NCBI RefSeq assembly: GCF_002575655.3
Contig: NC_053037.3
Location: 324,163,294 to 324,227,293, forward strand
From: Aegilops tauschii subsp. strangulata
Lineage: Eukaryota > Streptophyta > Magnoliopsida > Poales > Poaceae
DNA length: 64,000 bases
Direction of reading: 5' to 3'
Shown: in pieces, positions 1 to 64,000 of the stretch
Position numbering within the stretch: position 1 is the first letter of the stretch
How the letters are laid out: each line of letters begins with the position of its first letter
Made by a program: the position numbers and the translations under genes
Notes under the pieces: model-generated
Told to the model about the DNA's origin: nothing
The model's input: only the letters and a program-made list of their open reading frames with translations
Database searches by the model: none

Positions 1-1448
1 TGGGTTGGTGATGGTTCCACTTGAGTGGAACATTGTCCTTCTCCTTCGGCCACAAGGGGTTCCTCAATGGGTAGGATATGACCAACACCCATTCTTCTTA
101 TGGCTTGGGGAGGAATTTCATCACCTACATCACAAGTACCACTTTGCTCCACTTGGGAGCCGTTATTCTCATCAAACTCCACGTTACACGTCTCCTCAAT
201 AAGTCTCGTGGACTTATTGAGAACACGTTAAGCATGGGAGTTTGCAGCATAACCAACAAATATGCCCTCATGTGCTCTAGCCTCAAATTTAGACAATCGA
301 ACACCTTTCTTGAGAATGAAACACTTACACCCGAACACCCGAAAGTACTTGAGGTTGGGCTTGTTACCGGTGAGTATCTCATATGGAGTCTTGTTCAAGC
401 CTTTCCGGAGATAGAGCCGATTTGATGCATGACACGCGGTGTTGATGGCTTCGTCCCAAAAGCTGTATGGAGACTTGAACTCCGCCATCATGGTCCTTGC
501 CGCATCCATCAATGTCCGGTTCTTCCTCTCCGCTACACCATTTTGTTGAGGGGTGTATGGTGCGGAATATTGATGCTTGATCCCCTCATCACTAAGAAAC
601 TCATCCAAGGTGTAGTTCTTGAACTCGGTGCCGTTGTCACTTCTTATAGTCAAGATCTTTGCATTGTGTTGACGTTGAGCTTCATTTGCAAAGTCAATGA
701 CGGTTTGTTGGGTCTCGCTCTTCCTCTTGAAGAAGTATACCCAAGAGTATCTCGAATAATCATCCACAATCACCAAGCAATACTTTCTACCCCCAAGACT
801 ATAAAAGGATGGAGGCCCAAAGAGATCCATGTGAAGGAGCTCCAAGGGCTTCTTTGAGTAAATGATAGTCGTGGGAGGGTGAGCCTTCTCATGTAGTTTT
901 CCTTCGATACAAGCACTACAAGCACGCTCTTTGGCAAAGATAACATTTGTTAGTCCACGGACATGGTCCCCCTTGAGAATACTTTGCAAAGATCTCATAT
1001 TGACATCGGCTAGACGGCGATGCCAAAGCCATCCCACGTCAACTTTATCCATTAGGCATGTCGCGGCCTTAGTGAGTCGCTCCGAAAAGTTAATCACATA
1101 GAGACCGTTCTCGACATGCCCAACAAAGGCTACTTTAAGAGTATTGCTCCACAAGAGGGCCACGGTATCAATATCAAAGAAGGTGGCAAAGCCCATGAGT
1201 GCAAGTTGACAAACGGAAAGTAAATTGTATGCAAGGGACTCAACAAGCATGACCTTCTCGACCGTGAGATCATGAGAAATGACAACCTTGCCGAGTCCCA
1301 ATACCTTGGAAGACGAGGCATCACCCCACTCGACATTGGTGGGCATAGATGGAATCTTGTGCACGTCCACCACCAAGTCCTTGCTTCCGGTCATATGATT
1401 TGTAGCTCCACTATCGAGCAACCATGATCCCCCACCGGAAGCAAACAC
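1..1448 (-). pseudogene. Copia pol fragment: protease and integrase
   Basis: The reading frame opens at 1448 with the aspartic protease motif WLLDSGATNHMTG, followed by the GAG-pre-integrase zinc region (WHRRL..., CSAC) and the integrase core. The three catalytic acids are visible in HMDLFGP, RSDNGTEF and GVAERKNRT. The second zinc-binding histidine usually found after WHRRLA appears replaced by Asp, which may weaken the HHCC finger. A TAA at 230-232 ends the frame right after GIFVGYAANSHA, yet the same frame continues to base 1 as typical Copia linker sequence, so this is a nonsense mutation. The pol frame differs from the gag frame and starts just after a TAG, fitting recoding or decay. Confidence 0.9.
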
Positions 1449-1458
1449 CTACAAGAGA

Positions 1459-2968
1459 TCAATGCTTGGATTTAGATACCCATTTTGTAATGGGTCCTTT
1501 GATGTTAGTGACAAGGGTCTTAGGAACCCAAATAGACCATTCAATGTACTCATAAGGAGAACCAACAAATTTGGCATAAACATGCCCGTCACTAGCACGG
1601 CACAACACGTAAGAAGGGTTAAAGTCGCCAGCTTTGTTGGAAGGGGTGGTATTGCCCTTCTTGACACCACCACCCTTCGCATTGTTCTTCTTCTCCTTGG
1701 AAGCACCCTCTCCCTCCTTCACAAAAGTTTGCTTAAGAGGAGGAGGTCGTTTGGTCTTGTCATTCTTCTTCTTGTTCTTGGGCACGGGTGCGAACCCAAT
1801 CCCCTCCTTGTCCACGACTTCCTTTTGATTGCTCAAAAGGTCATTGAGGTTCTTCTCATCTTGTATGCATGACACAAGGCCTTTCTCAAGTTGCATGTTC
1901 AACCTGGCATTCTCCTCAACAAGATGCACATGCTCACAACATGGGTTAGTAGCATTTGCATCATCAATCAAAACCATATGAGGAAAAGTGGCTTTCTCCT
2001 TGGTTAGCTTCACTTGGAGTTGATCATGAGACTCTTTAAGACTAGCATGAATACCTTTCAAGGCTTTATGGGCCTTGTCAAGTATATCAAACTCTTCCTT
2101 GAGTCTAGCAAGATCAACTCCAAGTTTGGCCTTCTCGGAATTTAGCACACGAGATAAGACACAAGCATGATCAAGATCTTTCTTTAATTTAGCATGATCA
2201 TCGTTGTGTGATTCCTCAAGAGCCAAACGAAGACCACGCTCGTCCTCAAGAGCATTAGAGAGATCTGATATCTCATCGGCATAATCACGACTATGCCCCT
2301 CCATCTTAGAGATGGTTTCTTGGTGAGCCTCGATGGTGTCATTGGCTTCACCAAGTTGTTCCAAGAGATCAACAAAGTGCTTCTTGGACTTACCCTTAAG
2401 CTTACTCATAAAGGAATCAAACTCATTTTCTTCCTCATTAGGCCCCACATTTTCATCAATGCAATCCGTCAAGGAAGGATTAGTAATGATGGTAGTTTTG
2501 ATGTTGGGGGTTACCTTGTTGGTTGCTTTAGCCATGAGGCACTTGTTGATGATGTTCTCATCGGGTGAGTCGAAGAGGGATACCCGAGGAGTTGTTGCAA
2601 TGGCCACGGAGGCCATAGCAACCGAGTCACCGCCTTCATCGTCATCATCATCCTCATTGTACTCTTCTTGTGCAACCAACCCCTTGAGAGGAGTCCTCTT
2701 GGTGAAGTTGCTCTTGTTAGGGAAAGACTTGGCTTTGTCCTTTCGAATGAGCTTGCCACCATTGTCTTCTCTCTTCTCATAAGGACATTCCGCAACAAAA
2801 TGGCTCACATTGCCACAATTATAGCAAGTCCTCACACGTTGCTTGACCTTGTTGCCACTTGAGTTGTTCTTGTTGAAGTTGGGCCTTGAGTTCTTCTTAC
2901 TCCAAAATTGCCGTGAAGCGAGAGCCATGTGCTCATGATAATCATACTTTGTATCTTCGGGGTTGCCC

Positions 2969-3004
<36 letters not shown>

Positions 3005-4028
3005 ACACTAACCTTGGCCTTCAATGCAAGGTTGGGCTTCTTTGCTCTTTGAGAACGTCGTAGCACCGCATTGTCGGCGGTCTTGTCCAGGATGCTCATA
3101 GACACAAACTCATCCAACACTTCACTTGAGGAGAAAGTGTGGAAGTCCGGCCTTTGACAAATGACGGAGGACATGGCCTTGTGGTAAGGCATCATTGCCT
3201 TGAGGAATTTGTGCTTGACCCAATTGTCATTCGTGTCCTTGCTCCCATGATCTCGGAGTGAGACCGCGAGTTTGGTTACTCTCGATAAAGCTCACGAGGT
3301 TCTTCATCTTCTTTCATTGCAAACTCATTGGCTTCATCTTGCACCACTTCATAGTTAGAGCGTTGAATGCTTGCGCTACCCCGGCAGAGGGAGACAACAC
3401 AATGCCATGCATCTTTGGCCAAGGCGAAGGGCCGAAGATGAGGGAGATCTTCGGGTGGAATTGCATCTTGGATGATGAAGAGAGCATTCTCATTGAATTG
3501 ATTATCCGCGGCTTCTCTAGGGGTGAAATTGCTTGGGTCATGCGGATAGAAACCTTCTTCAATGATTCTCCAAAGATTAGTATTCACATGATTTAAATGA
3601 TGCTTAAAGCGATAAACCCAAGAATCAAAGTCCTCATTTTTCACAATCTTAGGGGGAGGACCGGCATGATTCAAATGAGTAGAAGGAATCGGTCCACCAT
3701 AAACAAGTGGAGGTTCCACATGGGCAAAGATGCCGGTGCCATTCTTACCACTAGAAGAAGGAGCTTTTTCACTAGTAGCTTCCCCCTTGTCGGAGTTAGC
3801 ACCGGTCACCTTGTTAGTGGGATCACCCACTTTCAACGGTACGGTGGATAGTTTAAGCCCTTCAATGACTTTATTAAACATGCTTTCAACCTCGGTAGTC
3901 ATGGAGGTTTTCAATGTGTCCAAAGCCACATTGAATTCCTCACGAGAGACCATGGTACCCCCATCGCCCGTAGACGAGACTGGATTCGCACCGGAGTGCT
4001 CCTCCACTCCATCTACGGTGTCAACCAT
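1459..4028 (-). pseudogene. Copia gag, frameshifted
   Basis: Structural protein of the retrotransposon particle. It occupies two frames: an N-terminal part from 4028 to 3276 and a C-terminal part from about 3280 to 1459, with a one-base indel near 3280 (coding otherwise runs on smoothly). The C-terminal part carries an acidic run of glutamates (about 2965-3005), a CCHC zinc knuckle CYNCGNVSHFVAEC (about 2788-2829) that would bind genomic RNA, and a long coiled coil (about 1980-2300). The C terminus is lysine-rich. The coiled coil is characteristic of SIRE/Maximus gags. The start was taken as MVDTVDGVEE, the first Met after the primer binding site region. Confidence 0.9.
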
Positions 4029-4065
4029 ACTCTTCGGACGGCAAAGTCCTTAATAAAGAGACATG

Positions 4066-4077
4066 GCTCTGATACCA
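4066..4077 (-). promoter_or_regulatory. Primer binding site (initiator tRNA-Met)
   Basis: Read on the minus strand, TGGTATCAGAGC lies two bases downstream of the LTR end. It is the usual plant Copia primer binding site complementary to the 3' end of initiator tRNA-Met and sets both the LTR boundary and the orientation. Confidence 0.93.
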
Positions 4078-4079
4078 AT

Positions 4080-5584
4080 TGAAAGGATCGATATAGTTGA
4101 CTAGAGGGGGGGAGGGCGTGAATAGGCAACTAACAATTTTTAGCCTTTTCTTTATCAAATTAAACTTTGCATCAAAGTAGGTTGTCTAGATATGCAACTA
4201 GGTGAGCAACCTATATGATGCAACAACAACAAGCACACAAGCAAGCAAGAGATGCAACACAATATAAGCTTGCACAAGTAAAGGTACGAAATAACCAAGA
4301 GTGGAGCCGGTGAAGACGAGGATGTGTTACCGAAGTTCCTTCCCTTTGAGGGGAAGTACGTCTCCATTGGAGCGGTGTGGAGGCACAATGCTCCCCAAGA
4401 AGCCACTAGGGCCACCGTATTCTCCTCACGCCCTCACACAATGCGAGATGCCGTGATTCCACTATTGGTGCCCTTGGAGGCGGCGACCTAACCTTTACAA
4501 ACAAGGTTGGGGCAATCTCCACAACTTAATTGGAGGCTCCCAACGACACCACGGAGCTTCGCCATAGTGGACTATGGCTCCGAGGTGACCTCAACCGTCT
4601 AGGGTGCTCAAACACCCAAGAGTAACAAGATCCGCTAGGGATTAGTGGGGGGAATCAAATTTCTCTTGGTGGAAGTGTAGATCAGGGCCTTCTCAACCAA
4701 TCCCTAGAAAATCAACAAGTTTGATTGGCTAGGGAGAGAGATCGGGCGAAAATGGAGCTTGGAGCAAAAATGGAGTTTGGGGATGGAAGAGGTAAGTCTT
4801 CTTGGAGAAGAAGACCCATTTATATAGTGGGGGGACACATCCAACCATTATGCAGCCCGCAGCCCGCATCTGGGCGGTACTACCGTTGCTGGAGCGGTAG
4901 TACCGCTGCCAAAGAGTACGACCGCTGTGGAAGGTAGGCATAGGGCACCCATGGCTAAGGGAAGAGGAGTACACAAACTACGGCAGTACTACCGCCTTGA
5001 GAGCGGTACTACCGTCGATAGGCGGTACTGCTGCTTCCTACAGCTGCTGGAAAAACAGGGGAGGGCAGCGACCTGAGCTACAGTGGAGCAGAAGTAGGAG
5101 CGGTACTACCGCCAATAGGCGGTACTACCGCGCCCTACTACCGCCCCCTGCGTGGTCTTTTACGAAAACCCGACATGAAAAAGTCAAGACCACAGCAGGG
5201 GCGGTAGTACCAGCGGCACTAACAGGCGGTACTACCGCCCTGGCCGCGGTACTACCGCTTAGCACAAGGCACCCCTTATTTTGCACAACACAGAAACTCC
5301 AACAGGCAGGAAGACAGCGTGGGTGTAAGGAAAATGTGTACGTGATGATTCCACCCATACTCTTCCGAAACGGATCCCCTCTTGATAGTACGGTTATCCC
5401 TACGACTCAATTCCACCGAAAAGAAACGAAGGAAAATAATCCGTCCAAAGTGAAGTCCTCGAGGGGTTACAATCGCAAAGTGCCCTTATATTAGATCACC
5501 TGAAACACTTAGTGCACACGATTAGTTCACAAACGTATTGTCATCAATCACCAAAACTACTTAAGGGATAAATATGCCCTTACA
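4080..5584 (-). repeat. 5' LTR of the Copia element
   Basis: The LTR begins TGTAAGGGCATATTTATCCC (minus strand, base 5584) and ends CTTTCA (base 4080), i.e. TG...CA, about 1.5 kb, with the primer binding site directly after it. It supplies promoter and polyadenylation signals for the element. Its middle holds a dense cluster of palindromic GCGGTAGTACCGC motifs, listed separately. Confidence 0.9.
4873..5262. repeat. Cluster of GCGGTA(G/C)TACCGC palindromes in the Copia LTR
   Basis: Within about 390 bases the motif GCGGTAGTACCGC/GCGGTACTACCGC or half of it occurs roughly ten times (for example around 4873, 4891, 4983, 5006, 5098, 5118, 5207, 5225, 5246). The motif is nearly self-complementary, so the LTR RNA can form many alternative hairpins. 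No function is known to me; transcription-factor sites or RNA structure are possible. Confidence 0.75.
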
Positions 5585-8341
5585 GCAAGGCACGTAGTCC
5601 ATTTCCTCCAAACTGGAGAACTTCCCAATGGGCAAGAGGAAGCTGAAAGAATAGCCTAGAGGGCCAGCATGTATCAGTTTGTCGATGACACTCTGTACAG
5701 AAGAAGGCCCAATGGTGTGAAATTGAAGTGCATCTGCTGGGAAGAAGGAAAGGAACTTTTGGCAGAAATACACAAAGCCATGTGCGGCTCCCACATTGGA
5801 TCAAGGGCATTAGTTGGGAAAGCGTTCCAACAAGGATTCTATTGGCCCACAGCCCTCCAAGATGTGGTCGAGCTAGTCACCAAGTGTGAAGCCTGCGAGT
5901 TCCATTCCAAGAACATCCATCTGCCTGCACAAGCTCTTCAGACAATCCCTTTGTCATGGCCATTTTTGGTCTGGGGGCTCGATATCCTCGGCCCTTTCCC
6001 CCGAACTGCCGGGGGTTTTGAATTCTTGTTCGTTGCCATCGACAAGTTTACAAAGTGGCTGGAAGTAGACGCTGTGAGAAAGGTGACTGCTCAGTCAGCT
6101 ATCAAGTTCTTGAAAGGATTTGTGTGCCGCTTCGGGGTTCCTGATAACCCACAAGTATAGGGGATCAATTGTAGCCTCTTTCAATAAGTAAGAGTGTCAA
6201 ACCCAACGAGGAGCTAAAGGTAGAACAAATATTCCCTCAAGTTCTATCGACCACCGATACAACTCTACGCACGCTTGACGTTCGCTTTACCTAGAACAAG
6301 TATGAAACTAGAAGTACTTTGTAGGTGTTGTGGGATAGGTTTGCAAGAATATAAAGAGCACGTAAATAAAAACTAGGGGCTGTTTAGATAAAGACACAAT
6401 AAAGTTAGTATAGCAAGTGTGGAAAAGTGGTGGTAGGAGTTGTGAAATTGTCCCTAAGCAATTGACTACTTTACTAGACCGATAGCAAGTTTTATGTGGG
6501 AGAGGCCACTGCTAGCATATCATCCCTGACTTGGAATTCTATGCACTTATGATTGGAACTATTAGCAAGCATCCACAACTACTAACGTTCATTAAGGTAA
6601 AACCCAACCATAGCATTAAGATATATTGGTCCCCCTTCAATCCCGTATGCATCAATTTCTATGCTAGGTTGAAGCTTCTGTCACTCTTGCCCTCCAATAC
6701 ATAGTCCTATCAACATACAACTAACCCTATGGTGTGATCCACGCACGCGCTCATATGATCGGCACCAAAGGACAGCAACATAATCACAAGCAAATTAAAC
6801 CAATCATAGCAATTCACCAATTACCGATAGGACAACGAAAATCTACTCAGACATCATAGGATGGAAACATATCATTGGATAATAATATGAAGCATAAAGC
6901 ACCATGTTAAAGTAGAGGGTACAACGGGTTGCGGGAGAGTGGACCGCTGTAGATAGATGGGGGAAGGTGATGAAGATTTTGGTGAAGATGACGGAGGTGT
7001 TGGTGTAGATCGCGGTGATGATGATGGCCCCGGCGGTGTTCCAGCGCCACCGGAAGCGAGGGGGAGAGAGCCCCCTCCTTCTCCATCTTCCTTGGACTTC
7101 TCCCTAGGTGGGAGAAGGTTTCTCCCTCTGGTCCTTGGTCTCCATGGCGTGGGAGGGGCAAGAGCCCCTCCGAGATTGGATCTGTCTCTCTGTCTCTCTC
7201 TGGTTCTGCGTTCTCGCATTCTGCCCTTTCGCCGTTTCTTATATATATCCGGAGATCCGTAACTCCGATTGGATTGAAACCTTCGCCAAGATTTTTTTTC
7301 TCTGAAAATTAGCTTTCTTGCGGCCAAAGAAGAGTAGCAACCGCCTTACAAGGGGCCCACGAGGGTCAGGGGTGCGCCCCCTGCCTCGTGGCCACCTCGG
7401 GCACCGTCTCGCGTTGATTCTTCCTCCCATATTTCCCAAATATTCCAAAAATATTCTCCGTCCATTTTTATTCCGTTTGGATTCCGTTTGATATGGGGTT
7501 TCTGTGAAACATAAAACATGCAACAAACAGGAACTGACACTGGGCACTGGATCAATATGTTAGTCCCAAAAATAGTATAAAAATTTGCCAAAAGTATATG
7601 AAAGTTGTATAATATTGGCATGGAACAATCAAAAATTATAGATACGACAGAGACGTATCAGTTCCTGCGCGGATCATCACCGACAACGGCACCTAGTTCA
7701 CGAGCCGCGTGTTCATGCAATATGTTCATGCCCTCGGAAGCAAGATCTCATTTGCTTTTGTTGCTCATCCCAGAAGCAATGGACAAGCTGAGAGGGCGAA
7801 CGCTAAAGTGTTGCAAGGACTCAAGACAAGAACCTTTGATACGCTCCAGAAGTGCGGCAGGCGGTGGATCGATGTGCTGCCGGTAGTCCTCTGGTCCCTC
7901 AGAATAACACCAAACCGGGCGACTGGGTAGACTCCCTTCTCCCTAGTCTATGGGGCAGAAGCAGTTATCCCCACGTAACTCATTTATGGGTCACCTTGAG
8001 TGCTTGCCTACGATGAAGTAGCGCAAGATCAGGACCGGCGTGACGATGCTGTGCTTCTTGAGGAGAACCATCTTCGGGCTGCTACGCGTGCTGCACGCTA
8101 TCAGCAAGCCCCGCGTCGCTATCACAGCCGCAGGGTTCATGCCCGGTGTTTTGAGGAAGGCGACCTTGTCCTTAGGCGCGTTTAGTCCGCCAAGGGTACA
8201 AACAAGTTGACGCCGAAGTGGGAAGGACGTTACCGGGTAGTTCGAGTCACCAGACCTGGCGCAGTCCGTCTGGAGACCGGAGATGGCATTCAATTGCAAA
8301 ACTCATGGAATATTGAGCATCTCCGCAAGTTCTACCCATAA
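5585..8341 (+). pseudogene. Gypsy integrase (C-terminal pol), split and broken
   Basis: The zinc-finger region (H...H, then CEACE around 5885) is followed by the catalytic core: WGLDILGPFP gives the first Asp. The core is cut at 6141 by a 1.5-kb solo LTR and resumes at 7666 with RIITDNGT, the second Asp, then SNGQAERANAKVLQ with the Glu. The C-terminal tail around 8200-8341 ends with WNIEHLRKFYP. Several in-frame stops are present (near 5660, 7690, 7928 and in the 7975-8000 region), so it is dead. The enzyme would insert element cDNA into chromosomes. Splicing out the solo LTR plus one GTTCC restores codon continuity, which proves the nesting. Confidence 0.9.
6142..7660 (-). mobile_element. 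Solo LTR of an Athila-like Gypsy element
   Basis: On the minus strand it starts TGATACGTCTCTGTCGTATC and ends TGTGGGTTATCA. It is flanked by the perfect 5-bp duplication GTTCC (6137-6141 and 7661-7665). No internal domain is present, so it is the product of LTR-LTR recombination. The beginning resembles the LTRs at 32444 and 41401, but most of the body differs, so it is a related but separate family. ORFs in the 6870-7550 GC-rich part are not supported as genes. Confidence 0.93.
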
Positions 8342-8801
8342 GGCGCGGCTGTCGGGCCCTGCCCAGCAGCAACCCTTTTGTACAGGCCTTGCCTCAGTTA
8401 CATGTAACCCCTTGTACAAAGCCAGCCATAGACCGTGAGCAACAGAGAAATAAATGATGCGTTGCCCCCCCCCCCCCCCGACAAGTTGTATGCATGCATA
8501 AGCATTTCATGAGCATTGCATATGCATATAGATAAGATCGCATCTTGCATCATTTCCATCTGCATAAAACTGTAGGTTCCTGCAGTGGGCTTGGCCTCTA
8601 TAGGAAGCTGGAAAGATGAACCAACACTGAGATCTCTGGCAAGCCAAACAGATAAGTTATATCTCTTGTCCATATGTGTTCTGTAAGCAAATACTTGTGC
8701 ATAAGAGAACCTCGCCGCTTTTTGTAACTTAGGTGCTCCCATCCCTTGACACGAATGTTGCTTCGGTCAGGATGGTCGCAGTAGCCTTTGATAAAAAAAG
8801 A
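8342..8801 (+). other. Gypsy 3' untranslated region with poly-C tract
   Basis: Non-coding sequence between the integrase end and the polypurine tract. It contains a run of about 15 C residues at 8466-8480, likely a polymerase-slippage or assembly-sensitive site. Nothing else was recognised. Confidence 0.6.
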
Positions 8802-8813
8802 TTGGCGGGGGGC
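8801..8813 (+). promoter_or_regulatory. Polypurine tract before Gypsy 3' LTR
   Basis: ATTGGCGGGGGGC directly precedes the TG that starts the 3' LTR and follows an A-rich stretch. It is in the position where plus-strand DNA synthesis is primed. Confidence 0.6.
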
Positions 8814-11450
8814 TGGTCCCGCATCTCAATTTGTGCCCGGTAGGCTTAGTCCCCGGCAACAAGATAGAGGGTACCGGCAGGATAGCCTGCCGGGGGAAAA
8901 TCGTTTATTTAAAATATAGAGGCATTCCACCTCTACATGGATATACATGCACGAGTCCCCGGCAAGGTACATCTCTTTCATTAATATGCTGGTCAAACAA
9001 GTACTGACTTTACAGGACACAAACATGGACACAAGAGATTACATTATTTGAACTAAAATTTGGCAAGTACCTACAAATTTAAGATTGAAAAAAGATAAGT
9101 GCCCCGTAAACTCCTCCCCCTGTCCCTCTCATCCCAGGTATTGCGGTGGGAAGAGAAGAGGGCGGAAGGTGCGCATCAGCGAATGCCACCCCAACCCCGT
9201 CAGGACCTGCCAAGCGCAGCCTGACAAGATCGGGAGTGGCAAGGCTGCGAAGGAGGAAGATGGAGGGAGCACCCCGGCGGTCCCTTGGTCACCACCTCCG
9301 GGACCAGTCAGAAGCTCCAGCACAGGCACCGGTAGGGAAGGCCGTCGGAGCTTAGCTGAAAGACTGCTGGAGGAGGCAAAAGCGCCATTAGGGCAATCTG
9401 TTCCCCAGCAACCGGGAAAACGGTGATGACGGTGCTGGGGAAGGGGGGCAGAAAGATGAGGGAGCAGGTTGCCAGTATGAGATGAACGCATCGATGCTAT
9501 CGTACTCTGGACTGGCGGCCTGCCTCCTGCCTTCTCCGTCTTCCCTAGCTTCATCTTCATCAACACCTCTCCAGAGAAGCGCTAGGACCCCAACCCAATG
9601 CCTTCCCTAGAGAAGCAGCCGAAAGCCAAGACGGCCATGGGGCTCGAGGCACGCCGCTCCCCACCTTGGCGGGCAGGAGGGTGCGCCTCCCTTCAGCATC
9701 AGCCCCAGATCCACCGGAGGGGGCAGTGCTGGGATTACCAACGATCCCCAGCCCTGCCTCCCGGGCGAATGACGAGGATGCCAAGAACCTGGTCGCCGAG
9801 CCAGCAAGCGGCAGCAGGCCAAGGCAAGATGCCGCCTTACCTGACGGACGCCCTACCGCGGCAGAAGAGACAAGCATTTCCCCGCAATGGGGAAGCTTGA
9901 TATCTCCCGCACCACAGGTGGCTCATTCACCGCGTCTTCTTCGAGAATGGACCAGACTCACTCCCCAAGCACCAATACGAGCACTTGGTGTCGTCGACCC
10001 AGGGCTACTGCCTGGGGCCTGGCCCCAGGTCCTTCTCCTTAGCATAGTTAGGAGAAGGCAGAAGATGGAGGAGAAAGGATGTGAGGATGAATGCCTCCGC
10101 TCTTCCCCCGCCCTCCTTTTATAGGCAGGTCGGGAGAGAGAGCCGCTCCCTCAATGGGCGACCGCCACCTCCTCCACCAATTCAAGAAGACAGGGCCCTC
10201 GCCTTGATGCTCTTCCGCACCATGCGCCTCCGTTACCTACCCCGTGCGATGCATGCCGCATACATGGCTGAGGATAAGGGCGTGGTAGGAAGAGTGAATT
10301 GGCATTTACCCCCCTGTGCGTTGAAGTCATTCAGGCCATTACAAGAATGGCCCCATCACGATTGGCTGTATGTGACGTGCGGGAAAAAAGGAAACTGGCC
10401 CGGGCTCAAGATTAATGAAGAAGCAAAGAAGATCTCAAGGGGCCAACCTCTTCCACGCCCCTGCCTGTGCACTTATTAATTAGGGCCTACCCCGACGATG
10501 CCTGGCAGCGCGTTCGGGCCAGGCCCGAGGGCTTCTATCGGAGCAACAAACCCTGGGTCCGTTTCCCAGACTATGCACAGGCACGAGAACAAGATTACAA
10601 CACCAAGGTCAGAATGGAGCACAAGGGATCAGTTCTCCGAAGGACCAACGTGCAGCATAAGAAGATCAAGACTAGCCAGAGAAGCAAGATATCGCTAAGC
10701 GAAAAGCCTCCCTTGCCGGGCAGGCGAGCCTGGCAATGATGAGGTCACCCCGGAAACAAGCCTTCAGGACGTCTCGGTAGGCCTGCCGGGGCCTATGGAG
10801 GCAGAACCACCTCACCACACCACCTCATCACAACGCACGTCATCGATCAGTGCGGTGTCAAGCTCCAAAGTGATTAAGTGGCTGCTATTCGCCACATGGC
10901 AACCACCTCCTACAAGAAATGCCTCCAAGCGACACTCGTCCTCCATGTGTCGAGCGAGCAGGCGCGAAGCTGGCAAAACAGCCCGGGAGGACGTGCCGGG
11001 CAAGCTACGATGTGACGTTGAGCGACGCATTTAATGTGCCCTGTCAGCCTGCAGGGTTATGTACGATAGCGCCATTTGCTATCTTATCAGTGCATTATGA
11101 CTGATTTGCCACTGTGGTGACCCCATTGTCTATAAAAGGAGGCCCAAGGAAACCGTAGAAAGGGTTGGCTAATCCACCCCTTCACACATTCATACGCGTG
11201 TAGCCGTTCTTGCCTTGAGGTAGCCCTGCTGGGCAAAGCGGGTTGTGCTCACCACCATTTTCCCACCATCAATCCACCAAAGCAGGAGTAGGGTTTTACG
11301 CCTCACGGTGGCCCGAACCTAGGTAAAGACTGCCCGTGTGGTCTCTGCCGTGCTGTTCGACGCCCCTCTGCTCTTTGTGCAATGTGCCATCCCCTCGCCC
11401 AACCAGCAAGGGACTCTTGGTCCCGTAGGTGGCCGTGGTTTCCCACGACA
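8814..11450 (+). repeat. 3' LTR of the Gypsy element
   Basis: Starts TGGTCCCGCATC after the polypurine tract and ends CCCACGACA, about 2.6 kb. It contains a clear TATA box (TATAAAAGGA at 11131) with a transcribed leader after it. GC-rich stretches at 9100-10700 give open frames on both strands but no recognisable protein. The left boundary is set by TG plus the purine tract only, since the 5' LTR is not in view. Confidence 0.75.
11131..11140 (+). promoter_or_regulatory. TATA box of the Gypsy LTR promoter
   Basis: TATAAAAGGA in the U3/R part of the LTR, about 320 bases before the LTR end, is the expected position for the retrotransposon promoter. Confidence 0.6.
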
Positions 11451-12966
11451 CTCAGTTAGAGAACCAAGGTATCATTACAGTAGGAGACAACGCACAAATC
11501 ACCAATACCTACACAAACAATCAAACAACTTGCACCGAACGAGATAAAGGGGTTGTCAATCCCTTCATGGTTACTTGCAAAAGTGAGATCTGATAGAGAT
11601 AGATGAAACTAAACAAACGATTAAGTAAATATTTTTGGGTTTTTTTGGTTTATAGATCGGAAAGTAAAAGATTGCATAATAGTAGATCAGAAACTTATAT
11701 GATGGAAAATAGTAGATCGGAAACTTATATGATGGAAAATAGACCCCGGGGCCATAGGTTTCACTAGAGGCTTATCTCAAGATAGCAAATAATATGGTGG
11801 GTGAACAAATTACTGTCGAGCAATTGATAGAAAAGCGCAAAGTTATGACAATATCTAAGGTAATGATTATGAAATATAGGCATCACGTCCGTGTCAACTA
11901 GACCGAAACGATTCTGCATCTACTGTTACTCCACACATCGACCGACTCCTGCCTGCATCTAGGGTATTAAGTTAATGAAGAACAGAGTAACGCATTAAGT
12001 AAAATGACATGATGTAGAGGAATAAACTCAAGCAATATGATCTAAACCCCATCTTTTTATCCTCGATGGCAACAATACAATACGTGCCTTTCTTCCCCTA
12101 CTGTCACCGGGAAAGGACACCACAAGATTGAACCCAAAGCTAAGCATGTCTCCCACTGCAAGAAAAACCAATCTAGTTGGCCAAACCAAACTGATAGTTT
12201 GAAGAGAATTACAAAGATAGCAAATCATGCATATAAGAATTCAGAGAAGATTCAAATAATAGTCATAGATAAGTTGATCATAAATCCACAATTCATAGGA
12301 TCTCAACAAACACACCGCAAAAGAAGATTACATCGGATAGATCTCCAAGAACATCAAGGAGAACATGGTATTGAGAATCAACGAGAGAGAAGAAGCCATC
12401 TAGCTACTAGCTATGGACCTGTAGGTCTGTGGTAAACTACTCACGCTTAATCAGAAGGGCAATAGAGTTGATGTAGAAGCCCTTCGTGATCGAATCCCCC
12501 TCCGGTAGGATGCCGGAAAAGGCCCCAAGATGGCATCTCACAGGAACAGAAGGTTGCGGCGGTGGAAAAGTGTTTACGTGGATGCTTCTGGTGGTTTGGG
12601 AATATATGTGAATATATAGGCCGAAGAATTAGGTCAGGGGTGTCACGAGGGGCCCACAAGGTAGGGGCGCGCCCTCCCCCCTTGTGGCCGCCTCGTGGCT
12701 CTTCTGACTTGATCTCCAAGTCTACTAGGTGTCTTCTGGTCCAAGAAAACATCGCGAAGGTTTTATTCCGTTTGGACTCCGTTTGGTATTCCTTTTCTAC
12801 GAAACTCAAAAACAAGGAAAAAACAGGAACTGGCACTGGGCTCTTGGTTAATAAGTTAGTCCCAAAAATAATATAAAATAGCATATTAATGCATATAAAA
12901 CATCCAAACAGATAATATAATATCATGGAACAATAAAAAAATTATAGATACGTTGGAGATGTATCA
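11451..12966 (-). repeat. 3' LTR of element G, truncated at its end by the Gypsy insertion
   Basis: Read on the minus strand it starts TGATACATCTCCAACGTATC at 12966 and runs to ...TTGGTTCTCTAACTGAG at 11451. In the related LTRs at 32444 and 41401 roughly 75-80 more bases follow to GGTAGCA. The missing end should lie left of the Gypsy element, outside the window. Promoter and leader of that family are therefore also here, but no separate gene is. Confidence 0.83.
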
Positions 12967-15759
12967 AACATACCCAAGCTTAATTCCTACTCGTCCTCGA
13001 GTAGGTAAATGATAAAAGCGGAATTTTTGATGTGGAATGCTACCTAACATATTTATCCATGTAATTTTTCTTTATTGTGGCATGAATGTTCAGATCCATA
13101 AGATTCAAAACAAAAGTTTAATATTGACATAAAAACAATAATACTTCAAGCATACTAACAGGGCAATTATGTCTTCTCAAAATAACATGGCCAAAAAAGC
13201 TTATCCCTACAAAATCATATAGTCTGGCTATGCTCCATCTTCATCACACAAAATATTCAAATCATGCATAACCCCAATGACAAGCCAAGCAATTGTTTCA
13301 TACTTTTGATGTTCTCAAACTTTTTCAACTTTCATGCAACACATGAGTGTGAGCCATGGACATAGCACTATAGGTGGAATGGAATATCGTGATTGTGGAG
13401 AAGACAAAAAGAAGGAGATAGTATCACATCAACTAGGCATATCAACGGGCTATGGAGATGCCCATCAATAGATATCAATGTGAGTGAGTAGGGATTGCCA
13501 TGCAACGGATGCACTAGAGCTTTAAGTGTATGAAAGCTCAACCAAAGAAACTAAGTGGGTGTGCATCCAACTTGCTTGCTCACGAAGACCTAGGGCAATT
13601 TTGAGGAAGCCCATCATTGAAATATACAAGCCAAGTTCTATAACGCAAAATTCCAACTAGTATATGAAAGTGACAACATAGGAGACTCTCTATCATGAAG
13701 ATCATGGTGCTACTTTGAAGCACAAGTGTGGTAAAAGGATAGTAGCATTGTCCCTTCTCTCTTTTTGTCACATTTTTTTATTTTTTATTTGTGCCTTTTC
13801 TCTTTTTTTTATGGCCTCTTTTTTTATTTCCGTCCAGAGTCTCATCCCGACTTGTGGGGGAATCATAGTCTCCATCATCATTTCCTCACATGGGACAATG
13901 CTTTAATAATGAAGATCATCACACTTTTATTTACTTACAACTCAAGAATTACAACTCGATACTTAGAACAAAATATGACTCTATATGAATGCCTCCGGTG
14001 GTGTACCGGGATGTGCAATGAATCAAGAGTGACATGTATGAAATAATTACGAACGATGGCTTTGCCACAAATAAGATGTCAATTACGTGATCATGCAAAG
14101 CAATATGACAATGATGAAGCATGTCAAAATAAACGGAACGGTGGAAAGTTGCATGGAAATATATCTAGGAATGGCTATGGAAATGCCATAATAGGTAGGT
14201 ATGGTGGCTGTTTTGAGGAAGGTATATGGTGGGTGTATGGTACCGGCGAAAGTTGTGCGGCACTAGAGAGGCTAGCAATGGTGGAAGGGTGAGAGTGCGT
14301 ATAATCCATGGACTCAACATTAGTCATAAAGAACTCACATACTTATTGCAAAAATATATTAGTTACCAAAACGAAGTACTACGCGCATGCTCCTAGGGGG
14401 ATAGATTGTTAGGAAAATACCATCGCTCGTCCCCGACCGCCACTCATAAGGAAGACAATCAATAAATAAATCATGCTCCGACTTCATCACATAACGGTTC
14501 ACCATACGTGCATGCTACGGGAATCACAAACTTTAACACAAGTATTTCTACAATTCAAAATTACTCACTAGCATGACTCTAATATCACCATCTTTATATC
14601 TCAAAACAATCATAAGGAATCAAACTTCTCATAGTATTCAATGCACTTTATATGAAAGTTTTTATTATATCCCTCTTGGATGCCTATCATATTACGACTA
14701 AATTTATAACCAAAGAAAATTACCATGCTGTTTATAGACTCTCAAAATAATATAAGTGAAGCATGATAGCTCAATAATTACTATAAAATAAAGCCACCGC
14801 CGTGCTCTAAAAAGATATAAGTGAAGCACATAGAGTATTCTAATAAATCACGATTCATGTGTGTCCCTCACAAAAGGTGTGTACAGCAAGGATGATTGTG
14901 GCAAACTAAAAAGTAAAGACTCATATAATACAAGACACTCCAAGCAAAACACATATCATGTGGTGAATAAAAATATAGCCTCAAGTAAAGTTACTGATAG
15001 ATGAAGACGAAAGATGGGATGCCTTCCGGGGCATCTCCAAGCTTAGGCTCTTGGTTGTGCTTGAATATTACCTTGGGGTGCCTTGGGCATCCCCAAGCTT
15101 AGGCTCTTGCCACTCCTTATTACATAGTCCATCGAATCCTTACCCAAAACTTGAAAACTTCACAACACAAAACTCAACAGAAAGTCTCATAACCTCCGTT
15201 AGTATAAGAAAATAAATCACCACTTTTGGTACTGTTGTGAACTGATTCTTTATTTATATTGGTGTAATATCTAATGTATTATAACTTTTCACGGTTCATA
15301 CCCCCCGATACTACCCATAGATTCATCAAAATAAGCAAACAACACATAGAAAACAGAATCTGTCAAAAACAGAACAATCTGTAGTAATCTGTAACTCTCG
15401 AATACTTCTGTAACTCCAAAAATTCTGAAAACTTAGGTCAACCTGAGTAATTTTTTATTAATCTTCTGCAAAAAGAATCAGTATTTTATCGCGCTTCTGT
15501 TAAAAATGAGAATTGTTTTCCTGAGCGCAAAAGTTTCTGTTTTTCAGCAAGATCAAATCAACTATCACCGTAAGCCATCCCAAAGGTCTTACTTGGTACA
15601 AACACTAATTAAAACACAAAGCCACATCTAACCAGAGACTAGGTGAATTATTTAAAGAAAAACAGAACCAAAAAGCAAAGAACAAAAATAAAATTGGGTT
15701 GCCTCCCAACAAGCACTATTGTTTAACGCCCTTAGCTAGGCATAAAAACACAAATAGAT
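12967..15759 (-). other. Non-coding 3' domain of element G
   Basis: A long AT-rich region with no supportable gene. It matches, in reverse, the stretch 38590-41400 of the other Athila-like element, including repeated CCCCAAGCTTAGGCTC segments near 15000-15110 and a T-rich tract near 13765-13820. Such long non-coding 3' domains are usual in this non-autonomous retrotransposon group. Confidence 0.8.
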
Positions 15760-16576
15760 CTAGGTATAATCGTAGTAATGATAAGGAAAATGTAGAAAAC
15801 TCATCTCATACTCCCTTCGTTCAGCAACAAGTTTTCTTTGTGGTAAGCAAAAGTAATCAAAAGGGCTAAATTCAATGGGATAAAGATCCCCAAGATCAAG
15901 CTCGGGAGGAATTGGTTCCTCCTTCGGCCCCTCATATTGTATGACCGACTCATCATTGTAAGCGTTCTTTTGGCAAAAATTTATGAGCTTGTGTCCAAGA
16001 GAGAAACCCAATCCATTGTTTTTTATAGAAAAATTATCATTAACTTCAGAAATCTGATCAACTAAAACATCGGTAGGGACCCTCTTTCTTAAAATTTCAT
16101 TATAAGCAACATGATCTAGAGATCGTAAATGCATTATGTCCTCTTGGTTAAAGAGAATTCCCTCTATGGGAGGACGAACACCATCTACTTTATAATGCGC
16201 AAAAATTTCACTAGCTTCTTTCATAATAAATCTAAACTCATGGGCTAGGAATATAGTGGCGGCTCGCTTAACAGAAGAATGCTCAATATTAGAAAACTCT
16301 AGAAAAATCCTTTGTATGGATGGATGCATATGAACAAATTGTCTTTCAAGTTCAACCACGAGCAAAGATATAGCATCCGCAAGACTACTAGTTTATGGAG
16401 AATAGATCCACCTAACATGGGTAGCGCGCCGGCACAAGTAAAGAAATTTTGAATAACCCCTTTTCCAATAATATTGCAGCTACCTATGCGAAGTTTTTTA
16501 GTGTGCAAGATAGTAGATTCTTCATGAGGATTAGTATTAGCAAAAGCATCAAAGTTTCCCCCACCATTACTACTAT
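15760..16576 (-). pseudogene. Accessory ORF of Athila-like element, function unknown
   Basis: An uninterrupted frame runs from about 16400 to 15760 (VVELERQFVHMHPSIQ... ending YHYYDYT). A second stretch in another frame (about 16576-16385, GGNFDAFANTNPHEES...) reads as its upstream part, so a frameshift lies near 16390; the upstream end was removed by CACTA element C. No retroviral enzyme motif is visible. It sits just before the 3' domain, where Athila-type elements carry an extra ORF, but I cannot assign it to an envelope-like protein. It is rich in hydrophilic, acidic segments and has no obvious membrane span. Confidence 0.6.
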
Positions 16577-17340
16577 CACGGGTACGCGTCGGTGCTATAC
16601 AAACAGTTTTTAACCCCTTTCTGCGGCGGCAATTGGGACCATCGCCAAGTGAGTGTGGGAGATAGGGTGTCCTTCCCACATGACCCAGAAACCGTCGGGG
16701 ATATGGAGCAGTGATCCAGAGGCCTTCCAAAATGTAATCATGTGCGATGCACCATACACTAAATTCTTTTGCACATGTGGTATCGGTGATTAAACGTTTC
16801 TAATGACGAAGTGAAACCATACGGTCTGTCGTAATGAACCATTTGGGAAATAGTATGTAAGGCACACGGGCCAACATATGAACTGTGTGCGATTTGTTCC
16901 CCATCGCACATGAGTTTTCCGCGTAAACCGTCTACCATGCTAGACTCCATCGCACACGTTTGCCAACAATTACCGTCTGTGATAATGTTCTATCACAAAC
17001 GGTTCAGGAGCCCCTTCGCACACATACAAGTGCTGCAGACCATTTGTGATTTGTTGGGTATCACCGACGGTTGCCGCAAGAGTGACGTGTGCTTTTCGTT
17101 TGGGATCCCAGACGTTTCCTGAAAAAATTACGACTGTGATTGTATTTTAAATTGGGCACGGTTTACTCCCAGTTCTCGTGTGCGATAACGTGATATCACA
17201 AACGGTTCCGGAGACCCTACGCACACGTAGTAGCGCTGCAAATCGTTTGCGATCTGCTGTGTATCACCGACGGTTCCGCTACGATTGACGTATGCTTTCC
17301 GATGTGGATCACACACACACACTCATTTAGTTGAACCATG
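16577..17340. repeat. Left terminal and subterminal repeats of CACTA C
   Basis: After the terminus comes AACAGTTTTTAACCCCTTTC and a GGCGGC...CGTCGCCAAGTGAG-like segment shared with elements B (22511) and E (57121, inverted). Then follow repeats of CACAAACGGTTC, CGCACAC and GTGTGCGATT motifs, including a direct repeat of about 200 bases (around 16985 and 17187). Such motif-rich subterminal regions are where CACTA transposase normally binds. Confidence 0.75.
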
Positions 17341-17675
17341 TGCGGAGCAATTGCCAGGTTAAAACAAAAATATCCCATTTTGAGTCGGCACACAAAAAGC
17401 AAATTCTCCACAATATCAATTGAACAAATAAACAAAAATATCCCATTTTGAATTGGCACGCAAAAAGCAAATTCGCCACAATATTCAATTAAACAAATAG
17501 TGTCCACAAGAAGAACATTCATTAGATTTCGCAACAACTGCAATTGAACATATGGTAGCTAAATTCCAATGAGTTGTCCACACATATATGCATTACATAA
17601 TTAATCATAGTGTATGAAAATACGAAGACCTCATCAGATGGAAAACAATGGATCCATGCGTTATATGTTTAGCGG
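17341..17675. other. AT-rich 3' flank of the Transposase_24/ULP1 gene
   Basis: Contains a partial direct repeat (CAAAAATATCCCATTTTGA twice, near 17367 and 17431). It is probably the 3' untranslated and downstream region of the minus-strand gene that ends at 17676. No gene seen. Confidence 0.5.
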
Positions 17676-20600
17676 CTAACTCTTACTCAATGTTTCAGGA
17701 GAAGGCATGCTAAAATCTTCATTATCACCAGTGGGATTGATGTAGTGATCCAAGAAGAAGTTGCTGATAAATCTCCGAACCATCAGCAATTCACCAGCCG
17801 GGAGCGGATCAGGGGTCCTCGGTTTTAAGATGAGCTGCAGTATTTTTAAGATCAGAATGTGCCATATGAGTGGAGTAGAAGATATTAATTAAGATAGACT
17901 TACTGGTACTAATTCGCGAGGATCGTCACAACTATCAGCAGATTTGCAGATGGAGATCATGTGTCTGCAAACATAGTATCCACAAAGGTTGGTCCCTACT
18001 TCTTGCTGAGGACACTGAATTTTTTTGTACAAAATTAGTCATGTATTTGTCCTGTTAGGAACAACCTAATCGGTGTTAGATGTATTATTTTTTCTTTGGA
18101 GAAAATAGAAAGAGGTTTATTTAGAAGCTTGAACATTTGACTAGCGTAAGGAAAGGTATTTGCAGACTATTGGAGAAATTTTCTGAAAATAACGTATTTC
18201 GGTGTGTTACCAGAGAAACGATCTCGTGCTACATAGGTAGTTCCCTCTTGAACATGTTCCATGGTTTAGTTTTCCACAATGCGAGCACACTGTAAATGAT
18301 GATGAATTTTGACAACATCAATTATTGAACTAGATATGAATGCAAATTAATTTTAACATCATAGAATTCAGTACATATCCATGAATTGTTGAAGATACGT
18401 CAGATCCTGAGTGTTTGTTGCTTTGAGAGAATCGACGTAGTAAACTGTGTTCTTGTTTCGAACAATGAATACCAATATCCAGTGATCGCTACATATTAAG
18501 AAAGCCATGAACTTACGAATTATGTCGAAATCTGAAAGACAATAAGTGTATGCGTGGTTGTTTACTTGACTTACCGTTCATGATATGGCCAGAGAAATGA
18601 TTCTGCATGGGACGTGTTTTCGAAGAGATGGACGACCGTGTTAATGGCCCATTCCCGTAGGTCCTTACCATGTATTGTGGTGCCATTTGCTAATTCAGGA
18701 TGTATAAAATACACACCCTCCCTTTTTCTTCTCTGCGCGTTCAATCCCCTGAGAGGAATAAAATGCAGTTAGCTCTTTATCATTTACAGCCTTGTATGGA
18801 GAAGTTGATCAGAGTTTGTTAAGTACTTACAAAATCAGGCATCTAACAAGAGTGGCATCGAGTACGTTGAAGTTGAAGAAGAGATGTAAGTCCTCGAAAC
18901 TCACATGGATGGAACCAGCATCGTGTCGGAAATGATCTCTATTGTAGTGGACTAGCAAACCATGAAGACCTGCTGACATTTGATCCATGCAATATTCATG
19001 TAACTCGCGACAACTGGAGCTGCACTCATCAAAGTATTCGCCAACAAGAAATGGCTGGGCATGGACGTAATTGTGTACTTCAAGTACGTCTGCTTTACTT
19101 TTAGCAAGCAACAAACGTACTTCTTCATCATCCATGGCGTCAGAAATAATATTACTCCCCGATTCGAACAAGCTGTTGTTAATTTGGTTCTGGGTGATGA
19201 GTGCTTTAAGTAAGAGGCAATCATTCTCTTTCCTCTTCACGCTCCCACTGCGCTTCCTCCTGGTCGTGGGTGTAGCCTTTTTGGACACTTCCTTCTTGGT
19301 ATTTGAAGCATTTCTGGCAGAACGTCTGGTTGCCTACAAGGTAGACTGCCGAGCAGACGGTGAAGCTTGGACGAACTGCTTAGCAGACGGTTTATCTATG
19401 TCGGACCACTGAGCTAGCGGTGTTGCTGGGACGGACTGCTGGGCCGTAGGAGCAGAGGCATCGGACTGCTGACCATGCGTTGAAGCTATGTCGGGTTTCT
19501 GCACAGGTGGTGCCAACTTGTCGGTGTGCTGAGGAGGCCGTGCCAACGCGTTGGTTTGCTGAGCAGGAAGTGCTGATGCATTGGTATGCTGATCACGCGA
19601 CTGCAGATCGATGGACTGATGAGCAATCGGTTCTGGACCTACAGACTGCTTAGTAGGCGGTTCCGAAGCATCAGACTTCTTAGCAGTCTGTTCCACCAGG
19701 TTGGTCTGTTGAGCATGTGCTGCAGCTGGTTCTCCCCTCGCTGCTTCAACGGCCGGCATCTGAACCGGTGGTGCATCTTCAGCAGTTGTAGGCCTTGCCA
19801 CTGGCTGCTTTGGGGCGGAGGATGACATGGCCTGTACGGCATAAAGTCGGCCCGGCTGATCACAGGTTGATGCATCAGCCCGCGAGAGCTGCTGTGACAA
19901 GGAGAGCGTCACCGGTTGAGGGGCGACAGTGGTTGCTCTTGGCGGGGCTTCAGGGATCTCATCGATGAACTCTATTTCCTTTCGTGGCCATTGGATGTGA
20001 TGTAACAGTGTTTCTCCCAAGGTCCTTTGCTCATCGAAGTCACCTAGGATATTCTTCAGGGCAAATTCATTGAATTCAGGCTTTACTTCAGTCACGTAGC
20101 ACTTCACACAGCCCGACTTCAATGGCACATTGTCCAAGAAGCGGCCATCTTCCAAGAAGGGTGGGCAAACCCAGGATGTTGCACATTTTAATGTACATAC
20201 ATAATGTGTAAGCATGCCCTCCAGTCTGTATTTCATTCCAGATAGATCAGATATAGCATCATCACGAGCAGCTGCAGTCTTAGTGTCGCTGGGGTCAGCT
20301 GATGCACAACTACTCTTGTGCAGTGTTGTCGCGCAATAAGCAACATCCTCCATGCCCGCCTCCCCTCCCATCTGCTGGCTATCTGTCAGTGTTAGAGTCT
20401 TATGCATCATCATTGACTCCTCAACATCCTTTCAAACAGCCGGATAAATCTCCTTCCTCAACCTTTCATACAGTGCATTATGCTTCATTTCAATCCTCGC
20501 TTTTTTCATGCTAAGCCTCTCTTCTTTGCTGAGTGTGAAAGCCCTCTTGTGCGGGACATTAACACCTATAGCCCTTGCACGGACAAGGGGCTCTTTTGTT

Positions 20601-21496
20601 TCCAGAGCAATGGACAGAATGTCACATGGCCCTGAGTTCCTGTAGAACCTTCCAGGGATCTTGGAAGCCTCTAACATCACATCATATAGTTTGGCGTCAC
20701 GTGAGTTTTCAAAGTAATAAGTTACATCATCACGCCTCTTTGCACGTGCCCGCAAGTAGTCTCTGGCGCGTTCGCCCCTGATTTCACTAAAGGCAGGATT
20801 CCCACCCGCCGCTACTGCTTCTTTGTCCTCCTGTTCCCATATCAGTTTCATGCCGTAGTATCCTGCCACACCCATATGGTGGGGTTGTATGTTCTTCTTC
20901 TGAAGTTTCGATTGCTTTAAACTCTTCTCAGCAAACTCTTTAGTTGCCCTAACCCTTTTGAATTCTGCCCAGTCTGCCTTTATAATTTGGGGGTATGCAG
21001 GGATTGGGTCCTTGCCTTCACTCAAGTACTTCTTGTACAGCACGTGCTTCCAGTTTCTCCAAGCATCCCTAGCCTTCTTCAGTGTAGCGTGTTCCACCTG
21101 CATTCTCCACTGCTCTGGAACGTTGAAGTGATCCATGATCTCCCTGACTATCCTTCGCCGTGTTTCTGTGTCAGCCTTCCGAAACCCCGGCAGATTAATG
21201 TTGAGCCTTGCCCTGCCAACAAATCCACACACACTCCTGAACCTCGTGCGTGCTTTATCTGGTTTAGTTGGAGCCCAAGACTTTAAATCAATCTCGGTTA
21301 CTTCATATACACCTTTAGGCTGGTGTGTGGGCTTCCTTGGAGCGTTCCTCCGTGTCCTGACCGGAAGGGTAATTGCTGCAGCTCTATCCCGTTCAAGATT
21401 ACTTGATCCCTCACAATCTGCTGAAGACCTAGGGTTGACCGAATTAGATGAAGATACATCGCCTGAAGCTTGAGTGTTGTCGCTGCTACTCGGCAT
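17676..21496 (-). pseudogene. CACTA second gene: Transposase_24-type protein with ULP1-like protease domain
   Basis: A large first exon (21496-18831) is one frame broken by two stops, TGA at 20432-20434 and TAG at 19334-19336. Its N half resembles the plant En/Spm transposase family PF03004 (basic, RKADTETRRRIVREIM..., TLKKARDAWRNWKHVLYKKY). A Gln/Ala/Pro-rich repeated linker follows (about 19330-19720). A GTAAGT donor at 18830 leads to exons at about 18748-18575 and 18480-18370, then 18014-17904 and 17834-17676. These encode a C48 (ULP1) cysteine protease fold: His in DHWIL, Asp in YYVDSL, Cys in TNLCGYYVC. ULP1 enzymes remove SUMO; in transposons the role is unclear. Exon joins between 18370 and 18014 do not keep frame, so decay or a missed exon is likely. 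Confidence 0.75.
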
Positions 21497-22200
21497 CTAC
21501 AGAGAACACATGCGAAACTCGGGAAAGGAGGATAAGCATAAAACTAACAACTTGGTATCAAGCTTTCTAAACATTCCATGCAATAATTTAGAAAATTTAC
21601 GGCTAATTTGTTAAGTTTGTGTGACTCGGGCGCCCGCGATCTGTAAATAGGTAGTAACTTATTGGAACAAATACAGCTTATATGTAGTAAGGAAGGTAGA
21701 AAATGAACATATATACGCTCTCCGTTATTTTATAGACAATTTGGGAACATACAGAACAAAATTGGAAGAGGGATTGCGAGGAAATATGCCTCACCGCGAT
21801 GGAGAGCAGTAACTAACAGACTTCTTAATGCAAACCCGGCCGGACCACAGGAGAGGCGAGGGTTACTGCATCGATATGCTCGAGGGTGGCTGGCGAGCAA
21901 ATGAAGACGGCGAGGCGCGGGCCGCCGCGTGTTGGGAATGGTAGTGGAGGTAGGCTTTTACACGAAGAGCGGGCACACGGCCGGGGTGAGCACAACGGCG
22001 CCGGAGAGGGTTCTGCTGTGGATCTGGGGGAGGGGGGAGCTGGCGATGGAGATTGGGTGGAGTAGTTGAGTGAAACACGGGCGGACGGTGGGGGGGTGTT
22101 GGGGACTCCGGGTGTTGGCGACCTAGGTGAAAAGGGTGAAAAATATCCCCGATTGCCGCGCGCGCGGAAAGGCCTATGCAAACGGTTGCCTCTAAGCGCT
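21497..22200 (-). promoter_or_regulatory. Leader and promoter region of the Transposase_24/ULP1 gene
   Basis: AT-rich from 21500 to 21780 (possible leader intron), then a GC-rich block 21830-22140 with pyrimidine-rich minus-strand sequence, as in a plant 5' untranslated exon. Open frames in the GC-rich block look like by-products of composition. Confidence 0.4.
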
Positions 22201-22510
22201 CGTGTGCACAAAGAGAATAATTTCGTTTGAAATGAAGACGCACTAATTTTAAAATGAAGGCGCGAGTTCATCGTTTCGCCTCTAAATTTTTCCCACGTAA
22301 ATCAATCACAATTATACCACGGGTTTGATTTGCTGGCGCACTTCAGGTCTCGTGTGCTATATGTAAGACATTTTTTGGCATTTACCGTGCATTTTGGCAT
22401 ATAATTCAATTCCTAGCCGGACTGCATTTCCTGTCAAAAGGGATGAGGATTGCCGTTTGATCTTGGAGCATCCAACGGTGCAGACATATGATCCGTGGGG
22501 TTTGGGGTCT
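22190..22510 (+). repeat. CACTA C internal repeat unit, left half, split by element B
   Basis: Contains ACCACGGGTTTGATTT, GGGATGAGGATTGCCGTTTG and GCATCCAACGGTGCAGAC, and breaks off at ...GGGTTTGGGGTCT. The matching right half (GGCCAATCAGAACGCACGAC...) resumes at 45017. A complete homologous unit is at about 57950-58450. This continuity defines the insertion of element B. Confidence 0.85.
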
Positions 22511-23200
22511 CATTAGTACAACGAGCTGCTAAACAAACGGTTTTTAACCCCTTTCAGCGACGGCCTTTGGAACCGTCGCCAAGTGAGTGTTGGCGATAGG
22601 GGGGTCCTTCCCACACGACCCAGAAACCGTCGGGGATATGCCCTCCTGGCACACACGCTCGGTAAAATGAGGTCATGTGCGACCGGCGAGCACTCAAGTA
22701 AAGAAATACGTACAGTAGTGCTAAAAATACAATTATACAGGCAAAATCATTTCCGGTCGTAAGTACATCCCACACAGTCAGCCAACGCTAAACGTTTCCG
22801 TTCGTATATACATCCCACATAGTCGCTCCAAGGAAAACGTTTCTGTTCACAAGTACATCACACACAATTTTCCCAGTTAAATCGTTTGTGATAGCATTTC
22901 CATTGCACACGGTATTAACAATTTTATTGTTTGCGTTATTGAATTCATCACACACGGTGCCTAGACGAAACTATGTGTCAAGGGCTGTCCATCACACACA
23001 GTTTTCATGTGGTAAACGTTTGCGTCAGGTGGCCTAATGCAAACAGTTTTCAAGAGGATGTCGTGTGTGATTGTTCATTAATCTAACACGGTTTATTCCT
23101 AGAAACTGTGTGCGTTATTGAATGCATCACACATGGTGTTTTCTCAATAACCGTTTGCAAAAGAAAAACCAATTAGCAGGCTAATTATCCGATTACTCAT
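22511..23200. repeat. Left-type terminal and subterminal repeats of CACTA B
   Basis: The first about 120 bases (AAACAAACGGTTTTTAACCCC, ACCGTCGCCAAGTGAGTG, GACCCAGAAACCGTCGGGG) match the ends at 16577 and 57121. Three units of about 45 bases with TACATCCCACA (22760-22870) match the inverted 44-bp repeats of E (56730-56950). Further CACACGGT/GTTTGCG motifs follow to about 23160. Confidence 0.8.
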
Positions 23201-23375
23201 AATCCATTTATTAATCTAATTGACATTTCATATTAAGCACACAATGTATTTCATTTTCATAATTGAAATACATTAGAGTACAACATCATATAGCTTCAGC
23301 ACTCAGCTACCCCATTACACAACTACACCAGGACCAAGTTTCACATGCAACATCTATAACCTTTCAAAATTAGCA

Positions 23376-25100
23376 TCATAGACGGTACATAGACAGATGT
23401 ATCTTATCTGGAAAATTGCTGAAGCAGAAGGCGAATATTGAGCCTTCATTGATGTTGAAGGTCTTTGTAACTTTAGGCCAGTGCCTGTGGATGATTGACC
23501 GTCCATCCTTCATCCTCTTCAGGAACACTTCAATATTGAACCGTGGGTGTTGTATGAATACCTTCCTCGCCTCCTGACCATACATGTGGTTTGAGAGGTA
23601 ATCATCAGTGAACTGCTTTAGAAAGGCCTGAAAACAAGGATGTGCATAAATATCTTCTCTATATTGGAAATGGGGCAATGGAATAAAAAAGGCAAGGTAT
23701 AATAGTTAGTACCATCCTGTAGTGAACTGATGTCTTCTTCATTGTGTAGACAAAGATCTTGTTGTTTTTTGTCGCTAATTTTTATGCTAACAATCTTTCC
23801 GAGTTTCTTGACTGGACTGATATTCATGGAAAACTCATTTCCCCATATGCAAAAAGGGTCGAACAGTGGGTCAAAACCTCTGACAGCAGGACCTACATGT
23901 GCAAGACCAAATTGTTAAAAACCTAAATATTAGAATGGTTCCTGCAGTTGCACAATAATGTGATATTAGACAATGGACCATGCACGTGCTAACGTCGATT
24001 GTAAACCTCGGTGCTTCCCATTGTTTCCCTGCAACACATATAAGGTAGTTAGTCATCAGGTTAAGTAAGGGTTCGCATGCTATCACTAAAATATGTTGAT
24101 TAAAAATAAGCACATTGCAGATTCATCAGATTAATTCAAGCCACATGGAAAACCCATTTATCCAAACCAAACATGATTAAGAACTAGGAAATATAGCACT
24201 TATACATGTTTCTCATGTATTAAATGCAGCCAAATTCGATTTATTCCTCACATGCACAACAATACAAAATTCTACCCACGACAATTGGACATCGCAGTGT
24301 AGAATTGAACCAAGAAGTTAGCTAAGCACCACAACAAATGAACCAAACATTAACTGAGCACCACATTGCACAATATAACATACTCCTAATAGAAGATCAA
24401 ACAATTAACCAAACCAAGCATGCTTAACAAATTGGAAATATAGCAATTGTATTTGTTTCTCATGTAGTTAGTACAACCAAATTCGATTTATTCCTCACAT
24501 GGTATACAATAACAAAATACAGCCACAACAACTGAACATCGCATAGCAGAATTGAACCAAGCAGTTAACTAAACACCACAACAAAGGAACCAAACATTAA
24601 CTGAGCACCACATTGCACAATATAACATACTCGTAATAGAAGATCAGACAGTTAACCAAACCAAGCACGCTTAACAACTTGGAAATATTGCACCCTGAAG
24701 AATTGAACATCACATTTGCAGAATTGAACCAAGCGGTTAACTGAACACCACATTGCACGACATATAGAACATATACACTATAGAAGAAGATTGCATGGTA
24801 AAAGTAGATAGCACAATTCACTAGAATTTGTTAAGGAAAGGCAGTAGCTAGCAAACGATGGCCTCGAGAAAATGCCACGAACTATCGTATAAAGCAGCCA
24901 ACCGCATTGCAGCGTCGGCGCGCGAGGCGTCAACGATGGCCTCGACGGCGAGGTGCTCCTCCAAGATCTGGGGGTCGGCACGAATGGCAGCCATCGCGAC
25001 CTTATCCGCGCGTGCGGCTGCGATTTGCTTCTCCGCTGCCAAATGCTCCTTGAGATCCTGGCTATACTGCGTGCACCATGGCTTAGGGAAGGGCTTATTT
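23376..25100 (-). pseudogene. B3-like DNA-binding gene in CACTA B
   Basis: The last exon (23627-23376, acceptor TTTTCAG) encodes FTDDYLSNHMYGQEARKVFI... ending LSMYRL, with the pattern of a B3 half-domain (EVFLK..KDGR...W......NINEGSIFAF). The exon before it (about 23892-23712) begins after an acceptor TAG and carries FDPLFDPFCIWGNEFSMN. An upstream segment (about 25090-24848) encodes MAAIRADP...EEHLAVEA. All three parts have clear counterparts in E (54416-56380). B3 domains of plants bind DNA as transcription factors. Joining the last two exons at the visible GTACTA donor shifts the frame, so the copy may be broken or use another site. B3 assignment is moderate. Confidence 0.55.
24170..24830. 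repeat. Tandem repeat of about 245 bases, 2.5 copies, in the B3-like gene's intron
   Basis: TTGCACAATATAACATACTC occurs at about 24366 and 24611 and in altered form near 24753; AAATTCGATTTATTCCTCAC occurs at about 24233 and 24480. The unit is AT-rich and non-coding and lies between the first and second recognised exons. Confidence 0.75.
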
Positions 25101-25695
25101 GGTGGAGGGGTCGGTGATTTGGGTGGAAGGTGTCGCGGTCACGCCGGCGGTCGGGGCATGTGGGATGTGGAAGGAGGAGGAGGATGGGGGCCGGGTGTGG
25201 ATTACCTGCCTGGATAGGCGAGGCCGAGCAGCGTGAAGGAGGGTTGCCGGCGAGGAGGCGGCGCTGCAAGCAAGGAGTGAAGGTTTCAACTTGGAAAGGA
25301 AGGCGGAAACAGGGGAAATGTGGCTTTTGGTAAGGGGGAGGGGGCGGGGAGGTAGATATTTCCGCGGAAGCCAAAAATTTGGAATCGCTGCAGCGAAAAA
25401 ACTGGCGCGCAAAGTGTCATCAGACACGGTCCCTTATTCAGAACTGTGTACGATATTTGAACATCACAAACGATTTAGATAGCTTAACCCGTGTGTGTTG
25501 AGTTTGAACGTCAAAAATTTTGGTTCGAATTTCCCTGGTTACAGTGGTCATCCATGTCATTGCATAATTTGGGTACACAAAGGAGACTAACTTCTTAATC
25601 GAGCAAGTTCAGGAATTAAACAGAGCAAGCTAACCTAAACATTAGTCTAACAAGTTAAAGACCGGCGCTCTTAATTAAATAAACGAAGAGTACTA
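25101..25695 (-). promoter_or_regulatory. 5' region of the B3-like gene of element B
   Basis: GC-rich from 25090 to 25370 (probable 5' untranslated exon on minus), then ACACGGTCCC and GTGTACGATATT motifs near 25430 like those before other CACTA-borne genes here. No further gene seen up to the next ORF's stop at 25696. Confidence 0.35.
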
Positions 25696-26309
25696 CTACG
25701 GCTGGTGCTCGTCGATCTCCGCCACCGCCTCCATGTCCAGCCCGCGCCCGACGGTCTCCTGGGGAAGGGGCTCCATGGCATCAATTGGACCATACTCGGC
25801 AAGCATCTCACCATCTGCGTCCGTCATATCTTTGGCATAGGCCGCCATGATCTAGGCGTGGGCGACCGCGATTTGGGCTCTGGCGGGCTCCGTCGTGGCA
25901 AGGTATGCCGCGCATGAACGAACGGCTGCTCGAACTCTCTCGGTGATTGCCAACTCTCCGGCCGTGGCTTGCCGACCGTTCTTGGAGAAGCTTCGTTCGA
26001 TTTGTGCAGTGACCGCCACGAGCTGGGCGTGGACGGCCTCGACATGGTAGTGGGGGGCCTCCATCAGGGCTAAGGCTCCCGCCGTGGAACGGATAGCTGT
26101 TGTGCCGCTCTCGCCAGTTGCTATCCCCAAGGCAGATGCTGCTACCGCCGCCTGAGAAGCAACAACGCCATTTGGGCTGCCTTGGGCGCCCAGACGCAGA
26201 CTGCGGTCGCCCTCGCGAAGCTTGTTAGCACGCGCCTAGCGGCTGCGGCCGCGCTCTCGCTGGAGTGGGCCGCCGAAGTTGCCCTTACGACGTGGGTCCA
26301 CGTCCCCAT
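25696..26309 (-). pseudogene. Alanine-rich ORF of unknown function in CACTA B
   Basis: From an ATG at 26309 an Ala-rich frame runs about 50 codons to a TAG, while coding-like Ala-rich sequence continues in another frame (GIATGESGTTAIRSTAGAL... to AQIAVAHA), so one frameshift is likely near 26150. That frame then meets TAG (about 25850) but goes on with an acidic tail MTDADGEMLAEYGP... to TAG at 25696. Base composition and third-position GC suggest it was coding. I recognise no domain. It holds the same position as the coiled-coil ORF of E (53371-53775), though I see no clear sequence match. Confidence 0.4.
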
Positions 26310-26599
26310 ATTTCACCGGCGACGAATGAAGAGTGGAATGATATTTGGGGAGTGAGCTAGTGTGCTTGACACGCCGACTGTGGACTGTAGCCGACGCACC
26401 TTCTCGCGTAAGCCATAGGCGTACTATACACCAACGGTGCTCCAAGATATTTTGTGCTGCATCTCACACGGTTGGTGATAATAAACTGTGTGCGATCTAC
26501 TTGATTTATTGTCTTAATTTGAATTGCGTAATGGGGTTGTAGCTACAAAGGATGGTGTTTAAATTGTTAGAACTTTTATCTGCGGTGAACAAGCAACTA

Positions 26600-29500
26600 T
26601 AGGTGTGTCGTCAAAAACATTGGAATTATTCAGGGTTTGTTTGGACGTTTTTATACATTAACTTGGTTTTGTAGGCATTTCAGGTGCATAATTCTAATTT
26701 GAACTACATGCACATGCTCCAGTGCATATAAATGGGTTGAAAAATCAAATATGTGTCCTTGGTTGCATGCTTAGGTCCCATGCAAGAAATGGGAATGAAT
26801 GTCACACACCCTACCACCGTCACTCGGCCGCAAACATTGAGATACCTGGTTTTCAAATTCTAGTAAATCCAAAACTCGTTTGAAATTCATGAAACTTGGC
26901 ATGCTATCATGTTGGGGCATCAACATGCCGTCGTAAAAAAATTGTCCCATTTGGGGCAGGTTTGGGTATAAGCTTCTCACAAACCAGAGCTTCTCACAAC
27001 AAGCGTGATGGTTTCGGTAGGGAACGTGCCACCTTTGGGGACGAAACAATATCCGTTGCCCCTTATTGCTTTCAAAAAATTTCGAGTGTCAACATAGAAC
27101 AACAGGAGTGTTGTGCTCAATTTTGGAATTTTTCGCGGTTCGTTTGGACATTTTTATACATTAATTGGGTTTTTTAGGCATTTTATGCGCATAATTCAAA
27201 TGTGAACTACATGCACATGCTCCAGTGCATATAAACTGGTTGAAAAATCAAATATGTGTCCTTGGTTGCATGCTTAGGTCCCATTCAAGAAATGGGAATG
27301 AATTTCAAACACCCTGCCACCGTCACTCGGCCGCAAACATTGAGATACATGGCTTTTAATTTCTAGTAAATCCAAAACTCGTTTGAAATTCATGAAACTT
27401 GGCATGCTATCATGTTGCGGCATCAACATGCCGTCGTAAAAAATTTGTCTCATTTGGGGCGGGTTTGGGTATAAGCTTCTCACAAACCAGAGCTTCTCAC
27501 AACAAGCGTGATGGTTTCGGTAGGGAACGTGCCACCTTTGGGGAGGAAACGATATCCGTTGCCCCTTATTGCTTTCAAAAAATTTCGAGTGTCAACATAG
27601 AACAACAGGAGTGTTGTGCTCAATTTTGGAATTTTTCGCGGTTCGTTTGGACATTTTTATACATTAATTGGGTTTTCTAGGCATTTTATGCACGTAATTC
27701 AAATGTGAACTACATGCACATGCTCCAGTGCATATAAACTGGTTGAAACATCAAATATTTGTCCTTGGTTGCATGCTTAGGTCCCATTCAAGAAATGGGA
27801 ATGAATTTCAAACACCCTGCCACCGTCACTCGGCCGCAAACATTGAGATACATGGCTTTTAATTTCTAATAAACCCAAAACTCATTTGAAATTCATAAAA
27901 CTTGGCATGCTATCATGGAGCAACATCAACATGCCGTGGTAAAAAATTTGTCCCATTTGGGGCAGGTTTGGGTATAAGCTTCTCACAAACCAGAGCTTCT
28001 CACAACAAGTGTGATGGTTTTTGTAGGGAACGTGCCACCTTTGGGGATGAAACGATATCCGTTGCCTGTTATTGCTTTCAAACAATTTCGAGTGTCAACA
28101 TAGAACAACAGGAGTGTTATGTTCAAGTTTGGAATTTTTCGGGGTTCATTTGGACATTTTTATAGATTAACTCGGTTTCCCAGGAATTTTGTGTGCATAA
28201 TTCTAATTTGAACTAAATGCACATGCTCCAGTGCATATAAATGGGTTGAAAAATAAAATATGTGTCCTTGGTTGCATGCTTAGGTCCCATGCAAGAAATG
28301 GGAATGAATGTCACACACCCTGCCGCCGTCACTCGGCCGCAAACATTGAGATACCTGGTTTTTAAATTCTAATTAATCAAAACTCGTTTGAAATTCATGA
28401 AACTTGGCATGCTATCATTGAGCGGCATCAATATGCCGTGGTAAAATATTTGTCCCATTTGGGGCAGTTTTGGGTATAAGCTTCTCACAAACCAGAGCTT
28501 CTCACAACAAGCGTGATGTTTTCGGTAGGGAACGTGCCACCTTTGGGGATGAAATGATATCCGTTGCCTCTTATTGCTTTCAAAAAATTTCGAGTGTCAA
28601 CATAGAGCAACAGGAGTGTTGTGTTCAATTTTGGAATTTTTTGGGGTTCGTTTGGACATTTTTATACATTAACTGGTTTTCCATTTATTTTATGTGCATA
28701 ATTCAAATTTGAACTACATGCACATGCTCCAGTGCATATAAACTGGTTGAAAAATCAAAACCCTTGGTTGCATGCTTAGGTCCCATGCAAGAAATGGGAA
28801 TGAATGTCACACACCCTGCCACCGTCACTCGGCCGCAAACATTGAGATACCTGGTTTTTAAATTCTAGTAAATCAAAACTCGTTTGAAATTCATGAAACT
28901 TGGCATGCTATCATGGAGCGGCATCAACATGTCATGGTAAAAAAATTGTCCCATTTGGGGCAGGTTTGGGTATAAGCTTCTCACAAACCAGAGCTTCTCA
29001 CAACAAGTGTGATGGTTTCTGTAGGGAACGTGCCACCTTTGGGGATGAAACGATATCTGTTGCCTGTTATTGCTTTCAAACAATTTCGAGTGTCAACATA
29101 GAACAACAGGAGTGTTATGTTCAAGTTTGGAATTTTTCGGGGTTCATTTGGACATTTTTATAGATTAACTCGGTTTCCCGGGAATTTTGTGTGCATAATT
29201 CTAACTTGAACTAAATGCACATGCTCCAGTGCATATAAACTGGTTGAAAAATCAAATATGTGTCCTTGGTTGCATGCTTAGGTCCCATGCAAGAAATGGG
29301 AATGAATTTCAAACACCCTGCCACCGTCACTCGGCCACAAACATTGAGATACCTGGATTTTAAATTCTAGTAAATCCAAAACTCGTCTGAAATTCATGAA
29401 ACTTGGCATGCTATCATGGAGTGGCATCAACATGCCGCGGTAAAAATTTTGTCCCATTTGGGGCAGGTTTGGGTATAAGCTTCTCACAAACTAGAGCTTC

Positions 29501-30960
29501 TCACAACAAGTGTGATAGTTTCGGTAGGGAACGTGCCACCTTTGGGGACGAAACAATATCCGTTGCCTCTTATTGCTTTCAAAAAATTTCGAGTGTCAAC
29601 ATAGAACAATGGGAGTGCTGTGTTCAATTTTGGAATTTTTCGAGGTTCGTTTGGACATTTTTATACATTAACTGGGTTTTCCAGGCATTTTATGTGCATA
29701 ATTTAAATTTGAACTACATGCACATTCTCCAGTGCATATAAACTGGTTGAAAAATCTAATATGTGTCCTTGGTTGCATGCTTAGGTCCCATGCAAGAAAT
29801 GGAAATGAATGTCACACACCCTGCCACTGTCACTTGGCTGCAAACATTGAGATACCTGGTTTTAAAATTCCAGTAAATCCAAAACTCGTTTGAAATTCAT
29901 GAAACTTGGCATGCTATCATGGAGCGGCATCAACATGCCGTGGTAAAAAATTTGTCCCATTCGGGGCAGGTTTGGGAATAAGCTTCTCAAAAACCAGAGC
30001 TTCTCTCAACAAGCGTGATGGTTTCGGCAGGGAACGTGCCACCTTTGGGGACGAAACGATATCCATTTCCTCTTATTGCTTTCAAAAAATTTTGAGTGTC
30101 AACATAGAACAACAGGAGTGTTGTGTTCAATTTTGGAATTTTTCAGGGTTCGTTTGGACATTTTTATACATTAACTGGGTTTTCCATGCATTTTATGCGC
30201 ATAATTCAAATTTGAACTACATGCACATGCTCCAGTGCATATAAACTGGTTAAAAAATCAAATATGTGTCCTTGGTTGCATGCTTAGGTCCCATGCAAGA
30301 AATGGGAATGAATTTCAAACTCCCTGCCACCGTCACTCGGCCGCAAACATTGAGATACCTGGTGTTTAAATTCTAGTAAATCCAAAACTCGTCTGAAATT
30401 CATGAAACTTGGCATGCTATCATGGAGCGGCATCAACATGCCGTGGTAAATATTTTGTCCCATTTGGGGCAGGTTTGGGTGTAAGCTTCTGACAAACAAA
30501 AGCTTCTCACAACAAGCGTGATTGTTTCGGTAGGGAACGTGCCACCTTTGGGGACGAAACGATATCCGTTGCCTCTTATTGCTTTCAAATTTTTTCGAGT
30601 GTCAACATAGAACAACAGGAGTGTTGTGTTCAACTTTGGAATTTTTTGGGGTTCGTTTGGACATTTTTATACATTAACTGGGTTTTTGAGGCATTTTATT
30701 TGCATAATTCAAATTTGAACTACATGCACATTCTCCAGTGCATAGAAACTGGTTGAAAAATCAAATATGTGTCCTTGGTTGCATGCTTAGGTCCCATGCA
30801 AGAAATGGGAATGAATTTCAAACACCCTGCCACCGTCACTCGGCCGCAAACATTGAGATTCCTGGTTTTTAAATTCTAGTAAATCCAAAACTCGTCTGAA
30901 ATTCATGAAACTTGGCATGCTATCATGGAGCGACATCAACATGCCGTTATAAAAAAATTG
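26600..30960. repeat. 503-bp tandem array of CACTA B, about nine copies
   Basis: The landmark TGGCATGCTATCAT recurs at 26897, 27400, 27903, 28405, 28901, 29404, 29907, 30410 and 30913, spacing 503 with one 496. Every unit contains CATCAACATGCCGTGG, AGCTTCTCACAACAAGCGTG and CATGCACATGCTCCAGTGC. Copies differ by scattered substitutions. The short open frames that recur in each unit (about 70-110 codons on either strand) follow from repetition and are not taken as genes. Position in the element equals that of the array in E. Confidence 0.95.
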
Positions 30961-31748
30961 TCAGCTTCCCCAGGTTTAATTCAGTTTCCCCAGTTTAATT
31001 CGGTTTTTAAATATAAAACACTCATCGCAAACGTTTTAGTTAGAACACCCGTATGCAAACCGGCAGCTCCCCCAGGAAGCCAAGGGAAAATGCACCGAGC
31101 AGGATTTGTGCAGCTCTTGATCGCAAACGTTTTAGATAGAACACCCGTATGCAAAGTGAGAGCTATGGTCTTCCCCCTTAAGTCGACGGAAAATCCACAA
31201 CGCAGGATTTGTGCATCCCTTCAACGCAAACGTTTGTTTTGGATGACCCGTGTGAAACCACGTACAAACAATTTGGTAAGATTTGCATCTGTCATATGGT
31301 ATGTTGCCATTTGTCAAATTGGAAAGGTTTACATTTGTTGATCTAGTAACATTGCCATTTTCAATCCTTGTAACACTGCGATTTGTCACAATATGTAGCT
31401 AGAAATCACTAGCACTATCTAGTTTTTGCAACTAAAATTTGGTAATTGCATAGATTTCATTCGTAGATTAAGCAGTCGTTCTTAATTTATACAAACAGTT
31501 CAACTCGACAGCTGAACCGACCAAACTTCTCCCCAATTTTTGCCAACCACGTACTGAAATAGCTAGTTCAACTATATATACTAGCTTATTTTAAGTACGT
31601 TGTACAGTTCGACCACACATCTATAGTCAGATGAACTAAACAAAATAGCCCCTAAATACTACTACTACCACGGAGGGGCTTTGTGCTACTTCCGGCAGCC
31701 TCTCCTCTGCCGAGCGCGCTCAGTAAGAGGCAGAGGAGGAGGAGGAGC
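30961..31748. other. Element B spacer with short CGCAAACG repeats
   Basis: Two to three degenerate units of about 110 bases contain CGCAAACGTTTTAG followed by AGAACACCCGTATGCAAA (31026, 31131, part at 31222), similar to subterminal motifs but internal. The rest to 31700 is AT-rich without a gene. Confidence 0.6.
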
Positions 31749-31853
31749 CTACCAATGAGCTGGACTGCGCCGTCGCCGCGGTGTAGCCTCCCAGCTGGAG
31801 CTATCCTCTGATGACGGCGGAGTGGCTGAGCGATGATGACGGACCGGTGCCAT
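31749..31853 (-). CDS. Short ORF behind a clear TATA box, possible first exon
   Basis: ATG at 31853 opens 34 codons rich in Ser, Arg and Pro (MAPVRHHRSATPPSSEDSSS...) ending TAG at 31749; the last codons overlap a possible donor (CATTG|GTAGGC). A TATA box lies about 80 bases upstream, and the stretch between is pyrimidine-rich like a leader. It could be the first exon of a cargo gene whose remainder is lost, since AT-rich sequence without coding follows to the left. No function can be given. Confidence 0.35.
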   Translation of the reverse strand: MAPVRHHRSATPPSSEDSSSWEATPRRRRSPAHW

Positions 31854-31932
31854 TGGCGATTGTGGGAGAAGCAGATGAGATAAGCTACAGGGAGGGAGGG
31901 GAAAATGCGACGCAGGACTCACCGGCTGTGAG

Positions 31933-31942
31933 GGTTTTTATA
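31933..31942 (-). promoter_or_regulatory. TATA box upstream of the 31853 ORF
   Basis: TATAAAAACC on the minus strand, 80 bases before the ATG at 31853. Confidence 0.45.
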
Positions 31943-32438
31943 GCAGTCCGGTAAGCATTGGGATTTTGGGGGATTTCACCAACTCGGGCGGGAAGCTTGC
32001 GCGGGAACCTGCGAGGTTGCGCGGGAACGGGCCCACCGACGATTCATTGGCGCCACCGTTTGGACAAAAGAACGCCCCCGCGCGTTGCGCAAGCTTGCGC
32101 TATAAGCCGTCTGCGGCAGCGAGGTGACAAGATGTGCGAGTGGAGGAAGAAAGGACACGTACACATACGGTTAATAAAAGAAGCGTTTGCGATTTAATTA
32201 CCTACTATACCCCCGTCCTGGTTTGTAAGTAGGATTTAACTAATAAAATACGAATGCACGTCGCCAAAGATTATATCGTTGGAGTTGTATTTGAACATAG
32301 TTTCCAGCTATACAAATTTTGTAACATGCATTAACACTTTTTTGGTTAAATTTGAGGTTATATACGAGCAAGCATTTGCCAGCAACACACACGGCTTATT
32401 CCATCACAAACAGCTCGGATGGATCAACTGTATGCCAC
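31943..32438. other. Spacer of element B up to the Athila-like insertion
   Basis: A GC-rich upstream region (31960-32140), then AT-rich sequence with ACACACGGCTTATTCCATCACAAACAG-type motifs near 32385-32415. It joins directly to 42994, so it is also the upstream region of the exonuclease-like gene. Confidence 0.5.
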
Positions 32439-32443
32439 GTATC

Positions 32444-34026
32444 TGATACGTCTCCAACGTATCTATAATTTTTTATTGTTCCATGCTATATTATATTCTG
32501 TTTTGGATATTTAATGGGCTTTATTATACACTTTTATATTATTTTTGGGAATAACCTATTAACCGGAGGCCCAGCCCGAATTGCTGTTTTTTTGCCTATT
32601 TCAGTGTTTCGCAGAAAAAGAATATCAAACGGAGTCCAAACGGAATGAAACCTTCAGGAACATGATTTTCGGAACAAACGTGATCCAGAGGACTTGGAGT
32701 CAACGTAAAGAAATCAACGAGGAGAGCACGAGGCAGGGGCACGTCTACCCCCCAGGCGCGCCCTCCACCCTCGTGGGGCCCATGTTGCTCCACCGATGTA
32801 CTTCTTCCTCCTATATATACCCATGTACCCTGGAAACATCAGAGACGGAGCCAAAACCCTATTTCCACCGCCGCAACCTTCTGTACCCGTGAGATCCCAT
32901 CTTGGGGCCTTTTCCGGCGCTCCGCCGGAGGGGGCATTGATCACGGAGGGCTTCTACATCAACACCATAGCTTCTCCGATGATGTGTGAGTAGTTTACCT
33001 CAGACCTTCGGGTCCATAGTTATTAGCTAGATGGCTTCTTCTCTCTCTTTGGATCTCAATACAAAGTTCTCCTCGATTCTCTTGGAGATCTATTCGATGT
33101 GATCTTCTTTTGCGGTGTGTTTGTCGAGATCCGATGAATTGTGGGTTTATGATCAAGTTTATCTATGAACAATATTTGTGTCTCCTCTGAATTCTTTTAT
33201 GTATGATTGGTTATCTTTGCAAGTCTCTTCGAATTATCAGTTTGGTTTGGCCTACTAGATTGATCTTTCTTGCAATGGGAGAAGTGCTTAGCTTTGGGTT
33301 CAATCTTGCGGTGCTCGATCCCAGTGACAGAAAGGGAAACGACACGTATTGTATTGTTGCCATCGAGGATAAAAAGATGGGGTTTATATCATATTGCATG
33401 AGTTTACCCCTCTACATCATGTCATCTTGCTTAAAGTGTTACTCCGTTCTTATGAACTTAATACTCTAGATGCATGCTGGATAGCGGTCGATGTGTGGAG
33501 TAATAGTAGTAGATGCAGGCATGAGTCGGTCTACTTGTCACGGACGTGATGCCTATATACATGATCATACCTAGATATTCTCATAACTATGCTCAATTCT
33601 ATCAATTGCTCGACAGTAATTTGTTCACCCACCGTAATACTTATGCTCTTGAGAGAAGCCACTAATGAAACCGATGGCCCCCGGGTCTATTTTCCATCAT
33701 ATTAATCTTCCAACACTTAGCTATTTCTATTGCCGTTTATTTTACTTTGCATCTTTATTTCTCTTTATCATAAAAATACCAAAAAATATTATCTTATCAT
33801 ATCTATCAGATCTCACTCTCGTAAGTGACTGTGAAGGGATTGACAACCCCTTTATCGCGTTGGTTGCGAGGTTCTTATTTTTGTGTGTAGGTGCATGGGA
33901 CTCGAGCGTGATCTCCTACTGGATTGATACCTTGGTTCTCAAAAACTAAGGGAAATACTTACGCTACTTTACTGCATCACCCTTTCCTCTTCAACGGAAA
34001 ACCAACGCAGTGCTCAAGAGGTAGCA
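32444..34026 (+). repeat. 5' LTR of element H
   Basis: Begins TGATACGTCTCCAACGTATC and ends AGAGGTAGCA; the two LTR copies separate exactly at GTAGCA, before AGAAGG (5') and GTATC (3'). A likely promoter TATA is TATATATACCC near 32812, followed by a GC-rich leader. Confidence 0.93.
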
Positions 34027-34037
34027 AGAAGGATTTC

Positions 34038-34055
34038 TGGCGCCGTTGCCGGGGA
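34038..34055 (+). promoter_or_regulatory. Primer binding site of element H
   Basis: TGGCGCCGTTGCCGGGGA, 11 bases after the LTR end. Athila-type elements usually use a tRNA-Asp primer of this kind. Confidence 0.75.
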
Positions 34056-34747
34056 GATTCGCGGCAAGTCAAGTCAAGATTTGACTCCCAACAACAAGCC
34101 ATTCTTGGTGCCGTTGCTGAGTCTACAAAAGTCAAGACATACCAAGTACCCATCACAAACTCTTATCCCTCGCATTACATTATTTGTCATTTGCCTCTCG
34201 TTTTCCTCTCCCCCACTTCACCCTTGCCGTTTTATTCGCCCTCTCCTTTCCGTTCGCCTCTTTCTCGCTTGCTTCTTGTTTGCTCGTGTGTTGGATAGCT
34301 TGCTTGTCATGATAGCTCTACCTAGATTTGGTGATCTCCACCTTAAAAGGTTAGAAAAGATTGAAAGCAACGTCAAAAGTTTTATGACTTTACAATTTGA
34401 GCATAATAATTTCTTTAGAAATGAGCTTAAGGAACAAAAAAGATTTATGGGATATATGAATAAAGAGCTCGATGATACGTCTAAGGAATTTTATGGTTTG
34501 AAATCTCAGATTGCTCATCTCGAAAAATTAATAGCTGAAATCCCGGATAAGCAGGCCACCTTAGTTAATAAGATGGCCGCTAAACCGGAAAATTTTCATG
34601 ATAATAAAGATGAAGATCTAAAAGTTATTGATGTGTCCCCTATTAAATCTTTGTTTTGCAATATGAATCTTGATAATGATGGGACTGAATATGAGCCACC
34701 TTTACCTAGAAGGCGTTCCAAAAATTCGGAGTCTTTAAATCTTGATG

Positions 34748-37700
34748 TGTAACATCCCAAAATTCTAAATTTTGGAATGTTATAATAAATAGATAGATTT
34801 GATTCATTGTGTGATGTTGAGTGGAATTCGAAACCTTTTGAAAGTTAAATGAGATGGAATAAAAGGACTTTCCCAAACTTTCATTTGCCATTTTGATCTC
34901 CGTGAATTCAAATTCTTTTCAAATACAAAACTGTTGAGTGAAGATGATATGACTTCTTCCATTTAAATAAATGAAAAGGGTTTTTGAAAATATTTGAATT
35001 TCACTTGGAAATATTTCCAATTCAGAAACTTTAAGCAACTCAATGATTTTCACGAGAGAAGATAAAATGACTTCTTCAAAACATATGAAATATGAGTTGG
35101 AAGTTTAAAAGGATCAAATTTAAAGTCCTTTTGGAAATTATTTTCAATTTGGAGTTATTTGGATTTTATTCAAATTATTTTTCTCCAAAAATAAAATATA
35201 TTGAAAATAGGGTAAAATGATTCCCTACAGTAGAAAATTGGAGAGAAATAAATTTGAAATAATTTTGGTATTTTTAAAATGATTTTTCTTGGGTTTTATT
35301 GTAGCAGTAGCACTCTTTGCTTTATCTGAATTTTTATGGATTTTATTTGGCGTTAGAAAAATGTTCATCTTGTAGAAAATCTTTTTGTGAAAATTTTGAT
35401 ATATTATATGCCTAGTGTATTTTTAATTTATTATGGTTTATATTTTTTTCTGTCAAATTGTTTTGTTTTAAAAAAAACTCCTCGGACCGACTAGGCCGAA
35501 GCCCAGCCGGCCAAACAGCGCCGCCGTCTCCCTCCCGCGTGCCCGGGCCGGACTCCCCCGTGTCCGAGCCGCCGCCGCCGCTCGCCGTGGTCGCTCCGGC
35601 CTCCTCCTCCGCCCCCTTCCCCACGCCACCTCGGAGTCGCCCCGACCCCGCCTTTAAAAGGCCGAGGCCCCGGGCCCTCTCCTCCTCTCTCTCGCGCCGC
35701 ATCTTGAGCCGCCACCGCCCCCACACATCTAGCCGGAGCCGTCGCCGCCCTGCTCCGTCCCGTCGCCGTGGACCACCCTCGACGCCGCCATCCTCCTCGC
35801 CGCGACGCGCCGTCCCTCCCCGACCTCTCCGTTGCCCTCCTCGACCACCGGAGCCGCCGCCCCGGCCGAGACCGAAGCCGCCGCCGTCGTCCTCCCCGAC
35901 TCCGGCGATCGCCGTGGTAACCGCCGCCTCCCGTCCGTTGGATCTGGATCCAACGATCCAGATCGCGTCTTTGTTTTTTTCCTTCCCAAACGTTCTTTTT
36001 GCGAGCGTTCATTAGCTAGGGTTCGGCAGCGAACGGATTCGTTCGTTAGCATTCTGTAACGAACATTCCGTATTTAGTTTTTTTCTTTTTCTGTTAGTTT
36101 TAGTCAGGGACTTATTTGTAGATGTATTATTTACAGTTTAGCCTCTGATCTTCAAACCTCCACAACTTTTTACTCGTTTGTCCAAATCCAACGAAACTAA
36201 CGCCCACTTCTTCGTTATGATCTCCTCTATCCAGTAATCCAACTCAAATATGTTTTTGAAAGTTTAAAATTTGAATTAGACCAGATTTGAATTCAAACTT
36301 TGTTTGATCATAACTTGAGTTTCGTAGCTCCGTTTGAGTTGATTCTTTTTGCCAATCGAAGCTCTTGACCTAAACTTTCTGATAAGGCCAAATTAATATA
36401 ATTTTGGTATTGTTAGAAATTGTTTTATGTTGCAAGAGTTATTTGCTTGGTTTTGATGTTTTCCGAATCGTCTTCTTCGTTCTTTCTGATCCTTTGAGTG
36501 ATTGCTTATGTGTGGTTACTATTGCTTGCTTACGATAGATTGACCGGAGTGTGACGAGTAGATCTATCAAGAGTGTTGAGTGCGAATAATCTTCATCAAC
36601 ATTGCAGGCAAGTTCACACTTTGATCATATTCGTTTCATACCCAGTTTTTATGCATTAGTTTCACCCTCAAACATTGCATGGTTAGGATTTGATAACATG
36701 TGGGTATTGGGAAGTAGTTGACGAGGTAGAACCTATTGTCCTTTATATCAAACCCCTGGGAGTTACTACGTTATGCTTATACTGCTATACTACGCTCGTA
36801 GACGTGGATTCGGGATTGAGTGTATCCATGACAGACGTGAGATTATTACTTAATGGTTCAACTTAAGGTGGCTACTTTAATACACATCTGGGTGGATTAG
36901 TTGCGGGCACCTGGAGAATCCAGTGTTGTCCTAGGATATCTCGGAGGACCCGTGTGATCATCCTACGGTTCGCCACCCAGGCTCAAAGGGATCATAAGAT
37001 TATTCATGCTAGAAACTTCCGTGTGCAGCCACAAGCCATTATGGGCTCTGGCATAGTTGAGTATGTTGCATGAGCTCTCAAAGAGGTGGACTAGCAGATG
37101 TAGGGGGATTGTAGGTGTACCGGTCCGCCCGGAGTAGAGAGTAAATGCTCCTGAAAGACTGTGTCTCGGTCATCCGTTTCTCAAACACCATGTAGTGCGA
37201 GAAATCCAACGGAGGAGATCGAGTCTTGTGGGGAAAAGTGGGCAAACCTCTGCAGAGTGTACAAACTAATCATGATTAGCCGTGTCCCCGGTTATGGACA
37301 TCCTGAGTATCTGGTTCTTGGATTATCGTGTTGATCTCAACACTTTATTTAATTAACTTGATTGGGTTAATGATTATTATTTTGGGATTGAGTTGGAGGA
37401 ACCTTCTCAATATTTATCAACCAACTTTGTAGTTAAATAAAATATATTCCTTTGCAGTAGGGAAAAATTGGCTTTTCGCAAAACATTTATAACCATAGAG
37501 CTTTCCACCAGCCAAATACGCATGTAGTGATAGCTATTATTCATCATTATTCTATGGTGTGAATTTGCCAGTACATTCAATGTACTGACCCTTTGTGGCT
37601 GCAATGTCTCATGTTGCAGGATTGTTACGACGAGTAAGTGATACGTTAGGGTTACGATTTCTACACTCAACTTTGCCGTTGGTGTTGATGGGAATCCACA

Positions 37701-37865
37701 ACCTTGTTTACTTCCGCTATATGGATTGAGGTAATAGTATTTACGTTACTTTATACATGTGATTTACCTCTGTTATAAATCCTCGAGTACTATGTGTGTC
37801 AGCATACCGATCCAGGGATGACACTTAAGCACAGAGACTTGACCGTCTGAGGTCGGGTCGCTACA
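34748..37865 (+). mobile_element. Solo LTR of a Del/Tekay-like chromovirus, 3.1 kb
   Basis: Starts TGTAACATCCCAAAATTC and ends GGTCGGGTCGCTACA, flanked by TGATG (34743-34747 and 37866-37870). LTRs of about 3 kb with TGTAAC...TTACA/CTACA ends are typical of plant Del/Tekay Gypsy elements; this is by end pattern only. Orientation on the plus strand follows from the promoter-like block at 35640. The GC-rich stretch 35480-35960 mimics a gene promoter and leader. Confidence 0.85.
35652..35661 (+). promoter_or_regulatory. TATA-like box in the Del-type LTR
   Basis: CCTTTAAAAGGCC lies inside a GC-rich block and is followed by a pyrimidine-rich leader, as expected for an LTR promoter. Confidence 0.4.
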
Positions 37866-38589
37866 TGATGCGAAATTTGGTAAAAGTGGGATTGAAGAAG
37901 TCAAAACTTTAGATATCAATAAACCCACTATCTTGGATTTCAAGGAATTTAATTATGATAATTGCTCTTTAATAGATTGTATTTCCTTGTTGCAATCCGT
38001 GCTAAGTTCTCCTCATGCTTATAGTCAAAATAAAGCTTTTACTAAACATATCGTTGATGCTTTGATGAAATCTTATGAAGAAAAACTTGAGTTGGAAGTT
38101 TCTATCCCTAGAAAACTTTATGATGAGTGGGAACCTACTATTAAAATTAAAATTAAAGATCATGAATGCTATGCTTTGTGTGATTTGGGTGCTAGTGTTT
38201 CCACGATCCCAAAAACTTTGTGTGATTTGCTAGGATTCCATGAATTTGATGATTGTTCTTTGAACTTGCACCTTGCGGATTCCACCATTAAGAAACCTAT
38301 GGGAAGAATTAATGATGTTCTTTATTGTTGCAAATAGGAACTATGTGCCCGTAAATTTCATTGTTCTTGATATAGATTGCAATCCTTCATGTCCTATTAT
38401 TCTTGGTAGACCTTTCCTTAGAACGATTGGTGCAATTATTGATATGAAGTAAGGGAATATTAGATTCCAATTTCCGTTAAGGAAAGGCATGGAACACTTC
38501 CCTAGAAAGAAAATAAAATTACCTTATGAATCCATTATGAGAGCCACTTATGTATTGCCTACCAAAGATGGCAATACCTAGATCTATCC

Positions 38590-41400
38590 TTGCTTTTATG
38601 CCTAGCTAGGGGCGTTAAACGATAGCGCTTGTTGGGAGGCAACCCAATTTAATTTTAGTTTTTTTGCTTTTTGCTTCTGTTTAGGAATAAATATTTGATC
38701 TAGCCTCTGGCTAGATTTGTTTTTATGTTTTAATTAGTGTTTGTGCCAAGTTAAACCTATAGGATCTTCTTGGATGATAGTTATTTGATCTTGCTGAAAA
38801 TTCCAGAAACTTTCTGTTCACGGAAACAATTGTTAAAAATCACCAGAACGATAAAATACTGATTCAAATTGCAGTAGATCAATAAACAAATTGTCTAGGT
38901 CGTCCTATTTTGGTAGATTTTTTTGAGTTCCAGAAGTTTGCGTTAGTTACAGATTACTACAGACTGTTCTCTTTTTGACAGATTCTGTTTTTGTGTGTTG
39001 TTTACTTATTTTGATGAATCTATGGCTAGTAAAAGAGTTTATATACCATAAAGAAGTTGGAATACAGTAGGTTTAACACCAATATAAATAAATAATGAGT
39101 TCAATACAGTACCTTGAAGTGGTGTTTTGTTTTCTTTCGCTAACGGAGCTTACGAGATTTTCTGTTGAGTTTTGTGTTGTGAAGTTTTTAAGTTTTGGGT
39201 AAAAGATTTGATGGATTATGGAACAAGGAGTGGCAAGAGCCTAAGCTTGGGGATGCCCATGGCACCCCAATATAATCTAAGGACACCAAAAAGCCAAAGC
39301 TTGGGGATGCCCCGGAAGGCATCCCCTCTTTCGTCTTCGTCCATCGGTAACTTTACTTGGAGCTATATTTTTATTCACCACATGATATGTGTTTTGCTTG
39401 GAGCGTCGTGTATAATTTGAGTCTTTGCTTTTTAGTTTACCACAATCATCCTTGCTGTACACACCTTTTGAGAGATACACACATGATTCGGAATTTATTA
39501 GAATACTCGATGTGGTTCACTTATATCTATTGAGCTATATAGTTTTTGCTCTAGTGCTTCACTTATATCTTTTAGAGAATGGTGGTGGATTTGTTTTATA
39601 GAAACTATTGTTCTCTCATGCTTCACTTATATTATTTTGAGAGTCCTACAAAACAGCATGGTAATTTACTTTAATTATGATAGGAATCCAAGATTAGTAA
39701 AAAAAATCTTATGAGTGTGTTGAATACTATGAGAAGTTTGATGCTTGATAATTGTTTTGAGATATGAAGATGGTGATATTAGAGTCATGCTAGTTGAGTA
39801 GTTGTGAATTTGAGAAATACTTGTGTTAAAGTTTGTGATTCCCATAGCATGCACGTATGGTGAACCGTTATGTGATGAAGTCGGAGCATGATTTATTTAT
39901 TGATTGTCTTCCTTATGAGTGGCGGTCGGGGACGAGCGATGTTCTTTTCCTACCAATATATCCCCCTAGGAGCATGCGCGTAATACTTTGCTTTGATAAC
40001 TTGTAGATTTTTGCAACAAGTATATGAATTCTTTATGACTAATGTTGAGTCCATGGATTATACGCACTCTCATCCTTCCACCATTGCTAGCCTCTCTAAT
40101 ACCGCGCACTTTTTGCCGGTATCATACACCCACCATATACCTTCCTCAAAACAGCCACCATACCTACCTATCATGGCATTTCCATAGCCATTCCGAGATA
40201 TATTGCCATGCAACTTACCACCGTTTTCGTTTACTATGACACGCTTCATCATTGTCATATTGCTTTGCATGATCATGTAGTTGACATCGTATTTGTGGCA
40301 AAGCCACCGTTCATAATTCTTTCATACATGTCACTCTTGATTCATTGCATATCCCGGTACACCGCCGGAGGCATCCACATAGAGTCATATTTTGTTCTAA
40401 GTTTTGAGTAGTAATTCTTGAGTTGTAAAAAGTGTGATGATCATTATTATTAGAGCATTGTCCCAAGTGAGGAAAGGATGATGGAGACTATGATTCGAAC
40501 ACAAGTCGGGATGAGACTCCGGACGAAAAATAGTAAAAAAAGAAGAAAAAAAGAAAAAAAAGAGGCCATAAAAAAGAGAAAAGGCCCAAATAAAAAAATG
40601 AGAGAAAAAGAGAGAAGGGACAATGTTACTATCCTTTTACCACACTTGTGTTTCAAAAGTAGCACCATGATCTTCATGATAGAGAGTCTCCTATGTTATC
40701 ACTTTCATATACTAGTGGGAATTTTACATTATAGAACTTGGCTAATATATTCCAATGATGCGCTACCTCAAAATGCCCTAGGTCTTCGTGAGCAAGTGAG
40801 TTGGATGCACACCCTCTTAGTTTCTTTTGTTGAGCTTTCATATACTTATAGCTCTAGTGCATCCGTTGCATGGCAATCCCTACTCACTCACATTGATATC
40901 TATTAATGGGCATCTCCATAGCCCGTTGATACGCCTAGTTGATGTGAGACTATCTTCTCCTTTTTTGTCTTCTCCACAACCACCATTCTATTCCACATAT
41001 AGTGCTATGTCCATGGCTCACGCTTATGTATTGCGTGAAGATTGAAAAGTTTGAGAACACCAAAAGTATGAAACAATTGCTTGGCTTGTCATCGGGGTTG
41101 TGCATGATTAAATACTTTGTGTGATGAAGATAGAGCATAGCCAGACTATATGATTTTGCAGGGATAACTTTCTTTGGCCATGTTATTTTGAGAAGACATA
41201 ATTGCTTAGTTAGTATGCTTGAAGTATTATTATTTTAATGTCAATATTAGACTTTTATCTTGAATCATTCGGATCTGAACATTCATACCACAATTAAGAG
41301 AATTACATTGAAAATTATGCCAAGTAGCTTTCCACATCAAAAAATCTGTTTTTATCATTTACCTACTCGAGGACGAGCAGGAATTAAGCTTGGGGATGCT
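38590..41400 (+). other. Non-coding 3' domain of element H
   Basis: Begins with the GGGGCGTTAAACGATAGCGC / TTGGGAGGCAACCCAA block, continues with paired AAGCTTGGGGATGCC segments (39240-39310), an A-rich run at 40530-40620 and ends in CTCGAGGACGAGCAGGAATTAAGCTTGGGGATGCT just before the 3' LTR (probable polypurine region). No gene supported. Matches element G's 3' domain in reverse. Confidence 0.85.
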
Positions 41401-42988
41401 TGATACGTCTCCAACGTATCTATAATTTTTTATTGTTCCATGCTATATTATATTCTGTTTTGGATGTTTAATGGGCTTTATTATACACTTTTATGTTATT
41501 TTTGGGACTAACCTATTAACCGGAGGCCCAGCCCGAATTGCTGTTTTTTGCCTATTTCAGTGTTTCGCAGAAAAAGAATATCAAACAGAGTCCAAACAGA
41601 ATGAAACCTTCGGGAACATGATTTTCGGAACAAACGTGATCAAAGGACTTGGAGTCTACGTAAAGAAATCAACGAGGAAAGCACGAGGCAGGGGCGCGCG
41701 CCTACCCTTCCCCCCAGGCGCGCCCTCCACCCTCGTGGGGCCCACGTTGCTCCACCGACGTACTTCTTCCTCCTATATATACCCATGTACCCTGGAAACA
41801 TCAGAGATGGAGCCAAAACCCTATTTCCACCGCCGCAACCTTCTGTACCCCTGAGATCCCATCTTGGGGCCTTTTCCGACGCTCCGCCGGAGGGGACATT
41901 GATCACGGAGGGCTTCTACATCAACACCATAGCCTCTCCGATGATGTGGGAGTAGTTTACCTCAGACCTTCGGGTCCATAGTTATTAGCTAGATGGCTTC
42001 TTCTCTCTCTTTGGATCTCAATACAAAGTTCTCCTCGATTCTCTTGGAGATCTATTCGATGTAATCTTCTTTTGCGGTGTGTTTGTCGAGATCCGATGAA
42101 TTGTGGGTTTATGATCAAGTTTATCTATGAACAATATTTGTGTCTCCTCTGAATTCTTTTATGTATGATTGGTTATCTTTGCAAGTCTCTTCGAATTATC
42201 AGTTTGGTTTGGCCTACTAGATTGATCTTTCTTGCAATGGGAGAAGTGCTTAGCTTTGGGTTCAATCTTGCGGTGCTCGATCCCAGTGACAGAAAGGGAA
42301 ACAGCACGTATTGTATTGTTGCCATCGAGGATAAAAAGATGGGGTTTATATCATATTGCATGAGTTTATCCCTCTACATCATGTCATCTTGCTTAAAGTG
42401 TTACTCCGTTCTTATGAACTTAATACTCTAGATGCATGCTGGATAGCAGTCGATGTGTGGAGTAATAGTAGTAGATGCAGGCAGGAGTCGGTCTACTTGT
42501 CACAGACGTGATGCCTATATACATGATCATACCTAGATATTCTCATAACTATGCTCAATTCTATCAATTGCTCGACAGTAATTTGTTCACCCACCGTAAT
42601 ACTTATGCTCTTGAGAGAAGCCACTAGTGAAACCTATGGCCCCCGGGTTTATTTTCCCTCATATTAATCTTCCAACACTTAGCTATATCTATTGCCGTTT
42701 ATTTTACTTTGCATCTTTATTTCTCTTTATCATAAAAATACCAAAAAATATTATCTTATCATATCTATCAGATCTCACTCTCGTAAGTGAACGTGAAGGG
42801 ATTGACAACCCCTTTATCGCGTTGGTTGCGAGGTTCTTATTTGTTTGTGTAGGTGCGTGGGACTCGAGCGTGATCTCCTACTGGATTGATACCTTGGTTT
42901 TCAAAAACTGAGGGTAATACTTACGCTACTTTACTGCATCACCGTTTCCTCTTCAAGGGAAAACCAACGCAGTGCTCAAGAGGTAGCA
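41401..42988 (+). repeat. 3' LTR of element H
   Basis: Same start and end as the 5' LTR, with scattered substitutions and short indels; followed by the target duplication GTATC. Confidence 0.93.
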
Positions 42989-42993
42989 GTATC

Positions 42994-43223
42994 GCACACG
43001 TAACTCTAATCTGTTTCGTGCTTGATGTCTCCGACATCGCTCGCACAGTTCGTCTTATTTGCCACCTATCACTGTGCCGGCCTCTGCTCGCGTCCCTCGC
43101 CAAGCTCTGCTCACTGTTAGGCGCCGCAACACGTTGTGCTCATCGTTAGGCGCCGTAGCGCGCTCTGCTCGCGTCCGTCGGCGACCTCGGCTTGTGGACA
43201 GCTTTTCCTTGCGCGTTGAACTG

Positions 43224-43263
<40 letters not shown>

Positions 43264-43558
43264 TTGCTCGCTGTTGAGGCGACCGCGGAGCGCTCTGCCA
43301 GCGGTTGGGCGTGCGCACGATCATGTCGGGGGCCCCATATGCATGTGGTTGCGCCGCGCGTGTTGCGACGCGATGCAGTTACGTGCGGCACGATGGAGTT
43401 ACGCGCTGCAAATTAGAACTGCCATCAGGGCCTGCCGATATTCCTGGCCGTCCGGCTTCCCCTTTAATTCCCACAGCCATTATAAGCTTAGTCTCTTCAA
43501 CCTTTCGATCGTGCCCCACAACATAACAAGCACACCAACGACGATACAGAGAGAGGGG
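42994..43558 (+). promoter_or_regulatory. Upstream region of the exonuclease-like gene
   Basis: GC-rich with repeated TTAGGCGCCG and GCGCTCTGCTCGCGTCC segments (43080-43180), a TA microsatellite at 43224-43261 and a pyrimidine/AC-rich leader just before the ATG. The retrotransposon 0.57 kb upstream may have separated distal promoter elements. Confidence 0.45.
43224..43261. repeat. (TA)n microsatellite
   Basis: About 18 TA units. Length is probably polymorphic. Confidence 0.9.
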
Positions 43559-44251
43559 ATGTCCAGCGGTGCTCCAATGGAGTTCGGCGAGCATAGAGTG
43601 GAGGCCCATGCGAGGGAGACGGATCTCTCGGTGGTGTACACCATCGACCCGACCGTGGTGGACGTCTACATCAACAGTGTTGAGCAGTTGCTTGCTCGAG
43701 ACAAGTACAAGGTGGTCGGCATCGACCTCCAATACACCGCCGGTCGTCCCAGCATAGATCAGAAAGTTGCCGTCGCCAAGTTGTGCGTGCGCCATCATGT
43801 CCTTATCTACCACTATTGCATGGCCACAGAGCCTTGCGACCGTTTCAACAGGTTTGTCAACAACACCGACTACAAGTTCGCCATGGTGGAAACCAAAGAC
43901 GATGTAAATGCGCTCAGTGTTACGGGCTTGGCCTGCAAGAACCTTGTCGAAATCTGTGACCACTACAGGGTCTGGGGTAGCACGAAGAAGAACTCCCTGG
44001 TCGAACTCGCCTCGGCCATCATCGACCCCTACTATGAAAAGATGAAGCAGGATGCCCAGAGAACAAGTCCCCTATCTTGGCACATGGCCTGGATGCGGCA
44101 ACTGGATGAACCTCACCTCAGGTTCGCGTCCAAGAGCGTGTACACACGCTACGAGATGCACATGCGGATTGTTGACATGAGGAAGTGCCTCGTTACACAA
44201 ATCGACGAGCCCGGATCGAGCCACAAGCAGAGCAAGCGTCACAAGAAGTAG
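43559..44251 (+). CDS. 3'-5' exonuclease-like protein (RNase D/WRN-type fold), cargo of CACTA B
   Basis: Single-exon ORF of 230 codons, no stop or frameshift. The start at 43559 was chosen because the frame upstream is GC-rich leader and the ATG follows an AC-rich untranslated-like stretch. Residues about 48-75 (YKVVGIDLQYTAGRP...KVAVAKLCVRHHVLIYHY) match the exonuclease I motif and following strand of DEDD 3'-5' exonucleases (PF01612), except that the usual Asp-x-Glu is Asp-Leu-Gln. Near the C-terminal part, FASKSVYTRYEMHMRI is in the place of the YA..DA....Y motif, with Ser for the catalytic Asp. The protein therefore probably keeps the fold but not nuclease activity. The C-terminal tail is Lys/Arg-rich (possible nuclear signal). 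It lies beside the right end of B. Confidence 0.75.
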   Translation: MSSGAPMEFGEHRVEAHARETDLSVVYTIDPTVVDVYINSVEQLLARDKYKVVGIDLQYTAGRPSIDQKVAVAKLCVRHHVLIYHYCMATEPCDRFNRFVNNTDYKFAMVETKDDVNALSVTGLACKNLVEICDHYRVWGSTKKNSLVELASAIIDPYYEKMKQDAQRTSPLSWHMAWMRQLDEPHLRFASKSVYTRYEMHMRIVDMRKCLVTQIDEPGSSHKQSKRHKK

Positions 44252-45013
44252 ATGATGGTCAGATGGTCGTTTATGCTAGTTAATCATGCATGTAATATAT
44301 AGTTTACTTTATTGGTGTGTGGAAATGTCATGTGTGTAATAGCCACCTATGTAATTATGCATGTAATAGTTTACTTTGGTGTGTGCAAATGCCATGGTTG
44401 TAGTAGCCACCTATGTAAGTGGATGTTTAATTTGGTTATGCAAGCATGTCCTTATAAGTGTGTGTATATATATATATGTTGTTGTTCTATATGCAATCCC
44501 ATCGCACAACACACACATCTTATTAGCGGCAACCATATGTGTTATTATCGGTCTTCACACACATTTTTGATTACAGACCTGTTTGCCGCGTATCACACAC
44601 ATCTTGTTAAGTTGAACCGTTTCTGTTCTCATGTCTCAACGCAAACATTTCATCCGAGTGAACCGCATGCCGTATATCGCACACACCTTGATCTGGCTGG
44701 CCGTTTCTTTTGTGTTGCCTAATCACAAACAGTTCATCCGAGTAAACTGTATGCTATATATCGCACACACCTCCATCTGACTGCCCGTTTCTTTTGTTCC
44801 TCCTCACCGCAAACAGTTAATTGAACTGAACCGTATGCCCTGCATTGCACACGCAACTAAAATCTGAACCGTGTTTGATGGCTCCGCCATCGCAAACATT
44901 TTGCACCTTTTTTGACGGTTTTTTACACCACCGTTTGCGATTATGGCATCGCACACAGTTTCGTCGAAGGGTCTCTGATCGTAGTGTCGTGTTAGCAGCA
45001 TCCTGCTGTAGTG
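44252..45013. repeat. 3' flank and right-type subterminal repeats of CACTA B
   Basis: 44280-44480 is AT-rich 3' flank with a duplicated segment (GTAATAGTTTACTTTGGTGTG-like). From 44490 repeated units contain ATCGCACACACCTT...CCGTTTCTTTTGT...CACAAACAGTTCATCCGAGTAAACTGTATGC, the reverse of the 84-bp units of E. The end segment GGGTCTCTGATCGTAGTGTC is shared, inverted, with E's left end. Confidence 0.8.
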
Positions 45014-45016
45014 TCT

Positions 45017-45450
45017 GGCCAATCAGAACGCACGACTCAGATCGCGCGTGCAGCAAAGGGGGGCATCGGCCACGGTTAGGTAGGCACACGGCTTTCGTGT
45101 GTGAACTGTGTGCTATTTGAAAACATTTTTTGGGAAGGGGCTATTTGAAAACATTTACATGTGCCGTGGAAAGGGATGAGGATCGCCATTCGATCAAGGA
45201 GAATCCAATGGTGCAGACGTACGATCTGTGGGGTTTGGGTTCTGGCCAATCAGAACGCACGACTCAGATCGCGCGCATGGCAGAGGGGGGCATCGGCCAC
45301 GGTTTAGTGGACACACGGCTTTCGTGAGTGAACCGTGTGCTCTTTGAAAACATTTACATTACCTAACATCATATTTTTGTTTGAATGAAAACATGAGTTC
45401 ATCATTTTGCCTCCAATTTTTTCCATGGTAAGAAATCACGTGTATAGTGG
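45017..45450 (+). repeat. CACTA C internal repeat units after element B
   Basis: Right half of the unit split by B (GGCCAATCAGAACGCACGAC...), then a second partial unit with the same module (45170-45350) and the start of a third (45380-45450), which is cut by the MITE cluster. The module has GGATGAGGAT, a CCAAT box and ends in CACACGGCTTTCGTG...ACCGTGTGC. Confidence 0.8.
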
Positions 45451-46340
45451 AGAGTGTCATATACTAGTATCATCCATATAATACTAGTGTATGATACTAC
45501 CTTTAATTAATTATAGCGCATAATATAATACATAGAGTATAGTATCATAGATCATATTTGTTGCCATGCATGACACAAATTAGCATCGCATTTAACATGA
45601 TACGATATCTACCTACTCCCTCCTTTCCTGTTTATAGGGCTTATCTCAAAATCTTAGTTTTTCCATTTTATAAGGCTCAATTTGGTTCTTCCCCATCACA
45701 AGTTCAGATTCCAAGGTGCATTAAATCATTACATGCAAGTATTAAGAGAAAATTGACCAATGCATGTACTTTATGCATGCATGCATTGCAATTAATACAT
45801 TGGTAAACATAATTTTTTGAGGAAAACAAGAGCATTAATTGGGTGCTTTTGCAAATTACAAAAAGTATTCGACCACTCACCATCTACCTTGGTTGGTGAG
45901 ATTTCTGAATTGAGCCTTATAAACCGAAAATGAGGGAGTATATGTTACTCTAACCCTCTCTATATATATTTAATACTTTGCCACATCAGCATACTTGCTA
46001 TTTCCGAGTGCATGACATCGTCGGCTATGATACCACCACTATGGGCAGCCTTATATAGTGGGGAGTATCATATACTATATATACTATGATGCATATGATA
46101 CTAGTGTATTATACTACGTACGTACCTTCATAGTGCATATATAGTATCATAGAGTAGTATATATCATAGATGACCATATTTATGGCCATGCATGACACAA
46201 AGTAGTATAGCATTTATTATATATATATATATATGTTACGGTATCTACCTATGTTACTGCTTCTTTGCCACATCATCATATTTGCTATTCCCGAGTGCAT
46301 GATACCGGCTATGATACCCCCACTATGGCCACCCTAATAA
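45451..46340. mobile_element. MITE cluster with GATAC/TATCAT-rich Tourist-like copies
   Basis: At least two related short elements: one interrupted at 45614 by a Stowaway-like element, and one at about 46043-46333 with imperfect inverted ends (GGGCAGCC...GGCCACCC) and inner repeats GTATCATATAC/GATACCCCC. They contain CATGCATGACACAAAGTAGTA-type segments also found at 46490, 47020 and 57630. No coding capacity. Confidence 0.65.
45616..45938. mobile_element. Stowaway-like MITE, copy 1
   Basis: Inverted ends CTCCCTCCTTTCCTG and ...AAAATGAGGGAG, flanked by TA on both sides, 323 bases. The TA duplication and CTCCCTC end identify a Tc1/mariner-type MITE. Confidence 0.8.
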
Positions 46341-46590
46341 GGCTGGTCGTAATATGGGAGTATCAAGCGGTATGATGCATGCCAACTAGACTTTTTGGAT
46401 GATGTGGCACACAGTTAAATGAGGAAAGAGAGGGTGTGGTATTATATCATGATACCGTATCATATTAAATGTTGTACTACTTTGTGTCATGCATGGCAAT
46501 TAATAAGGCAACCTAAGATACTAACTTATGATACTATGCATGCGCGCATTACGGAGGTATTACCGATCATATACTAGTATCATGCATATA
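46341..46590. mobile_element. Tourist-like MITE fragment
   Basis: Starts GGCTGGTCGTAATATGGGAG and contains the reverse of the element at 46899-47176. Interrupted by the Stowaway-like copy 2 at 46593. Confidence 0.6.
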
Positions 46591-46592
46591 TA

Positions 46593-47195
46593 CTCCCTCC
46601 TTTCCAGTTTATAGGCTTATCTCAAAATTTTAGTTTTTCCATTTTATAAGTCTCAATTTGGTTGTTCCCCGTCACATGTTCAGATTCCAAGGTGCATTAA
46701 ATCATTGCATGCAAGTATTAAGAGAAAGTTGACCAATGCATGTACTTTATGCATGCATGTATTGCAATTAATACATTGGAAAACATAAATTTTTGAGGAA
46801 AACAAAAGCATTAATTGGGTGTTTTTGCAAACCACAAAAAGTATTCCGCCACTCACCATCTACCTTGGTTGGTGAGATTTTTGAATTGAGCCCTATAAGG
46901 CTGGTTGTAATGGGGAGTATCATATACTAGTATCATGCATATGATATATACTAGTGTATGATACTACTTCTGTAATGCATAGTATCATAAGTTAGTATCT
47001 TAGGTTTCCTTATTAATTGCCATGCATCACACAAAGTAGTACAACATTTAATATGATATTGGTGTCATGAGATGATACCACATCCTCTCTTTCCTCATTT
47101 AATTGTGTGCCACATCGTCCAGAAAGTCTAGTTGGCATGCATGATACCGCTTATGATACTACCATTACAACCGGCCTAAATCGGAAAGGAGGGAG
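46593..47195. mobile_element. Stowaway-like MITE, copy 2, with nested Tourist-like MITE
   Basis: Same sequence as 45616-45938, flanked by TA (46591-46592 and 47196-47197), but split at 46898 by another MITE that duplicated TAA. Confidence 0.85.
46899..47176. mobile_element. Tourist-like MITE (PIF/Harbinger type)
   Basis: Inverted ends GGCTGGTTGTAATGG and CCATTACAACCGGCC, flanked by perfect TAA (46896-46898, 47177-47179), 278 bases, no coding. Confidence 0.85.
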
Positions 47196-47237
47196 TATGA
47201 TACTAGCTAGTCTATGATATACTAGCTACCTCACTAA

Positions 47238-47528
47238 GAGCATGGTTAATAATACAGCCAACGGTCGGCTATAAGAAGTTGCCATGTCATATACAGCCAA
47301 CCTCTTAGTGGGCTGTACAATAATAAGTTTTAAATACGTACTAGTTTATCAATAGTTGGCCCACCTTACATCCTCACAAAGTGTCTTGGGTCTCGTGTTG
47401 CAGCTGGCTCTACTAACCAAGAGCCCGCTTCCCTTCTCTCTCCTCTTCTCTTTCCCCCAACTAATAAGCACATATATATTATTCTATTCCTTATAGCTTG
47501 CTTATGTGTCACTCTATTGTACTTGCTC
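47238..47528. mobile_element. TAA-flanked MITE, GAGCATGG/TTGCTC ends, copy 1
   Basis: Starts GAGCATGGTTAATAATAC, ends TTGTACTTGCTC; TAA on both sides (47235-47237, 47529-47531). It lies head-to-head with copy 2, which starts at 47532 using the same TAA. Confidence 0.75.
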
Positions 47529-47657
47529 TAAGAGCAAGTACAATAGTGGGCTTATAGCTCGCTTACATGGCATTTTTGCCTATGTCGAGGAGAGAGATGT
47601 GAAAAAGTAAGGGGAGTGGGATCTACTGCAAGAGCCTAGCTATATACACATTCCTAG

Positions 47658-48480
47658 CACTACTGCAGGAGACTGCTAACGCGACACTACGATCAGAGAC
47701 CCTTTGCCGAAACTGTGTGCGATGCAATAATCGCAAACGATGGTGTAAAAAAACCATCAAAAAGGTGCAAAACGTTTGCGATGATGTATGCATCAAACAC
47801 GGTTCAGGTTTTAGTTGCGTGTGCGATGAAGGGCATACGGTTAATCCATTCAAACTATTTGCGATGAGGCAGAACAACAAAAACGGGCAGCCATAACAAT
47901 GTGTGTGCGATGCAGGACACACGGTTAATCCATTTGAACTGTTTGCGATGAGGTAGAACAACAGAAACGGGCAGCCATATCAATGTGTGTGCGATATACG
48001 GCATACGGTTAACTCGGATGAACTGTTTTTGATTAGGGAACACAACATAAACGGTTCAACTTAACAAGATGTGTGTGATATGCAGCATACAGTTCACATG
48101 GATAAACTGTTTGCGATGAGTCAAAAGAACACAAACGAGTCGTGTAAACAAGATGTGTGTGATACATGGCAAACATCCGACTCGGATGAACTATTTGCGA
48201 TGAGAAATTACAACACAGACGGTCAATACAGTTACTTCGTGTGTGATTCTGTGTGTACAAAAAACTTTGAAAAATGCAAACTAGTTGCTTGCGGTGGCTA
48301 GGAGTATCGCACACGATGCGTCTGCGAGTACTCGTGTGCGATGATTAGTATGTTACACATATGTTTCCTTATGTGAACATGTGTGTGAATTTGCAATATG
48401 GACAGTTAATATGCAAATGCCTTCTGGACATGAGGCACACGCTTAAACTCAATGAACTGTGTATGATACTAATACTTTCC
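47658..48480. repeat. Right-type terminal and 84-bp subterminal repeats of E
   Basis: The terminal 45 bases match B's right end. Five units of about 84 bases start with GTGTGTGCGAT at about 47818, 47901, 47985, 48069 and 48153, each with CATACGGTTAA...GAACTGTTTGCGATGAG...AAACGG. These are the likely transposase-binding motifs. Confidence 0.85.
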
Positions 48481-48729
48481 ATGAAAATTTATGAACTTGG
48501 GTAACAGCATTTGAGTAACATATATATAGGGGTTACACTATTCGATAAAAGGAGGATCTTCGTAACACGGTTTTGACAACCATATGGTCCATATCTACAT
48601 ACTTAACATAGTAACAACTATCACATTTTAAGAGGCTAAGGACCAACAACCATATGGTCCATATCTACATACTTAACATATATAGTAACAGCTAGCACAT
48701 TTTAAGAGGCTGAGGGCCAACAACCACAA
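48481..48729. other. 3' flank of the B3 gene with a 65-bp direct repeat
   Basis: ACCATATGGTCCATATCTAC followed by the same about 40 bases occurs at 48579 and 48649. It is presumed 3' untranslated or downstream sequence. No gene. Confidence 0.6.
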
Positions 48730-50250
48730 CTATCCACTGGAAGCAGCTTGATCACGGCGACTCGGCATCTCGTCAATGAAAAGGAAGGGCCCTCCTGTGC
48801 CTTGGTAGAGCAGGAGTAGAACAGTGTCTCCAATTTTCCAATATGGATGCATTGCCACGAGATGGGAGAACTTGTTAATTTGAATGGTTCCATTTTTGCG
48901 GGAAATGCAGTACCTTGCAATCACTTTGGCGTTATTAGCAGGCACAAGTGTAATTCGATCACGCCGGGAAATCGATCCAGGAACGGCTACAGGGGGCAAT
49001 TTCTGTTGACATGTAGAATAAAAAACAATTGTAACATATCATTGAAGATATATATAGTTTATGAGCATCAACATTAAAATAAGACTTTTTACTAGCGCTT
49101 TGAGCACACAATTGGTCTTGTTCAGTGTGTGCACCATAGGTCTAATTAATCCCATCCAAAATCCAGCGTTCATATGCCGTGATATCTCTGTCAGATTATC
49201 AACAAAGTTTATGACATGCTTCAAGTCCTTCCAGTGAAATTTGGTACGCTTAGTAACATACAGATCGTCCACTATGCATCCAACATATCCTGCTTAAAAG
49301 GTGGAAAGGTATTATTTATTCAGAACATGGCAGAAGAATATATAGTGCGCAAAAATTGGTAAACAGAATTTTTTACTGCCTAGGAATGGAGTCAGAATAT
49401 GACATCACAATTGGTTGCTTAAATAGTGATCAATTGGTTGCTTAAATAGTAATATGACAGCATGGAGAAAGTTGAAAGGACACTAACCTCGATCAGACTT
49501 TGATCGACTGATGACGTTGGGGAAGTAAACATCCATGTTAATTAGACCAGGCTGTGGTGCACACACTAGAATTTTATTGCCAGCTTTCAGTTCATAACAC
49601 TTAGACATTTTTCTCCAAAGGTCCGCATTAAAATAGGAGTGACCATCTTTATCAAGTTTTACGCTAATCGTCATTGTAAACCCATGTTGCGTTGTCAATA
49701 TGACATCCTGGGAGTCATCAGCAAAGTAAAGCCCAAGATTTCCTTCTACTCTTGTTCTTGCAAAGCAAGGGATGTACTGCTTGAAATGAAAATTAAGATC
49801 GTAAATTACATATATAAAAATAACCGAGCAAGATGCAAATATGGGAGTAACTGATAGAACATATCCATATATAGATGCAAGCAAAGCACAAAAATATAGA
49901 ATTAAAAATAGATAATGTAACAAAGATTTGATGCAAATATATAGATAATGTAGCAACAGACGGTATATGTTCACAAATTTAGGCCATGCCGACTGTGGTA
50001 GGTTGAGATTGAACATACCGAGCGCTCCCTGAAGTCATCCGGAATGGTGAGATAGAACTTCGTTTCCGACTGGCCATGACCACAGTTGCCTGATTTGTGC
50101 TCGCACTGTGCACACATGAATGAACACCCACGAATCAGCTAGAACAAAAATGATTCCACGGCGATTTCCGCCGGTTGATTAACAGCGACGGACGGACTAC
50201 GATAAGAGATGAGTGAATATTTTGCTAATTAAGTTGATTACCTTCTCCAT
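48730..50250 (-). CDS. B3-domain protein, five exons, apparently intact, cargo of CACTA E
   Basis: Exons: 50250-50242, 50105-50019, 49776-49488, 49289-49093, 49002-48730. All four introns have GT...AG ends, phases agree and no stop intervenes, giving 284 residues. The start is an ATG in a GC-rich leader three codons before the first donor. Residues about 17-120 (KFYLTIPDDFRERS..., GLYFADDSQDVILTT, FTMTISVKLDKDGHSYFNADLW, ELKAGNKILVCAP) follow the B3 fold pattern. About 200-280 (ITLVPANN, ARYCISRKNGTIQINK, KIGDTVLLLLY) look like a second B3-like domain. The middle segment (YVGCIVDDLYVTKRTKFHW...) is unassigned. B3 proteins of plants act in the nucleus as DNA-binding regulators; whether this one regulates host or transposon DNA is unknown. 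Confidence 0.7.
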
Positions 50251-50540
50251 GAGAAAAATCCCCGGCCCAATCCCGCAGAAAACCCCAGTCGACCAGAGTC
50301 TAGAATGTCGGTGCAGATAGGCGGCAGAAAGCGGTGGAGACGAAATCCGGTGCCGTTTGGAGCGCAACCTACGGCCACCGCCAACAGCCGTCGAGCTTAG
50401 GGTGCAGAGTTCCGGAGGAGTCCGCGGCAAGTGAGTGGGGACGAAGTGGGCGAGGGTTTTCTTTTCCTTTTGCATGTGTGAGTGAACACACACGGTTCGC
50501 AAAGGCGACGGAGATGAACCGTGTGCGATAGTAAATCACC
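50251..50540 (-). promoter_or_regulatory. Leader and promoter of the E B3 gene
   Basis: GC-rich leader 50250-50440, then CACACACGGTTCGCAAAGGCGACGG... with GTGTGCGATAG motif near 50485-50530. The same CGACGGAGATGAACCGTGTGCGATA segment occurs at 53222-53250 beside the other end of the array. Confidence 0.45.
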
Positions 50541-53080
50541 GAGATTGAATGGGAATCCAAATTTCCTTTGTCTTTCATCCATGAGTTTTTTTCTACGATG
50601 AACATGAACCCTGCTAATCACCGTGTTCAAATTTGACACTTTTCCGGGTTCATTTACAATATTTAGGGGATTATGTGCATTTTCAGGCATTAATGCACGT
50701 AATTCAAATTCAAACAATTGGTGCATGAAAGGGTGCACAAGAACGGTCTGGAAAAGCCATACTTGTGGTATTTAGTAATTGCTCAAGCCTTTTACAAGGA
50801 ATGGGAAGAGATTTCAATGGAGTCAACCACAAACGCATCATTTACTGGGTTATCAACTATAGAACAATGAAATATGTGCTTGAAAAACATGACGGCTGGC
50901 ATGGTTTCATGGTATGGCCTCACCGTGCCCTGGTTAAAAGCTGAGAAGGTTTGATTTATGTCGTCATGCACGCCCTTCATAAATCGAACCATCATCGAGG
51001 AAGTTCAATGCTTTCGAGAGGGAAATCACTAAGATTGAAGGGGAATCCAAATTTCCGTCCTAGTTTGTCTTTCAGTTTTTTTTCCAACGATCAACATACC
51101 GCCTCAAATGAAACATGTTCAAATTTGACATTTTTCCGAACTCATTTACCGTATTTAGGGGATTGTGTGCATTTTCTAGGCTTTAATTATACACATAATT
51201 CAAATTCGAACCATCGGTGCATGAAAAGGTGCACAAGAACGGTCTGGAAAACCATGCTCGTGCTATACAAAAAATGAAACACATGGTTGGAAAACATGAC
51301 GCCTGGTGTGGTGCCATGGTATGGCCTCACCATGCCCCTGGTAAAAATTGGAGAATGTTTTCCTTATGTCATGATGCGCGCCTTTAATAAAATGAACCAT
51401 CATCCAAGGAAGTTTCATGGTTTTGAGGGGGAAATCACCAAGATTGAAGGGCGATCCAAATTTCCTTTGTCCTTTGTCCATGAGTTTTTTTCTATGATGA
51501 GCACTTTTCTGGGTTCATTTGCCATATTTAGGGGGTTATGTGCATTTCCTAGGCATTAACGCGCATAATTCAAATTCAAACAATCGATGCATGAAAGGGT
51601 CCACAAGAACGGCCTAGAAAACCATGCTCGTGCCATTTATTAAATTCTCATGCCTTTTACAAGGAATGGACAGATATTTCGATGAAATGTGTGGCAATAG
51701 TCAACCACAAATGTTTGTTTGTTGGGTTTTCAACTATAGAAAAATGAAATAAATGCTTAAAAAACATGACGCCTGTCATGGTGCCATGGTATGACCTCAC
51801 CATGCCCTGGTAAAAAATTGAGAAGGTTTGGCTTATGTCGTCATGCACACCCTTCATAAATCGAACCATCACTGAGGAAGTTCCATGCTTTCGAGATGGA
51901 AAATCCCCAAGATTGAAGGGGAATCCTAATTTTCGTCCTAGTTTGTCATTCAGTTTTTTCCAACAATCAACATACCGCCTCAAATGCAACATGTTCAAAT
52001 TTGACATTTTCCCGGGCTCACTTACAATATTTAGGGGATTATGTGCATTTTCTAGGCATTAATGGACATAATTCAAACTCGAACAATCGGTGCATGAAAA
52101 GGTGCACAAGAATGGTCTGGAAAACCATGCACGTGTTATGTAGCACATTCTCATGCCTTTTACAAGGAATGGGCAGATATTTCAAGGAAATGTGTGGCAA
52201 TAGTCAACCATAAATGTGTCGTTTACTCGGTTAACAACTATACAAAAAATAAAACACATGGTTGGAAAACATGACGCCTGGCTTGGTGCCATGGTATGGC
52301 CTGACCATGCCCTGGTAAAAATTGGAGAATGTTTTCCTTATGTCGTGATGCGCGCCTTTCATAAATCGAACCATCACCGAGGAAGTTTCATGGTTTCAAG
52401 GGGGAAATCACCAAGATTGAAGGGGGGGTCCAAATTTCCTTTGTCCTTTGTCCACGAGTTTATTTCTACGATGAACATACAACCTGCAAATAGCCGTGTT
52501 CAAATTTGGTAGTTTTCCGGGTTCATTTGCCATATTTAGGGGATTATGTGCATTTCCTAGGCATTAATGCACATAATTCAAGTTCAAACAATCGATGCAT
52601 GAAAGGGTCCACAAGAACGGCCTAGAAAACCATGCTCGTGCCATTTAGTAAATTCTCATGCCTTTTACAAGGAATGGACAGATATTTCGATGAAATGTGT
52701 GGCAATAGTCAACCACTAATGTCTGTTTGTTGGGTTTTCAACTATAAAAAATGAAATAAATGCTTAAAAAACATGACGCCTGGCATGGTGCCATGGTATG
52801 ACCTCACCATGGCTTGGTAAAAATTTGAGAAGGTTTGGCTTATGTTGTCATGCACGCCCTTCATAAATCGAACCATCACCGAGGAAGTTCCATGCTTTCG
52901 AAAGGGAAATCCTCAAGATTGAAGGGGAATCCAAATTTTCTTCGTTCTTTGCCCTGGTTTTTTTTCTACAATGAACATACACCCTGCAAATCACCGTGTT
53001 CAAATTTGGCATTTTTCCGGGCTCATTTACCATATTTAGGGGATTATGTGCATTTTCTAGGCATTTAGCGCATATAAATC
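50541..53080. repeat. About 500-bp tandem array of CACTA E, six copies
   Basis: TTTAGGGGATTATGTGCATTT (or close) recurs at about 50664, 51156, 51529, 52030, 52536 and 53036; most spacings are near 500, one is shortened to about 375. Units share GCATGGTGCCATGGTATG, CATAAATCGAACCATCACCGAGGAAG, GGGGAATCCAAATTTCC and GGTGCACAAGAACGGTCTGGAAAACCATGC. The unit differs from B's but has the same length and a similar motif order. Recurring short frames are not genes. Confidence 0.93.
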
Positions 53081-53370
53081 CAATCCAGCTACAGGTGCAT
53101 GGGTGTGATGTGAGGGACGTGGATTGCCGTCCAACGGTGCACACGCGCGATCCGCGTGGCTGGGGTTCCGGCCAATCATAACGCAACACACAATAGGCTC
53201 AGCGCACACTATTTCCGGAAGCGACGGAGATGAACCGTGTGCGATAATGAACGAGCAAAATTGTAAGGGAAGCCAAATTTCTGTTGTCGTTTGTGGTTGA
53301 GCTCTTGAATACCACCGCACTATACGGCTGCCCGGCCCCTCCGTCCCAGAGCTCTCTCTAGGCATCGTCC
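53081..53370 (+). promoter_or_regulatory. CCAAT/AACGGT module and leader before the coiled-coil ORF
   Basis: Contains GATGTGAGGGACGTGGATTGCCGTCCAACGGTGCACACG, GGTTCCGGCCAATCATAACGC and ACCGTGTGCGATAATG, homologous in order to modules at 22440/45017, 45170 and 58280 in element C. Confidence 0.6.
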
Positions 53371-53775
53371 ATGGCACCGCGGCCCACAGTAATTGGTAAG
53401 GAAGCGATGGCATCCTGCCGCGCCGCGTTCCTCGCCGCCCGTGACCGCGCACATGGTAAGGAAACGATGGCATCTTGCCGCTCCTAGTTCATCGCCGCTG
53501 GCAGCAAGACAGTTACATGGGCGGACTTTGAGGCTGCCATGGCCGAATGGGTGGTGGATCTAGAGGCGGCCAAAGCCGCACAGAAGGAGCGGAAAAGGCA
53601 GAAAGCAGTCAAGAAAAGAGAGTCCCGCCACCGCAAGAAAAAAGAGGCCGCACGCCGTGGTGAGGAGAGCTTGGCGGAGATTGAAGCACAGTGGGCTGCC
53701 GCCTACAAGGCCGGGAAGGAGAACGCCGGCGTCTCGCTAGTATGCCGTGATGGCAACATGGGAGAAGTAGTTTAA
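53371..53775 (+). pseudogene. Basic coiled-coil ORF in CACTA E, one in-frame stop
   Basis: ATG at 53371, stop TAA at 53773; 134 codons in one frame, interrupted by TAG at 53485-53487. The part after the stop contains FEAAMAEWVVDLEAAKAAQKE and a long Lys/Arg/Glu-rich helix (KERKRQKAVKKRESRHRKKKEAARR), probably a coiled coil with a nuclear signal. The start segment is a near duplication of about 66 bases (GGTAAGGAAGCGATGGCATC and GGTAAGGAAACGATGGCATC). If translation began at the later Met (53539) a 78-residue protein would be intact. No family recognised. Confidence 0.45.
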
Positions 53776-54415
53776 GTTTGTATTAGAGCAAATTACTAGT
53801 AGTACTTTAAGTTTGTAGTATTAACGTAGAATGTCGGTAAGAGCATCCTTTGAGGGCTTTGAGCGTTGATTAGCATGTGTGCCCGTGTGCGTTTTTTGCG
53901 TTAATCAATCGAAGATCACAGAACACACGGTTTCTATGCCGTACCCGTCTGCGTTTTTTGCGTTAATGACCCATAAGTCAGTTAGCTGTGCGATATTTCC
54001 TAATAAACCAGGCATACCATTGACCGAAAAAATCAAGTACACGTGTACATTTTTTGGAGACGGGATCTGCCAACTTTCTTTTTTCTCGCACACGAGTATT
54101 TTACGCGCTTCGTCTGTGTTGTGTGTTTCCCCTGCACAAGTTTCAAAATTCGCACCGAAATTTTCATTAGGCGCGCGATTTTAGAATTTATTCCTCCAAC
54201 CACATCCCCTTCCCCTTAGTATCCCCTCCCCCACGCCTCCCCCTACCGGCATCTCAAACCACCGCCGTCGCAACAACAGCTTCAACCACATCTACGTTCT
54301 GCTCGGATCCAGTCAGGTAACCCACCGATCTCTATCACGTCCCCGGCCTGATTGCTTAAATGGCGCCCGCGAAACATCCTCATGCCTCCAAATCCCCCCC
54401 GCCCACCAGGAGCTG
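53776..54415 (+). promoter_or_regulatory. Upstream region of the second B3-like gene in E
   Basis: GTGTGCGTTTTTTGCGTTAAT occurs twice (53887, 53950). A CT/C-rich leader (54190-54310) ends in a donor-like CAG|GTAACC at 54318 and a small 18-codon upstream ORF starts at 54360. An intron in the leader is possible. Confidence 0.4.
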
Positions 54416-56380
54416 ATGGCGGTCCATGGCGCCATGGCCGCTATGCGTGTTGACCCGGAGGAACACCTCGCCTCCGCCGCCGCCGCCGACATGGTGGAGG
54501 CTCTGGCTCAGATGAAGTCCTCCAGTGACTACCCCCCAGGACTTAACAGGTAAGATCTGACCGGCTAAATCTTACCAATACCACTTGCAATGGCTATGAT
54601 TTGTACGGTTGATGTATTAAGCATGTTCGTGCCTTGTTTATTTCAGTACTACACACTGTGTGATGTTCAAATATTACCGTGTCCAACTCAATTTCACCAA
54701 TACCAGCAACAAACTTACAATACATGACTCATGACATCACTAGAGATGCTGCCTTGCAATTTTTAGTGGATGCTAACCTTGTTGCACTTAACATGCCTGC
54801 CCATGTACTTACGCAGGGTCATAACGGCCGATGCTTTTGTTTGCCGTCGAGGTGAGCTGCATCCCATGTCTTACAGTATTTCACATAATTTGTGCAATTG
54901 CATTTTAACTTCTACCCATTTACTGGTTTCCTGTAGGTACACATGTCAGTGGCACTGATCCACGCTTCGACCCGGAGGAACAGCTCGCCTCCGCCGTCGC
55001 TGACTTTGGGCGAGCTCTGGCCAAGATGAAGTGCCCCAGCAACTACCTCTCAGGACTTACCAAGTATGTACTCACCAGTTCAATCTTACCAATACCAGTT
55101 GCAATTAATGGCTATGTTCTATACGGTCGATGTATTAAGCATGTTCTAGTAAACATGCCTAACACGTTTTTGCTACTATCCCTGCCTTTTTATAGACATC
55201 TGGGCTATTCTCTGCTCTGGCAGCACCTGCCTTGTGATGTTTAACTATGCCAATTGCATTTTTGTCAGTACCGGTTTCAATGTCTATTTAGCCTGTTGCA
55301 ATTAACAGTTGAATCCATTTTTAAACAGTTGCATTTCAATGGCTACAAACTTACAAAACATGACTTAGGATGTTGTTAAGCCTGTTCCAATTAGCAGTTG
55401 TTTTTATTTTTTAATCTGTCCCTTTGCTACCGTGCTACTCTTTCGAAATGAAGATATCACTACAGATGATGCCGTTTTATTACCATTTGCTATTTTTGGT
55501 GGATGTTAACCCTGTTGTAGTTAACATTGGCTTTCCATGTACTTACACAGGGCTACAATGGGCGATGCTGTTGTTTGCCGTCGAGTTTAGCTGCATCCCA
55601 TGTCTTATACACCATCTATTCCTAAATATAAGTATTTTTAGAGATTCCAATATAGACTACATAAGGAGCAAAATGAGTGAATCTAGATTCTAATCTAAAC
55701 TATATCTATAATTCTTTATACACCCGTATGTAGTTCATATTGAAATCTCAAAAAAAAAATACTTGTACTTAGGAACATAGGTAGTTGTATTTTACATCAT
55801 TTGTGCAATCTCAGTTTAGCTTCTAACATTTACTGGTTGCTTGTAGGTACATATATGAGGGGTACTGATCCACGCTTCGATCCTTTTTGCGTATGGGGCA
55901 ATGAGATATTCATGAACAAGCGTCAAGTGAGGAAACTAAGAAAGATTGTTAGGCGAAAGAAACGGGTGATTGGAATTAAGCTCTTTATTTACACTTTGTC
56001 GAAGACAACAGCGAACTTTAGGATGGTAAGTAATGTGTTGCCTTTTCCCCTGCCCACAACAAGTTACTCTATTAGACCTCAGTATCTGATATTTTCTCTT
56101 TTCAGTGGTTTCCGAAGCTATTTACTGATGATTACCTTGCAACTACATGATCGGAGTGGAGGCAACTAAGGTTAAAGTATATAATTCATGCTACCATGAT
56201 AATGCTCTAGAAGTCTTCCTGAAGGCGGTGAAGGATGGGAGGGCGATCGTCACAAGGGGTTGGACAATAGTGTTTCGTGCCTATGGCATGCAGGAAGGCA
56301 CATTATGGGCATTCCGCTTCTTCAACACCGTCGGCAGTCAAAATGATTTACACTTGTCTCTTCACCTTTACCGCCTTTAA
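54416..56380 (+). pseudogene. B3-like gene with internally multiplied exons, CACTA E
   Basis: Exon 54416-54549 encodes MAVHGAMAAMRVDPEEHLAS...; a 35-base exon (about 54817-54851) follows; then about 54938-55062 (GTDPRFDPEEQLASAVADFG). The 35-base exon recurs at about 55550-55584 with its donor changed from GTGAGC to TTTAGC. An exon about 55847-56025 repeats GTDPRFDP then FCVWGNEIF, and the last exon (56106-56380) has the B3-like FTDDYL...FLKAVKDGR...GWTIVFRAYG. One base is missing near 56145 relative to the copy in B, producing an early TGA. It is homologous to 23376-25100 in B. A Stowaway-like MITE sits in one intron. Probably non-functional. Confidence 0.55.
55608..55793. mobile_element. 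Stowaway-like MITE (Thalos-like), diverged
   Basis: Inverted ends ATTCCTAAATATAAGTATTTTTAGAG and ...AAATACTTGTACTTAGGAACATAG with GTAGTTCATATTGAAATCTC inside, a common Triticeae Stowaway pattern. It interrupts the intron whose uninterrupted duplicate is at 54860-54937. Confidence 0.7.
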
Positions 56381-57121
56381 ATACTAAGGTTCATCATAGT
56401 TAATTGCTGCCTAATCCTGTAATTACTGAACATATTGTACTGGCAATTTTATTTATGGATTCGTTGTTGAACCATTGTGCTGAGAATTTGAATTGCACGT
56501 TTCGTATTTCAAAATTTCCAATTAGAATAATAAATTACAGGCAAAAATAAAAATAGAACAGACGGTCATGGACCTTTGCAAACGGTTCTAGCAGTAAAAG
56601 CGCTTGCGATGGATAGCCCAATGCCACACAGTTTTCTACATCAAATCATGTGTGATGTAGTTAATGAAAGCAAACAGTCAACCAAGGCAGAGCGTGTGTG
56701 ATAGTTACACCTTTCACACACGAGCGTATACATAAAACCATGTGGGATGTACATCCAAACGGAACGTTTTCCCTGGATTGACTGTGTGGGATGTACATAA
56801 GAACGGAAACATATTCCTTGGATTGACTGTGTGTGATATACATATATACAGAAATGATTTCTGGGATTCACTGTGTGGGATGTACATACCTACGGAAATG
56901 ATTTCTGGGATTCACCGTGTGGGATGTACATACCTACAGAAATGATTGGGTTTCAATGCCTCGCCCGATCGCACACGGCCCCAGCCTGGGTCCCAGGAGG
57001 GCCTATCCCCGACGATTTCTGGGTAGGACACCCTATCGCACACACTCACTTGGCGACGGTTCCAAATGCCGTCGCGGAAAGGGGTTTTAAACCGTTTGTT
57101 TAGGGCCGACGCGCACTAGTG
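56381..57121. repeat. Left-type subterminal repeats and terminus of E
   Basis: 56381-56560 is AT-rich 3' flank. Then five units of about 44 bases, GTGTGGGATGTACATAC...ACGGAAATGATTTCTGGGATTCACC, from 56738 to 56950. The terminal 130 bases match the left ends of B and C in reverse (ACGGTTCCAAATGCCGTCGC, TTTTAAACCGTTTGTTTAGG). Confidence 0.85.
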
Positions 57122-57294
57122 TAGGTAAATGCAATAAATGTGAAGAAAGAGATAGAGAGAAGATGTAAAAAAGTACTAATGTAATAGCCAACCTTATAGC
57201 CCACACTATTGTATAGTGCATATAGATGATGGCCGTAGATGACATGGCGGTTCCTTGTAGCCATCAGTTGGCTATATTATTAACCATGCTCTAA

Positions 57295-57568
57295 GACTAG
57301 CCACAATGGAGAGTAACATACACTAGTAACATACACGTATCCCTAGACTATGTTACTACCTTTCATAGTGTGTAGTAACATAAGTATGGTAACATGCAAA
57401 GCCTCATTTATTAGGTTATAGACTCATATTGCATTGGGACATGTGATGTTACAGTAACTAGCTAAGTTACTCAAACTACCTCTCTCCTCATTAACTCATT
57501 GCCACATAAGCAAATTTGTTGAGTTGGACTCGATGTTACTGCTGAAGTTACTCCCACTGTGGCTAGTC
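57295..57568. mobile_element. MITE with GACTAGCCACAATGG ends
   Basis: Inverted ends GACTAGCCACAATGGAGAGTAAC and GTTACTCCCACTGTGGCTAGTC; TAA on the left, CAA on the right. Inner repeats of AGTAACATA. No coding. Confidence 0.75.
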
Positions 57569-57571
57569 CAA

Positions 57572-57780
57572 TGCATAGTATCATAGAGTAGCTAGTATCA
57601 TATGTAGTACTTTATTTATATTGTCATGCAATACACATAGTAGCATAGCATTTATTATGATACGGTTTCATGATGTGATACTTAACCCTCTCTTTCTTCA
57701 TTAAATTCTATGACAGCTCATCAAAATTGCCTGGCTGGCATGCATGATACTAGCTATGATACCCCCTTACTATCAGCCTA
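57572..57780. mobile_element. Right half of the outer GATAC-rich MITE
   Basis: TGCATAGTATCATAGAGTAGC...GATACCCCCTTACTATCAGCC aligns with the right half of the MITE at 46043-46333; its left half ends at 47234, so the TAA-flanked MITE chain entered it. Confidence 0.6.
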
Positions 57781-58470
57781 GCAAAGAAGGTGTACAGATC
57801 ATTTGTGCGTCGCTTTGTGAGTTTTCATCCGTTTGTTCGAGAAGTGGGGAGAAGTTTCAAACATTTCAGCTGCGAGGTGCGGCCACTGGCATAGGCCTAG
57901 TTAGTGTTTTAATTACAGGAAATTCAGATGGAGTTCGGACATCATAAAAATCGATGTGTGCCCGTGGCGTGCTCTCACGACCCCGTGGAAAAAACTTGGT
58001 AAAGTTTGGCACAAGTTTTGATGACCGCTCCTTCCAAACCGGAGCTTCTCACATGAAGGATCATGGTTTCCAAAAGGAGACGTGTCAATTCAAACTCCTG
58101 TGGCCGGTGACTTCATCGTTTGGCCTCATAAAAATTTCCACGATACGCAATCACCATTATACCACGGGTTTGATTTTCTGGCGCATTTCAGGTATCGTTA
58201 GCTATATTTAAGACATTTTTTGAGATTAACATGCATTTTGTGCATAATAATAAAATTACAACCGGAACTGCATGTGCTGTCGAAAGGGATGAGGATCGCC
58301 GTTCGATCTGGGAGCATCCAACGGTGCAGACGTAGGATCCGTGGGGTTTGGGTTCTGGCCAATCAGAAAGCACGACTCAGATCGTGGGCGGGGTGACGGG
58401 GTTTGGTCGGCACACGGCTTTTATCAAAGAACCGTGTGCTATTCGCAAACCAGATTGCATATTTTTTCAC
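57781..58470 (+). repeat. CACTA C internal repeat unit, uninterrupted
   Basis: Contains CCGGAGCTTCTCACATGAAGGATCATGGTTTC (compare AGCTTCTCACAACAAGCGTGATGGTTTC in B's array), ACCACGGGTTTGATTTTCTGG, GGGATGAGGATCGCCGTTCG, GCATCCAACGGTGCAGACG, GGCCAATCAGAAAGCACG and ACCGTGTGC. It shows the full order of the unit that B disrupted. Confidence 0.8.
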
Positions 58471-58510
58471 ACATACTGTAGTGAGATCAATTGAGTGTGC
58501 TACCTCTATG

Positions 58511-58541
58511 ATATAATAATAATAATAATAATAATAATAAA
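58511..58541. repeat. (AAT)n microsatellite
   Basis: About ten ATA/AAT units in the 3' flank of the TNP2 gene. Confidence 0.9.
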
Positions 58542-58696
58542 CAATTTATATTCGTTGCCTAAGCTGACAGCATATCAAGGTCCACATATTAACGGTTCTT
58601 ACATCAACAGAAAACCGGGCATAACTCACAAATTCAGTACACGCGACAGTTCTAAATTGAACGAATTAAGTTGCAGGGTAGGCATAAAGACTAGTC

Positions 58697-61600
58697 TTAC
58701 GGTTTAATTCCCATGTACATGGGGGAACTGGGATCATTACGTTGACCCTGAATGAACTTGGGTTTTTTGATGATTTTATGCTGCTCTGTTACACTGGTGC
58801 ATGATCCCTTGGCTAGCAACTCATCAAATTCATCGTACTCGTCCTCATCGGCAACATCGCCGACACCCAGTACCTTTCTCTTCCCATGCAACGCTAAATG
58901 GCAGTTCTTATGCAAGGGGTCTTCCACAAAGAAAATCTGGGTAGCATCGCTGGCAAGAATGAATGGGTCCGCGTGACATGCCATCGTTGTCCTATTAACA
59001 CAGGTCTTCCTGTACTCATCAATCCTTACCAAACCAATAGGGATCCATGCGCACCTGAATAATGCCACCTTAACTTTCACATAGTCAAGCTCCCAAATCT
59101 CTTTGATGGTTCCATAGTATACCCTTTTATCAGCTTTACAGTCATGTATTCTAGTCGAACAGATCTGTTCTGATACGAGGTCTTCCGATCACGTTCCTCA
59201 GTGTAGAACGTGTATCCATTTATGTCATATGATTGGTACGTCAACACCGTAGGTGATGGCTTTTGTGCCAGCCACGTAGCAATGTCATCGATGGATCCTT
59301 GTGCCAAATGATTCTTCAGCCATTCGGCGTAGTTCTTAGTGTGCTCCTTCATCTCCACATCTGATGAAGGCACCATTGGTAAGAAGCTTTGGCGTATCTC
59401 CACCAAGTGTTCTTCGGCATAAGCGATGAGAATTGGGCTGTTAAGCAGTACCGTCAAATGGGCTTTCTCGGCCAATTCTCCAGGTGCGGCCATTTGCGTG
59501 CCAGCAAGGACCGGCTTACCTTTCAGCCTTCCCTCGTGGCGAGAGAGGGGCAAACCTATAGGTCTTTGTTTCATGTATTCGGTGCGAAACTCAACCACCT
59601 CCTCCGGGGTATAACCTTGTAGGATGCTTGCCTCTGGATGGTTTTGGTTCCGACAAAAGCGCTTCAGTATTCCCTTGAACCGCTCAAAGGGATACATATT
59701 GCGAAGAAACATAGGACCACAATACTTTATCTCCTCGACAAGGTGCACAGTGAGATGGACCATGACATCAAAGAATGACGGTGGGAAAAACATCTCTAGG
59801 TTGGACAATATTCTTGCAATATCATCTTGCATATGATCCAACTCTTGAGGATTTACAACTTTCTGCCATAGTTGGTTGAAGAAATCTCAGAGGTCAATGA
59901 GTGTTTTTCTTATATCTTTGTCCATCAGATTCCTGATTGCCACCGAGAGGATTTGTGTCAACATTACGTGGCAATCATGTGACTTCATGTGTCCCAACTT
60001 CATTTTACCTGAGCTCACATCCACGAGACTTCTGATGTTTGCGCAGTAGGAAGAGGGTGTCTTAACTGACAACAAATATGTGAAGAACTGTGTTGCTTCT
60101 TTTGTACTGAAATTGTAACTCTGGCGAGCTTTCATGAATTTGTCATCATCTTCTGCTTCACTCTTGCGTTTTGATTGATCAACAAGCATATCGAGCCATG
60201 AACCGTCACCATCCTTTCTTTTACCTTTAATCTTGAGCAGAGTACCAAGGATGCTTTCACATACGTTCTTCTCTACGTGCATGACATCGATGCAGTGACG
60301 TACACGTAGAATCTCCCAGTAAGGTAATTTCCAAAACACCGATTTCTTCTTAAACGCTTGACCCTTGAGTGTTTGTTTCACCGTCAAAGGGTGGTTCTTG
60401 CCAAGCACAACATTAATTCATGTTGTGGACCACCTCCCCGTCATAGGGTCTTGGGCCCGCACCTGCCTCTGCCGTACCATCAAATTTAGCTTTCATCTTT
60501 CGGTATGGGTGAGTTTTCCGTAAGAACCTATGATGACACAAATACACTGTTTTGTGTGAGTTGGGAAGTCTGCTGCTAGCTATCCTATCCATGCATGTGA
60601 CACACCCTACATCTCCCTTTGTTTTCCGCCCCGATGTGTTGCCTAATGCTGGCATATCTTGAATGGTGTGCACCAGCATCGCATGTAGATCGAAAATCTC
60701 CTTTCTGTAAGCATCATAACATTTTACAGCAGGCACATCTATCCACACTGTCAGCAGTTCTTCTACCAGTAGCTGAAAGTAAATGTCGATGTCATTTCCA
60801 GGTTTCTTTGGGCCTTGGTTAATCATTGACATCATAATGTATTTTTTCTTCATACACAACCAAGGAGCTAGGTTATATATGCATAGAAGCACCGACCATG
60901 TGTTGTGATTGGTGCTCATATCGCCAAAAGGATTCATCCCGTCAGTACACTCCCCGAGCCTTATACTTCTAGGATCCTTGGCAAATTTTTCAAAGTTGTT
61001 GTCGATTAATTCCCACTGAGCCCCATCTTTCAGGTGCCTCATAAACCTATCCGCAATTCGCTCATCATGATGCCACCGCAACCTCTTTGCCTCTCTAGGG
61101 TTTGCAAACAAACGCCTCAACCTTGGAACTAAAGGCAAGTACCAAACAACCTTGAATGGGATTCCTGTCTTGATCTCGTTGTCCAATTTGTACTTGTCCT
61201 TTGCTCTCCTGCGCTTGTATCGTGCATGCTTGCATGTGGGACATGCACGCAAATCTTTGTACTCACCACGGTACAATATACAATCATTCACACAAGCGTG
61301 TGTCTTTTGTACTTCAAGTTCCAATGGGAAAACAATTTTCTTCGCTTCATTCGTGCTTCTGGGGAGCACATTATCTTCCGGAAGAATTTCTTTGAAAAGA
61401 CCTAACATCTTTGTGAAGCCCTTGTTTGATAGACCATTTGCTGCTTTAAATCTGAGAAGCGCCAGGGTGGCACTCAACCTGGAATATTTCTTTTTGCAAC
61501 CTGGATACAATTCTTTCTTGGAGTCCGCATCAATGGTTGGTAGATCCTTGTACCCAATCATATCCTTTTTTGGGCCCTCAAAATCTCCAATCATAGCAGA

Positions 61601-62020
61601 AAAATCTGGCATATCAAGATCCTCGTCATCTGCGTCGACGTCTTGGTTTTCCAGTGGGCGTTTCGGCTTTCCAGTGTTCCATTGGTAGCTTGACGCCTCT
61701 GCCCCAATGTTAGACTCAACATCCATGTGACACTGATCGGGGTTTGGCATCTCGCTGCACTGGGTATCTTCATCCATGACCTCCTCTTCACCGTGTCTGG
61801 TCCAACGTGTATATCCATCCATGAATCCCCTAGAGACTAAGTGCATATGGACATCTGCAACTTCATGTGACTCTGTATTAGCACATTCAGTACATGGACA
61901 CAGGATGTAATCCGCATCACCTGTTCTCCTCTTTGTACTTTCAGCCAAATTCATGAACTCTGACACACCACTTATAAAATCAGCAATTTTCCAATTCTTC
62001 ATCCATCGAGATCGTTCCAT
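58697..62020 (-). pseudogene. TNP2-type CACTA transposase, decayed
   Basis: Catalyses cut-and-paste movement of CACTA elements. Start taken as MERSRWMKNWK at 62020, right after a CTGCAG acceptor-like site; the open frame to its left is intron or leader. In order: transposase-associated domain (CPCTECAN..., about residues 1-75), TNP2 core (AKDPRSIRLGECTDGMNPFG, MSTNHNTWSVLLCIYNLAPW, GCVTCM), then in a new frame after a frameshift near 60412 PYWEILRVRHCIDVMHVEKN. An in-frame TGA at 59884-59886 precedes the DUF4218-like region (FFNQLWQKV...HLVEEIKYCGPMFLRNMYPFER). A second frameshift near 59120 precedes the DUF4216-like C terminus (VKVKVALFRCAW..., PLHKNCHLALHGKR) ending 58697. At least three lesions make it inactive. 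Confidence 0.93.
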
Positions 62021-62905
62021 CTGCAGCACACGAATGGTAATTAAAAACAAAACAACAACATTAATACACGGATTAACTGCTGCCCAAAGATGCGTGCATA
62101 AATCACAAGGTTTTATTTTCATAATTACTGTGGGTCTCCATGTTGTTATCCAGACGTGCAATGACAAAAATTAATGGCCAGTCAATTTACACGCAGAATA
62201 CTAGTACAACACTACCCTTAGGAATTGAATACCTTAATTAAGCCACTCACGAAAAGTATACCTTAATTAATTAGCCGTGCAGCGAGCTCCACCCAGCAGA
62301 TAGACAAGCGAGATGTGGCGGCACGCCGAGACAGCAGGGTCGAGGAGCAAAGCTTAGTGCGGCTGCCGCCTGAAGTTCGACCTCCACTATCCCGCCATCA
62401 ACCGCGATGGATGTGCTCGAATCACGCCGCCGCCGACCTCGATGGTAGAGCTCCTCCTATCTCCCGCCGCAGACCGAGGATTGACCTCCTATGACGCCGC
62501 CACCGCCCACCGACCGAGGATCGACCTCTTCTCCGGTTGCCGCTGCCTAGGCCGCTGCCGCCGTCTCTATATGTAGAGCGGCTGTTTTTTCTATGGATAT
62601 CCGCAGAGCGGCTGTTTACACGATATCTCACCGTAACTCAATTATATGGATAGGGTAGTACATCACATACGGTTATGTAATGGCAACCGTGTCTAACCTA
62701 CGTTGTCTTCTCACACGGTTTAGTGCGGAAATCGTGTGTGACGTTGTAATACCTAACACAAATGACATGTATAAAAGGTGTGCCGTATACAAAATATAGT
62801 GCCATAAGTAGTTCCCGACCGTTAGCTTATCTCTACAGTTTCCCCATTTCCCCCAAAACCCTACATAGCCTCCAAATTCCCTCGCGTGGCGCTGACATTG
62901 GGGGA
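62021..62905. promoter_or_regulatory. Shared upstream region between TNP2 (minus) and GRF gene (plus)
   Basis: A probable TNP2 leader intron (62021-62280), a GC-rich likely leader exon (62285-62560), then CACATACGGTTATG, TCACACGGTTTAG and CGTGTGTGACG motifs (62655-62745) and TATAAAAGG at 62770 facing the GRF gene, 136 bases before its ATG. The two genes are divergent and may share control sequences. Confidence 0.45.
62770..62778 (+). promoter_or_regulatory. TATA box of the GRF gene
   Basis: TATAAAAGG, 136 bases upstream of the chosen start codon, followed by a pyrimidine-rich leader. Confidence 0.55.
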
Positions 62906-63651
62906 ATGCGGACGAGTGGTGCTGATGGTTTCGGTGCGGCTGCTCCTGCTCATATCGCCGCCACGACGGCGGCCGCTGCCAAGCACTTGCCTAAGGTCAT
63001 CAAAAGGCAGGTGTACTACGGATCCGAATCGTCCTGTCAGGTTCCAATCTATCCCGATCTTTGTAGCATGTCCAAAGTATAGCTCCTTAATAAATCCGTC
63101 CTGAATGACCCCCCTCCCCCAGGAAAGCGATCTGCCGCCGGATCCGGAGCATGACTCCAGACTCCCGCAACACGAGTTCGACTCCGAGGTTTGCGCCATC
63201 GAGAAGTACCAAAAGCTGAGTTGTGTGCATGGGCACACTCCCGCTCGACGTGTATGCACGGAGGGATTCGACATTGGCAGGCGGTTTCTCAGTTGCCCCT
63301 TAGAGGTTAGTGCAAATTAAGTTCATCATTTTACTTCAGTTAATGCCACCGCTCATCCTGAATACTATTTAACATTGGCAGGGATATGAGGCTTGTGCCT
63401 TTGTTAACTGGCTGGATGAAGAATGGCATGGCAGGGCTCAGAGTGTTATCACCAAGCTCGCAGAAGATAACATAAAGCTGAAGAAGAAACTGGCTGATCT
63501 GAAATGTACAATTAGTATGATGAAGCAAGAAAGAATCAATCACATGCAACAGATGAAAGCAAGAGACAAGAAGGAACTAGCATGTGTAGTTGTGGTTGTC
63601 GCATTAGCCATGTTCTATGCGCTGTTTGCAATGATTAGGGGTTTTGTTTGA
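62906..63651 (+). CDS. GRF-type zinc finger protein with coiled coil and C-terminal membrane segment
   Basis: Exons 62906-63040, 63123-63305 and 63382-63651, all introns GT...AG and in phase, giving 195 residues without stops. The N terminus is Ala-rich. Residues about 68-115 carry the GRF zinc finger (LSCVHGHTPARRVC...GRRFLSCPLEGYEACAFVNWLDEEW: Cys-x-His, then Cys and Cys), a nucleic-acid-binding finger also found in topoisomerase III and APE2. A coiled coil follows (about 120-168, KLAEDNIKLKKKLADLK), and a hydrophobic segment ACVVVVVALAMFYALFAMI near the end suggests a tail anchor. Such short GRF proteins are frequent in grass gene sets, probably because transposons carry them. An alternative donor (CAG|GTGTAC at 63011) exists. 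Confidence 0.75.
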
Positions 63652-64000
63652 TAGTATTGCTAAAGGACATCTAGATGTGTTGTAAGTAACGCACATCTAG
63701 GTCCTATGCCATTGATGTTACGCGAAGATTCGTGCAGATATTTTTCTTTGTCTTTTTTTCTTTTCCTTTCTAGTTTGATTATTACTAGATTTATCAATAA
63801 GAAGAGCTCAATGTATTGCTTGCCAACTGTCCTACTCCGTTCGTACCGGTACTGGTGCATAATCCCAAAACTCGTTCCTTGTTTTTGTCCAAAAAAAGGA
63901 AACATGCCAAATAGCCAATAGGAGTCCTGCGCAACCCCGGGAATTTGGAGCGACTGGGTACAAATAATTGCAGTTGATTATATCAGCGGATAGATAATAT
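63652..64000 (+). other. 3' flank of the GRF gene
   Basis: A T-rich tract (63735-63770) and AATAAG near 63796 could serve polyadenylation. No gene or CACTA terminus seen before the window ends. Confidence 0.5.

What the first reader, a model, noticed from the sequence alone, without database searches (positions are those of the whole stretch)
22511..57121. Two non-autonomous CACTA elements with the same gene-carrying plan but different cargo
B (22511-45013, TSD TCT) and E (47658-57121, TSD TAG, inverted) lack transposase. Each has: left-type end with 44-45-bp repeats, a homologous B3-like gene, a small ORF, a ~500-bp tandem array, one further gene, and a right-type end with 84-bp repeats. The gene next to the right-type end differs: exonuclease-like in B, a five-exon B3 protein in E. 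Seen directly: ends, TSDs, order, homologies. Inferred: the elements are modular carriers that keep a frame and exchange cargo, mobilised by C-type transposase. Gene capture by CACTA elements is known; a conserved multi-gene layout around a tandem array is what may be new.
Basis: partly seen in the sequence, partly recalled or inferred. Interest (0 to 1): 0.87.

Follow-up and report, generated by a model that had tools for sequence, protein, structure and literature searches.

The report
Gene-carrying CACTA transposon subfamilies in goatgrass
Two jumping-DNA elements in a wheat relative lack their own mobility enzyme but share their ends and a central repeat block with an enzyme-bearing relative, and each belongs to a large family that carries its own largely fixed set of passenger genes.

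Summary
The elements are real. B (22511-45013, TSD TCT) and E (47658-57121, TSD TAG) have homologous left and right ends and no trace of transposase. Two related empty sites confirm B's boundaries. Both are nested in C, a Tnp2-encoding CACTA whose left end is in the window and whose right end I found 1,091 bases beyond it (TSD TAT). All three share end types and a central ~500-bp array.

The window lies in a 4.1-Gb genome, inferred to be Aegilops tauschii. There, B and E belong to two abundant subfamilies, and siblings keep each plan. The exonuclease-like gene sits beside 26 of 30 B-type right ends. E's right gene sits beside 18 of 19 E-type right ends examined. Gene and right end thus behave as one cassette; cargo is not freely swapped on a common frame. 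The array is inverted in E relative to B and C.

B3 identity is moderately supported for the left gene and weak for E's right gene. The exonuclease copies have lost two catalytic residues and look neutral. An exonuclease gene in wheat CACTAs, and DNA exchange between families, are already published. What may be new is the multi-module plan punctuated by end-type repeats.

The parts
16577..64000 (+). Element C, the transposase-bearing CACTA in which B and E are nested; left end at 16577, right end outside the window at window position 65091, TSD TAT (16574-16576 and 65092-65094)
22511..45013 (+). Element B, non-autonomous CACTA, TSD TCT (22508-22510, 45014-45016)
22511..23180 (+). Left-type end of B with 45-bp repeats
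23376..24994 (-). Left B3-type gene of B (start approximate, read by eye); frame break in the exon upstream of the last intron; sibling Y1 open in the two exons read
25852..26235 (-). Small Ala-rich ORF of B
26620..30962 (+). ~503-bp tandem array of B
31291..32150 (-). Further coding module ('gene2') of B, lacking ~610 bp that siblings X2 and Y1 have
32402..32443 (+). First part of an internal right-type subterminal remnant (split by the LTR retrotransposon)
32444..42988 (.). LTR retrotransposon nested in B, TSD GTATC
42994..43062 (+). Second part of the internal right-type remnant; the match stops ~98 bp short of the terminus
43559..44251 (+). Exonuclease-like gene of B (230 aa, open); two catalytic residues replaced
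44513..45013 (+). Right-type end of B with 84-bp repeats
47658..57121 (-). Element E, non-autonomous CACTA, inverted, TSD TAG (47655-47657, 57122-57124)
47658..48520 (-). Right-type end of E
48730..50250 (-). Right gene of E, five exons placed by eye (50250-50242, 50105-50019, 49776-49488, 49289-49093, 49002-48730), 284 aa, weakly B3-like
50533..53101 (+). ~500-bp tandem array of E, homologous to B's but inverted relative to E's ends
53539..53775 (+). Small basic ORF of E
54416..56380 (+). Left B3-type gene of E, duplicated 5' exons; frame break in last exon; siblings L043-L045 open in the two exons read
56500..57121 (-). Left-type end of E with 44-bp repeats
57806..58460 (+). Array unit of C, homologous to the arrays of B and E (66%)
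58697..62170 (-). Tnp2 transposase of C (PF02992, PF13963, PF13960 in the ORFs scanned), in several ORFs

Best explanation
B and E are members of two abundant non-autonomous subfamilies of one CACTA lineage. A transposase-bearing element, C, still carries the same two end types and the same central ~500-bp array. The internal DNA is a string of modules: a left gene read toward the left end, then the array, then a right gene read toward the right end. Short stretches of the same 13-bp motif that fills the ends lie in most spacers between the modules. B and E probably move by cut-and-paste with a C-type Tnp2 supplied in trans (inferred from shared ends). Right gene and right end are inherited as one cassette, and each subfamily amplified with its own cassette: exonuclease-like in B, weakly B3-like in E. 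The exonuclease cassette lies between a truncated copy of the right-end repeats and the full right end. This fits acquisition by fusion of neighbouring insertions, the published Pack-TYPE model (inferred). Shown: ends, TSDs, homologies, order in the siblings read, and linkage of right gene to right end. Inferred: trans-mobilisation, the fusion origin, and any function of the genes.
For: C has both end types and TSD TAT. Its right end is about 80-83% identical to those of B and E in standard blastn pieces, and 73% over 465-479 columns at laxer scoring. Arrays of B, E and C are homologous at 66%. First-look candidates in the own genome: 5448 (B right end), 6257 (E right end), 2323 (exonuclease), 1215 (E right gene), 2738 (E left-gene exons); only 40 of each are scored, and candidates are not confirmed copies. 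Exonuclease-like gene within 1.5 kb of 26 of 30 B-type right ends, B included. E right gene beside 18 of 19 E-type right ends examined, out of the 39 listed besides E itself: 9 by matching the tables by eye, 8 of 9 fetched and read, and L043. Seven of those 39 also have a left gene about 7-21 kb away in the expected orientation. Y1 (C1:115019543-115041831) is complete, TSD ACA, with all B modules. L043 has both ends and TSD ACA. Motif: 71 hits against 5, 6 and 7 in three simulations; all 12 internal hits of B and E outside the retrotransposon lie in spacers and none in modules. The internal right-end remnant is 78/112 identical, z=16 against 60 resampled sequences, and uninterrupted in Y1.
Against: E's array is inverted relative to its ends, so the plan is not strictly collinear. 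L043 has lost the small ORF and the first coding exon of the left gene, so the plan is not strictly complete in every copy. E's right gene shows no right-end remnant (z 2.5), so the fusion signature is seen in B only. L020 shows that tandem duplication can also leave an internal truncated right end, so the remnant does not prove fusion. Two of the eight spacers have no motif hit, and the spacer limits were drawn partly after seeing the motif, so the P value is optimistic. The sampled copies are those most similar to B and E, so older or rarer cargo types are under-sampled.
Confidence: 0.74

Rival explanations
1. One reading: a fixed carrier frame that exchanges cargo freely between copies.
For: B and E differ most in the right gene while sharing ends, left gene and array type. 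The right ends are far less diverged (83% identical) than the synonymous sites of the left gene (dS 0.90), as if end and gene had different histories. Published: an exonuclease gene in both Vincent and TAT families with recent DNA exchange inferred (PMC4290129).
Against: Within each subfamily the right gene is essentially fixed in the copies examined: 26 of 30 and 18 of 19. The two end subtypes are about 83% identical to each other but 94-97% to their own query among the 40 best of each, so ends are not shared freely. Strong constraint on ends would also explain their low divergence.
Confidence: 0.1
2. Ordinary gene-capturing CACTAs: the genes are passive passengers amplified by chance with successful master copies, with no role for the element; the shared plan is simple common descent.
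For: Exonuclease copies look neutral: transversions per codon position are 0.0135, 0.0150, 0.0133 in 9 full-length copies, and coding divergence is 0.065 against 0.047 in the 3' flank and 0.052 in the right end of 13 copies. Against divergent copies L024 and L025 the dN/dS is 0.57-0.92. Two of 30 loci lack the exonuclease module and are on different chromosomes. The 17 copies that match in one piece hold 0-3 stops each, five of them none; the other nine of 26 match only in pieces or in part.
Against: The 5' flank of the same copies is more diverged (0.164, 12 copies) than the coding part. Both left-gene lineages stayed open in the two exons read in siblings (Y1, L043-L045) although about dS 0.9 apart, and dN/dS between B and E is 0.41, bootstrap 0.21-0.72. 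That ratio is open to transition bias: third-position enrichment is not significant (p=0.09 for all changes, 0.13 for transversions), and the neutral-looking exonuclease set gives 0.44 by the same method.
Confidence: 0.4
3. The shared left gene and arrays were picked up independently by two unrelated elements that only look alike.
For: The array is in opposite orientation and the small ORFs show no similarity.
Against: Same position and reading direction of the left gene, homologous ends on both sides, and the same array family also in C.
Confidence: 0.04

Closest known systems
Vincent (DTC_famc5) and TAT (DTC_famc6) CACTA families of wheat chromosome 3B (Daron et al. 2014, PMC4290129; passages seen)
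   Same: CACTA elements carrying a putative 3'-5' exonuclease gene (three Vincent and seven TAT copies); the authors infer recent DNA exchange between the two families
   Different: The passages seen do not describe the left B3-type gene, the shared array, the second cassette of E, or a transposase-bearing element of the same plan. I could not compare B with the Vincent or TAT reference sequences
Pack-CACTA / Pack-TYPE transposons (PMC8903248, passages and section 9; review PMC13317346, passages)
   Same: Non-autonomous, carry coding DNA; acquisition modelled as fusion of neighbouring insertions with damaged internal ends, which fits the truncated right-end copy upstream of the exonuclease gene
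   Different: B and E are about 9-12 kb without the nested retrotransposon, hold several gene modules around a tandem array, and amplified as stable subfamilies
CACTA elements with captured satellite arrays in Chenopodium (PMC8978399, passages)
   Same: Tandem arrays and extra coding domains inside CACTAs
   Different: There the arrays are close to the 3' end and described as captured; here the array is central and homologous between the transposase-bearing and both non-autonomous elements
VANDAL elements encoding VANC anti-silencing proteins (PMC5735166 and PMC10398659, titles and starts of abstracts in the listing)
   Same: Working analogy only: sequence-specific proteins made by a transposon that act on the transposon's own DNA (binding to short non-coding repeats is recalled)
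   Different: Different superfamily (recalled: Mutator-like) and protein; no binding or anti-silencing activity tested here

Membership tests
CACTA (En/Spm) DNA transposons | Terminal inverted repeats beginning CACTA | tested here: met
   E begins CACTACTGC and its other end reads CACTAGTGC inward; B's left terminus reads CATTAGTAC, its sibling Y1 CACTAGTAC; C's left terminus has decayed to CACGGGTAC
CACTA (En/Spm) DNA transposons | 3-bp target site duplication | tested here: met
   TCT for B, TAG for E, TAT for C, ACA for Y1 and L043; two related empty sites for B
CACTA (En/Spm) DNA transposons | Subterminal arrays of short direct and inverted repeats | tested here: met
CACTA (En/Spm) DNA transposons | Tnp2-type transposase encoded by the element or by a partner with the same ends | tested here: met
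   Not found in B or E; Transposase_21 in C (E 1.3e-73), which has the same end types. That C-type Tnp2 moves B or E was not tested
Pack-CACTA / Pack-TYPE | Non-autonomous element with coding DNA of host origin | tested here: inconclusive
   Non-autonomous: yes. Host origin plausible for the exonuclease (PF01612 in relatives) but no host parent gene identified
Vincent (DTC_famc5) or TAT (DTC_famc6) | Sequence similarity to the family reference | not testable with these tools
   Reference sequences not held; only the shared exonuclease cargo points there
Active DEDDy 3'-5' exonuclease | Acidic catalytic residues of motifs Exo I (D-x-E) and Exo III (Y-x3-D); motif definition recalled | tested here: not met
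   D-L-Q (D-L-H in one) in place of D-L-E and S (N in one) in place of the last D in the 13 copies shown. Relatives P0124 and P0138 keep D-L-E and the last D; P0065 keeps only the last D
B3 DNA-binding domain (PF02362), left gene | Match to the Pfam profile | tested here: inconclusive
   14 of 22 members match at E<=1, best 1.2e-4, below the gathering score; the window pieces tested gave no B3 match; profile search of solved structures gave no B3 chain; AlphaFold model uninformative (pLDDT 39.8)
B3 DNA-binding domain (PF02362), right gene of E | Match to the Pfam profile | tested here: inconclusive
   No match for the E protein itself; best of seven relatives E 0.037; profile comparison with the left gene E 0.077, probability 0.7%, aligned over the B3-like region; no solved structure by sequence

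The most novel reading that the evidence does not exclude
The non-autonomous subfamilies are not passive passengers' vehicles but 'satellite' transposons with their own gene kit. The B3-type left protein (and E's B3-like right protein) bind the short ATCGCACACGGTT-type repeats at the ends and between the modules. They thereby help their own subfamily compete for C-type transposase or resist silencing, while the catalytically dead exonuclease has become a nucleic-acid-binding partner. The repeat-punctuated modules would then be the unit of evolution, joined and lost by end-to-end fusion.
Probability: 0.17. Interest if true: 0.78.

Novelty: new variant of a known kind. Interest (0 to 1): 0.5.

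Why it matters
CACTAs make up much of Triticeae genomes (16% in the account of wheat 3B, PMC4290129, passages) and are usually treated as carriers of gene fragments. Here two abundant subfamilies keep a stable multi-gene plan whose ends and array they share with a transposase-bearing relative. This separates two questions that are often merged: how cargo is acquired (here as a gene-plus-end cassette next to a truncated end) and whether the cargo helps the element. It also suggests that some 'hypothetical' and oddly named gene models in Triticeae annotations are transposon genes, and it supplies open sibling copies on which binding or expression tests can be run.

Tried and rejected
Free cargo swapping on one frame: rejected as the main process because the right gene is nearly fixed within each subfamily. 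L020 first looked like a fresh capture between two right ends. Closer reading showed a tandem duplication plus other inserts at a (TA)n stretch, so it was dropped as evidence. L036, the one fetched E-type right end without the gene, has foreign DNA that I read as an LTR retrotransposon in the way. Selection on the exonuclease: the ratio 0.44 goes with equal transversions at all codon positions, so it was rejected as evidence of selection. Structure predictions for the left gene and the exonuclease gave pLDDT below 40 and no fold search was made. One viral-contig pattern scan found nothing and one protein scan gave two unconfirmed stretches. Sequence searches against solved structures gave only weak Werner-exonuclease matches for the exonuclease family (E 0.076 and 0.4) and nothing relevant for the other two.
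Full report
WHAT IS THERE. The ends and target-site duplications reported for B and E are exactly as stated. B's boundaries are independently confirmed. The DNA on its two sides matches 45170-45243 plus 45241-45355, and 58109-58356 plus 58354-58450; each pair overlaps by exactly the 3 bases of the duplication, so these are two related empty sites. B contains a nested LTR retrotransposon, 32444-42988 (LTRs 96.9% identical, TSD GTATC), so the element proper is about 12 kb. C's transposase and ORF1 proteins have no counterpart in B or E.

WHERE IT IS. The own-genome search places the window at G000:C3:324163294-324227293 in a 4.10-Gb genome of 692 contigs, seven of which are about 0.5-0.65 Gb. 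Contig C4 has the same length (528,822,201) as the contig behind P0098, a protein named as Aegilops tauschii subsp. strangulata. The species is inferred from that.

THE HOST ELEMENT C. A third left-type end lies at 16577. ORFs at 58.7-62.2 kb carry Transposase_21, Transpos_assoc and DUF4218 domains. Fetching the 10 kb beyond the window shows a right-type end at window position 65091. It is about 80-83% identical to those of B and E in standard blastn pieces (73% over 465-479 columns at laxer scoring) and is followed by TAT, the same three bases that precede 16577. C is therefore a CACTA of 16577-65091 in which B and E are nested, with both end types shared. Its own array units (57806-58460, and the block that B interrupts) are homologous to the arrays of B and E. 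An acidic ORF in C also reads toward its right end.

THE ARRAYS. Models built from B's units find E's array (E down to 4.6e-19) and C's block (5.2e-16), and the E model finds B's array (7e-27). Consensus units are 66% identical: 216/328 for B-E, 304/461 for B-C, 283/430 for E-C. These matches are on the window's plus strand; reverse-strand scores are near the shuffle level. Since E is inverted, its array is inverted relative to its ends. The three E siblings read keep E's orientation.

THE GENES. The left gene is homologous in B and E, with introns. Among its 70 relatives, 14 of 22 scanned match Pfam B3, best E 1.2e-4 but below the gathering score. Three of the 70 (P0158, P0184, P0187) lack the last intron, as a spliced transcript would, against 52 that read through that place and 15 that do not show it. 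I cannot verify that the three contigs are RNA-derived. Both window copies have a frame break, but Y1 and L043-L045 are open in the two exons read. Between B and E, 103 codons give dS 0.90, dN 0.37, ratio 0.41 (bootstrap 0.21-0.72). Third-position enrichment is not significant, so selection is suggested, not shown. B's right gene is related to proteins with the 3'-5' exonuclease domain (PF01612, P0124, E 8.7e-8), but the window copy itself has no Pfam match. In the 13 family copies shown, D-x-E reads D-L-Q (D-L-H in one) and the last aspartate reads S (N in one). These copies look neutral: coding divergence 0.065, 3' flank 0.047, right end 0.052, 5' flank 0.164, and equal transversions at the three codon positions in the nine full-length ones. 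For this set I used 13 of the 26 copies: those matching in one piece with at most one stop, and without the divergent L024 and L025. E's right gene is an open 284-aa five-exon gene with only a weak B3 signal.

THE SUBFAMILIES. First-look candidates in the own genome number 5448 and 6257 for the two right ends, 2323 for the exonuclease gene, 1215 for E's right gene and 2738 for E's left-gene exons. Only 40 per query are scored, so these are not confirmed copy numbers. Of the 30 B-type right ends held with flanks (of 40 listed), 26 have the exonuclease-like gene within 1.5 kb on the correct side, B included. Of the other four, L029 has the gene's end behind an insertion; L013 and L015 share one junction that joins the gene2 spacer to the right end without the exonuclease; and L020 has other inserts and a tandem duplication. 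Of the 39 E-type right ends listed besides E, I examined 19. Nine coincide with a top-40 E right-gene hit at spacings of 596-635 bp. Eight of nine fetched have the gene, the ninth being interrupted. L043 has it too. Seven of the 39 also have a left gene about 7-21 kb away in the expected orientation. Y1 is a complete B-type element at C1:115019543-115041831, TSD ACA, with left end, left gene, small ORF, array (split by other inserted DNA), gene2, right-end remnant, exonuclease gene and right end in B's order. L043 has both E-type ends and TSD ACA, but lacks the small ORF and the left gene's first coding exon. L044 and L045 show right gene, array, small ORF and left gene, and L044 the left end; no left end was found in the 9.6 kb of L045. 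Two other B-type siblings (X1 and Y2) show only exonuclease gene and right end in the DNA fetched, other sequence lying further in; X2 adds gene2 and the remnant.

PUNCTUATION AND THE SCAR. The motif ATCGCAMACRGTT (up to two mismatches) occurs 71 times against 5, 6 and 7 in three simulations. Of these, 50 lie in the five ends inside the window and none in 1-16576. Inside B and E, outside the retrotransposon, 12 of 12 lie in the 2.2 kb of spacers and none in the 16.3 kb of modules; six of eight spacers have at least one (I set the spacer limits, partly after seeing the motif). Upstream of the exonuclease gene lies a copy of the right-end subterminal DNA (78/112 identical, z=16) that stops about 98 bp short of the terminus. 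In Y1 it is uninterrupted, so it is older than B's retrotransposon. This is what fusion of neighbouring insertions would leave (model in PMC8903248, section 9), but duplication could also make it, and E lacks such a scar.

WHAT IS KNOWN. Daron et al. 2014 (PMC4290129, passages) report 140 CACTA capture events on wheat 3B, with a putative 3'-5' exonuclease gene in three Vincent and seven TAT copies, and infer DNA exchange between those families. So an exonuclease cargo and the idea of exchange are in print. In the listings of my seven answered searches I saw no paper on such a plan or on a B3-type gene in a wheat CACTA. I saw passages of only five of the papers listed (PMC4290129, PMC13317346, PMC4158355, PMC8978399, PMC8903248) and one section of the last, and the older subscription literature on Triticeae CACTAs is not held.

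JUDGEMENT. The carrier model is half right: there is a shared plan and a likely transposase donor, but each subfamily is stable and the right gene goes with its right end. The finding is a new variant of known gene-bearing CACTAs, and the open question is whether the left gene serves the element.

Noticed in passing
32444-42988: LTR retrotransposon nested in B exactly inside the internal right-end remnant; related LTR sequence lies near several other B-type right ends (L008, L010, L011, L016, L018, L020)
   Followed up: partly
P0141 (Aegilops tauschii M8B4Q0): A public protein model joins an exonuclease-like reading to the translated right-type CACTA end and then to further sequence, a likely annotation artefact caused by such an element
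   Followed up: partly
P0172, P0182, P0150, P0156: Barley and Triticum urartu proteins related to these transposon genes are named Nudix hydrolase 9, methyltransferase PMT27 or vegetative cell wall protein gp1-like, probably misannotations
   Followed up: no
62.8-63.6 kb, plus strand: A gene of element C, joined by eye, with a weak GRF zinc-finger match (E 3e-5, just under the cut-off) and a C-terminal hydrophobic stretch, between the transposase and the right end
   Followed up: partly
P0184: A relative of the left gene lacking the last intron reads, after the splice, in the same shifted frame as E's broken copy, as if a damaged copy were transcribed
   Followed up: no
L013, L015: Two B-type right ends on different chromosomes share one junction without the exonuclease module; a deletion derivative that transposed, or the state before acquisition
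   Followed up: partly
L026: A B-type element appears inserted into the right end of another, older element carrying a 51%-identical exonuclease gene
   Followed up: no
L024: A divergent exonuclease-like gene (53%) beside a 93%-identical right end keeps the D-L-E motif, so the loss of that catalytic residue may be recent within the lineage
   Followed up: partly
45443-47180 and 57295-57780: Cluster of short inverted and direct repeats, MITE-like, around E's insertion site
   Followed up: no
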